Source of the DNA: Whalleya microplaca
Lineage: Eukaryota; Ascomycota; Sordariomycetes; Xylariales; Xylariaceae
Direction of reading: 5' to 3'
Assembly: GCA_022497155.1 (NCBI GenBank)
Contig: MU385711.1
Coordinates: 1,054,001 to 1,118,000, forward strand
Length of the DNA: 64,000 bases
Both the position numbers and the translations under genes were made by a program. The notes under the pieces were generated by a model. It was given only the letters and a program-made list of their open reading frames with translations, was not told the origin of the DNA and made no database searches. Shown piece after piece: positions 1-64,000 of this stretch (position 1 is its first letter; each line of letters starts with the position of its first letter).

Positions 1-495
1 AACTAGTGACTCTTCGAAAACACCTTCCTTTCCTATCCACTGCGCTATTGAATGGAGCTGCTGAAGACTATAGTATTCCCCTTCCACACCACCAAGGCTG
101 TAGTCTAGTGATAGATCTAGACGCTTCTACATGGATGGTTCTCGCTGTTTTACGAGTTGGACTTTGCTTAGAACTGCTTGGGCTTGCATGTGTCTTTCAC
201 CAAGGGTTGCAACGTCTGGCGGAGCTCACCTTGGCCTCGTACGAACATCTGGTCATTGGTATTCGAAGATGCTCCAAAGAATAGTCATGGGCACAATACG
301 AACGTCCCCTGCGAGACGTCCCCGTCAATATATCGAGAAACTTGACGCCTCGACTTAAGTATATAAGTAAGATCGTATCTCCTTCATGATAGATAGGGGA
401 CATGGCTGAAGCAGCACCGCTCACTGCACACTCTCGACTCTATCTCATCGACCACTTGCTAACTCTCACTTACTTGCAGTCAACTACCCCTTAAA
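1..495 (+). promoter_or_regulatory. Laccase upstream region
   Basis: No gene can be supported here; the open frames are short and lack coding character. A TATAAG-type box lies at 360-367, about 130 bp before the laccase ATG. The stretch before the ATG is C/T-rich. It contains GCTAAC (458-463) followed by TTGCAG ending at 479, which resembles a branch point and 3' splice site. With GTAAG at 367-371 this could be a 5' UTR intron. The TATA box is seen; the UTR intron is inference. Confidence 0.45.
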
Positions 496-2521
496 ATGAA
501 GAAATTCACACTTCTCTCTAGCTTGATTGCTATGCACCCAATCGTGGCGGCTGCACCTCAGTCATCGCCTTTGCAAGTGAGGCAGACATGTGACTTTGAC
601 TCTGCCACATCCCCAGAATGCTGGGGGGACTTCTCGCTCTCTACCGACTTCTACGAAGAAAGCCCCGATACTGGTGTCACTCGCGAGTACTTTCTTGACC
701 TCGTAAACACGACAGCGGCTCCCGATGGCATTGAGCGCATGGTTTTGACGATCAACGGCTCTATCCCTGGCCCGACTCTCTACGCTGACTGGGGAGATAC
801 TGTCGGTAAGAAAAATACTATCTACTTGTAGATGCTCCTATGATTAACATGCATAAGTGGTCCATGTCCATAATGGATTCGAAAACAATGGCACTAGCAT
901 TCACTTCCACGGCATTCGACAGAATTACACCAATGAGGCAGATGGGGTTGCTTCAATCACTCAATGCCCGGCTGCGCCGGGAGAGACGATTACCTACACT
1001 TGGAAGGCGACGCAGGTATATAAGCGCCATGACTGTCTTCCTACATGATCATGCTAACCGGTCACCAGTATGGAACAACCTGGTATCACAGTCACTTTGG
1101 TGTTCAAGCACAGTGAGGACTCATCGTAGTAAAGGCGTAGTGCACCTTGCTAAGAACTCTCTAGGAATGGAGTCGTAGGCGGTATCGTGATCAACGGACC
1201 TGCTTCTGCACCTTACGATGAAGACTTGGGCATGCTCTTCCTGAGCGACTGGTACCACCAGACCAGTGATGAGCTATACACATTAGCCTCGAGTAGCGGT
1301 CCCCCTACGCCACCGAATGCCTTGATCAACGGGACCAACGTCTACAACAATAGTGGTACCCGGTTCCAGACGACGTTCTCTGCCGGTAAGAGATACCGTC
1401 TTCGACTCGTCAATGGAGCTATGGACAACTTCTTCAAGTTCTCGATCGACAATCACACCTTGACTGTCATAGCGTCGGATCTTGTCCCCATCGTTCCTTA
1501 CACCACTGATATGGTCAGCATTGGCATTGGCCAGCGTTATGACATCATCGTCGAAGCCGACCAGGAGCCTGGGAACTACTGGATGCGTTCCATCCCCCAA
1601 CTTACGTGTGGCGACAATGAGATGACACTCAATATAAAGGGCATCGTAAACTACGATGGTGTTGACTTGGCGGACCCCTCCACAAAAATGTACACTTATG
1701 TCGACAACTGCAACGACGAGCCGTTGGCCAATCTGGTGCCCTTCGTAGCTCTCGATGCCGGCGGCAATGGGAGAGAAGAGATCATGGACGTTGGCATCTC
1801 CGTCGTCGACAGCTTCTTTAAATGGACAATCAACAACAACACCTTCCTTTCAGACTGGGGGACCCCTAGTGAGTTGCTTCATATACATGGCCTGTTTGCC
1901 ATAGTAAACTAAATCCCGAAAAGCTATCCAGAAGGTTCTCGACGCCGACTCCGTCTACGGTGACCAGGAAAACATCATCACTTTGAACGAGACAAACTCA
2001 TGGGTTTACCTGGTTATAGAATCCCAACTGGGCCTGGTAAGTCAACCGAATAGGGGAGACGGATGATAGCACATGGACTAACGACGCCAGACGCACCCCA
2101 TTCACTTACACGGGCACGACTTCTTCCTCCTCGCCCAGGAAGCCGGAGCGACGTACACGGGTGGCGGTTCGTTGAACCTGGTTAACCCTCCACGTAGAGA
2201 TGTGGCCATGCTGCCAGCGTCCGGGTACCTGGTGCTGGGTTTCAAGACCGACAATCCCGGCGTCTGGCTCGCCCATTGTCACGTAAGCATCTCTCTCTCT
2301 CTCTCCCTTGCCCCTGTCGCGTCACATATCAGATAACCAAGTTGACTGACCGCCACTTTCAGATTGGCTGGCACACCTCGCAGGGCTTCGCGCTGCAGCT
2401 GGTCGAGCGCGTGTCGGAGATAGGCAGCATTACCGACAAGGACGGCATCGATTCCACCTGTGCGGCCTGGAACACGTATGCGGTCACGAACGGTATCGTG
2501 CAGGAGGACTCTGGTGTTTAG
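496..2521 (+). CDS. Secreted laccase (multicopper oxidase), seven exons
   Basis: Laccases oxidise phenols and reduce O2 to water outside the cell. Exons: 496-805, 858-1015, 1069-1112, 1165-1868, 1924-2036, 2091-2282, 2363-2521, giving 559 aa, the usual ascomycete length, with frame kept across all junctions. The N-terminus is a hydrophobic signal peptide followed by a short propeptide-like stretch. All four copper motifs are present: SIHFHG (H119, H121), WYHSHFG (H163, H165), HPIHLHGH (H445, H448, H450) and HCHIGWH (H505-H511). The residue five after H511 is Phe516, the T1 axial position, which fits a high-potential type. The protein ends in DSGV, the C-terminal plug typical of ascomycete laccases. 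Introns are 52-80 bp. The gene stops about 370 bp before the transposon block and shows no RIP damage. Confidence 0.95.
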
Positions 2522-2887
2522 GTAACGCCGTCGTGTCCTTCGGGCTCGACCGCAAATGGGCAGACACTAACATCTCCCCTGCGAAATTTGTATGACTCAA
2601 TATTCCTGCTTCTGTCTGTATTCTGTGTTTCACTACCTACCTATGGAAATTGTTCCGTCCCCGTTACGATATGTTTGGTCATATTACCGCAAACACCACG
2701 AAAGTCCCAGGAAAGGAATTATTGACTCCTGGAACTTTTTATGAAATAGCGGGTGGTGCTTAGGTAATATGTCTAGTCTGTTACGGTATGGTTGGATCCT
2801 GTATATCATCAGCGTTTACCGCGTGGAGGTCAATATTAGTAATGATGAGCAACGAAACCTCATTTGAGCCTTGAACAATTACAGTAT
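2522..2887. other. Laccase 3' flank
   Basis: This non-coding, GC-balanced stretch lies between the laccase stop codon and the target duplication of the large insertion. The only structure seen is the long imperfect palindrome at 2679-2772. Confidence 0.6.
2679..2772. repeat. 94-bp imperfect palindrome (foldback or small MITE candidate)
   Basis: The arms match in order. CATATTACC pairs with GGTAATATG, CACCAC pairs with GTGGTG, and AGTCCCAGGA pairs with TCCTGGAACT apart from one base. The centre is about 13 nt. No clear target duplication was found, so it may be a small foldback element or a structured 3' UTR hairpin of the laccase transcript. Confidence 0.55.
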
Positions 2888-2895
2888 ATTTGTGT
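2888..2895. repeat. Left 8-bp target duplication of element G
   Basis: ATTTGTGT here is repeated exactly at 45890-45897. Both copies lie five bases outside the 20-bp inverted repeats, and the bases on either side differ, so the duplication is exactly 8 bp. Confidence 0.75.
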
Positions 2896-2920
2896 CTGGG
2901 TCGTTAACGGAGCACCTGTT
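2896..2920 (+). repeat. Left terminal inverted repeat of element G
   Basis: TCGTTAACGGAGCACCTGTT at 2901-2920 is the exact reverse complement of 45865-45884. The five outermost bases, CTGGG, do not match the right end. Confidence 0.75.
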
Positions 2921-3209
2921 TATGTACGGCATAGGGCAGATTTTAACCTTTGCGTAATGTACTGGCTATTTCGCTGCTCCACTAATTTTATACGGTAATT
3001 AAAAGCCGGAAGCCCCGATTGGCTAGGTAATCGCTTTTCCGCGCTTATATTTATTAATATAACTAGAAATAATACTATTTATATAATACGGGAGCGTTTA
3101 AGGCATTTAAATTATTTAATATAGTAAGCAGTTAAGCTACTTAATTATTTCCTATTTATTATTATTAAATTAAAGCTATTAAGCTAATAAATTATATATA
3201 TAATTATAT

Positions 3210-3480
3210 ATATTATAATAATTTAGCTATATATAATATTTAATTATTAATTTTATTATATATATATATATATATATATATAATAATTTATATATATATA
3301 TAATAATTTAGCTATATATAATATTTAATTATTAATTTTATTATATATATATATAATAATTTAGCTATATATAATATTTAATTACTAGTTTTATTATATA
3401 TATATATATATAGTAATTCGGCTATATATATTATTTAATTATTAATTTTATTATATATATATAATTATATATATTAATTT
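3210..3480. repeat. AT-rich tandem repeat
   Basis: A core reading AATTTAGCTATATATAATA, followed by a TTTAATTATTAATTTTATTA-like run, recurs about four times, separated by variable (TA)n tracts. It lies in the RIP-mutated left part of element G. Confidence 0.7.
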
Positions 3481-3530
3481 ATTACCTTTTAATTTAGCAA
3501 TTAAGTTATAAATAACTATCGGAATTTATA

Positions 3531-5079
3531 TATATAATTATATATATATATAATATTAAAATAATAAAATAAAATATAAATATAATTATATATTTATTAG
3601 GCTTAAATTTATTAATTATAACCTTTTTAAACTAATTTTACTACCGCTATTATTATTATTATTACTATTATTACTATTACCACTATTATTATTATTATTA
3701 TTACTATTATTATTATAGCTGCCGTTACCGACCCTTATAATATTTCCTTTTTAAAAAATAACGTTTTGCGTTTTTATCGTTATAAGCGTTAATGCCGCGT
3801 GACTTTTTATATATATTTATAAACCTGTATTAAATAATTAAATATATCCGGATATAACTAATTATATTATAAGCCGTTAAATAATATAAAAAGTTATTTC
3901 GGTAGTTTATTTATATTTCGCCTCCCGCCCCCGTTTAAATTATAGCTTTATTATTAAGTTATTAGATTTAATTGCTAGTAATTTCTTAATTATAAATTTA
4001 AAATAACTAGCTAATTCCCGCCCTTTTATTGCTACTAAAAGCCGCGCTAATTATAAATATAATAAGCCGCTTTAATTATATTATATATATTAATTAAAAG
4101 TTTATAAGAAAATATTCTAGCTATATATGCTTAAATTTACGGCCCGATATAACGGGATAACGCCCGATATAATAACTATATTAAAAAAAAAGGTTTCTAG
4201 GCTTTTTATATACGTAAGCCGGCTTTTCTTAACCGTTAAACCGATATATTAAGTAATATTTATACCTATTATTATTATAATAAATGTTACGGCACAGGCT
4301 TATAAGTGTGTTATAAAGCTTTATAAGCTATATAGCTATAAGGCACCTCACTAAGCCCCTCACACGTGACTTTCTTAATAACCTCTCGATTAGTTAGCTA
4401 AATTAGATAAGCAGGTGAGGAGGTTTTCTTAGGTTAGGCTGTTATATAATAATTAGCTAACCTTTTACTCCTTACTTTATTATTTTATAATAATACACAC
4501 CTATTACTTAACACGCGCCGCCTCCTTCTTTAAGCCGTCACAATAAATAAAGAAATACCTGCTTTTTATTAGTATATATATATAACTATTAAAATTTATA
4601 AGACTCGAATATAAAGCTAATAATAAATAATCGCCGTTTTTTAATATATTGCCACTCCCGCGCTTATTATAATAGCAATAAATTAAGTACTTTTATAAAT
4701 AATAACAGTAATAATATTAATACTATTACTGCCTATTATACCCCCTAATTCTGCCGGCTTAAAATTAATAAAATATTATAAGTTTTTATCCGAAACTAAG
4801 CGAGCCGGCACTCGTGCTAATTTAAAAGCTCGGTTAGCCGCTTTTATAAAAGCGGAAGCAGAAAAAAAAAAAGAAAAAAAAAGGAAAAAAAGGAAAAAAA
4901 AAAAAAAAAACCTATAATTTCGGCTATTTAAAAAAATTTTAAATAAAAAAAAACGATAACGATAATAACGATAACGAAATTTTAACGGAATTAATAGCTA
5001 GATTAAGTAAATAAATATAAATTTATTTTATATATAGCTTATATATTTTTTTATAATATATTTTATATATATAATTATA
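3531..5079. other. RIP-degraded left part of element G
   Basis: Extremely AT-rich sequence with an (ATT)n-type microsatellite at about 3648-3717 and a solo LTR at 4285-4542. Around 4740-4915 a plus-strand frame is more protein-like than its surroundings: it runs through KFLSETKRAG and ends in a long Lys-rich stretch coded by an A-tract. This could be the tail of a lost transposase, but I do not recognise it. No intact gene. Confidence 0.45.
4285..4542 (+). mobile_element. Solo LTR of family C
   Basis: A 258-bp sequence starting TGTTACGGCACAGG and ending GCCGTCACA. It is flanked by the perfect 5-bp duplication ATAAA (4280-4284 and 4543-4547). It is the reverse complement of the LTRs of the Gag-only elements at 18323-20755 and 23790-44108, so it lies in the opposite orientation to them. 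It keeps more GC than its surroundings, as expected for a short sequence below RIP length limits or a recent insertion. Solo LTRs arise by recombination between the two LTRs of a full copy. Confidence 0.88.
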
Positions 5080-5294
5080 TATATAAATTTAAAATACTTA
5101 TTTTAAGTACGTAAATCTGTGTATATAAATCTGAAATGTTTATTTTAAATACGTAAATTTATATATATAAATTTAAAATATTTATTTTAAATATATAAAT
5201 TTATATATATAAATTTAAAATGCTTATTTTAAATATATAAATCTATATATATAAATTTGAAATGTTTATTTTAAATACGCAAATCTATATATAT
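5080..5294. repeat. 42-bp minisatellite, left half
   Basis: About five units of a 42-bp motif (AAATTTAAAATGYTTATTTT followed by an AAATAYRYAAATCTATAT-like part). The array resumes at 20851-21110 directly after element B, so B inserted into it with target duplication ATAT. There are no variable spacers and it is not CRISPR. Confidence 0.85.
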
Positions 5295-5520
5295 TGTTAT
5301 GGGGCTAGTGTGCCGTGACATATATATATCGCTTGTCTTTTTTTTTACTTTTAAATAAAACATACACAGCTTATATAGCTTTATTACCGATAATAAATAT
5401 ATCTCTCCTTTCGATTAATCGCTGTTATAAGTGACTTTTTTATTTTGTCGCTTTAATTATCTCCGATTAGCTAAGCTATAAAATAGCACCTCCTTTACTT
5501 TAATACCTTATCTTAAGATA
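5295..5520 (+). repeat. 5' LTR of element B
   Basis: A 226-bp LTR, followed at 5521 by TTTAGCTCCCC and a leader that is nearly the same as the leader after the 5' LTRs of family A. Confidence 0.85.
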
Positions 5521-5538
5521 TTTAGCTCCCCTAAATAG

Positions 5539-7175
5539 TGTAATGGGGCAAGGGGATTACGGGTAGTGATAGCAGCTTAAAAGCCACTAAAAGCCCCCTA
5601 GAGCCACGTTATAAAGCACTTTATAAGGCACTTCACAGGGTATTTATAAGGCATTTTATAGGGTAATTTACAGTAAATTATATACCTATATTTAGCTAAC
5701 CTTTTCTTTTATATCTTTTTCACTTTTTTATAATAAATATTACCAAATAGTCAGATAGTTATATATATAGCTTTGGCAGCTAATATATACTTATTTTAAT
5801 TTAATATTTTACTTTCGATTTATCCCGATACCCTATTTTAAGATATTTAGCTCCCCCGGATAAGCTTTAACTTTCTTACTTTCTAATTAATCGAGTAAAA
5901 TAGTCCTTTTATATTATAAGTTACGGAGGTATAAAATTTATTAGTAATAATTACTTAAAGTATATTTATTGTCGAGCTTACTTTATTTTTATCCGATAAA
6001 TCGCACGCGGATTATTTTATTTTATCCGATAGTTACTTGTTTTTTATATAAATCGAACTAAGTTATATATTCGATCGATAATTAGCTAGCTGCTTTATTT
6101 ATATATTATATTTACGTTATTTATTACTTATAATTTATAAATTTTCTTTTTTATATATTAGAAATATAAAACGTAATAATATTAAAAATACTAAACCGTA
6201 TGTTTTTATATATAAACCTGTCTATTTTATATAGGTAATAATAATAAGCTAATTATGCTATTAATATATAGCTAAATGTAGCTAGCTATTAATATATATA
6301 TAATTTATATAAATAACGATATCGGATAACACCTTTTTATACCTTAATACACCTTATTACTTAAATATCACCTTTAGTAGCAAGGGAGGCCTTTAGTAGT
6401 AAAGGAAACTGTCAGCTGCTACTGTTGCTGCTGCTATTAATAGCTGTGGCTAGCTGACCTGCTATCACCTGCTGACCTGCTATTACCTGCTAACCTGCTG
6501 TCACCTGTTATTAGCTGTTAGGGAGGCTTACAGGGAGGTTACTTAATCTGAGCTGCTATAGCTGCTACTGCTAATAGCTGTGGCTATCTGACTTGTTAAA
6601 AGCTATGGCTAGCTGTGGCTAGTTAACTTATTGTCACCTGCTATCACTTGACTTGCTGCTAATTAGCTATAAGCTATGGCCACCTGACCTAACCTGCTGC
6701 TGCTAATAGCTATAGCTATCTGACCTATTACCTTAAGGTCCCTGGGGTAAAAATTTTTTTTTTTTTTCAGATCTAAAGGTCAGGCATTCAAGTGTGGGGC
6801 GTGTTTTCATTTTTCTTTTTTTCAGATTTTTCAGCTACGTAAACGCTAGCTGAAAAATCAGGGAGGGATATAATAGGGCAAGAGGATTACGGGTAGTGAC
6901 AGCAGCTTAAAAGCCACTAAAAGCCCCTTGGAGCCACGTCATAAAGCACTTTATAAAGCACTCCACAAGGTATCCACAGGGCACTCTATAAGGCAATTTA
7001 TAATAAATTATATACCTATATTTAGCTAACCTTTTCCCTTATATCTCCTTCACTTTTTTATAACAGATATCACTAGATAGTTAAATAGTTACACATATAG
7101 CTTTAGCAGTTAATATACATTTATTTTAACTTAATATCTCACTTTTAATTCACCCCGACACCCTGTCCTAAGACA
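5539..7175 (+). mobile_element. Element A1: non-coding miniature LTR retroelement (TRIM/LARD-like)
   Basis: Two 307-bp LTRs (5539-5845 and 6869-7175) flank about 1.0 kb of internal sequence with no reading frame. The TSD is ATAG (5535-5538 and 7176-7179). The leader after the 5' LTR matches that of host element B. The internal part contains a CTG-rich repeat zone (about 6400-6740), T-tracts, a 12-bp-stem hairpin (6825-6859) and the purine tract AGGGAGGGA directly before the 3' LTR. It is moderately RIP-mutated. It has the signals needed in cis for retrotransposition but no proteins, so it must be mobilised in trans, most likely by B-type machinery. Confidence 0.88.
6825..6868 (+). other. Hairpin and polypurine tract of A1
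   Basis: GATTTTTCAGCT (6825-6836) and AGCTGAAAAATC (6848-6859) form a perfect 12-bp stem. It is followed directly by AGGGAGGGA, the likely plus-strand primer, next to the 3' LTR. The same arrangement recurs in A2 and, RIP-damaged, in A3. Confidence 0.7.
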
Positions 7176-7179
7176 ATAG

Positions 7180-10100
7180 GCTTTAACTTTTTCGCCTTTT
7201 TAATTAATCAAAAAAAATAGTTTAAATAAAGGCAGCAATAAAATAAAACTAAAAAAAAAAAACTTTAATAAAACCCCTAAAACTACTAAACTAACCGAAT
7301 TTATAAAAAAAAAACATTAACTAAAAGAAAAAACTAACGGTAAACGATTATTTAAAATAAAAAAATAATGCTAAAAATAAATAAATTAATAAAGAGATTT
7401 ATAAAAAACCTATAATATATATTAATAAATTAGTAATATAGAAATATAAAAATATAGAAAACATAAAATATAAAAAACACAAAAATATAGTAATACGAAA
7501 ATATAAAAAAGCATAAGTTTTAATAAAGTAAGTTAAATATAAGAAAATTAGTAGTACGGAAAATTAGGAAAAATTAAAAAATTATAAAATATATAGTAAA
7601 TAGTATATAAAAACGTATTATAGTTTAAACTTATAAAATAAACTAAGGTAAAATTTAAATAACGAAAATAATATCCGAGCTTTTAATTAGCCTATAAGTA
7701 GTTTTATTACGCGATTAATTAATTAATATAATACAATAGCCAGGTTAGCAATTTATTATCGAGATTTTTTTTAAAAGTCTCCTAATTTTTAAAGCTATTA
7801 TTAGCATCTTAAGGGATAGTTATAATCTTATATCTAAAGTATTATAAGACTATAATTTAATACAATTAAAAAAAATAAAATATATTTCCTTAAAATTAAA
7901 TATAACTAAAGAATTAAAACAGTTAAATAATAAGATATTTTAAACTATATTAAATATAGCTAAAAAGGGATTTTTCCGACTAACCGATAATTAAGGGATT
8001 ATTAACCCTATTAATTAAAGGCATTATTAAAACAAAAGAGATTTAATATTATATAATTAAAATACTTAATTAAAAATAACTAGCTAAAAGACTTTATCCC
8101 TTAATATAATAAAAAACATATAAGTCGATAAAAAGCTTACAGATTAAAATATAGCTTCCGATTAAAAGCTATTTATTACAACCGGAAAAACTAGGTTTAT
8201 AATAACGGCTGCATTACTAGACTTTAGAAACTACTTATAGCTTTTATTCAATAGAAATAATATTATAAATTAAATCGAAAATATAATATATATATTCGAT
8301 AAATATAGCTTAAAAAATAATATTAAAATTAAGGAAATGTTATATTAAATAGATAACTAAACTAATAAATAATAGATCGAAACTTTACTAAAAGGTATTA
8401 TTATTTAAAAAAAAACAAAAGTAATTTTAAAGCGATATTTTAAAATTAATAACTTAAAATAAATAAAAACTTTTATAAAACGGTTAAAAAACCTAAAAAA
8501 AGGTAATAAATTATTCGGACCGATAAAAATTTATTATTATATTTTAAATTATTTAGTTCGAGTAAAGAACGTCCGGAAATAAAGAAAAATTAAAAAATAA
8601 GACGCTATTTTTGTTAATAGTCTATAGCAGAAAATCGATCAAAAAATTATTAAGCGGATTATATAATTTTGCTCGAAATTATATAACGAGTTTTTCGAAC
8701 TAAATTACAAAAAGCCTAGAATACTATATATATATAAGCAAATATTATAGTCGGCTTAATAAATTATAATAGCCGTAATATCCGATAAGTTTTGCCTAAT
8801 CGACCGTATAAAAATAAATCGGTTAATTATTAACGTTCGGTTCGGTTCCGCTTACTATTAGTAAGCTTAAAATAGCCTAAAGTTATCTTTAAAAAAAAGA
8901 CTTTATTTTTTTAGTTAAATAAAATAAAAAACTTAATTAAATTTATAAAATAAATATTTATTATATAATTTAAAGCTAACGAAAATTTTACTATATTTAT
9001 AAAAAAATTTTAATTAATGTTACTAAAATTAAAATATTACATCTTATAAAAAGAAACCTTTATTTAATAAAATATTTAAAAACGTAAAGTAAGGGATATA
9101 TCTCTTAATATTTATCGCGCCAAACTTTTAAATAAAAAAAGAAGATATAAAAAATATAATAACTAATAAAATTAAAACAATCGATATATATTATAACCGA
9201 TATTATTTTAAGGGTATAATCGAAATACTTATTTTTTTTACGGAAAACTAGGTTATTTTTTTATTACCTACTTTCTAATAACGTTATTAAGCCGCAATAA
9301 TATAATATAATATAATAATTAACTTAAGGGATATTTTATCAGAGGTTTTTAAATTACTCCCGAAATTAGGAATATTTTATTTTTTAAATATATAATTACC
9401 GAAGGTAAAATAAATAAAAAAAATATTATTTAAGCCTACCTATAATTCCTATATAAAATAAAAATATGCGATATTTAAATTCGGAAATTAGCTTATTATT
9501 ACCTTTATAAATATAATAAAATCGAAAAGAATATAAAGTTTAAATAAAACTATAATTTTATTTAATTAATAACTAATCTATAAAATTATAACCCGGAAAT
9601 AATACCAGTTATAGATTTAAAAATTAATAGTATTAGAATAAAAGGCTTAAAAAATAATACTTTTTATAAATTTATAAACTTATAAAATTACCTTTAAAAA
9701 AAACCAACTATTAATAAAAACAGAAATCCTATATATAAAATAGTAATTAAGTTATTTTAATATAAAAGTAAAAATAAAATTAACGTTTTAGTATTAAAAA
9801 AACATAAAAATATAGACAGTAATATATCTATAAAAAAAATAATTAATAAAGTTTTATTAAAACTAAACCCTTTACTTTTAATAGTCCTAAAAACGCTAAA
9901 ATAAACTTAAACTAATAAGCTAGAAAGTATTATACCTAATTAATTAGCTTTAACTTTAATTTCGGAATACTAAAAAAAGAGGATTTTTAAAAATACGGCA
10001 AAAAGATTTAAAATTTTATAAAATAATCTAATTAAATATTATACGGGATTTAGTAAAACATTACTTTAATACCTATTCGATAAAATAAATAAAATAAATC

Positions 10101-13100
10101 GAAAATTTTATAAAATAATTTATGTTTTTTTAGCCGAAATAATTAATTAATAATAATAAAAATAACAATTTTAGTTTAATTTTATATTAAGCGTATTATA
10201 ATTAGTTTTTATACCTAATAAATCCTAAGATAACTTTATAACTATATCAATTAATAATATATTTATAATACCCGGTAACGTTACTTAAATTATTATAGTA
10301 TTTCTGCCGGTATTTATCCGGGATATTAAAATATATATCTAACTATTACCCTAATTAATTATAAGAATTAGTTTTAAAAAATATAAGGACTTAATTACTA
10401 TAGTTATTAATACAAGTATTTAATTAAATATTATTACGTAATTATACGTTTTTAAATATTAAATACTTATATAAAAAATTAAAATTATATAATCCGGCTT
10501 TAATATATTAGTAAATAATAAAACTAAAAGTTTTAATTTAATTAAAAAACTTATATAGTTAATAAGCTATAGTTTACCGCTACTAATTTATATAATTAAA
10601 AATTTTAAAGTTATATTCCCGTTACTTTTTAGCCTTAATTTTATTTTCTAATCGCGTATAATAATTTACCTTAAAAAAAGCTTATTAATAGTTTCGATAT
10701 TTTTTGGAAGTATTAAAATTATAGTTCCCTTTATATATAATAAGCTAACTAAATAAATTTTAGCCGACGTTATTAATTTTTCGGAAAACTAATAACCGCC
10801 GACATTAAAAACTAAGTTAATAATAAATAAAGGCCTTAAAATATTACAGCAATAATAAATCTGGCGAAATTTAAAAGCGTAATTTAAAATAACTTAAGCT
10901 TAAAATAGGTCGGTAAACGGATAGAAATTACTATTAATAAAATACTTTAAAATAACAATTAAGTATAAGCTTTATTATTTAATAATTATTTATTAGGCTT
11001 ATTACGGGAAATTATTAGAAAGGAATTTAAATAGGTAATATAGTATATAATATTATATTATAAAAAGATATTACGGAAAAACGAAATTAAGTTATATATA
11101 ATATATAAATTAAAAGTATAAAAAATTTACCTAATTAATAATGCCGAATTAAATAATATAGTCCCTTTAAGGTTGATTAATTAAAAATAAATAATATTAT
11201 AAAATATAAAGCCGAATTTCGAACTTTTAAATATATTTAAAACAGATAAAAAATATAAGAATATTATTCTGTGTTTCGCTTCCGCGCCGCGAAATATTAA
11301 ATTAATAAAAAAACACTTAAACGTTATTAAAATAAAGCTATTAAATATAAAGCTTATAAATTAAAAGAAAGTAATATTAATCGAGATTTTTTATTAATAA
11401 AAAATAACATTAGTTTAAGACTTTATAAAAATCGGCCAAATTAGGGAAAAAGTATTTTCTTTATATAAAATTAAAATAATATTATATAATATATAATAAG
11501 TTAGATTAATTTTTATTTTAGCGCTATTAAAAATACAGGTTTTAAATATTTTATAAAGTTAGCTTAAAAATAAGATATTGGAAAAATCCTATATTTTATA
11601 CCGTAACGCCTAATTTATAATTAAAAAAAAGAATAAAAGCTTTTGGTTAATTAATTCGGCAATAAAATTAAATATTATATAAATATAAAACGCCTTTTTT
11701 CCGAGCAATTGTAATAAATTTATAAAGGAATTTATTATATAAATAATAATCTTTATAATAGACTTTTTTTTAGAATATAATTAAATATTATTATTTATAT
11801 TTAATAAAAATTATACTATATTTTCGACGCCGATTAGGCTTTTCCGGATAACAACTTTGCTATAAAAAGAAACTAATTCGGTAGTATAATTTTTATATAT
11901 TATTACCCGGATTTTATTCGACTTTATACCCGATAAATACAAGCTATTTTTTAATAATATTAGTATTAAAAGGCTAAAAACGAGATATAATAATTAAAAG
12001 ATTACATTAAAAATAAAACAATTTGTTTATAAATATTTAAAAAATATTAATAATATTTTATTTAATTTTAAACTAATAGGAGCTATAGTTAGTGTAAAAA
12101 AAAGCGATTGGTATAAAAACGCTACTATTATTATCGGCTATTTATACGGTATTAATAGTCGTTTTTTTAATTAAATTAAGGTTATTAAAATTACGGAATA
12201 AATATTTTATAATAATATTTTTAAAATGCGGGTATTTCTAGAAATTATAATCTATTATTATATATAGATTATATATTATACGTTAATTATTTTATTATTA
12301 ATAAAACTTTTCCGGAAAAACGTAAATTAAAAATAAGGAATAAAATAATAGTAAGTTATAAATAAACTTAAAATAGTATTAATTAATATATCTTATTTAA
12401 TTATGTTTAATTATATAAATAGATATATTATTTGGTTTAAAATTAATACATTAGGTATTAAATAAAGGTATATATTAGAATAGAAAATTAATAAATACGT
12501 TTAATTTGCGAAATTTAAATCTGGTATATAAAAAAGGCTAAAATTTAATTATAATATTATAAAATAAAAATGCCTCGGGATAATTAAGTCTTTTCGATAA
12601 TTACGAAATTACTTTTATAATACGAGATTTATTTTCGAAACTAATATTAAAGTTTTAATCGCTTAATTAAATAATAGATTTTCTAGCTTATTTAACGCAG
12701 CATTAATTTAGTAAATAGCTTTTATTAAAATATTTAATTTCGAAATAAAGTATATTTTTAAAAAACGATATTAAATAGCAGATAGTTTATTATATAAATT
12801 ATTAAAGCTATCCGATAAGTTAGATAATTAATAGAAAAAAAAAGTCGATAATTTTATTAATATCTAATTTAACGTTTTTATAATAAAAATACTTTAATTA
12901 AATAAACTAATATAAGAAATACCGGAATTTTTTTTATTATTTATTATTTTATACCCGTTAGAAAGCTAGTCTAAAACTTTTTAAAAAATCGCAATATATT
13001 TTAGTATTTTAAAATTACTTAATCGATTAAAAAGTTTTAATATAACGAGATAATATTGTACGAAAATAAGCTTCCGGAATAAAACTATTAAATACGTAAT

Positions 13101-14290
13101 TTAAAAGGAAATTTTATAGCGGAAACCTTATAAGAAATATAGCTAATGGCGTATCGTTAATAATATTAATTAATAAAAGCGTATTATTAAAAACTGTTAC
13201 TCGAGAGTTAGAACGTATCAAAAATAAAAATCGACTTATAATAAAATAGTTAAGTTTTATTACTAAAAAAGGATATATTAGGAAATCGCGACTACCGTCA
13301 AATATTACTTAAAATGCTAGCTTTTTATAAATAGACAATTTAGGAATTAAGAATTTTTTTTAACGCTAAAATAGTTACTAACTATTTAGATTATTAATAT
13401 TTAGTTTTTCCCGAACGATAATAAATATTCGGCTATTATCGAAATAAAAAATAAGCTATTAAGGTAGCTTAAAATTAAAGCATTAAAAAATACTATAGTA
13501 ATTAAAGTATAAAAGTTTTTTTAAGATTATATTTATACTAATTATAATATTTTTATAATAATTAAATATAATAAAAGCTTAAAAAATAAAGTAAAAGTAG
13601 CTAAAAATGTTATATAGTTAGGTATTAAAATATAAGTCGGACTTATATATTATTTTTAAACGTAAGAATAAATAAAGGTAAGTTATTAACCGATTATAAG
13701 ATCTTTTATACATATAACGGGAAAAACTAGCAAATTATAAGTTAAGAAATTTGAAACTATACTTTAGGTTAATTAAACGTTTATATAAGAATATAAATTT
13801 ATACTATATAAACTAGTTTATAGTAAAAAACTTATTATACCGATCGAAATAATTTTATTATTTTAATAGGTCTTTAATTAGTCGGATATTTATAATAGGA
13901 AAAATCTTATTACTAAAAAAATAAGAATATTTAAATAATAAGACGAGAATATTGCGAAAGTGGTATAAATTTTAATAAAAAAACGAAAAAAAGCGGCGGA
14001 ACGAAATAATCGATAATACTTATTAAAAAAACGGTTAGAATTATTAAAGTAAGGCAGCCTAGTTTTATTTTATAATATAATATAAAATATCGATATATCT
14101 AAAAATAAAAAGCTAAAATATAAATAAACTAGGCTTTATTAAATTGTAAAAAAATAAAAACGGAATAGGTTTTTTTTAAAAAAATTAAACGGGGTAATAT
14201 TATAAGAAATATTTTTTTTAATCGACTAAAAGATTTATTTAAAATATAAAAAAGTACTAAAAACTTAGCGAACTTTATAATAACTATTAA
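7180..14290 (+). pseudogene. RIP-killed gag-pol of element B
   Basis: A plus-strand Ty3-type polyprotein relic. Around 11.3-12.3 kb the reverse transcriptase can be followed despite stops: the stretch before the catalytic box reads like the fungal Ty3 motif LFRITTL with the following NSV, and the degenerate catalytic region reads LFFNNISIKRLKTRY (family form LDDIGVKGP). Near 14.0-14.25 kb the end of pol resembles the conserved KLxYxWTGPYRI and NRLKRF region of this group. The 5' part (7.2-9.6 kb) should be gag and protease but is poorly recognisable. In-frame stops are TAA and TAG, as RIP of CAA, CAG and TGG codons would give. Confidence 0.65.
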
Positions 14291-17200
14291 TTAAATAGCT
14301 ATAATAAAATAGGAGATAATTATAAAAACGTTAAGCTAGCAAATAATAATATAGCATATTAAAATAAAAATATATAAAAAGGCCCGGTAATTTATAGCTA
14401 GATTAAGAAAGTCGAGCTTAATAAAAATTAAAAAATTATAAAAAATAAAATACCCGAAAGAATAATTAAAGTCAGACTATTTGGAATATTATTAGCGGAG
14501 CGAAAGACTTATAATTGAGTATTAGAAAAATAGTACTAATAAATTGGATTATTTTTTTTTACGTTTTATATAAATTAATATTTTATAGAAATAGGATTTT
14601 ATAAAATTATAATAAATATAAAAAAATAATATAAAAAAAAGCTTAAATTAAAGAATATAACCGTAAATTTTAATATATAATTAATTAATTAAATAAAAGA
14701 ACTTATTATAAGCTATAAATAAAGCTGCCTATAATTTCGGCAAAAAAAAAACGGATTTTCCTAATAATTTAGCCTAAATATATATTACTTTTAAAACGAC
14801 CTATTAAATCAGAATTATTATAGTTAATATCGCTATTAAAAAAAGGATCTTTCGATCGATAAGCCCGCAAATATATATATTTTTTATCCCGGAATAAATA
14901 TTTATTTATTTAAATACCGACTATATAATTTTTATACGAACTTCCGAACTAGCTTTTTATTAATTAATATTTATAAAATAGCTATATTTTATTATAGCGT
15001 CTATTTTTAAAACTAACGAACCGATTTTTATAAAGCCGGCAAAAAACTTTATTATAAATACTATATTTTTAAATAAAAACTCTAAATTATATACGGCAAT
15101 TTTCGATTAAGCGAAATATTAAATTATTAATAGGGTTAGTTTTATAAATCTCGATAAAAAAAAGGTATTATTAATCGAAAAGATATTTTGTTACTTTAAA
15201 ATATTTAATATATTTTAAGGTAGGCTTTTATATTTAACTTTTACGATAGAATTTCGAGGCTATAAATTTCCAAATATAATACCGACTTTCCTTAGAATTA
15301 TTAAAAAATCTAATCTTTACTAATCAAATTATTTTATATTAATTAATAAAAATTATATATATTAAATAAGGAAAAAACTTACCCGGATAAATTTATTTAT
15401 TATATTAGCCTTTAAAAAATAGCGGCTTATATTATTTTTCTAAAATTAAAGCAGCTTATTTTTACTAATTTTTAGATTAAAATAACTAGATTTAATACTA
15501 AAATAAAAACTAAAAACGCGATTAATGTTTTTTATTATCGAGCTAGAAGTTTTCGATCGTTTAGGAACGGCAAACCTAAAACGCGAAGGGAGCTTAACGT
15601 TAAGATATAAATCGATAGGAAAAAAAAACAACAAAAGTTTTTAGCTATTTGTATAACCAATTTATTTATTTTAAAAAAGAAGCGATAATAAAATAAAGCG
15701 GGATATGGAAATTAAAAAAAAGATTACGGAAATTAAGGTTATTTTAATAAGATTTTATTTAATTAAATAGCAAAGGTTTAGTACTTATTTTATAAGTTTT
15801 AAAAAAAGGGTTGCCGATATACGTTTTGTTTTAAATATTTATTAAATTTTAACGGATTATTATAACCCGATAAAAGCGTTTAAAGTTATTTAGCTTTCGA
15901 TTAACGCTATTATAACAAAAGATTTAATTCCCAAATATAGGACCTTTTATAAAAAAGAAAAAAATAGATAACTTATATAAAAGCCTAATAAGAGAAGTTT
16001 TTTTCTCTTTTTTTTACCCCCTATATAATAATAAATTTTGCGATATAATTACGAATAATTAATTAAGTAAATATTATAAAGCGAAAATAAAAGACAGATA
16101 ATTAGGTTAATAGTTATTAAAAAAAAAGGGTATAAAATATAAAGTTAAAATAAATAAAGGGTATAATAAGTAGCTTAAAAAACGTACTAAAGCTAAATCG
16201 AGTAAGCCGACTTTTAAAATTAGTAATAACGACTTAAATGCTTTATTATATCTAATATTTAGCTTATTATAAGTTTAGATAACTAATTAAAAATAGAAAG
16301 GACTTTTTAATTTATTTTTATTTATTATAAATTAAAACCTGGCGTAAAAAAGTTTTCTTTATACCAATTTACTAATAACTCCTACCTAACTACTTGTTAA
16401 CCTTTTGCCCTTACTTTTTATTGTTTTTAATTAATTAGTTAAGTTTTTTATAGCTTTATATTAGCTTATCGCTATAGTATTATACCTTAAACCTTATTTT
16501 TTATATATTAAAATGTTATTATAGCTGTCGCAGTTTAAAAAGTTACTTAAAAAAAGAAAAATAAATATAAAAACCGGAACAAAAATAAGAAAGTTAATTA
16601 AGCGGCTCGTAAAAACCCTAAGCCTGCCTCGAAAATTAATATTAAATTTAAGGCTATACTTAAAAACGAGGCTAAAATTAAGTTTATAACTAATTCCGAC
16701 TTTAAATATAAGGCTGGAATAACTTTACCTATTAGTTCGCTTTTATAAAAGCAGCTTCTCTTTTTAGATTCTAATATATTTATTATAATAGCTAATATTA
16801 ATTTCTGTATTATTAATTAATTTCGCGGCTTTTTTATTAAAATATACGGACCTAAATTTTGGACTAAAAACAGGCTATAATACTTAAAGTAAAAGATTAA
16901 ATAAATTATCGATTTCCTAAAAATAGATTTCTTATTAATTAGAAGCGATAAAATACCTAAAGTTACTTTTAATTAAAACGCCTTTTTTAATTATAATAAA
17001 AACAGATAAAAGGTAAATAAAATATTAAATTTATATAATATTTTTTTTACTTACTATAGGCGTTAATATTACGATATTACTTTTATAGCTGCTATAATTT
17101 AAATAAATATTGCTACTTTTAAAAAAAGATTTATTAAAACGGAGGTTTATTTTAAAATTATTATAAAGCTTAATTAAAAAGTTACCTAAATTAACGACTA

Positions 17201-18181
17201 GTTTTTTTTTTAAATTGTTTTAAATAACCCCCGGTTTCTTATATTAACGGCATTTATATATTTACGCGACTTTATAACTATTAATATTAAAAAAAGGCAG
17301 CTTTTACTTTTTTTTAATTATTATATTAATAAAAACTTACATTACTTTTTCGTTTAATTTTATAAGTATTTATAATAAAAAAAAAGCTCGGGCTACTTTT
17401 AATCGATTACGCCAGGTTTAAGTCTAATAGAATAATATAGCTCCTGTTTATATTAGACTTATTTAAATAATATAATAATAAAATAAGTTTAATTGCGGCT
17501 TTTAGGTAACTTATTTAATTTTTCGCTTTTTTCGCTCCTTTATTACATTTTTTCGCCTTTATAAAAATCCTTATTTTATTAACAAAAAATAAGAAATAAA
17601 AAGCTAGATTATAAAAATAAAGCGAATAATAGTTTATAAGGTTATTAATTAACCTAATAGCTTTAATAAATTAAAACGAGAACTTAAATTTAAACCTACC
17701 CTTACTTTTAGCTTATTTTAAGCAAAAAAAATATTCTAATGCTAGCTTAAATTATATAAAGCTTATATAAGTTTTTTAAACCTTAATTAACAGTAACCCC
17801 TTATAAAAAAACGACAAGAAATTACCTATCGAAATAAAAAAGCTTATATTTTATATAAATAGGTAAGAAATAAGTTTACCGCATTAAAAAAACGGCTATA
17901 GCTTGCTTTTCTTATAAAATAAAATAGTTAGGCAGATTATAAAAGATATATAGCTATTATTAATCGATAAAAAACTCTTTTTTTTGTTAAGCCTAGTCGA
18001 TTAAAATATATAAGACGACATAAGTTTATTAAAAAGTATATAAAACTAAATAAAAAAGGAAAGGTAATTAAACTTAAGGCGAAAGTTTTTAAAAAGTAAA
18101 TAAAGTAAATACTTTCTGCGTTTATATTAATTAATTAAATTTTCTTATAATAAAGATATTTATAATAAAATTTAAAAAGGA
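14290..18181 (+). pseudogene. Extra possibly coding region downstream of pol in element B
   Basis: About 3.9 kb separates the recognisable end of pol from the 3' LTR, where most Ty3 elements have little. Reading plus-strand frames through TAA/TAG gives long protein-like stretches with mixed residues (for example VFDRLGTANLKREG near 15.55 kb and KIYGPKFWTKNRL near 16.85 kb), possibly two separate frames meeting around 16.3-16.6 kb. I do not recognise either product. Stop content alone proves nothing, because random DNA this AT-rich has a similar TAA/TAG density and RIP removes TGA. A further nested element without visible termini is possible. Confidence 0.35.
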
Positions 18182-18322
18182 TATTATAAGGCTAATATGC
18201 CGTAATATATATATATCGCTTATTTTTTTCTTTTATTTTTAAATAAAATATATATAGCTTATATAGCTTTGTCGCTAATAATAAATATATTTTTTCTTTC
18301 GATTAATCGCCGTTATAAGTGA
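18182..18322 (+). repeat. 3' LTR of element B, first part
   Basis: Begins TATTATAAGGCTAATATGCC (RIP form of the 5' LTR start) and is interrupted at 18322 by Gag-only element C1. The remainder of the LTR is at 20761-20846. Confidence 0.82.
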
Positions 18323-18881
18323 TGTGACGGCTCAAGGAAGGAGGTGGCGCGTGCTAAGTAATAGGTGTATATTACTATAAAATTATAAGGTGAGGAGTAA
18401 AAGGTTAGCTAATTGCTATATGACAGCCTAACTTAAGAAAACCTCCTTACCTGATTACCTAAGCTATCTAACTAAGCATGTAGTCTAGCAGGTCACGTAT
18501 ACGGGGCCTAAGGTATGCTACAGCTTATAAGGCCTTACAATATCCCACAGGGCTTATACCGTAATATTATCCCCTTAAATCCACTATATATAGCAGCTAA
18601 TAACAGCTAGCTTATAGCGCACCTAGTATATATAGGGATTAACCTAATTACTACTATCCTTAAAAAGTAATTTTTTAACCTTATTTAACCCTTATATTTC
18701 AGTTTATATAAATTATATAAGACCTGACATTAATATTAAGTAAATTTGTTAAAATTTTAAAAATCGAGTCCTTTAAAAAGATCTTATTAATCTATTATAT
18801 TTTTTTATAACTATTTAATATCGACTACTATAATTAATAGCTATAATAGCTACTGTTATAACTACCCCCCTAATTTTTGAC

Positions 18882-19919
18882 TTATATATTATCGTCGTTA
18901 ATGTATAACTTACGGAAGTTCGATTCCGGTAGTAATAAAAGGCAATCTTAAACTAAATAGTCTATCGATCTATAACGTATATACTAGTATTACTTCTAAC
19001 ATAATCGTCGTTCTGATTTTATAATAAAAAGCGCCTATTATTTTTTAAAAGTCTAAAGTAACGCAATTTTGGGTATTTATCTACCGTTTATTAAGATATT
19101 TTTAAACACTACTTTAATTTCGGCTTCGGCCGCGCTATATATATAAATTATACTAATAGAAATATCTATAGCGTTCGGATTACGGGAACCGGAAAATACA
19201 TAAAAGCCTAACTGTCGATATAACTAAAAGATAAATTTATTATAGGTATCTAGCATTAAATCTTTTTTAAAAAATTTCCTTTTTAGTTTATCGTTTATAA
19301 CGTAACGCAAACGATTAACCCGGTGTTTTTTAAACAGATTTATTTTATCTGCCTTTTAAGTCTATCGGTATTATTACGCCAGAAAAGTACGAATAAACTT
19401 GTTTAAACTTTATATAATAAATCGAAACTTAGCTACCGCTCGTATAGCCTTATTCGGGTCGGCATAAATTAATTTTAAGGTATCTAAAATAGTCTAGTAA
19501 TTCCAAACGCCGTTTTTTTATATGTAGGCTATAATAGAGAGGACAATATACTATATTTTAGGCTCGAAACGAGCGTATATATAATAAAACTTAGCTTAAG
19601 ACGATCCAATCGCTTTACTATCGATCTCTAATTTGCCGGCAATTTAAAAAATCTATATGTCAAAATCTAACGGGCTAAATAAGGTAGGAAAATCTGGAAG
19701 GACTAATCGAGGGCGTGGCTACTTAAATAATAAAACATTATAAATAGTTTCCATAACGCTAAACTTAAATTCGATAGAAGTTTTGTCGGCTTGGAGCTGC
19801 TAAACGTAGCTTTCGTAATCGGCTTTTAACGCATTAACGTAAGTATTAAATTTAAAAGTAAATTTAGCACGCAGGACTTAAAATGCGGCGTTTAGCTTAT
19901 TATTGCCGAAAGATGCCAT
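18882..19919 (-). pseudogene. RIP-damaged gag of element C1
   Basis: One uninterrupted frame of 346 codons on the minus strand, starting at an ATG (19919, or further upstream) and ending at TAA. Every internal stop is TAA or TAG, consistent with former CAA/CAG (Gln) or TGG codons hit by RIP. The middle resembles retrotransposon Gag: a Tyr/Phe-rich helical part, then a stretch around YADPNKAIRAVAKFRF typical of the Ty3-Gag capsid region. At the end (18942-18983) the codon pattern fits a zinc knuckle C-x2-C-x4-H-x4-C, with three of the four ligands now TAT (from TGT or CAT). No protease or RT follows. Gag coats and packages element RNA. Confidence 0.75.
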
Positions 19920-20451
19920 TATATACGCTACCGCGATTAATCGCCAGAATTAGCGTATAAAAAAAAAAAAAGATAACTTGCCGTAACTAATTACTAGAAA
20001 CGAGTCAAAAAATAGCCGCGCTATTGCGATTAATCGCTAAAAATAGCGGGTAAAAAAAATCGGATCCGCTATATTTAAATATAATTTCGGACCGAAAAAA
20101 GTGTCTAAAAAACTAGGTCGGTAAAAATAATAAGCGTAATTTAGTACTAAATAACTAAATATTATTATATATATTTAATATAACAAGGTCCGATAAAATA
20201 TAGCGGGTAATTAATCGACTACGCCAGGGTCTTTTAATATAATATTTTCTAATAAATTATATATTTTTTAAAGCTAAGCTACTAATGCGTATAATATGTT
20301 ATAACGAGGTGCTAATAAAGAAAAAAGGTAACTAATAAGTAACTAATCGATTATACCGGCGTAAAAGGTTATTAATAAGTAATAAATCGACTATACTTAA
20401 TCGAGAAAAAAGAGAATTAACGGGTAACTAATTAACCACGCTAAGAAAAAA

Positions 20452-20495
20452 AGCGCTAAATTAATTTAATAGCGGAATCAGTTAAATTTAGCGCT
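20452..20495 (-). other. Leader hairpin of element C1
   Basis: AGCGCTAAATTAA and a nearly complementary arm ending AATTTAGCGCT enclose about 20 nt. It sits just inside the element's 5' LTR and primer-binding position. The same hairpin occurs in C2 (43795-43838) with one RIP-type mismatch. A packaging or dimerisation role is a guess from its place. Confidence 0.55.
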
Positions 20496-20512
20496 AAAAA
20501 ACCTTATAATTA

Positions 20513-20755
20513 TATAACGGCTTAAGGAAGAAAATAACGCGTGTTAAGTAATAAGTATATATTACTATAAAATTATAAAGTAAGGAATAAAAGGTCAGCT
20601 AATTGCTATATAATAGCTTAACTTAAAAAACCTCCTTACCTAATTACTTAAGCTATTTGACTAAGCATGTGGTCTAGCAGGTCACGTGTGCGGGGCCTAA
20701 GGTGTGCTGCAGCTTACAGGGCTTTATAGCACCCCACAGGGCCTGTGCCGTGACA
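20513..20755 (-). repeat. 5' LTR of C1 in its own orientation
   Basis: 243 bp. On the minus strand it starts TGTCACGGCACAGG; on the plus strand it starts TATAACGGCTTAAGG and ends GTGCCGTGACA. It keeps more GC than the opposite LTR. Confidence 0.85.
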
Positions 20756-20760
20756 AGTGA

Positions 20761-20846
20761 CTCTTTTATTTTGTCGCCTTAATTACCTCCGATCAGCTAA
20801 GCTATGAAGTAGCACCTCCTTTACCCTAACACCCTGTCTTAAGATA
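20761..20846 (+). repeat. 3' LTR of element B, second part
   Basis: Continues the LTR interrupted at 18322 and ends CTTAAGATA. It is followed by the TSD ATAT and the resumed 42-bp minisatellite. Confidence 0.85.
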
Positions 20847-20850
20847 ATAT

Positions 20851-21110
20851 AAATTTAAAATGTTTACTTTAAGTACGCAAATCTATATATATAAATTTAA
20901 AATGCTTACTTTAAATATATAAATCTATATATATAAATCTAAAATACTTACTTTAAATATATAAATTTATATATATAATATTTATATAAATTTAAAATGT
21001 TTATTTTAAATATATAAATTTATATATATAAATTTAAAATACTTATTTTAAATATATAAATTTATATATATAAATTTAAAATATTTATTTTAAATATATA
21101 AATTATATAT
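20851..21110. repeat. 42-bp minisatellite, right half
   Basis: Five to six further units of the motif seen at 5080-5294. They become contiguous with it when B is removed. Confidence 0.85.
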
Positions 21111-21127
21111 ATATAATATATAAAACT

Positions 21128-21405
21128 ATTTTACCTAATAATAAAATTACTTATCCCGTAATATATTTTATTAATAAATAAATATATATCTTTTATATAA
21201 TAAATTTTAATACTATTAATTAAATATTATAACATTTTTTTAATAATATAAAATAAAAATAATTATATTTTACCTAATAATAAAGTTATTTATTCCGTAA
21301 TATATTTTATTAATAAATAAATATATATTTTTATATAATAAATTTTAACATTTTTAATTAAATATTTCAATAATAATTTATAATAACTTATAATAACATT
21401 TAATA
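21128..21405. repeat. Tandem duplication with a 140-bp period
   Basis: A block starting ATTTTACCTAATAATAAA at about 21128 is repeated at about 21268 with few differences. It lies in the AT-rich body of element G. Confidence 0.75.
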
Positions 21406-23784
21406 ACGCTTAATTTTTTTAAAACTATAATAATATTTAAATATATATGTTTTTTTATTCTAACTTATCTAATTTATTTATTAACTAAAAATCAATTTTT
21501 TTACGCAAATTAGATTTTTTAAAAATACTATAACTTAACGCCTTTTTACCGGCATTAACTCGTTTATTAATTAAAAGGTAACCCGTATCTGCTTTTTTAA
21601 CACTTTTATTTTTTTTTATATATAAACAGCGTTTATAACCCGTTTTATAGCTTATTATAATATTTATATACCTTTTTTTAAAACTAATTAATAATCTCCC
21701 TAAAATTTACTTTTATTTTTAAAAAGATATTATATATATAATTATAACTACTTTTATATACCGGCTATTTAAAATACTTAAATATCTCGAAACTATTATT
21801 TTTTTATTTATAAATAAAACCTGCAAAAGTTTTTTTAAATAAAAAATTATATAATAGTTAATAAAAAAAGATATATTTATAAAAAAGTAACCATTTTTTA
21901 AATTATAAATAAAAGTAGAAAAAAGATTCGGGCTTATTAAATATATCTTTATCGTTATTATTATTATTATTATTATTATTATTGTTATTATTATCGTTAT
22001 TATTAATAAGCTTTTTAATATTATAAATAACGACATTTTTGCAGTAATTAATCGCCGTATCGTTACCCTTGTTATAAGCTTTTTTAGCCTTGAAATATTA
22101 CTTTTTAATAATAGCTTACGTTTTAAAAGGTAGATTTTTAAACCCCCAGTCCGGAAAGCCTTAAATAAAAAGTAGCGTGCTTTTTTTAGTTTTATTTATA
22201 ATAAACTTAGCTTTTATAAGTTTATTTTTCTCTTTATATTATATAAATATAACGCCAGTAAATAAGGTTTTATAAATAACTATTTAATACTTTACGCCGT
22301 TTATTTTTAATATTAAATATTATAATTTAACCGCGTTTATTATAAAATATTAAAAAAATAGTGGACTTTTTATTCGAATATAATATATTTATACCTATAA
22401 TCTCGGAATATAATTTCTAATAATATATTCGGCGTTTTCGGGGCTCCCGTATTCCTTATAAATTACAACAGCTTTATTTATAAAATTATAACAGCTATTA
22501 AAAAAATTATATATATATAACGTAACTATAAAATACTTATATATTTTTAACGATAAGCCTTTAATTTTAATACGTTATATTAAAGTTTTTTTAACGTAAC
22601 GTATATAAAAAAAATAAATAACCTTAGCTAGCTAATCGTTACTTAAATCGGCAGTAATAAAAAAGGCTTTATAAACGGCTTTTTATTTAGTATTATTATC
22701 GTTTATAAATATATATTACAGCCTTTAGCTATATTTAAAACCGCCAAACTACCTAATAATAACCTAAAAATATAAGCAAATTATTATTAAATTTTAATAC
22801 TTAATATAAAAAAACGTATAGGAAATTTAGCTACTAAAATTATTACGTATTAAAATATTAAATAAATATTATTTTTATTTATATATTATTATATTATATA
22901 TAAAATTTATTAATATAATTATATTTCGTTATATAAAAATATTAAAGGAATTTTTATATAACTAAATAAAAACTTTAAATTTTACGCTATTTTATTATCT
23001 TATAAAACGCTTGTAATAATATATTTATTATTTTAAATAGCGGAACTATTTATTAACCTTTTTAAACTAAACATTTTTATTAAAATTATCGATATAAGTA
23101 TAAAAAATTAAAGTTAGTTTTAAATTATTTTTATAGTTTTTTTAAAGCGTTATAAATATTTTTAATATTTTAAATTTTAATATATTTTATTTCGTAATTT
23201 TAAAATATTAATCGAATTAATAAGTCCTTTTTTTTACCGTTTAATAAATTTTTAATTTATTTCGGGGTTTATTAGTTTATTAGTTAGATTTAAATCTAAA
23301 AATAAAAGCTATTATAAAACTTTATATAATTTATATTTTTTTAATCGTTATAAAAATGTTTTATATTATTGCCTTAAAATTTAACAGTTTTATTAGGTTA
23401 TAAACAGGCGAAAAATCGAGCTTTATAATTTATAAGCTAATAAATAGTTCGTTTTTTATATTTAATATATTAATTAATTTTAAATTTTTATATTTTATTT
23501 TTATAATAACAATAATAGAAAAATAGTTTTATATTATTTAGCTAATTTTCGGCTTTAAATTATTAGTAATAAATCGGAAACTATTATAGCTTAAATTTTT
23601 TAAATTCGCTTTATATAATAAAATCCGGCTCGTTATAAAAAACCTTTTTATAAAATCGAAATATTTATTTCTGTTATTTTATAAAATTTAAAAAATAAAA
23701 ATAAAAATAAGAAATACTTATTATATAATTAGAAACGTTAGATTTAAAAGCTTTTAATTAGATTTATTAAAATCTTTATTATTA
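21406..23784. other. RIP-degraded central part of element G
   Basis: No intact gene. Minus-strand frames between about 21.4 and 23.7 kb look somewhat more protein-like than the plus strand and could be a ruined transposase, but no motif is recognisable. A (TTA)n-type microsatellite at about 21955-22015 creates a long Ile-rich open frame that is not a gene. Confidence 0.4.
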
Positions 23785-24339
23785 TTAAATGTGACGGCTT
23801 AAGGAAAGAGGCGGCGCGTGTTACGTAATAAGTGTGTATTACTGAAAATTATAAAGTGAGGAGTAAAAGGTTAGCTAATTACTATGTGATAGCCTGACTT
23901 AAGAAAACTTTTTTACCTGATTACTTAAGCTATTTAATTAAGTATGTGGTTTAATAGGTTACGTGTAAAGGGCTTAAGGTGTGCTATAGCTATAGGGAGT
24001 TTATAGGGACTTTATAGCACTTTATAAGCTTATGCCGTGATATTACCCCCCTAAATTTACTGTATATAACAGCTAGCTTATAGCGCACCTAGTGTGTGTA
24101 AGGATTAACTTAATTATTACTGTTTTAAAAAAGTGATTTTTCGACTTTATTTACCTTTATGTTATGGCATATTAAATTTATATGTGCCTTAATATTAGCA
24201 CTAAGTAAATTTATTAAAATTTTAAAAATCGAGTTTTTTATAAGATTTAGTTAATTTACTATATTCTTTTATAATTATCTAGTATCGACTATTATAAAGC
24301 TATATATTTGTTGCTTTATAGCTGCTGTGACTTATTTTA

Positions 24340-25359
24340 TGACTTTATTATCGGCAAGTAACTTGCGAAGGTTCGATTTATATAGTAATAACGGGCATTT
24401 TATAATATTGTAAGTTATATTATTATAACGCTAGCACTATTAAAAACGCTTTTTAATATAGCGTTCCTTATAAGTACTAAATATAGTTATTAGGCTATCG
24501 GGAGTTTAAAGTGACGTAATTTTAGGTAGCTAAATACCGCTTTCGGAGGTATTTTCGGACGTTATTTCGGCTTTAATACCGTGTACGTAAATAGTGTTAA
24601 CAGAGGTATTTATGGCATTAAAATTATAGGGAGCTAAGACGTGAAAGCTTAACTGCCGGTAAAGCTATAAGATAAATTTGTTATAAGTGTTCGGTATTAA
24701 ATTTTTTTTAAAAAGCTTCCGTTTTAGTTTATTATTTACGGCATAACGTAAACAGTTAATTTAGTGCTTTTTAAAAAGGTTTATTTTATTAGCCTTTTAA
24801 ATTTATTAGTGCTATTATATTAGGAAGGTATAAATAAACTCGTTAAAACTTTATATAATAGATTGAAATTTAGCCGCCGCTCGCGTAACTTTGTTTGGGT
24901 CGGCGTAAATTAATTTTAAAGTATTTAAAATAATCTGGGGATTTTAAACGCCGCTTTTTTATATGTGGGCTATAATAGGGAGGACGATATACTATATTTT
25001 AGGCTCGAAACGAGCGTATACGTAATAGAACTTAGCTTAGGGCGATTTAATTATTTCGCTATCGATTTTTAATTTGCCGGCGACTTAAAAGATTTAGACA
25101 TTAAAATCTAACGGGCTTAATAAAGCAGAAGGATTTAAAAAACTAATCGAAGGTATAGCTACTTAAATAGTAAAGTATTATAAGTAGTTTTTATAATATT
25201 AAGCTTAAATTTAATAAAGGTTTTATCGGCCTAAAGCTGCTAAACGTAACTTTTATAATCAGCTTTTAACGCGCTAATATAGGTATTAAATTTAAAGGTA
25301 AGTTTAGCACGTAAGGCTTAAAGAGCGGCGTTAAGCTTATTGCTGCCAATAAAGGCTAT
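24340..25359 (-). pseudogene. RIP-damaged gag of element C2
   Basis: Homologous to the C1 gag along its length: the stretch SNKLNAAL followed by ALRAKLTFKFNTY matches C1. The C1 start ATG corresponds to ATA here, so the true start may be upstream. The knuckle at 24395-24436 again follows C-x2-(C)-x4-(H)-x4-C with Tyr codons at two ligand positions. The length from start to knuckle differs from C1 by a number of bases not divisible by three, so this copy also carries a frameshift. Confidence 0.7.
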
Positions 25360-25719
25360 TGCCGCTATAAAAAAAAAGAGAGACGAAATTTTCGGCCTTA
25401 CGTTTATATAAACCAAGTCGAAAAATCGAATAAAAAAGTATTCCTTAAATTGCCGGAAAATTAATATATTAATTAAAGGAAAAGAAAAAAAAGTATCCGA
25501 CATATAATATAAATCAGACTAAATTAAGCACTAATTATAACGGGGTTAATTAAAGTTTTAGGCGTATTTTGTTATAAAAAAGCTGGTTTATTAAGTGTAT
25601 AAAAGTAACGGCGTGGGAATAAAAAGTAACTAATAAGGGATTTCGCCGATTATGTTAAAAAATCGCTAACCTAATTAGCTGCTAGTAAACTTAACTAACG
25701 ATTTTTAAGGTAAAGCTAC

Positions 25720-25931
25720 TATTATAACACAGGGATTAAAACACAGGGTATAAGATTTAAAGTGTGGTTTATGCGCATTATATAATTATAACTTAAGCCT
25801 TACACCTAACATGTATAGTAAATTTCTCGGCCGACCTTTTAGCTTAGATTTTTTTTTCCTTCATTTTAAGATTACATAAAATATATAGGAATTAAGTCGC
25901 CAAGCCACTTTAACCCTTATAATACGTAACA
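25720..25931 (+). repeat. 5' LTR of element D
   Basis: 212 bp, ending ATACGTAACA. The matching 3' LTR at 43401-43614 ends ACACGTGATA, so opposite RIP changes have hit the two copies. Confidence 0.85.
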
Positions 25932-27476
25932 TAATCCTAAAATCACTTATTATAGCTTAAAAAAGCTTTTAAAATATCCTAACTAACTAACTAATTAGTT
26001 ATTTTATTCTTTACGTATTTATATACGATCCTTGGTTTAACCTTATCTTAAAGGCCGATTTTAAATCGTTTTATAGCCTTATTAACTTAAACTTAGACGA
26101 CATTAGCGACGATAACGAAAAAGTCCCTATTATATTACACCTTAAGTCCGCGGCAGTTACGCCGAGATAATAATTTAAACTAAATCTAATACTAGCAACC
26201 GTAATTATTATACGCATTACTTAAATCGATAAAGCTATTTAAAATATACGCAAGTAAGTCCGATTTAAAAAAGGTAATATAAAAAGTAATTTCCTTAATG
26301 CCGATCGATAGGCAGATTTTATTAAACTAGCGCGCTAATCCGTATTAATATATCGAATGTTTTAGATTTTTTTCTTTCCCGATTAAAATATTATAATCTT
26401 ATAAAAAAAATAATATAAAAAATAATATAATAGTAACTAACGCATAAGAGCTTTTTAAAACTTTTATCCTTAAAATAACTTAATTAATTATAGATATTAA
26501 CCCGGGAGCGTAAAATATTAACTTATAAAAGCGAATGGAAATAATTGTAATTAAATATAATAAATAATTAGCTAAACTTATTTTCCCGTTCTAGCTATTA
26601 AGTGCTAAGGGCATTATAATTTAGCTTAATTATAAAGGTACAGTTAATTACGATAGTTTTTTTAAAACGTTTTTAAAATTCCCGGTTATATTATTTAACG
26701 AATTTAAAATACGTAATATTATAATAATAGCGTATAACAGATAAGTAAATTTACTACTAAAAGCTATAGAAATATTACTTTATAATATAGACGTTTTATA
26801 TAAAACCGCTCGATATTTCGGAAAATACGTTTATTAATTCGAATAACTGCTTATTTAAAATGGCCGAGAAAATAAAATCTATAATAAAATGCTACAGTTT
26901 CCTAAAGATAATTAAAAAAAAGGATTTAAACGATTATTTAACCTAGTTATACTTACCCCGCACCTTAATATAAGATCGGGTGCCCCACCTGCTTTTATTT
27001 CACCTGCTTTTAATTCATTTATTTACTTATCCGCTACAAGTGAGGCTGCTAAGGAAAACCCTTTTAATAATAACCTTAACTTATTTAATTTTAATTTTTT
27101 ATACCGCTTTTATTATTTAAACTCCGATATAAGTAATAATATCCCCGAGGGATTAGGCATTATATTAAATAAAGTAAATCGACAAAATAAATAATTAAAA
27201 AATTGCGACTATAAAATTGTAAAATTAAAAGACCGCTTCCGCTAAGTTAATATAATAATTATTATATTTATTTTTAAGTTTAAAAAAAGCACTAAAATTA
27301 ATATGCCTAATTTTTATAATAATCCCGATAAAAATACCGTAAAGTTCGAAAACTAATATACTTAAATATAAAATAAGTTAATAATTAATATAGATTACTT
27401 TAATTCCGACTATATAAAACTTATTAAAATATAATTTCGATTAAAAAGTAATATAGCTAAAAATTTTTAACCCTAT

Positions 27477-29138
27477 TATAATAGGGCAGGGAATTACGGG
27501 TATTAACAGTAGTTTAAAAGCCACTAAAAGCCCCCTAAAGCCACGTTATAAGGCACTTTATAAGGCATTTTACAAGGTATTTATAGGGCATTTTATAAGG
27601 CAATTTATAGTGGATTATATACCTATATTTAGCTGACTTTTTCTCTTATATCTCCTTCACTTTTTTACTATAGATATTATTAAATAGTTAGATAGTTATA
27701 TATAGATAGCTTTAATAGCTATATATATTTATTTTTAACTTAATATATTTCACTTTCGCTTTACCTTAATACCCTGTCTTAAGATATTTAGCTTCCCCGG
27801 ACAAGCCTTAACTTTTTTGCCTTTTAATTAATTGAGTAAAATAGTCTTTTTATATTACACGTTACGGAAGCATAGAATTTACTAGCAATAACTACTTGAA
27901 GTATATATTATTAAACTTACTTTCGTACGCGATTATTTTATTTTATCCGATAGCCACTTGTTTTTTATATAAATCAAACCAAGCTATATATTCGATCGAT
28001 AGCTAGCCAGCTGCTTTTATTTATATTATATTTACGTTATTTATTACCTACAATTTACGAATTTTTTTTTTATATACTAGGAATATAAAGCGCAATAACA
28101 CTAGAGATATTAAACTGTATGTTTTTATATATAAACCTGTCTATTTTTATATAAGCAACGGTAATAAGCTAATTATGCTATTAGTATATAGCTAAATGTA
28201 GCTAGCTATTAATACATATATAATTTGTATGGACGACGATATCGGATAACACTTTTTTATACCCTGATATACCTTATTATTTGAATGCTACCTTTAGCAG
28301 TAAGGGAGGCTGTTAGCTGCTGCTGCTGCTGCTGCTGCTAGCTGTGGCTAGCTGACCTGCTGTCACCTGCTGACCTGCTGTCACCTGCTAGGGAGGCTTA
28401 CAGGGAGGTCACCTGATCTGAGCTGCTGTAGCTGCTGCTGCTGATAGCTGTGGCTATCTGACCTGTTGAAAGCCGTGGCTAGCTGTGGCTAGCTGACCTG
28501 TTGTTACCTGACTTGCTGCTGATCTGCTGTAAGCTATGGCCACCTGATTTGAGCTGCTGCAGCTGCTGCTGCTGATAGCTGTGGCTATCTGACCTGTTGA
28601 AAGCCGTGGCTAGCTGTGGCTAGCTGACCTGTTGTCACCTGACCTCCTGCTGCTGCTGCTGCTGTTGCTGATAGCTGTGGCTATCTGACCTGTTACCCTA
28701 AGGTTCCTGGGGTGAAAATTTTTTTTTTTCAGATCTGAAGGTCAGGCATTCAAGTGTGGGGCGTGTTTTCATTTTTTTTTTTTTGATTTTTCAGCTGCGT
28801 GGACGCTAGCTGAAAAATCAGGGAGGGATGTAATAAGGCAGGGGATTACGGGTATTAACAGCAGTTTAGGAGCCACTAAAAGCCTCCTGGAGCTACGTTA
28901 TAGGGCATTTTATAAAGCACTTTATAAGGTATTTATAAGGCACTTTATAAGGCAATTTATAGTGGATTATATACCTATATTTAGCTAACTTTTTCCTTTA
29001 TATCTCCTTTATTTTTTTATTATAAATATTACTAAATAGTTAAATAGTCACACATAAATAGCTTTAATAACTATATACACTCATTTTTAACTTAATATAT
29101 TTTACTTTTACTTTACTTTAACACTTTATTTTAAGACA
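27477..29138 (+). mobile_element. Element A2: non-coding miniature LTR retroelement, least mutated copy
   Basis: Two 310-bp LTRs (27477-27786 and 28829-29138), TSD CTAT (27473-27476 and 29139-29142), inserted in D gag. The inner zone 28290-28740 keeps long CTG runs and tandem variants of GATAGCTGTGGCTATCTGACC, almost free of RIP although CTG is a RIP target on the other strand. The 12-bp-stem hairpin (28785-28819) and the tract AGGGAGGGA precede the 3' LTR. There is no reading frame of note. Confidence 0.9.
28785..28828 (+). other. Hairpin and polypurine tract of A2
   Basis: GATTTTTCAGCT and AGCTGAAAAATC (28785-28796 and 28808-28819) form a perfect stem with an 11-nt loop, followed by the purine tract and the TGTAAT start of the 3' LTR. 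Confidence 0.72.
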
Positions 29139-29992
29139 CTATTTCCGAAAGATATACTTAAATAAAATTACCGATATAAAAACTTTATTTACCCGCTTAT
29201 ATTAATAATATTTCGATCGTAATTAATTTAAAAAAATAAAAGCGGAACTTTATAATATAAAAATAATACCCGATACCGATTTTAATACTTTTAAAAATAA
29301 GTTTATTTATATTATAAAAAAATAAGTATTTTTATTATTATATAGAAATAAAAATTCCGATAAGTCTTAATTACTTAGCTAAAATTAGCCTTAACTTTAT
29401 ATTATGTCGATTTTAATTATAACTTTACTTATTATATTTTAATTAGATTTGAAACCGCTTTTATATATAAAATAGCTAAAAAAAAATACTTTAAAAAGAA
29501 TAAAAATAAAGAGAAAAATAAAAAAATAAAAGTAAGATTATAAAAATTAAGTCTCGCGCGTTTAGAAATCAATAAATAACTAAACTAACCGATAAAAAAA
29601 AGGCTTTTTTTACTGCCGAAAATCGATACTAATACTATAAGGAAAAAAGTTATTACAGCCGGAAATGCCTTAATAAAAAAAAAGCAACTAAAAATATAAC
29701 TAATATTAAAAAAAACACTCTTTTATTTTTTATTATAACTAAATATAACTGTATTCCGGTCTTTAAATTAAACTATAGCAAGCTTTTAGATTAATTAAAT
29801 ACGGGAAACTAATATATTTAAGAAATATTACCTTTTTTTTAAAAAAAGTATCTATAATGAATTTCGGTATAAATAAAATATTATTCGACTTTTTAAATAA
29901 AATACTCGGCGGAAAACCTTTTTTTCTTAAAAGTATAATAGCTTATAATAGATTATTTTTAACTATTAAAATCTCTTTATAAAATATAAAAG

Positions 29993-30196
29993 TGACACGC
30001 TATAGCAGCAGGGTCACCTGGCAGCGGGGTCACCTGGTGACCCCACTTGTAGATAAGATAGATAGATTAAATAAAGCACGTACTTATATTAGAAGCTACA
30101 GCCTTCGGCTATAGCTATAAGGGTCTTTCCTTCCTTTTATTATCATCATTTTTATTTATTCACTTTATTCTCACACACCCTTGATCTTTCGTATTA
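29993..30196 (+). mobile_element. Solo LTR E, hardly RIP-mutated
   Basis: 204 bp starting TGACACG and ending CGTATTA (RIP form of CGTGTCA, giving a 7-bp terminal inverted repeat). The TSD is AAAAG (29988-29992 and 30197-30201). It contains the near-palindrome GGGGTCACCTGGTGACCCC and has normal GC, unlike everything around it. No other copy occurs in the window, and its family is unknown. Confidence 0.75.
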
Positions 30197-30582
30197 AAAA
30201 GTAAACGAATATATATTTATAAACGTGATATTTATTTATAAAGTTTTTAAATATTTAAAATTCCGGTTAATTATTAAATTTTAATTAAGTCACATTAATA
30301 GTTATAATAAATAATTAGTTTAAATAGTGGATACGTTTATTTTTATATATTATCGGATTTAATACCGATATATACCTAACGTCCTTTTTATAATTATCGA
30401 TATAACTCCCGATATTATTATTAATAAAAAATAGTTCGAGAAATATAATATATATATAGATATTAAATAATAGCGTTTTTTATTCCCGGACGATTAACAA
30501 TTTATTATTAATACTAATATCTTTATCGATAAAGCTAAATAGTTAATCCATAATCGATAAAAGACCTTTTTAAAAAATATAT

Positions 30583-30809
30583 TGTTTTGGGACAAGGTGT
30601 TAGGGTAAAGGAGGTGCCACTTTATGGCTTAACTGATCGGAAGTAATTAAGGCGATAAAATAAAAAAGTCACTTATAATAGCGATTAATTAAAAAGAGAG
30701 ATGTGTTTATTATCGGCGACAAGGCCGTTTAAGCTATATATGTTTTATTTAAAAGTAAAAAAAAAAGACAAGCGATATATATATGTTATAGCACATTAGC
30801 TTTATAATA
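30583..30809 (-). mobile_element. Solo LTR of family B, inverted
   Basis: 227 bp, the reverse complement of the B LTR (compare GCGATATATATATG and the AAGGAGGTGC-like part). TSD ATAT (30579-30582 and 30810-30813), the same 4-bp length as B and A. It lies in the protease region of D. Confidence 0.83.
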
Positions 30810-30921
30810 ATATAATAACGCGAGTAATAAATAACTAATAAAAATTAGCGCCGCTTAATAAAATAACGTAATTGTCTTAACTTAAAAAAGATTCCGAAAC
30901 TTTTTTAAATTCCGAGTAAAA

Positions 30922-33900
30922 GTTACGGGAAGTATGTACTTGTAATATATAAACCACCTGTTATTATATATACCTGTGGTATATAGACTATTTATTATTA
31001 CGTATTCCCGTATGTTAATCGGTAACGGCATAGCAGAATGGTTACCGCCCGGCGGGGTACCCGGCTTAAGTTTTTTAAGTAATTTATATAATCCGAAATA
31101 GCTTTTCTTTTTATTTATTTATAAATATATAATTAGTACTTATATTAAAGCCCTGCTTTTAGCTATAATAGTCTAGGTGTAAATATAAATAAATTATATT
31201 TATTATCTAGTTTAAGAAAGCTTAAGTTTTTTAATACCGATTTAATTAATTGATTAATTAATAGGCATTATTATAAAAACGCGTTTTGGCATTAGTAATT
31301 TTAGTTGTGTAATTTTTATATATATTATTAATAACTGATATAATCGACCCGAGGATATTACTTATTAACTAAAAACGCGCTTACGCGCGTGATATTATTA
31401 TTTACGATGCTTAAGAAATATAGAAAGTAATGCCGACCGACCGTTTTAAAGGATCCGATATTGTTTTTAGACACCAGGTTATTAAAAGGCGCTAATATAT
31501 CCTAAAGGACTTCGACCAAATAATTTAAATATTACGCGAAAAAAAAGAAAATAATAATACCTTTCCGACTTATTAAAATTTTAAGCGAATGGTTAAAAAT
31601 AAGGAATTTAAGGAAGGAGTGTATTAGCTAGTTATTAATATTTTATTAAATAATTTTAAGACGTGTATTAAAGTATATGCGGCTAACATATATATAAAAG
31701 ATAAAAAAAGACTTATTTTCCTGTTTAAAGCTTTTATTAAATCGGGTAAAAAAGCTTTTCTTATAGTAAATAGGACTTTTATTAAGTCGGCGTTTTTTAA
31801 AATGTGCTCGATTAATTCCGACGCTTTTTTTTATGAGATTTAGTTCCGTATTATTATATTTATGGCTTTTTTTTAGCAGATTTAGATTATAAGTTTTATA
31901 GCGAAAAATTACTTATTAAATGTAAATATTTTAGTCCGACTAGGACTTTAAATAAAAAAGGCTTAAGATAAAGTAATTAAGGATTTATAAAAAGAAATCG
32001 AGCGATGCGATATTTAAATTAACGACTTTAACGTACGGCTAAACGAGGCTAATTAAGCTATTACTGATTTATTAATTTAAGGCTTCCGATAAAGCGTATT
32101 GGAATTTGGTATAAACAAAAAAAAAATAATAAAAATCGATATCTTTATTTATTATAATAAAGCGAACTATAATATTATTACTTTCGAAATATAATACTAT
32201 AAATAAAAAAATTAGCTATTTATTAACGCAGATTATTTCCCGACTAATTATGCGCGTATAGCAGCTATCGAATTATATATTTAAAGCTACGTATCGATAT
32301 AGTTAAAGCTACACCTCCGTTCCATTAACTTATATTATTTAATAACTTTTGCGGCATTAATAGAACATTTTTAAAAAAAATGACATAATTTTAATAACGT
32401 CCGCCGTATACGAGCTAAATTTGTCAAACTTTAAATAGGAATGTTAGAAAATTTTTAGAAATTTAAGAACGAGTTTGTTATATTAGTAGAAAAGCGGCAA
32501 TTATATTATAATAAATGGAAAAAAGAATTTTATAGCCGACTTATTTATTATTTATAGATTAAAACGGCTGCCTAATATTTTAATTTATTATATAATTTTA
32601 ACCGTTACGTTATTTATTATACCGAAATTATATTTATTTTTTAAATAGCTAACAAGATATATAACGTAGCCCGAGCTATTAAAACCGCGGTTATAACTAA
32701 ACCTATAAGTAAACCTTAGCTTTCGGGACTATTTTATATAAATAATAAGCGAGTTATTGGAGGAAATATACCGTAATTAATCCTTAGCTTAAATAAGTTT
32801 AGTAATGTAATAATCGCATTTTCCGGCGTTTATACCTACCCCTTTTTCTATAATAATACCGAATTAGCAAAGCTTAAAGGACGTTATTTTAATTATTATA
32901 ATAAAGGATATAATAAGATTAATTGTCCGTATTTTTTATACTTAAACTAGCGTTTTAATTAATTTCCGGTAGATAAGGCTGCCTATATTAACGCTTTTTT
33001 TGCGAAGTTTACCCGGCTAAAGGTGGAAGTTTTAGCGGAGGATCGAATTAAAGAGGAGCTAGGAAACGCGAAACCTTGGGACAATTAGACTTTATTCCTA
33101 AAGCCGAGATATTATAAGTTAGTTTAGTTAGTCCGGTAGTAAAAGTCTTCCGGGATTTCCTAAACGTTTATTTAAGTGGTATATTTTTTTTATTAAAGTA
33201 TATTTTATTAATATATAGCTTTTTATTAAAAATAAAAGATATATTTAGTAATATTAGAGTAAATATTTATATTATAATAAGTAGATTTTTTATAAAGAAA
33301 GTTAAGTAATATTTATACCCGAAAGTTATTATAAGGTTTATTTTAAGGTATATTAAAGGATATAATAAAAAAGGTGTTTAAGTAATTAATAAGGCCTTAC
33401 GACTAAACTTATATATAAACGGTCGCATTTTTTAAGATAAGGTTTTTCTTATAATAGATATAAAACATAACTTAATTTTCGGAAAAGGTTAATTAGCTAA
33501 TAGGGATATATTAATAAATTGTCGGCGTTAATAATTAATATACCCTAAAAATATGTCGCGCGATAATTTTCCGGGTTTTTATAACTTTGATATAAGGGAT
33601 ATAGGGAACTTTTTTAAGGATAATTTTTTTTAATTAAATGCCGACTGCTGCGATAAGGTATTAGATAAAGATAAGAAACGTTATGCCGATAGTCGGGCTT
33701 TTAAAATATAATATAAGCTTATATTTATTAAGGAAACGATAAAAGCCGTATATCGATAAGTTCGGGAGCTAAAAAAGCTATACTATTACCCGAAATAGCC
33801 TTAACCGAAGCCGATAACGTAATTTATTAGCTAGCAACCGAAAGAAATTATTTAATAATATTTTTATAAACGTCCCGGCAAGCCCGAATAGTAGGATTTT

Positions 33901-36900
33901 ATAGACTAGGATTTATATTTAAACCTATAATCTTTTGCCGAATTTCTTATTTTATAAAGAGAGCGCGCTAATAAAAAAAGCGAATAGGAGTACGACATAA
34001 AAGGCGTTTATAAATTATAAAAAAATGCGATCGGTTAGTATAAGTAGCGACTAATAAATATGGCGGTTATTAATATAAAACTTTTCTTTAAAGTAGCACG
34101 AAAGACTTATATATATATAATTATACTATATAAAATCGATAGATTAATATATAATAAGAAAAACGAAGCCTTTTTTAAAAAAAACGGAAGATTTAAAGAA
34201 AAAGGTTTAAAAAGCTGTTTTAAAGGAGTACCGGAATCTGTTTCGTACTTTTAGTAAGGTTAATTTAAATATTTTACTGCCTAACTATATTTTTAATTAT
34301 AAAATAAAATAAGAAAAGGAGAAGTTAGTTACGGATCTAAGGTATAGCCCCCTATATAAAATATTATTAGATAAGCTGGAAACGGTACGTAAATATTTTA
34401 ACGAGAATTTGCGTAAAGGATTTATTATTTTTAGTTTAACTCCTTAAACAGCTCTTATATTATTTATATTTAAAGCTAATAACGGATTATAGTTTTATAT
34501 AAATTACCGGAAGCTAAACGCGCTTATAAAAAAGGATAAATACCCCTTATTATTAATCGAAAAAACCTTAGTACAAATTTTTAAAGCTAAGATTTTTATT
34601 AAAATTAACGTTCGATAGGTTTTTTATTATATTTGTATACAACCGGAAAATAAAGACTTTACGATATTCCGGATATAATATAATACATATAAATATAAAG
34701 TTCTCCCTTTCGGGCTTATAAATAGACTTTTAATTTTTTAACGATATATTAATAACGCGTTATTCGATTTTTTTAACGACTTTTATAATATATATATAAA
34801 TAATATCTTAATTTTTTTAAAGTCGATTAAAGAGTACTATATTTATATAAAAAAAGTCCTTTAATAACTAAAAAACGCGGGCTTTTAAGCGGATCTTAAA
34901 AAATGTAAATTTTATATTACTTAAATAAAGTTCCTAAAGTATATTATAAGTATAGACAGAATATATGTCGACTTTATTAAAGTATAAGTAATTTAAGATT
35001 AGGCTATTTTAAAACGAATATAAAAAATATAATCGTTTTTGGGATTTTATAATTTCTACCGAAAATTTATACCCTAATATAATAAAATAGTTAAACCGTT
35101 TTTTTAGCTAATAAAAATAAAAGTCCGGTAGAACTGGAATAAGTATTGTAAAATTACGTTTTAGCAATTAAAGGATAATTTAATTAATGTTTTTTTATTA
35201 GTATATTTTAATTATAATAGAGATATAAAAGTAGAGACTAACGCATTTAATAAAATATTAGCTAGTATATTATTATAATAAGGAGATAATAATAAATAAT
35301 ATTTATATATATTTTATTTAAAAACGATATATAGCGCCGAGTTAAATTATAATATATATAATAAAAAGATATTTATAATAATCTATATTTTATAAGTTTA
35401 GCGGGCGGAGCTTATCGGGATATAAGTTATTTTTTTTTTAATTATTATTAATTATTATATATTAAAGTATTTCGGAATTAAATAATACTTTAATTTATAG
35501 CAGGCAGGCTAATCAGAAATATTAGCGGAATATAACTTTACAATTACTTACCGATTAGAAAAAGATAATATAGTAGCGGATATTATTTCGCGTAAACTAA
35601 AATTACTGCGTATTTAAAAAGCAAAAATACTAGACTAAAGATATAAAACCCTGTTTTAATTAGTAGTTTTAACTAAGATTTAAAAGCTATAAGTAAGTAT
35701 TTTATATATAAGGGTAAGCCTTCTTTCGGAAATCCTAATTTTAAACAATATAAAATTTCCTTTACTAAAAGGCTCCGGCGTAATACTTATTAACGAAATA
35801 CTATAAAGAAATAAAAATAACCCCGACTTTAAAATCTATTATACGAAAGTACGTAATAACTTTTTAGGCTTATGGTAAAATATTAATAGCCTTATATTAT
35901 ACGGGATATAACTAATTATATTTAATAAGAATAGATTGCGCGCCCGGCTTTTAAAGGAAGTATATAATTAATTACCTATAATATATTTAAGAAAAAATAA
36001 AACCCGAAAGTTTATTATTATATAATATTAGTAGCTAGAAATATTTTAAGACGTTAATATATTTGTAGCTAATTATTTCGAGTGTTGTTTTATAAAAATA
36101 TCTTGCGATAAAACCCCCGGGTTTCTTTATTTATTGTTTATTTTAAAGAAAGTATAAAATTATATCGTTATAAATTTTAAAATAATGCCTAAAAATAAGA
36201 AAAAACGTAATAACGTTTTTATTATTATTAATTATTTAGGAAAGTAAGCTTGGTCGATAGCGTGTACCCGAGAAGCAATAGCGCGGGATATTACATATAT
36301 ATATTATAATAAACCTTTCTGTATTTTTGGGATTTCTAAGAGTATTATTAGCGATAGTAGACCCTAATTTATAATAAGGTTTACCGATAAACTCTCCTAA
36401 ATAATAAGTATTAAATTAAAATTCGCTATATTAAGGCATTATGAGATAGTAGAATAAGTCGAAATTATAAATATATATATCAATTAAAGACTACAGCTAT
36501 TTATTAATTACTAGTAAAATAATTAATTAAGTGCATTATTAGCAATAGATTATATGTAAGCTATTTTATTATATAAATTAACCGGTATATCCCTTTATAA
36601 AGTAAAAATAGGCTTTCCGATACTATTTTATTTCAATTAATAGCGACAGACAAAAGTTAAAAATATAGCGGATCTCCTACTTAGGGAAAGACTTTTTAAA
36701 AAAGAAATATAAGATTAGGTATAAAGAATATATAATTATATAATAACTATACGCGAGGCTATTACTAAAGCTTAAAAGCAAATAATATAACAAATTAATA
36801 GGCATTACCGGAAGCCCGATTTTAATATAGGCGACCGTATTTTTATTATTAAAAAACAGCAATTATAACGTACTAATTATCTTTTTAATAAACTTAACTT

Positions 36901-37918
36901 TTTATTAACGCAATAATATTTTAAAATCGAGAAGCGATTATTTAATAATACGTTTCGATTAAAGGTTTCTAATATATAAAAGGCGTCCCGCCTATATTAC
37001 ACTAACTAATTATAACGATACCTAAATAACCCTTTCCCGGGATAAGAATTTAAAAATCTAACTAGATAAATAATGAAACTAAATATAAAAAAGGAGTAGG
37101 TTATAAAAATAGTACTAATATTACAGCTATATTATTATAAGCTTTAATATAAAATTAAATAAATCGGATAAAATGCCGATAATAAATAATACCCCGCCCG
37201 GAATTTTAAGAACGCTATAATTAAGCTAAACAAGTTTTATATAAATAATCTAAAGGTAGTTAATCCTTTTGCCCGGCTAGTATTATGGAAGCAAGCGGCA
37301 AAAAAAGATTAATTTAATCCGGACTACCTTAATAATAATAAACCTGTGTTAAAACGGCAGACAGCGGCCCGAAAGCGTGGAAGGGATTAATAAAATAATA
37401 GTAAAAATAAATAAAGAAGTTACGACTATAAAACACGTATATATAGTGTTTTATAAAGACGGATTTTAATAAAGTATAAAGAAGTCTATATTATTACTTA
37501 TTAAAATAAAGGCCTAATAATATAATGGCTTAAATAAATACCCGAGGCAATCCCTTTTTTTATTAAAAAATACTTTAAATATATATATATAAGGAAAGTC
37601 GGGGTTTAATTTCCCTTTGGATTTTATATCTTTTCTTTTTTTTCTGGGGGGGTAGTTACGGGAAGTATATACCTATGGTATATAAACCACCTATTGCTAT
37701 ATATACTTATAGTATATAAACTACCTATTATTATATATTCCTATATATTAATCAGTAACGGCACGGCAAAATGGTTACTACCTAGCGGGACATCCGGCTT
37801 AAGTTTTTTAAGCAATTTATATAGTCCGAAATAGCTTTCCTCCCCATTTATTTATAAATATATAATTAGTACTTATATTAAAGCCCTACCTCTAGCTATA
37901 GTAGTCCAGGCGTAAGTG
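30922..37918 (+). mobile_element. Element F: Ty3/Gypsy chromovirus-type retrotransposon, 7.0 kb
   Basis: LTRs of 264 bp each (30922-31185 and 37655-37918), TSD TAAAA (30917-30921 and 37919-37923), inserted in D. The tract CTGGGGGGGTA precedes the 3' LTR. The exact first base of the LTR is uncertain by one or two bases because the usual TG...CA ends are not visible. The coding order on the plus strand is gag, RT, integrase, chromodomain. All are inactivated by RIP. Confidence 0.83.
31186..37650 (+). pseudogene. RIP-killed gag-pol with chromodomain, element F
   Basis: A Gag zinc knuckle relic lies at about 32885-32935 (FNYYNKGYNKINCPYF, from a C-x2-C-x4-H-x4-C pattern). The RT is clear at 34.45-35.1 kb: FYINYRKLNALIKKDKYPL, the KVLPFGL stretch, the catalytic box as YINNILIF (YxDD degraded) and SFLGFYNFYRKFI. 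The integrase core follows around 36.2-36.5 kb (SIISDSRPQF). At about 37120-37240 LQYKIKWIGWNADNKWYPA matches a chromodomain, which in chromoviruses steers integration toward heterochromatin by binding methylated histone H3. Short intact frames inside are shadows. Confidence 0.75.
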
Positions 37919-37961
37919 TAAAATATAAATAATATTTTATAAAAACTTAATTTAATAATAT

Positions 37962-39491
37962 TATAATAAAGCAGGGGATTACGGGTATTAATAACAGCTT
38001 AAAAGCCATTAAAAGCCCCCTAAAGCCACGTTATAAAACACTTTATAAGGTATTTATAAAACATTTCATAAGGCAATTTATAATAAATTATATACCTATA
38101 TTTAACTAACCTTTTCCCTCACATCTCCTTCACTTTTTTATAATAGATATCATTAAATAGTTAAATAGTTACACACACATAACTTTAGCAGCTAATATAC
38201 ACTTATTTTTTTTAACTTAATATCTCACTTTTGTTTCACCCCGACACCTTATTTTAAGACATTTAACTCACCCCCGGATAGGCCTTAACTTCCTTGCCTT
38301 TTAATTAATTAAATAAAACAGTCTTTTTTAAAATATTATAAGTTATAAAGGCATAGAATTCACTAGTAATAGCCACTTAAAATACATATTATTAAACTCA
38401 CTTTCGCATGCAATTATTTCATTTCGTCCGATAGCCACTTATTTTTTATATAAATTAAATCAAGCTATATGCTCGATTAATAGCTAGCCAGCTACTTTTA
38501 TTTATATTATATCTATATTACTTATTACCTACGATTTACGAATTTTCTTTTTTATATATTAGGAATATAAAGCGTAATAACACTAAAAATACTAAACTAT
38601 ATATTTTTATATATAAACTTATTTATTTTATATAAGTAATAATAATAAGCTAATTATACTTAATATATAATTAAATATAACTAGCTATTAATATATATAT
38701 AATTTATATAAACGATAATATCGGATAATACTTTTTTATACCTTAATACACTATATCACTTAAATGCCACCTTTAGTAATAAGGGAGGCTATTAGCTACT
38801 ATTATTACTATTGTTATTAATAGCTATGGCTAGCTAACTTATTATCACTTATTAACTTACTATCACTTATTAAAAAAGCTTATAAAAAGGTCACTTAACT
38901 TAACTTGTTATTATTAATAACTATAGCTAGCTAACTTATTATCACTTATTGTTACTTAACTTGCTACTAATTAACTATAAGCTATAGCCACTTAACTTAA
39001 CCTGTTGTTACTATTACTAGCTGTTATTAATAGCTGTGGCTATTTAACTTATTACTTTAAAGTCCCTGGGGTGAAAATTTTTTTTTTTTTTTAGATCTAA
39101 AGGTTAAGCATTTAAGTGTAAGGCGTATTTTTATTTTTCTTTTTTTCAGATTTTTTACCTGCGTAAACGCTAGCTAAAAAATCAGGGAAAGATATAATAA
39201 AGCAGGGGATTACGGGTATTAACAATAGCTTAAAAGCCACTAAAAGCCCCTTAAAGCCACGTTATAAAACACTTCACAAGGTATTTATAGGGCACTTTAT
39301 AAAGCAATTTACAGTGGATTATATACCTATATTTAGCTAACCTTTTCCCTCACATCTCCTTCACTTTTTTATAACAGATATCACTAAATAGTTAAATAGT
39401 CACACACATATAGCTTTAGTAGCTAATATACACTCATTTTTTTAACCTAATATCTCACTTTCGTTTCACCCCGACACCTTGTCTTAAAACA
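37962..39491 (+). mobile_element. Element A3: non-coding miniature LTR retroelement, most mutated copy
   Basis: LTRs 37962-38261 and 39193-39491 (300 and 299 bp), TSD ATAT (37958-37961 and 39492-39495), inserted in D only 34 bp after F and its target duplication. The CTG zone has mostly become CTA/TTA, and the stem of the 3' hairpin is partly broken by RIP changes. Confidence 0.88.
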
Positions 39492-39495
39492 ATAT

Positions 39496-42400
39496 ATAAA
39501 AAAGTTAAAAGCTAAATTACGGGAGGCTAAGGCTATTAGCTAACGCCCGACTATATTATTAACCCCCGCTATTATTTTAAAGCGATTTATTTATATATCT
39601 AACTTAAAACTATTATTATTTTATATAATAGTTAATTAGTCTAATTAAAGTATATTATTTATAGCTAAAATATTAGCTAATAACGGAGAATTACGAGAAT
39701 AGCCGTTTCTTATATTTTAAAAACGCCGTAAGCGTTATAAAAACGCCTTAAATTAAGCCTATTTTATACGTAATTAATATAGCCGATATAAATTAAAACA
39801 TAACTGTTTAACTTAATACTATAACCGACTAATAAATATAGCGTTTATTAAAGCAGTAGCCTTTTATTACGTAACTAAAAAAACTACTTAAAAGTAACTA
39901 GCTTATATAAAATTAACCGATATATTAATAACTTAAAAAATGAAATATTATTAAGCCGCAATAAAATAAAGTTTTGCTAAAAAGTATTAAAAGTAGTACC
40001 GAAAGTGCATTATTAATACCTAGATATATTTAATAAAATAGACTTTAATAAATTACTTTCTTACCGACTTAAAGTAAATTATAAAATTTAATTAGAAGAA
40101 TTTTTTAATAAATTAGGGTATAGTCCCTTATATAAGATATTATTAAAGAAATTGGAAATTTGCCGTTAGTATATTATAAATAACCTATATAAAGGATTTA
40201 TTAAATCGAGTACGGCTTTTTAAGCTGCCCTTATCCTTTTTATAACTAAGCTTAATAAAAAGATATATTTTTATATAAATTATTAAAAGCTAAATATTAT
40301 TATATATAAGAACTGCTACCTTTTGTCTCTTATTAACGAAACCTTATTATATATTTCTAAGGCTAAAATATTTATTAAAATTAATATCTATTAAGCTTTT
40401 TACCGCATATAAATATATTTAAATATTAAAGAGCTAATAATTTTCCGCACTAAATATAGAACGTATAAATATAAGGTCTTTTTTTTTAAATTAACTAACG
40501 GACTATTAACCTTTTAAAGGTATATTAATAATACCCTAATAAAATATTTAAACGATTTCTATAGCGCGTATATTAATAACATCTTAATTTTTTTTAAAAA
40601 CGAAATCAATTATATTAAATATGTTAATAAGATATTAGCCCAGTTATAGGCTGCTAAATTATAGGCCGATTTATTTAAGTATAAATTTTATATATAAAAA
40701 ACCAAGTTTTTAGGATTTATTATAAGCATTAATAATATTGCTATCGATCCCGAGAAAATCCGAGCTATAAAATCTTAAAAGGAACTTAAAAACGTAAAAA
40801 ATATATAGTCCTTTTTAGGATTTTATAATTTTTACTAACGGTTCGTGCGGGAATATAATAAAATCGCTAAGCTATTTATAAATTTCACCCGGAAAAAAAA
40901 AGCTTTTAATTAAACCTATAAATATTAGGAAGTTTTCGATAACTTAAAATACCGGTTAACTTACGTATTTATATTTCGTTATTTCTTATATAATTTAAAA
41001 ATTAAGCTTAAGATTAACGTTTTTAAAGGTATAATTATAGGCGTTATATTTTAATAACTCTCGGAAAATTCCAAATAATACCTTATTATATATTATTCCG
41101 AAACTATATAAAAGGCCGAGCTTAACTATAATATTTACGACAAGAAAATATTAGCCGTAGTTCGAGTATTATAAAATTAAAAAGCTAAATTAATCGGTTT
41201 ATAAAACCCCCGTCCGTTTCTTATAGTAATTAATTATTATATTTTAAAATATTTTAGTATTAAAAAACTTTTAAACGTTTATTAAATAGGCTAGGCCGAA
41301 CTATTAGTTTAATATCATTTTATTATTATCTATTAATTAGGATTAAAAAATGTATTAGCTAATATTCTGTTTAAAAAATTCGAGAATTTAAAGATATAAA
41401 AAGCTAAATAAAAAGCCTATTATATAATAACCTTATTTTAACCCGTTCCCTAACCTTTTATAACCTTTATTATCGATACCGTAATCTTTTATATCGATAT
41501 AGCTATAATAAAAGTATAAAATAAAAAAGTAGGTATATTTATATTAAATTAAGATATAAAGCTACCTCTTAATTCCGGCGTTAAGCTAGTGGATCTTTTT
41601 TTAAAAGCTAATGTTATATATCGGGACCTTAATACTTATCGAAAGCGTATTTATATTACGCTCCCGCATTTTAATTACTTTATAACTAAATAGCTAATAT
41701 TATATACGGGCCGCTTAATAGTTCCCGACTAGAATTAATTATATACCCGATTATTAATTAAAACTTATTTTAGACTTTTTACTAGCTATTTAAGCTATAT
41801 AAAAATAAGATAGCTTATAGCCGAACGATATTAGTAGTTAGGCTAGACTTCCGATATAAATTATTTTATTAATAATTATAAATGCCGACTGTTTAAAATC
41901 CTTAAGGATAAAAAACCGGGATTTTTAAATCTTCTGCCGGTACTCTTATAAATTTAGCAATATTTAGTAATAGATTTTAAATTAATGCTAACTAATAAAA
42001 AAAATTATAATAACTTATTAGTAATAATATATCGATTTAACAAACGATTTTAATATATTTTATATAATAAGTTTATTATAGCTAAAAATGTAGCGATAAT
42101 ATATTATTATAAACTTTTATAAATTTATCAACTACTTTAATTAATCGGAAACGACTATAAATCTTAATTTATTATAAATTTTACCGATAAATTATTTAAG
42201 ATTTTAGGTATTAAATAAAAATTATTATTTGCGGGTTATTTATAAACTATAAAATAGGCCGAAATTATAAACGCTTATATCGATTAATAATTACGACTTT
42301 TTATTAATTACTATTAAAATAACTGGTTAAATATTATCCTTATAGCTAACGTAATATAAGCTAGCCTACTTTATAAATCTATCGGTTGCTTATTTTATAA

Positions 42401-43400
42401 AGCGGAACAAGAATTTCTTATACCTTTATTTTTTAACTAAAAGGCTTATATTAAAGATTTAATAACCTTACTTCCGTATAAGCGCCTTAATTATAAAAAT
42501 ATATAAGTAATAACCTAAACCTTAAAAAGCTATTTAAATTTAATACGGGAAATTATAATTCGATCGTAAATTTATATAAATAAATAAGCTAATCGCTATC
42601 GGAAAAAACCCGATTTCGGTTTTAGTAATTATATATATATTTTTAAAAAGCCGGGCACTAATATAAATTAACTTAGCGATAAGCTAGACTACCTGATAAC
42701 GAGAAACCATTATAAAATAAAAAAAATAATCGGCTATTTTTATTAATTAAAATTGCCTAATATTTAAAAAGGATTTTATATATTTTATATAAATCGTTTA
42801 CGTAAATACCCTAATAACTTATTACCCGAATAAACTAATAAAAACCTTAAGGGTAAAGTAATAAATCCTAATAGCGAGAAAAAATAAAAAGTCGATTACG
42901 TTTTATCGTTATATATATATCGTAAGAAATTATAATATTAAATATAATAGAAAAAATAAAATTTTAACCTTAAATAATATAACGTTAAAAGCTTTAACAA
43001 TAGTATAATTATATTATAACGATATTATAATAAAAACTTTAATAAAGCCGGACCTTTAATACACTTAAGTAATTAGCGTAAGGCTACCGAGTATAAAAAG
43101 GATAATCTTTTTTATAAAGATAATAATAAAGTAATACCGTAATTAATAAAAAGATTACGTAAAGTTAGGCGTAAATAAAATATCTATTAATAAATACCTT
43201 TTTAATAAATAACTAAATATACGAAATACGCTAATTTTATTTACTAGTAGTAAGGGCCCGGTAATATAATAGTTAATATATAAAACCGAGGGTATCTCTC
43301 CTTTGCTTGGGAATTATTTAGGGTTTAATTTCCGGACGGACTAGTTTGTTATTTTTTAATTTTAATTCTCGAGACGCGAATTTTTCTAACGGGGGAGTAA
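39496..43400 (+). pseudogene. Element D reverse transcriptase, RNase H and integrase remains
   Basis: Continues the D frame. RT motifs: KIFIKINIYQAF, then FKLTNGLLTFQRYIN, then the degraded catalytic box YINNILIF (about 40559-40595) and SFLGFYNFYQRFVREY near 40.8 kb. RNase H and its C-terminal link follow, with QYHFIIIYQLGLKNVLA near 41.3 kb corresponding to the usual GxxNxxADxLSR part. An integrase zinc-binding relic around 41.78-41.9 kb reads SDINYFINNYKCRLF (from HHCC). The integrase core lies downstream. In-frame stops are TAA/TAG. Confidence 0.75.
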
Positions 43401-43614
43401 TATTATAGCACAGGGATTAAAACATAAGGTATAAGATTTAAGGTATAATTTATACGCATTACGTAATTATAGCTTAAGCCTTATACCTAATATATATGGT
43501 AAATTTCTCGGCCGACCTTTTAGCTTAAATTTTTTTTTTTTTTCTATCTTAAGATTATATAAAATATATAGGAATTAGGTCGCTAAGCCACCTTAACCCT
43601 TATAACACGTGATA
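43401..43614 (+). repeat. 3' LTR of element D
   Basis: 214 bp, preceded by the purine tract CGGGGGAGTAA and followed by TSD GCTAC. Confidence 0.85.
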
Positions 43615-43794
43615 GCTACTAATTGTCGGTATATTTTACTAGCTGCTTAAAGAGTTAAAAAGGATCTCGCTATCGCATAAAAAGGTATTACTAGCTAAAG
43701 TAAAAGTATTATAACACTTAATAAAAAAAAGCTAGGCTGCCGATCGAGGAAAAAAAAATTAACGGGTAATTAATTAACCACACTAATTAAAAAA

Positions 43795-43838
43795 AGCGCT
43801 AAATTAATTCGATAGCGGAATCAGCTTAATTTAACGCT
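43795..43838 (-). other. Leader hairpin of element C2
   Basis: AGCGCTAAATTAA (43795-43807) and TTAATTTAACGCT (43826-43838) pair over 13 positions with one mismatch. It is the same structure as in C1. Confidence 0.55.
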
Positions 43839-44113
43839 AAAAGACCTTATAATTATGTGACGGCTTAAAAAAAAAGGCGGCGCGTGCTATATAATAAGTA
43901 TATATTACTAAAAATTATAAAGTAAGGAGTAAAAAGTTAACTAATTACTATATGACAGCCTGACTTAAGAAAACCTCCTCACTTAATTACCTAAGCTATT
44001 TAACTAAGCATGTAATTTAACAGGTCACGTATAAAGGGCTTAAGGTATATTATAACTATAAGGAGCTTACAGGGACCTTATAGCACCCCACAGGCTTATG
44101 CCGTGACATTAAA

Positions 44114-45864
44114 AATAAAAGTCTCCGAATTTAAGATCCGAAAACGGGATTAAAATTAAAACTATAATCGTTTTATTTTAATAACTACCTTTAAATAATT
44201 AAAAATTAAAGGTTTTATAATTCGTTTTTTAACGTAAATAAAACTGTTAAATAAAAGCGGAAAAATATAAAAACCCTAATTTTCGTTAAAGCGTTAAATA
44301 CGAAATTCTTTATTATATTATTCTTTATATTATATCCAGGTTTTAACTAATATATCTAAAATAATAATAAAACTTTAAAACAATTAAAATACCGATATAA
44401 TAAAGCTATTAAAGCCTTAAAGCAAAAAGCCTTATAAAAAGTTTATTATATATTAATATAATAAAAAAAAGCATTTAAATAACCGATAAACCTATTATAT
44501 TAAATTTAAATATAGCCTAATAATAAAGAATTTAAATAATTAATTTAAAAAGTTAAAAATTAAAAAGCGTTAAAAAACTTATAGTTATAAATATATAATT
44601 ATATATATAATATTAAAAACTAATATAATTTAATACGTAATTATATATATAATAATTAAATTTAAACTTAAAATTACGTAATTTAAAATTGCCTAAATTA
44701 AAATTTTAAGAAATTAATATAATATTTAATATTATATATAATTATATATATAACTCTTTTATATAATACGTAATTACGTATATTAAATATACCCTTTATT
44801 ACTGCTAATAAAATTTTAACTTTTCCTTCCCGATTGCTAATAAAATTTAAGCTATTCTCTCCCAATTACTAATAAATATAATACGTAATTATATATATTA
44901 AATATACCTTTTATTACTGCTAATAAAATTTTAACTTTTCTTTCCCGATTACTAATAAACTTTTAACTTTTCCCGTTTATTATTAATAATATTTTAACTT
45001 TTAATATATTTTTTCCTTTAAAATTAATAGTTATTTATTTATATATATAAAAATCCGCTATATTTTTCCTATAAAAAATTAATATAATAAAACCTAATTT
45101 ATAAAATATTTATAATAAAAAAATTAAATCTATTTTAATAAACTGTTAAAATATAAGTTTATTATAAACGAATTATTAAAAAATTTATTTTAATAAGCTG
45201 TTAATATTTATTTAAATAATTTAAAAAAAAGATATCTAATAAACCTAGTTATTATTAACGTAAATTATTTACCGCCAAATATTTTTAATATTAAAATTTT
45301 TTTAAATTTATAGCCGTATAATTTAAAGCCGCATAATTTATAACGTAAAATCGGAATTTAAAATTAAATTAATAGTTATTTATAAATACGTTAAAAAAGC
45401 GGTTAAAAATAAGCCGGAAAAAATATATATAAATTAATATCTTAAATAAAATCGAAATCGATTTAAAACTATAAAATTTAAAGCCGAGTTAGCAATTATT
45501 AGTAAAAAATACGTCAAAAATAGTTAATAATAAACCTAATAAAAAATATATATATAAATTAACGCGCTAATAAAAATATTAAATAAAAAACTATAGTTAT
45601 TAATAAAATAATAATAAAAAAAGGCTTATAAAACTTTAAAGTTGTTAAAAATATTACTAAAAATTATATTAAAATAGCTTTAATTTTAATTACTATAAAA
45701 AAAGTTATAAATAAAAAAGTTAAGAAATTTTAATATAACGCGATATATAAATATATTACGCGTAAATATACGCCTTTAATCTCTATATTAAATAGCCGCG
45801 AAACGCGGGTAAGATATAAAAGGTATAATGTCCTGAAGTCGCGGGAAGCTAAATAAGTGGAACG
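44114..45864. other. RIP-degraded right part of element G
   Basis: No gene. It contains a repeat zone at about 44764-45000 in which ACTGCTAATAAAATTTTAAC and TAATACGTAATTA blocks recur with a period near 113 bp. GC rises again over the last roughly 80 bp before the right inverted repeat. Confidence 0.45.
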
Positions 45865-45889
45865 AACAGGTGCTCCGTTAACGAAGCCC
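45865..45889 (-). repeat. Right terminal inverted repeat of element G
   Basis: AACAGGTGCTCCGTTAACGA (45865-45884) is the exact reverse complement of 2901-2920, followed by AGCCC and the second copy of the 8-bp duplication. Confidence 0.75.
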
Positions 45890-45897
45890 ATTTGTGT
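45890..45897. repeat. Right 8-bp target duplication of element G
   Basis: ATTTGTGT, identical to 2888-2895. Confidence 0.75.
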
Positions 45898-46663
45898 ACA
45901 TTACTCCTGGTGCCAAAGTGCCGGTTCAAGGGGTTTAATGCACTCGGACGCCGCAAGCCTTTCCGTTCTTCGGATAAGGACGCGAGTTTACCTAGACGCG
46001 AAGCCAATCATAAACCGAGATGATGTGCCTTGGCATGTCAGAGGAGAAGCTGGGGAAGCTTTGTTTGACTCTTCTCAAGTGAGACTAGTCGACCTACTTT
46101 GAGTATTGACAAGCCGACAGAACGGCCGCTAACCCCGCTACTCCATACATACTAACAACCTTGGAATAAGTGCTCAAAGTTATCAAAGACTACAAAGCAG
46201 CAGTATGTATGTACCTACATAGGTAGTTAGCAGCGTTTACAATGTGACACATGCATATATCTAATTCATCCACAACCAATCATGGCTTCAAGCGAAGGTT
46301 CCGTTGTTATGTACCTCACAGGAAGTACATTTGATCTATGACAGGCAGGCAAGATGGCTGCCTAGTACCACTCGTCAAGTCCAGCCTACTGCGACCTTGT
46401 CAAGGTGTTGGCAGAGTTGCACAATTCAGGTCTCATGGATCGGCAGCGTGGCATCGAACCCGAAATGCAACCTTGATCTCGCTAGGTTCGTTATCGGGCG
46501 GCGGGAAAGAAATGCTTGAAGCTCGCTTGTCAATGGTATTAAACCATGTGGCTTCCCGCTGCAGAAATCTAATTGCCCGAAATCCTTTCAGACCCTGTCG
46601 AGTCTGAATCTATACTACGGTGAGATTATCTATCTAGACTTGAACCGAGCCCTTTCGCCCAAC
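45898..46663 (+). promoter_or_regulatory. Intergenic region upstream of the transporter
   Basis: GC-balanced DNA without a supportable gene; the overlapping open frames of 70-90 codons lack homology I can recognise. It presumably holds the transporter promoter. No convincing TATA box was found. Confidence 0.4.
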
Positions 46664-49009
46664 ATGTCGAAAACGTCAAACGAGATCCCCGATATCGAGC
46701 GAGAAACGTCAAATGAAGAGGCGTCGGTCTCCAAAGGCGATGCGACAGCCCCAATTCCCAGCGTCGCAGACTTGGGCCAAGCCCAAATGAGGGGATTGAG
46801 AGCGCCCGAGATCATCGCGAGATTAACCCCGGAACAGCGCCTGGAGCTTGAGGCGCGGTTGACGAAAAAGATCGACTGGCGTTTACTTCCCATGATAATT
46901 CTTATGTGTTAGTCGAACCCTGTAGCGATTGATGAGACGAATTGAGGTTAATTGTGTGATTCGCAATAGATATATTGAATTATATTGATCGGTTAGCATG
47001 CTTTGCCCATAACGCCTCATTTAGTTTCTTGGATTAACACAAGTATAGGAATAATGTGAGAATATTTGATCTCATCATATAACTAACTACCTCATCTAGC
47101 TTAAATCAGAGAACTGATAATTACAATAGATTGCTGCCGCGAAGCTTGCTGGGCTGCCCGAGGACTTACACTTGAATCCAGATTCAAGCGAATTCCAGGC
47201 ACGCATTCCCCCTGTTCCTTCGTGTCGGCCATGCTAACCCTTTCACGTAGACGGCCGTGAGCATTCTATTTGTCGGGTAGGCGCAGAGTTCTTCCGAGGC
47301 GCAACGTCATGATTAATTCCAGGACAGTTATCTGCTCATGCAGATTCCATCGAATTTGTTCCTCAACAAGATTGGGAAGCCGGCGCTCTATCTACCAGGA
47401 TGCGTATGTTGATCTTTATACATTTGAGTTCTGACTGCATTAGTTGTCAACATTCTAGTGGACCGTCAAGGAACTGACGAGACATTACAGATGATTGTAT
47501 GGGGCATCATTTCGGCGGCGACAGCTGGAGTCACCAATTTTGGCGGCCTTATTGCTGTTCGTTTTTGGCTTGGTTTTGTTGAGGCAGCTTACTTCGTGAG
47601 TCTTGCATCAATCTCAATGAATCCAACTGAAATGTTTGACTAACTATATTCTAGCCGGGCTGTCTCTACTACTTGAGTTGCTGGTGGTATGTATGAACAT
47701 GTTTTGTTGTGCCTCCACCCAAGCTCTTCTATTCTACAGTCATCTTGCCAGCCTCATATCGCCTCAGACAAATGCTAACTCGCTCGTAGTATGTTTTCAT
47801 ACTCATGATTCTTCCCCCTTTCGTGATGTGACATTACGTCTTTGAACCAATGTACTGTTATAAAACACGCGAATTTGGCTTTAGGAGTAGGAGTATTAAC
47901 ATCCATTAGATACACGGAAGGAGCTAGGTCTACGAATAGCGATGCTGTATTCTGGAGCACTCATCTCGGGTGCTTTCTCTGGATTGATCTCGGCAGGAAT
48001 TACGCAAAACATGAATGGCACAAGAGGTCTCGGTGCCTGGCAGTGGCTGTTTCTGATAGAAGGTGTTATTACGGTTGGCCTTGCAATCGTCGCTATCTTC
48101 ATCCTGCCGGACTTTCCTCGAACGACTACTTGGTTGAGCGAGGAGGAGAAGGCCCTTGCCATCTGGCGACTCGAAGAAGACATCGGAGAGGACGACTGGA
48201 TCGACAGCGAGCATCAGACTCTCTGGCACGGAGCCAAACTGGCTTTCGCTGATGTGAAAACTTATGTGCTTGTAGGTCTCACCGAAGAATGAGGAAGACA
48301 CCGGCGCTAACTGGATCTTTGCTGCAGTTAGTCTTACTCTTCGGCATCGTCGCAAGCGGATCCGTCACGAACTTCTTCCCGGCTGTGGTCAAGACTCTAG
48401 GCTATAGCAACGTTGTCACACTGCTTTTGACATGTCCTCCGTATGTGCTCACCGTCATCACCACGTTTATCAACGCGTGGCATGCGGACCGCACTGGTGA
48501 GCGCTTCTGGCACATCACGTTACCACTGTGCGTGGCATTGGCGGCGTTTATTCTTGCGGCCGCGACGACAAGCTTGGCCCCTCGATATGTAGCAATGATG
48601 CTTATGGTAAGCGAATTGTCCACTATTGCCCGAGGTTCCCCTCTTCTTACTAACCTGAGTGAAGGTCCCCGGCATCTATTGCGGGTTCGTGGTAGCCCTC
48701 GCGTGGATCAGCAATACGCTTCCTCGGCCGCCCGCAAAGCGTGCCGCGGCTCTCGCCTTTATCAACGCTGTGTCTAATGCTTCAAGTATTTATGCTTCGT
48801 ACATGTATGAGGATAGGATGGCGCCTCGGTACGTTGTCGCCATGTCTGTGAATTGCGGCACCACGTTCATGGCCATTGTGGCTACGGGGGTTCTGCGTGT
48901 TATGCTCGTCCGGTTGAATAAGAAGCTCGATCAGGGTATACATGTAGAAGGCGCTATTAATGCCTTACCGGGAGAGGCTGCGCAACACGGATTCCGATTT
49001 AAGATATGA
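46664..49009 (+). pseudogene. Dal5-type MFS transporter (anion:cation symporter family), probably broken
   Basis: Members of this family import allantoate, vitamins or other organic anions through a 12-helix membrane protein. Exon blocks: 46664-46907, 46970-46991, 47130-47198, 47251-47276, 47328-47403, 47491-47595, 47655-47685, 47910-48271, 48328-48606, 48665-49009. Family landmarks: KIDWRLLPMIILM, YILNYIDR, SILFVGYLLMQIPSN, WGIISAAT, RFWLGFVEAAYFPGCLYYLSCW, then the loop and the C-terminal six helices. Two junctions fail. After YIDR the expected NNIAAA cannot be spliced in frame: the sequence before ATTGCTGCC has stops and no fitting acceptor. At 47685-47687 an extra G shifts the donor, so W-Y-T-R-K-E loses frame. 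The intron at 47199 starts GC instead of GT. The other junctions are clean. Sequence error or unusual splicing is possible, but decay is the simpler reading. It lies 0.77 kb from the transposon block. Confidence 0.72.
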
Positions 49010-50294
49010 TGATTCTTATATGGATCCCCCAACACGTAAAGCACTTGTTGTTCCGGGGCCTCGAAGCTGGGCTGATAGAAGCTGTTTCATTGGTTACTAT
49101 CTGCTTGGTTGGAATTATATCAAATTCTGTCGGTATTAGTTCATGGGCATTCATAAAACGCTATTTGCATGTTATTATTGACTACCGTCTACTAGGCCTA
49201 TAAGGAACAACCCACTTCATATCCAATCCATCGCGGTTTTCCTATCCTCGCCTCATGATATCACAATTTTCGTTACCTTGTAGTTGGAAGCTTGTTGACT
49301 ATCTGCACTCATTATCATCCATTTTATATACTACTATACTATGATTGAATGCTTCACGCTGTTCGTCAGCAGCACCTACCCCTTTTGATATGTCCCTCCC
49401 AACAACTACGTTTCACTCGTGTTTGCCTCTCTTTAAAGATCTAAACTCTTTACAAGTCTAGAGTTCGATGAATATAAAATCCTCGAAATCTAGGACTAAA
49501 GGCTTGCAACATCCTCAAGATCGCCATACACATAATCCCACCAGGGGTCTGTGACCGGCTTCAGCCCCTGTATGAGGAGATACCAGGCAGCCCCTTCGGT
49601 ATTTTACAGGTCATATTATTGCGGTACTTAGCTAACGTGGAGACTTAACTCCCCGAGGCAAATTAGCAACTGTCGACAGTTGCTAGGTTCGGCAAGAGGT
49701 TTTTCCTTATTCACCAGTGCTTCTTGAGCATGAATCTATCTCTTCCATAGGAGACCTTGAAGAAAACATTTAGAGGAGAATGTGGAACTGGTCAGGTCGT
49801 ACCGTTGGGCAAACTGGGCAACATCATATTTGAAAGAATACTGGAAATATCATTCTCCGGTTAGTAGACTCCATACTTCCTTCCGCTCTTTCTCTTTTGA
49901 GTAAGACCTACACCGCACCCGCCCAAACAGGGAACATCTAGCTGGCGAAGTGATTCCTATTCTAATCCTGCCTCTAGATTCCATATCTCATTCCGTACGA
50001 CTTCCCGAACATGAACTTTTCACGTCTATATTTGGTCCCTGCCATCTGAATTGGTATGTCAGAGGGCGGTCTTCTAGTACCTTTTACGTCAGGACATCGT
50101 GTGTAGCTCTTTGAGCTCAATTGAGTTTATATTCAGAATTGCTCACGATGACCTAGGCGACAGATCACATTTTATTTCTATTAATCAGATATAGTATAAT
50201 CCGAAGACAAGTTGATACTACCATCTAAATGCTCCTACCTTCTCCTGTCGTTTATTCTCACTATCTTCATCACTACACTTGAGAATATTTTACA
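49010..50294. other. Intergenic region
   Basis: A 1.3 kb stretch with no gene I can support. It should hold the transporter terminator and the promoter of the SNF2-like gene. The last roughly 70 bp before 50295 are C/T-rich, a common fungal transcription-start context. Confidence 0.4.
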
Positions 50295-53200
50295 ATGGAT
50301 TCGGAGGCCACACGAACACCGGAGCCCGAGAGAAAGCATCAACCTAAATCCTCCAAGATGATGGACCTTGTTCAAACCGAGCTTAAGGACAAGCCCAAGA
50401 ACACCAGGGACCAGGTAGTTCAAGAAGGCGCGTGGGATCCCTATACACATGGGGCATTAAGGGAAGGTATGCATGCATTCGGAAGGAAGCAGTCTAGTTC
50501 CAGCTTTGCTAACTAGCTAATTGGAGACATGACTCGTTTCTTCTCTGGCCACAAAATGCATCGACAGCGCCTCGAGGACCGTGAGAGGTACGCTAGATGG
50601 GCTATCGAGGAGGCGCTACGCGAATATCTACCAGAAGAATGCTTTAAAGTATCGGGCCAAGTCGTGCAGGACGAGACTGTGAGCTGGGGAGCTGGAAACG
50701 GAACGATACCCAAGACAATTGGGGAGGCCATTCGAGCCGACGGCCAGTACGATATTGATGCCGAGGTACTTCGTGTTCCTAAAAAACTCCTCCCTTATAA
50801 CTAACATATGTACAGGACCCAAACGGCCCCAAGGACACAGGCTGTGAAATCGTCCAGAGTGTTAACACTGTCGCTGAAACAATAATATCTTCATCGCCTA
50901 ACAGTGTCGGTCCTCCAATTCAGGCCTGCATAGAATATCTACAAATGAAGAGATGTGGTGAGTACGGTCGTAATAACTTGGCAGTCTGGAGATCTCCTTT
51001 ATTTCCATTACTGGATAACCAGGATGGACGAAAAGGCCTTCTCGACAACCAGATCACAGCCATCGTCTGGATATTATCAAGGTTTTTAGGTGAACTCCCG
51101 CGACTACGCTTCAAGGACCCAGAAAATAGGACGTCTTTTAGAGAACCTGAAACCATCGCCGAAAGGCAAAATAGGGAAAGTCTACGAGGACCAAAATATC
51201 ACGGTGGAATACTCGGTGATTCTATGGGCCTTGGAAAGACTCTGGCAACAATCGCTTGCTTGAGTCTCTTAGCAGAACAGAAACTGAACGTACGACGAGA
51301 TAAGGACAAGCATAAATATTATCACCCAATGCTAATACTAACACCAAATGCAGCCGTTGCACAGCAATGGGTTGATGGAATTGAGGAGACCACTAAACAC
51401 AGTGCTATTGACAAAATCATCATAACCGGGAATGGTCTTCAGTCCAAGCGAGGGCATACAAGAGTCCATACTCTCAATTCCACGGAATTTCTACACTGGC
51501 CGAAGCAACTGGATTACGTATGGAATATAAAGAAGCATAGAGCTGCTAAAACTGTGCTCGTTATGACTATTGACACGTGGTCCGGTAGAACATGCAAGTC
51601 CAGGGTAAATGACGAAATTGGGGAGGAATGGTACTCGACCTTTACAGAGCGCAAGAGAGAATTTTCAGTTGTAGTTGTGGACGAGGCATATAAAGTCAAG
51701 AACAGTTCAACAAGAAATTGGAAGTCAGTAGCACTACTGAAGCGCCAATTCACTCTTCTTGTCACGGCTACACCCTGTATGAACACGCTAACGGACCTAT
51801 TAGGTCTTGCTAGACTTCTCTGGCAAACACCGGAGGAGTACCTTCAAGAAAACAACGAAAGGTGGTGTGAAATTGAAGGTGTCTTCAGAGATGTCGAGGA
51901 TCTTACTTATCTCGATGACGTTGAGCCTTGGGATGACCTTCAGATCGCTGCCGGAAGACCTGCCCTGCTGGCTCGGCTTATTCGCAGACAGTGGGGTCCC
52001 ATAAACTATGATATCCAGGATATACGGAAGTATTTGAAACATTTCGAGTCACTGGCAGTTCTCAGAAGATCTCCTACCTCGTACCTCTTTAACGATTGGC
52101 AAAAAACTCAGCCAATATCCCTAGAGGGCTTGTTGCCCAATGTCGGCAATTACACAGTCGATATAGAGCCTGATAAGGCCCTGGCAAAAGTATATCAAGA
52201 CGCCCACGCGGACTTATTGATTGACTATTTGGGATGTATTCAACCGTTGGTGCGGGATCATGGGAAGAAGCGGGCAATGGTCGAAAAGGAGGCTATCAAG
52301 TCGACTATGAAGCCCCTCCGTCTCTTCCAGATTGCAGCAGCTTCCCTCGACGTCTTCGAACTTGACCAAGTTCTCTCTGCTCACAACTTCGGCACAAAGG
52401 TAGAACACATCTCTACAATGCGCAGGAATGGAGTGACCTTTCTTCGTCTAGCACAGTTCCTGATCAAGCCTGGCGACCCAAAACCGGAAGTAGGTCTTGA
52501 TTATGTCAAGCTTGCCGTTAGGCAATCGCCTATCTTACGTTATATTCTACATTATATCCGGGAGAACATCCTCAATAGAGAGCGCAATGGCAAAATCAGA
52601 AAGCTCATGATCACTGAAGCAAGCCCCATACTTGCCTATTACTACGAGCTCGTATTGCAGTTTCTCGGATTCAATTGCCGGGCGTTTCACTCCGACCTGA
52701 GCAACGATGCGCGAAAAGAGCTCATAGACGATTTCAATAATGATGAGGATCCAAGTAGTTGCCAGATTTTGATACAGATGTATACGGTTGGGTTTGCGGG
52801 GTCCAATCTTCATAAAAGTTGCTCTCGGGTCATTATTGCTTCACAAGCACACAGTCTGGCTGTCCAATCGCAGACTATTCACCGTGTCATTCGAGTAAGT
52901 AGCTACGATCCTAGTTATACTAAATAGGCGCCCTTCTCCCAAAGTTTCTTGGCAAATACTAACGAGTTTAGGTTGGCCAATTAGCCGATGTTACAGTTCA
53001 CAGACTCAAAGTGAATAACACGTTCCACGAATTCCGCGAAAGCCGACAACTCGAGAAGATTATCCCGGAGCTAGGCACCCGTGCCCAAGGCGATATGAAG
53101 GCTGTTTTAGTACAGCTACTGAACCTGTTCCAATGCGATGTTGAAGACGCGTGGAAGAGCCCGGAGGCCCAGCGCTTGCTGGAGACCAAGAACTTACTTT

Positions 53201-54267
53201 CTGATCAAGTCTCTGAATCTGAAGTCCCCGAGAACTTGGATGAACAGAAAAACAAAAGGATCAAACTAGAAGATGGAACAGCCAGAGCTAATGATAGCAG
53301 TTCCGAAGCTATCAAGCTCCCTCGCATGCGCAAGAGACACAAGACAGGAGACGGCAAGGCGGGTTGGTTCAAAAATCCCGAGCTCGGACTTGAAGACGAC
53401 GAAGCTGCATTTCTGCGCCTCCGCACGCGCGAGAGTTACTACGAAGAATTCAAGAACCTTCCCAAAGAGGCCAAGAGCCGTTTCAACCACGAGAAGAACA
53501 AACTTCGCCGCCTTCTCTCCTACCACAACGAGGACCGCAGCCAGTGGACTGTCTCCGACCTTGACAATGCGGCCGTACTCGAGCGCGCCATAGAACTTAC
53601 GCTGCGCCTACGTCTCGGGTCGCAGACTAGCGCGATGTTGCCACTGCCACTGGTCGACCTCTCGCTTGTGTCGGCGAAGAAGCGCAGAGAACTGCGGCGT
53701 CTCCTCGGCCAGAACACGCTTACGGACCAGGACGTCGAGCGTGCGCGCGAGGAGGCCGAGGGCTCCAAGAGCAAGGGTAAGGAAAAGGTCGGCGCGGTGA
53801 GATTGGCGATCACTAGCGGAGAGACGAACGACGAGATTGACGAAGCATTGCGAATGGATGTGAGACAGGGCGCTGGCGCTGGGGCTACTGCACGGAATAA
53901 TGGTAAGAAGATCGGAAAGGGGGACAGTAAGGAGGACGTTGAGCCGCGGTTGCGCGATATTCCCATGTGGCCAGGTTCGGTCGGCCATGGTGGGAACGAG
54001 GGCAGTGAGGAGGATGGGAGAGAGGATGATGAGGCTGCCGAAGGAGAGGAGGAGAGCACTGATGATGACGAAATTGAAATCGTGGGAGAGACTAGAAACC
54101 TTGTCAATGAGCGCGAGGAGAGCCCCGGGCTCGAGATTACGAATTGGAAGCGATGGGGAGATGTCAACGACCCGGTTGACCTCACCAACGCTGACGAGGA
54201 GGCAGAAGACATGGAGTCATTGAAGAAGCCAAAAGTCGAGGGAGATGACGCAGAGAATAGGGGTTAA
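50295..54267 (+). CDS. SNF2-family ATPase/helicase-like protein
   Basis: SNF2 proteins use ATP to move along DNA and remodel chromatin or displace proteins. Exons 50295-50466, 50527-50765, 50816-52894 and 52972-54267 give 1261 aa in frame. The N-terminal 260 residues are unrecognised. Walker A is GDSMGLGKT (271-279), motif II VVVDEAYKVKN with DEAY at 426-429 in place of the usual DEAH, and motif III TATP at 454-457. The C-terminal lobe has AFHSDLS, VGFAGSNLHKSC and QTIHRVIRVGQ (from 823), so the arginine finger region is kept. The last 400 residues are charged and low in complexity, with a GWFKNPELGLEDDEAAF block and Asp/Glu runs. A weak alternative intron signal at the GGTGAGTAC near 50960 was not used because splicing there breaks the frame. 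The exact subfamily is unclear. Confidence 0.85.
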
Positions 54268-55897
54268 ATGGGAGTTTCGAAGACTGAGGTCTCTCCTGCT
54301 GTATTTGATATATCATTCGCCGCAGAAATCATCGATGAGGATGAGGAGATCTAGGCGAGATCAATTGGGCAGGGGTCGGGTCATGGACTGATTATTGGGA
54401 TTGCTATTGCTGGATGGTAACTTATTCACGGATTTACGGGCAGGTAGAGACTCTGGCCTGATATGAAAGGGGTTCATATTCGATGGCTCTAGGTGAGGAA
54501 AGTCACTAATTGCTATCATACCATCAGGTAGACAAGTTCACCCGAATATTCACATGGTTTATTATAATGCTAATTGGTCAGTGTTTTTGATATTGGTCCT
54601 TGTCAAATGAGTGGCAGAGGCGACTATATACCTGAGTTCAGTCTGAAAATGTTCCATGTAAGTCGACTGCATCAGAGAAAGCTTACCTAAGGAAGCAGGA
54701 GTCTTGCATCAATGTACAGGTACTTGAAAATAGAGTTAGAGCATGCAGGAAAGGTCTTGCCCAGCCCTTACAGTGCAGCTGCCATGCGGATAGGTACCTA
54801 GTGAGCCTTGGTCTGTTGCGCCGTTTCCTGTGTGACATATAAGGTACCTTGGGTAGATGTAGAGCTGAAACATTCTTGATAGCTCATTGGTCACAGCTCT
54901 TGTACCTGCATGCGCATGATTTGCGAACTTTAGCACTCCATGGGTGTCCCTAGGAAGTTATTGACTTGCAATTGGGGTATCAACGTTTCTCCAACCAGGT
55001 CATTATGTACATGTAGTTGCGATTGTCGTCCACGGGTGACGTTTGCTAGTTCGTACTCATGCAGCGGCAGTGGTCGATCATATGGAGATCGCGACCTAGA
55101 TATAGGGGTATGTATCACTGGTACTACAGTGGGGGTTGTTTGACTGGATACACTTGTTCTAGCAATGCCAACTAATATTACATACAAGCGTAATAGTGAA
55201 GACTTAACCTGTCTATTAAGACCGATGGGCTTCGGGCAGCTATGTAGGTATCAATCTCGAGCCATCAAGCTAAAATTAGCCATATACATATCAAGACAAC
55301 TAAAGGCATCCAGAAACCGCCGATGGGCATCAACACTGAGCCAAAGGTTACAACTTAATGGAACCAAGACAACATATGCAGATAATGCGATGCAGACAAT
55401 GCCTTGCAGTGGCAGCAGTGCTGGCTCGTGGCGATTGGACACCTGGAATTTGACAAGTTTGGAATCTGCGGCTGATGCAGCCAAGCAGCCAAGACCAGCC
55501 AAGATCAGCTGCCATGACGAGGTGGTTGACGCTAGTCCGATCTGGGATAGCTTCAGAGCTACCCCGCTCCTCAGCCTTATATACGTACTGTGGTACCACC
55601 TGACGGTCGCGGGAGACCCCACAATTGCCCCCTACCGCCTTTGGGCGGGCCGATCAGTGATCAGTGACCAGTGAATCACCGTGTGTCGCCGTATCGCCGT
55701 ATCGCCGTCGCGACTCGCCAACTTCGACCCATCAACCTCTCAACTATCACCAATTCCACCCCGTCGCACCCCGTACTCCGCCGCACCACCCCCGATGCAG
55801 ATGCAGCAAAGATGATATCCGACATCTGCGGAGGTGTCAGATAGTTGCTAGTTAGGCTAACCTGTCCTATTTCGACGGTTCGCCCGCCGGACCGCAA
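54268..55897. other. Intergenic region between the SNF2-like gene and atg5
   Basis: A 1.6 kb stretch without a supportable gene; a 169-codon plus-strand frame (55165-55674) has no recognisable content. Just upstream of atg5, 55650-55715 carries short direct repeats: GATCAGTGATCAGTGACCAGTG, then three near copies of GTATCGCC. These are possible promoter elements. Confidence 0.4.
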
Positions 55898-56951
55898 ATG
55901 GGTTCTAAACCCTCAATACCACAGACCCTCTGGGATCTGCAGATCCCCCTGTACATCACCCATACCAGCGCGCCCAACACGCCCTTCGTGACCGCCGTGC
56001 CGCGCTTCAGCTACCTCGCCCTGCTGCTGCCGCGTCTGACTTCGTACTTTGGGCTGCCGTGCTCGAGCTTCCACCACGAGGATGTCCTGCTGCGCAACCT
56101 CGCCGTCGGCCTGCTGATCGACCTCTACCAGCCGACGCTTCCCTGGCGGCTGACCGTCGGCGACGGTCTGAGCTGGGATATCGGCGACACGTTCTTGAAT
56201 AGCGCCAAAGAGGTGCGCGATGCTACTACCCCCTTCGGATGCACTTAGGCGGGCTTGGATAGCCCACGCGAGGCTAACTAGCGGGAACAGGCCGACTTTG
56301 TGCGCAACGGTAACGCAAAGCAGATTATGTCACTCTCCAAGGAGCATACAACCGCACTTTGGAACGCAGTACGAGATAGTAAGGCCGCCAGGTCACGGAA
56401 GCTTCTAGTAAACCTGTGTTGACTAACTCGATGTAGATGACTACTCATCCTTCAATAAGGTGAACTCGCGTCTCCTGAATACCTCGCGCGACCTACGGAA
56501 CGTCCCTATCCGAATCTACATCCCCCAATCCCCAGGGGATGTGACCGCCAGTACCAGCGGCCAAGCGGGGTCGTTCAAAGTGGTACAATCACTTGTGCAG
56601 CCGCGCATTGGCGAGCGTATGTATGACCCAGATAGACTACCCACCTGCATTTCGCCTCGTCGTGTACCTTAACTCCCTGCCTTGACTATCCACACCTATC
56701 TATATATGTAATGTACGAATCGCGCCCCCACTAACTAACGTCCAACCTCACCAGGCACGCCGCAGACCCTCGGAGCCGCCCTCCGTACTATGCTGCCCCG
56801 GCTATTCCCTAGTAGTCGGGACCCGGTGCTCGCCAACGCGATCCTCCACGGCGCCCACGTCCCCTTCAGCGCGCCGCTGGAGGAGCTGATGCGCGAGGCG
56901 GCGTACCCCGACGGATGGCTCTGTCTAGTCGTGGTGCCGCTGGATGTGTAG
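55898..56951 (+). CDS. atg5: Autophagy protein Atg5
   Basis: Atg5 is joined covalently to the ubiquitin-like Atg12 and, with Atg16, forms the E3-like complex that lipidates Atg8 on the growing autophagosome membrane. Exons 55898-56212, 56291-56378, 56437-56616 and 56755-56951 encode 259 aa. Landmarks: [20 protein letters not shown] and [14 protein letters not shown] at the N-terminus, [21 protein letters not shown], then [38 protein letters not shown], and [10 protein letters not shown] near the end. Lys104 in AKEAD is probably the Atg12 acceptor, by position relative to animal Atg5. Introns are 78, 58 and 138 bp. The C-terminus VVVPLDV is short but follows the expected DGWLCLVV strand. Codon use is GC-rich and there is no RIP damage. 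Confidence 0.93.
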
Positions 56952-58805
56952 TAAGTAGGGAGCACGCTCTGTGGACCTTTCCTGGGGCTGGACCGCCTTC
57001 CAGAGGCCGGGAACAGCAGGACCCGACGGGCTAAGCTGGGTACATATATGGCCGTGTATGCTGAGGATCGAGTTAGATCACCATAGGTCACTAGATACCG
57101 CTGATTTTCTATGCGCAGTTTTTACTTTCTTTGCGGTGAGGGATCTTTTGCTTTGATCTCTTGATTGTGCCCTTGTATGATGGGTCTTTGGCATCACCTC
57201 CTACATATACAAGTGAACCGACTGCCTACATGTAGTTAGTTAGCAGTGCTACATGTATATTCGTGACGGCTCACCGATCTATACATCTACATACATACAT
57301 ATCAGACCGCCGCGGGCCGCCTTGAGGCGGCCACGCTCATACCCACCTATCTAGCAACAGTGCTATACCACCTCCCCTAGCCTAACCTATAGCAACCAGC
57401 ACGCAGGCGGAGACATGCTTCCTCTGTCCTGCTTCCCTTGCCCCTTTCGAGCGGCCGTGTGGGTGTGTGGTCAGTAAACTTACCTAACCTGACTCTGTAT
57501 GTAACCCCAACCCATGATATACAACACGTAAAAGGTAAACACCAGGAGCGCGCAGCAGCAGCAGCACACAAGCATATGCCTCATGTAGTTGGGGTCACCG
57601 CTCCTTTGTCAAATAAGTACCTAGGTATGTATGTGTGTGCATGTGTCAGAAGGGTGCATGGCCAAGATACGCGACCCCATAAAATCGCACGTCACATGCA
57701 GCTGGCGCATTTGCCTTTCTCCGGCACTCCAGCGGCACAATTCTCCGAAATTTCGGGTATTCCCGTTCGATGGATTGTCGCGCGCGGCGGTCTAGACATA
57801 CGGGAAGTCCGTTCCGCGATGCCCACGTTCTGCCGCCGCGTCAAACTCTAAGTTGTCGTGCGCGCGTATACGGGTAAGATAGATAAACTATGTGCTAATC
57901 TGTGTGCAGGCGAGTCAGTTACGTGCCTGACTGCATAAGTGGACTGGATGTCACCTATATACCGACCTTTTAAGCTTGGCGATGGTCATGTACGCGACGG
58001 GTACCTAGGGCATAGAGGTATGCATATAGGGGCCCTCGACTCATGTAGTGGATTAGAGTTATCAAAACCGCCGAAGAGAGCCTTGAATTTAAGATATATA
58101 GTAGATAGATAGGTAAGTTAGCAAGTAATGCGCACATTTTCCAGGGGTCATCAACGGTACGTTTGTTTCCTCCTATTTTCTCACTGCATGAACCCACTCG
58201 TCATGATACGTAAAATAAAGTTGCACAGCAGGATGCTCACATGCATGCAGGCCCGGATTGATTCTCGGTCTAGAAACCTATATAGCATAAAACGTATCAT
58301 AATTATATATGTAGCGAGCGAGCGAGCAGCACAACGTAACGGATGTAAATACCGATAGAGCTCGACAGCTCAAAGAACCAGAAAAGCCGCCCCTCCCCCC
58401 TGTTCCCTTCCCCCGTCCCCCTTTCCTCCCAAAACAAAAGCAAGCCCGCATTAGTTAGATAGGTAGATAGATAGATAGACACAAATCTGACCAAGATATA
58501 TGCAAGCCCGCGCTACAAACAAACAATGCAGATAGATAGATCGGTGTGTTTTGGCCAGACCAGCAGTGGTAGTAAGAACCCTGGAATATGATCGTGATAA
58601 ATGGAAAGTAAACACAGAAAACGGGTATCTCCTCCGCTCCCTCCTTTGAAGTAGGATCCCGGGTGGGGAGAAAGCACAAAAGAGGAAAAAAGACCAGCTC
58701 CCCCCCACCAACGCACCGAATCCATGTTTTGGTTGACCGATGAGACAAAAGGGAAAATGATGCTAACCAGCCCCCCGCCTTGAGATACCTATCCGGCCTG
58801 GTCCT

Positions 58806-58854
<49 letters not shown>

Positions 58855-59774
58855 TGAAGAGAGAAACTGGGAAAAGACATCTATATGACGACCGTGTCTG
58901 ATAGGAAAGTAATCAATAAGTAGTATCGTGCGGTGGCTAGAAGCCAAGGCTTGCGCCATGCCAGGTATCTCTTTGTGGGTGGTGTGGGTTAGTAAATGCT
59001 GGGGGTGTAGATGGTGCTGTGGGATGCTGATTCACGGGGGTTTTGTCGAGCGGCGGTGAATCACAGGGGATGACGGGGAATATGTCGAAGATTGATATTC
59101 AATGCTAGACTTGGGAAAAATAGATCCAGAATGTACATTTGTGTATATGTAATATATATACGCGCCGATGATGATATATGTGCAGGGCAAAGCACAAATC
59201 GCGCTCGCGCAAGAGGGGTATCCGCAGATTCCTTTGGGTTTCATAAATATGCTCTTGTAGAACCTTCAAGATATTCTCAAATGAAACGCCGGTGTTGTAT
59301 GCTCAACTGGGCTATTGCCATGGGTAATGAGGTGAAATGAGAAACACACTGCCGGAAACCAAGCACGTTATGTGCGGGACTGGTGTAGGATGGATACCGT
59401 AAACCAAAGCGTAGTATCGCTTTCAAGATATCCTAAAAAAACGCCGTTGAGAGATGCAAAATGGCCGAATTCGGCCGGGCCTTTTATGATTCAACCCCTG
59501 AAATCTCATATCCACTTTCCAAAAAATCCAATAGTATTTCCTCGATAGCCAAAGTGGTCAGCATCGAGGGGCGTAGCTGCTCAGTCAGAGCAGCGGTCCA
59601 AAGCTTGCTCGGCAGCCCGTCTTGTCAATCACAACGAGAGGCAAGATGTCGAGTTAACACAATGTCGCCGGCGGCCGTGACCCGTCATTTCGTTTGCTTC
59701 ATCCGGCGCCTTCGTATATGTTCGATCCATCAACATAAGCCTCTCAACGTATTTAGCCGAATCTCCCAACGTAT
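56952..59774. other. Convergent intergenic region between atg5 and the Zn2Cys6 gene
   Basis: A 2.8 kb stretch without a supportable gene; it must hold both 3' UTRs. It contains GATA-type repeats (about 58459-58481), a GCGA run near 58316-58328 and an (ATG)n tract. Frames of up to 141 codons on the minus strand around 58.5-58.9 kb are products of these repeats. Confidence 0.5.
58806..58852. repeat. Trinucleotide microsatellite (GAT)n
   Basis: About 15 uninterrupted GAT/ATG units. It would be polymorphic between strains. Confidence 0.95.
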
Positions 59775-62700
59775 TTAGTGAGGAGGCGGCGGCGGTGGTA
59801 AATGGAGGGGCCCAAGCACCGATGATGGGGGACCACTGTAACTGTCACCAGCGTGTTGCATGGGTGGCAGGGGACCGCTGCTAGCCATGCTCGAAAAACT
59901 CGCGTCCATCTTGACGTCAAACTCGTCCCGTATAAATCCGAAATCCTTAGCCAATCCAATTAATATGTTCATGTCAACCATCATTGCGCTTGTTGGCTGA
60001 ACGATCATCTGGAAAAAGGAGATCGTCCGAGTAAAGAGATCACTTAAGGTCTCCGCGTTGATAAACTGGTTTAAAATGCTGTTCCTGTAGCACGCTGCTA
60101 GAGTGAGGAGATTTCCCCATTGACTAGAAGAAGGTTAGCTGGGAGCGAATCTTAAGTGTGATACTGGCTGCACTTACGCATGAGCAGTTCCGAATACGTT
60201 AGTGATGATGATGCGTTGCTTACTATCCATCCCATGGAATGCACGCGTACTCTCAATAAGGGCAGTAATTGCTAAACTGGCGTAATAGAGAGTCCGTATG
60301 TCAAGACCCGGAGGGAGGTTCATAGCATTGCCAACGTTAAGACCCATGGATGCCCAAGCATGCGGTGGTGGCTGCGGGTCTCGATACATGGTGCCGGGAA
60401 GTGACTGGTTCTCAAGGATCACCTTTAAGAAAGGTCGATACAAGATCACCTGTGAGCCCCAATATTTTGCACGAAGACGAGCAGCCAATATATCGTTGGC
60501 CGGAGGGTCGTGTTCCGCCCACCTATAGGCAGGTGGTACCCACTTGTCTCTCGAGTTTGTGAGCATCGCCTCAATTTCCTTGACTCCTTCCTCTATCACT
60601 TGGTCTTGCATGCCGTTTCTCGAAATACGCTGCTTGGCAGGATCATACAGCAAGTTATGGACCTGGTTCAACTGTTTCCTGAGATACAGCTGCGCAATAT
60701 AACCAGACACAATAACGTCTGAGAAGCCTTGGTTGATGGCGTACTCCATGTTTGGATATGGCATCCGGTCTTCGTACTGCAGAATTCCTGATTGTGGAAG
60801 GGGTAATTCGGCTATAATGTCACTATACACATCAACCATTAGAAATAATTTCAGAGTATTCGTGAGGCAAATACTAGATACCTTTCCAATTGCAGGCACG
60901 TCCAGAAAGCGAATGCTAACTGATTGTCCCTGCGTGATTGCCCAATACCATAACTTTCGTGGGCCTTCGTAAGGCGACTGAGGCTCCTGCGCTGAATTAG
61001 TTCCTGGGTTTCAAGAGGACTCTCATTGGGGCTCCTTGTATGTAAACTTACGGTCGAAGAATAACCTGCAAAGTCCTACTTGCAAGAGAGATATACGACC
61101 AGCTCTCCAGAACGCGACCAAGCTGCCCATGATAAAGGCCAGCCAGAATGTGAACGTAAACGTGTTTTAGGTTGAAGCCTCCCATATGGCTACCTAAGAT
61201 ATCTGTTGCCATCGCAAAATATTCTAGGCCAGGTATCACATCTAGGTTTCTCCTGTGGGTGTGGGGGGCACCCTTGGCATTTGGCACCTGACCCTGTAGA
61301 GAGGATCTTCGACTCATGAGCATACGTTCACCTTCTTTGGGAGAAGGTAGACCGGAGGATTGTGATTGTGTCATGAGTCCTGGGGGCGAGCCCTGTGAAG
61401 GCGAAGCTAGCACGCCATTACGGACAGATGGGGAGTTATGTGGTGGTAGGTCCGAATCATAAATAGGATCTGGAATCTTGTCTTTGTGCATACAAATTTT
61501 GCCCAGAGCAAATACGAGCAGGACAAGAGCGTTCTGGATGTTTCGGTAAGGCCGATAGGGTTTTTGGAAAGAAGCTGATGGGCTCTGTTCATCTGTAGCA
61601 GGCGATCGTTTCCTCTTCATGCCCGTTTCAGCAAGTAATGGAGGTACCGAGCTTGCTTGGTTGACGAATCTTGCATTCGAACTGACCTTGGTGTTGTTGG
61701 TCTGGTTGCTCAGAGGAGGCTTCGGTAAGTTTTCGAGGAACAGTTTGACCTGTGCATCGAGCTCTTTCGGAATGATGATAGGATGCATATTGAGAATGTT
61801 GTCTTTGAAACTCTGAACATATTTCCAGACCTTGTTTGGATCCCAGTCAGGATTCCCCTCAACGTTAATAACACCCCCTTTGGAGTCTACTCCTCGAGGC
61901 GGTGTCATACTGCCAACTTGGCCCCAAACATCTCCCATGGGACCAGGAGATTCCACGCTATCCGAAAACCCATCCCCTGCATCGGTCATCGCTGTATGAT
62001 CTTGCGGGGTATCTTTGTTGTAATCGGATACTTTGAAATCCTGATCGAACCCCTCGCCCCTTCCAAACACTCGCAACATGCCTCGCTGCTGTTCCTGACG
62101 GATCGGGAATTCATCCGGGTGCTGAATCTTTTCTGCCTGCAGTAAATGCTTTACCATATCCTCAATTGACCGCCATTTCAAGAGTAGACCGGCAAACGTC
62201 GTATGGTTTTGAGGCATAGCGGGCTTTCCCGGGTCTACAGGCGGGCCAGGCGACCTTTCCATTTCGTCGTCGTCCACGTCTTGTAGAGCGGCATGAGCTT
62301 CTTGTAAGGTTAAGTTCGGTTCTATCTTGGTCCCCCCTGGTGATGACAGCGTTTCTTCGCCATGGGATTTGCAGACAGGCTCGGGTGTGCCAAGGTCTGG
62401 GTGATCCTCTTCTTCGATTGACTCGACTTTCATGGCGGCCCCGGCTCCAATCCCGGAGTTAGACATGTTATGTATGGTATTGTCTAAGTGGTCTAAACGC
62501 TCGTCTATCCTATTTATTTTGCTAGTTAAATCTTCCTTGAAAGAAGTGAGTATTTCCAAAATGTCCGTAGTGACTTTGTCTGGTCTATTAACTGGTCAGT
62601 GCCATGTTCGCTTCCTAATTGATGCTTACTCACTGCTTTGCCGGAGGGTCTCGATATTTGCACGGTACGTTCTTTTCCCGGCAATTCTTACAAGGTTTAG

Positions 62701-63489
62701 TCTCATCGCATTTAGCTTTGAGTTGCCTACAACTATCGCAAGCCTTATCACATGCTTAGCTAATTTCCAAAGAACATCTCTTACCCGAGGGACAATTACC
62801 TGGGAGGCGCGCTGGGCTTTTCGCTTAGTAGAAGCCTGGATTTCTAATGTAGGATACATGGGAGCAGCGGGACCGTACACATGCGCGCTCTCATACTGAT
62901 GATGCTGAGCGACAGGCGTCGGAGGAGGGTGGTACGCTTGCTGCGGCGGCCGATAGATGGCCGGCGAGTGCGGCATCGGCGGGCCGCTGTCGTAACTCAT
63001 GTGTCGTCGCGGGTCGTCTGGAGGTTGGTGGTTTTGGTGAGAAGGACCGTGCGGCGGCGGAGGCAGACCGTCCACGACGTTGCCGGTCGAGTTTGGACGA
63101 CGCAGCTGGGGCAGAGAAGTCTCCTCGGCCGGGTCTCTCTTCACGACCGGCTCCCGCGGCGGATATGGGGAGAATGATGGATGCGCTGACGATGGAGGTG
63201 GCGGGGGGGCATGTGGCTGTCGATGAGGGTCGTGCATCGGCGGATACGGGTCGTGCTCATGGTGTCGACGGTCGTCGAGGTGGTGGTGAGCCGGGGGGAG
63301 GGGAGGCTCTGGCGGCCGCGAGAAGGGAGGCGGACCTTGGTAGGGCGGCGGCGGCGCGGGATGGTGAGGACTCGACGCTGACGGGTGATGTGCGGCGGTA
63401 GGGTGTGGGAGGGATACAGACTGATGTGAAGACCATGACGTCCCTGCCGATAGACGGGGGCGTTTCGACTCGGGCAGCCCAGGTTCCAT
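59775..63489 (-). CDS. Zn2Cys6 transcription factor, fungal-specific
   Basis: A DNA-binding regulator of the fungal binuclear zinc cluster class. On the minus strand the exons are 62800-63489, 62634-62743, 61052-62584, 60882-60986, 60178-60822 and 59775-60123, giving 1143 aa with all phases consistent. Residues 1-230 are Pro/His-rich and probably disordered. The zinc cluster has Cys at 232, 235, 242, 248, 251 and 258 (C-x2-C-x6-C-x5-C-x2-C-x6-C), starting ACDSCRQLKAKCDETKPC. A short coiled-coil-like stretch (ILTSFKEDLTSKINRIDERL) follows, as expected for dimerisation. The middle homology region lies in exons 3-5 (HVYVHILAGLYHGQLGRVLE, then AFAFWTCLQLESDIIAELPLP). The C-terminus ends in a proline run. 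Target genes cannot be told from sequence. Confidence 0.9.
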
Positions 63490-64000
63490 GCTTGGGATGG
63501 CAAGCTATATGTATACAATCATATGCGGCTGGTAAACACAAGCACAGGTCAGGCAACAACAACAACAATGGGGAAGGTGGCCATGAGAAAGGCGATCAGG
63601 AAGAACCTGATGAGGGTCCCGAGCAGGATACCTGGAGCAAAGATTCGACGAATGCCAAGAAAGCTCAGACGACGCGCCGGGCAGTTGGGGTCTAATGATG
63701 TCGCAGGCAGGGCTCTATTGGCCTAGGTATTATGATGACATACGGAGGGTCGGTGTATGTACGTATGTATCTGGGTATCTGAGTATCTGGGTGTATCTGG
63801 GTATCTGGGTATCTGGGTAGCTGGTATATCTGGGTATGTATGTACTTGGTCCAGAAGACGGGCTGTGTGGTGTGAGCTTGCCACTTCTCGAGCAAGGCGC
63901 GCGTGCAGAGGCGGACCCGGGTTCCTGGAGGAAGCTTCGAAGCTCTCGCTCAGTCTCCTTTCCGACGAGGGAGCCCAAGTCCAGAGGATCAGCAGTTGGG
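63490..64000 (-). promoter_or_regulatory. Upstream region of the Zn2Cys6 gene
   Basis: Presumed promoter and 5' UTR. No gene is supported on either strand, although the last roughly 100 bp could belong to a gene outside the window. The region holds an (AAC)n-like stretch near 63555 and an 8-bp tandem repeat (63766-63836). Confidence 0.4.
63766..63836. repeat. 8-bp tandem repeat TATCTGGG
   Basis: About eight units of TATCTGGG with small variants, some shortened or interrupted by GTG or TAGC. It lies about 280-350 bp upstream of the Zn2Cys6 start codon. Confidence 0.85.

What the first reader, a model, noticed from the sequence alone, without database searches (positions are those of the whole stretch)
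2888..45897. The entire 43 kb AT-rich block is one insertion: 8-bp target duplication plus 20-bp inverted repeats at its edges
ATTTGTGT occurs at 2888-2895 and 45890-45897. Exactly five bases inside each lies a perfect 20-bp inverted repeat (2901-2920 and 45865-45884). By chance a 20-bp inverted match anywhere in 64 kb is already unlikely (order of one in several hundred), and an 8-bp direct repeat at matching offsets makes chance negligible. An isochore that looks like ordinary heterochromatin therefore seems to have grown from a single roughly 6.9 kb hAT-like transposon. The terminal five bases (CTGGG and AGCCC) do not pair, which is unusual for hAT.
Basis: partly seen in the sequence, partly recalled or inferred. 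Interest (0 to 1): 0.9.

Follow-up and report, generated by a model that had tools for sequence, protein, structure and literature searches.

The report
Transposon that became a gene-poor block
A 43,000-base AT-rich block in a fungal genome is one jumping-gene insertion of about 6,850 bases, one of at least 21 copies, which was riddled with mutations and then invaded by other jumping genes; well supported, but this kind of block growth is already known in fungi.

Summary
The founder-insertion reading holds. In the 48-Mb genome the 20-mer occurs 39 times with up to 2 mismatches (control 0): 38 are ends of one family of at least 21 copies, one is a lone fragment. Of the 21 copies, 12 have exact 8-bp target duplications, 6 have one transition, 2 have exact 9-bp and 1 an exact 7-bp duplication; 0 of 420 mispaired ends match at 8 bp with one mismatch or fewer. 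Eleven of 17 single-contig copies are 6.6-7.3 kb; the four compact copies that I read are collinear with four pieces of the block, about 6.85 kb in all. The rest is nested: two LTR elements (15.5 and 20.3 kb), a solo LTR and second-level elements, most with their own 5-bp duplications. Five other copies grew to 18-25 kb. Mutation is C-to-T, mainly at CpA, RIP-like. 'hAT-like' is not supported; the eroded minus-strand frame gives only a weak Mutator-like (MULE) match, E 0.0021 in 1 of 9 copies. An undescribed, probably MULE, DNA transposon.

The parts
2888..2895 (+). 8-bp target-site duplication, left copy (ATTTGTGT)
45890..45897 (+). 8-bp target-site duplication, right copy (ATTTGTGT)
2896..2920 (+). 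left element terminus: CTGGG plus 20-bp TIR
   Evidence: family breakpoint
45865..45889 (-). right element terminus: 20-bp TIR plus AGCCC
   Evidence: family breakpoint
2896..4284 (+). founder transposon, piece 1 (its last 5 bases are the ATAAA duplication of the solo LTR)
   Evidence: collinear with 4 compact copies
4285..4542 (-). nested solo LTR of the 'C' retrotransposon family, 5-bp duplication ATAAA
4548..5294 (+). founder transposon, piece 2 (ends in a 42-bp tandem array)
5295..20846 (+). nested LTR retrotransposon 'B'; boundary within a TA run, duplication ATATA ambiguous by one base; weak RT-RNaseH match at about 12511-12669
5540..7216 (+). second-level short LTR element inside B, 5-bp duplication ATAGT
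18323..20755 (+). second-level 'C'-family LTR element inside the 3' LTR of B, 5-bp duplication AGTGA
20847..23789 (+). founder transposon, piece 3; carries the eroded reading frame taken as transposase, on the minus strand
21256..21543 (+). piece inside the founder related to the end of an un-mutated MULE on contig C52; used to show the C-to-T direction
22653..22877 (-). region aligned with the stretch that matches the MULE transposase domain in copy C38b (the window's own sequence gave no match)
23790..44108 (+). nested LTR retrotransposon 'C', LTRs 23790-24045 and about 43847-44108, 5-bp duplication TTAAA; RVT_1 match at about 34499-34942
27478..29138 (+). second-level short LTR element inside C, 5-bp duplication CTATT
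30591..30814 (-). second-level solo LTR of the 'B' family inside C (own duplication not checked)
37962..39491 (+). second-level short LTR element inside C (edges approximate, no clean duplication shown)
44114..45889 (+). founder transposon, piece 4

Best explanation
The block is one class II (cut-and-paste) DNA transposon of about 6.85 kb that inserted into GC-balanced DNA with a staggered cut, duplicating 8 bp. It belongs to a family of at least 21 copies; the ten whose whole interior or block I read are all AT-rich (GC 0.21-0.26) and mutated in a RIP-like, CpA-preferring C-to-T pattern. After insertion, LTR retrotransposons landed in it (a 20.3-kb and a 15.5-kb element and a solo LTR directly in the founder, others inside those), and the whole stands at 23% GC. 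Shown: edges, duplications, family, collinearity, nesting, mutation direction. Inferred: a transposase of the DDE type, probably Mutator-like (MULE), made the insertion; RIP did the mutating; the retrotransposons came later (this follows from the nesting). My odds for the superfamily alone are about 0.6 MULE.
For: Shared ends of 21 copies and 38 of 39 genomic 20-mer sites being such ends, control 0. Duplications in 21 of 21 copies if 7-9 bp and one transition are allowed; 18 of 21 at 8 bp with one mismatch or fewer against 0 of 420 mispaired ends (the control was made for 8 bp only). A two-base TIR variant present at both ends of the two copies that have it (C40a, C28) and at neither end of the other 19. 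Collinear founder pieces. Nested 5-bp duplications. Against an un-mutated MULE end, 64-71 of 73-80 substitutions in five copies are C>T/G>A and 86-93% of CpA sites are changed. Between copies, transitions outnumber transversions (for example 1039 to 31, window against C6). GC. PF10551 match, E 0.023 with stops as X and 0.0021 with stops read as Q/W, in 1 of 9 copies.
Against: The MULE label is weak: 18.9 bits against a curated cut-off of 27.6, one copy of nine, after twelve family scans. Profile comparison with the un-mutated C52 MULE found nothing (and, for the minus frame, 73), a RIP-tolerant alignment to it was not above shuffled queries, and homolog and PDB searches found nothing. No empty site was seen. 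The duplications show a slight composition bias (information 1.50 bits, reached by 7% of random flank sets).
Confidence: 0.96

Rival explanations
1. Same structure, but the founder is a hAT element.
For: 8-bp duplications in 18 of 21 copies, usual for hAT; short TIRs. For the Hermes target nTnnnnAn (PMC10512250 passage): T at position 2 plus A at position 7 in 14 of 36 places against 9.5 expected.
Against: No hAT domain in the scans made (the scans of C23 and C49 covered one strand only). The hAT dimerisation domain is found six times above cut-off elsewhere in this genome, five with stops, but in none of the family copies. Ends CTGGG/GGGCT do not fit the hAT terminal motif YARNG as I recall it. 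Two copies have 9 bp and one 7 bp.
Confidence: 0.15
2. Same structure, but the founder belongs to another superfamily that makes 8-bp duplications, such as KDZ (Zisupton/Dileera) or P.
For: Zisupton and a Dileera family make 8-bp duplications (PMC12730594 passages).
Against: No such domain in the Pfam scans. The KDZ genome search found nothing, but its controls found nothing either, so it says little.
Confidence: 0.2
3. The block is an eroded giant tyrosine-recombinase element (Starship type), 43 kb long from the start.
For: Length, and presence of TIRs and a target duplication.
Against: Eleven of 17 single-contig copies are 6.6-7.3 kb; the excess here is made of LTR elements, most with their own duplications. 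Targets share no strong motif.
Confidence: 0.01
4. The flanking match is chance and the AT-rich block has several unrelated origins.
For: None found.
Against: Twenty other copies with the same edges and duplications.
Confidence: 0.005

Closest known systems
Mutator-like elements (MULE), e.g. Muta1 of Aedes aegypti
   Same: Duplications of 8 or 9 bp without sequence preference, TIRs, insertion near genes (PMC5225508, abstract and passages seen); weak MULE domain match here.
   Different: Muta1 is 3198 bp with 145-bp TIRs; here about 6.85 kb with 20-bp TIRs and five unpaired terminal bases; reading frame too eroded for a firm match.
hAT superfamily
   Same: 8-bp duplication in most copies, short TIRs.
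   Different: No hAT domain found, terminal motif does not fit (motif recalled), 7- and 9-bp duplications occur.
AT-isochores of Leptosphaeria maculans
   Same: Blocks of mosaic, RIP-degenerated transposable elements between GC-balanced gene regions (PMC4210507, passages seen).
   Different: There described as mosaics of truncated elements; here one block can be read as layers on a single founder with exact edges. GC 0.23 here against 33.9% there.

Membership tests
Class II TIR DNA transposon | Terminal inverted repeats shared by copies | tested here: met
   21 copies, 0-5 mismatches between the two ends in the inner 20 bp (0 in 11 of 21); 38 of 39 genomic sites are family ends.
Class II TIR DNA transposon | Target duplication of near-fixed length and variable sequence | tested here: met
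   12 exact 8 bp, 6 with one transition, 2 of 9 bp, 1 of 7 bp., the 18 of 8 bp: information 1.50 bits against 1.01 (sd 0.30) for random flank 8-mers, reached by 7% of them.
MULE | MULE transposase domain (PF10551) | tested here: inconclusive
   1 of 9 copies, 15.6 and 18.9 bits, cut-off 27.6; 8 of 9 copies no match. Genome search at E 1: seven places, none in this family.
MULE | Target duplication usually 8-11 bp (range recalled; 8 or 9 bp for Muta1) | tested here: met
   20 of 21 copies 8-9 bp, one 7 bp.
MULE | Sequence similarity to a MULE transposase of the same genome | tested here: not met
   against the un-mutated MULE on C52; a weak test, since simulated RIP alone leaves only 50-53% identity to the native protein.
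hAT | 8-bp duplication | tested here: met
   18 of 21 copies at 8 bp.
hAT | hAT dimerisation or RNase-H-like domain | tested here: not met
   Searches covered one strand. (PF14372) is uninformative because its controls found nothing. Erosion may hide a domain.
hAT | Terminal motif YARNG (recalled) | tested here: not met
   Ends CTGGG and GGGCT.
KDZ (Kyakuja-Dileera-Zisupton) | KDZ domain PF18758 | tested here: inconclusive
   nothing in the genome, nothing in the controls.
Starship | Tyrosine-recombinase captain | tested here: inconclusive
   No such Pfam match in the read-through frames scanned; no genome search was made for it.

The most novel reading that the evidence does not exclude
Founder model: in this fungus many AT-rich islands amid gene-rich DNA are seeded by a single cut-and-paste transposon insertion; once mutated, the founder becomes a preferred or safe landing pad for LTR retrotransposons, so island size tracks age. 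Six of 17 single-contig copies have already grown (18-43 kb), and 4 of these 6 hold a two-LTR 'B' element.
Probability: 0.3. Interest if true: 0.55.

Novelty: new member of a known kind. Interest (0 to 1): 0.4.

Why it matters
It gives a case where the origin of a heterochromatin-like block can be read layer by layer, from an exact insertion to a 43-kb AT-rich block, with 16 further contiguous copies at other stages. That lets one ask directly how such blocks start and grow, and whether retrotransposons seek out DNA that is already mutated. The matched duplications also suggest contig joins: four copies have their two ends on different contigs with matching duplications, so assembly breaks appear to lie inside such blocks.

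Tried and rejected
Coding strand: period-3 composition first made me take the plus strand (alignment A1); nothing matched. That signal is strand-symmetric. The codon-aligned minus frame (A2) looked more like a transposase to me and gave the only weak domain match, so I drop A1 as the coding frame; stop density does not decide between them. The stop-explanation test was not informative because the copies are saturated. In one search the pieces of the minus-strand nested copies C41 and C40 (and C33) were not in element order; redid the nested copies in order.

One search compared A1 with the C52 MULE in a wrong frame; redone. The RIP-tolerant alignment to that one MULE was not significant. In one search the native profile gave no significant score and the RIP-simulated profile returned no hits at all, which I do not interpret.

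Retrotransposon targeting could not be tested: both LTR families are high-copy (212 and 195 first-look candidates, 40 scored each). Retrotransposon domains were sought on the plus strand only, in B (three frames) and in two frames of one part of C; the rest was, which did not run. Organism: a neighbouring SNF2-type protein has 22 listed hits, of which 7 name an organism, 6 of them Xylaria, Xylariaceae or Annulohypoxylon; an ascomycete near Xylariales is likely but unproven. Literature searches looked for the setting, not for this element; 'undescribed' means only that I found no description, and I make no claim that it is absent from print. Papers seen: passages only of PMC12730594, PMC4210507, PMC10512250 and PMC5225508; the others as search listings.
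Full report
Observation. The 8-bp direct repeat and the 20-bp inverted repeat are exactly where stated. The window is G000:C2:1054001-1118000 of a 48.1-Mb genome in 114 contigs.

Edges. A search with the left flank and end found 22 places, the window included; in 20 of the 21 others similarity begins between 2894 and 2897, in the last at 2913. Searches with each end found 21 right ends, and 21 left ends plus one 35-bp lone fragment on contig C16. Right-end similarity stops at 45889 in 10 of 20 other copies and between 45888 and 45895 in the rest. The bare 20-mer, with up to 2 mismatches, occurs at 39 places in the genome; 38 are these ends, one is the C16 fragment, and the reversed control pattern occurs nowhere. 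The four ends it misses are more mutated.

Duplications. I paired left and right ends by position and, for four copies, by matching duplication across contigs. Of 21 pairs, 12 have identical 8-bp duplications, 6 differ by one transition, 2 have an exact 9-bp and 1 an exact 7-bp duplication. Of 420 wrong pairings none has fewer than two mismatches over 8 bp. The four cross-contig pairs were chosen with knowledge of their duplications, so they are weaker evidence than the 17 contiguous ones; among those 17, 9 are exact at 8 bp, 5 have one transition and 3 are 7 or 9 bp.

Termini. The outer five bases differ between the two ends in all 21 copies (left CTGGG or a one-base variant; right GGGCT in 19, GGGGT and AGGCT in one each), so this asymmetry is a family trait. 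Two copies (C40a, C28) carry the same two-base TIR variant at both ends, and the other 19 at neither, as expected if one transposase reads both ends.

Founder and layers. Eleven of 17 contiguous copies span 6.6-7.3 kb (my arithmetic on the coordinates). Four of these eleven were read in full and align collinearly to 2896-4280, about 4549-5294, 20847-23789 and about 44108-45889 of the window. Inserts in the founder: a solo LTR 4285-4542 (duplication ATAAA), LTR element B 5295-20846 (ATATA, ambiguous in a TA run), LTR element C 23790-44108 (TTAAA). Within these: 5540-7216 (ATAGT), 18323-20755 (AGTGA), 27478-29138 (CTATT), and, without a checked duplication, 37962-39491 and a solo LTR at 30591-30814. 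C carries RVT_1 (E 7.5e-12) and RT_RNaseH_2 (E 3.3e-11); B has only a weak RNaseH match, E 0.0048.

Other copies. The five other grown copies (18-25 kb) contain inserts at other founder positions; C41, C40a and C38b each hold a two-LTR B element, C33 holds a C-family element plus another insert, C1 two inserts of unknown kind. The B elements of the window and of C40a lie in the same tandem array of the founder (C6 coordinates 2121-2244 and 2203-2285) but in opposite orientation, so they are separate events.

Mutation. Inside the block the (CA+TG)/(AC+GT) ratio is 0.23-0.54 in most 2-kb steps (0.73 at 6001-8000, 0.96 at 28001-30000), against 1.01-1.36 in the flanks. A piece of about 285 bp inside the founder is related to the end of an un-mutated MULE on contig C52. 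Relative to it, five copies show 73-80 substitutions, of which 64-71 are C>T or G>A and only 1-3 the reverse; CpA is the most mutated context, 86-93% of sites. This is the signature of RIP, inferred and not assayed. Ten copies were read over their whole length or nearly so; all have GC 0.21-0.26.

Superfamily. Pfam scans found no transposase in copy C6 (all six frames) nor in C23 and C49, which were scanned on one strand only, the one I later took as non-coding. A shared minus-strand frame of nine copies (A2) gave PF10551 (MULE) in one of them: E 0.023 with stops as X and 0.0021 with stops read as Q/W; a second weak hit, PAF-AH_p_II in another copy (E 0.018), shows how close to noise this is. 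The matched stretch corresponds to window 22653-22877, where the window's own sequence scores nothing. I had noticed a recalled MULE-like pattern in this frame before that match appeared. Against: direct comparisons with the C52 MULE fail. Simulated RIP alone halves identity to the native protein, so failure is expected for all but close relatives. The hAT dimerisation domain is detectable six times elsewhere in this genome, five times with stops, but not here. I put MULE at about 0.6, hAT at 0.15, others at 0.2.

Verdict. The founder-insertion reading is right for this block. RIP-degraded mosaic blocks are known (PMC4210507, passages seen); the clean stratigraphy and the 21-copy series at different stages are the worthwhile part.

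Noticed in passing
G000:C52, about 28416-31326 (L068, L069): An apparently un-mutated MULE of about 2.9 kb (ends inferred, target duplication not checked) with inverted ends identical over at least 94 bp and a long open transposase frame (PF10551 E 7.3e-27), in a genome where the other repeats read here are heavily mutated; possibly a recent arrival or an active element.
   Followed up: partly
C97/C20, C5/C45, C15/C49, C40/C19: Four copies have their two ends on different contigs with matching target duplications (one with a single transition), suggesting which contig ends adjoin; the C40 side runs about 39 kb to its contig end.
   Followed up: partly
window 27478-29138, especially 28410-28661: A short LTR element whose middle holds a 131-bp tandem repeat in a stretch of higher GC (0.41) and little CpA depletion, so it looks younger or spared.
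   Followed up: no
window 5540-7216, 27478-29138, 37962-39491: Three copies of a short (about 1.5-1.7 kb) two-LTR element, probably non-autonomous, nested in the larger LTR elements.
   Followed up: partly
L068 positions about 258-440: A module of roughly 170-220 bp recurs at several places beginning at nearly the same base (257-259), apparently shared between different elements.
   Followed up: no
G000:C16:673074-673108 (L051): A lone 35-bp left end of the family, perhaps a deletion or excision remnant.
   Followed up: no
window 1187-1912 and 50945-52927: Neighbouring genes: part of a multicopper oxidase and a SNF2-type helicase.
   Followed up: no
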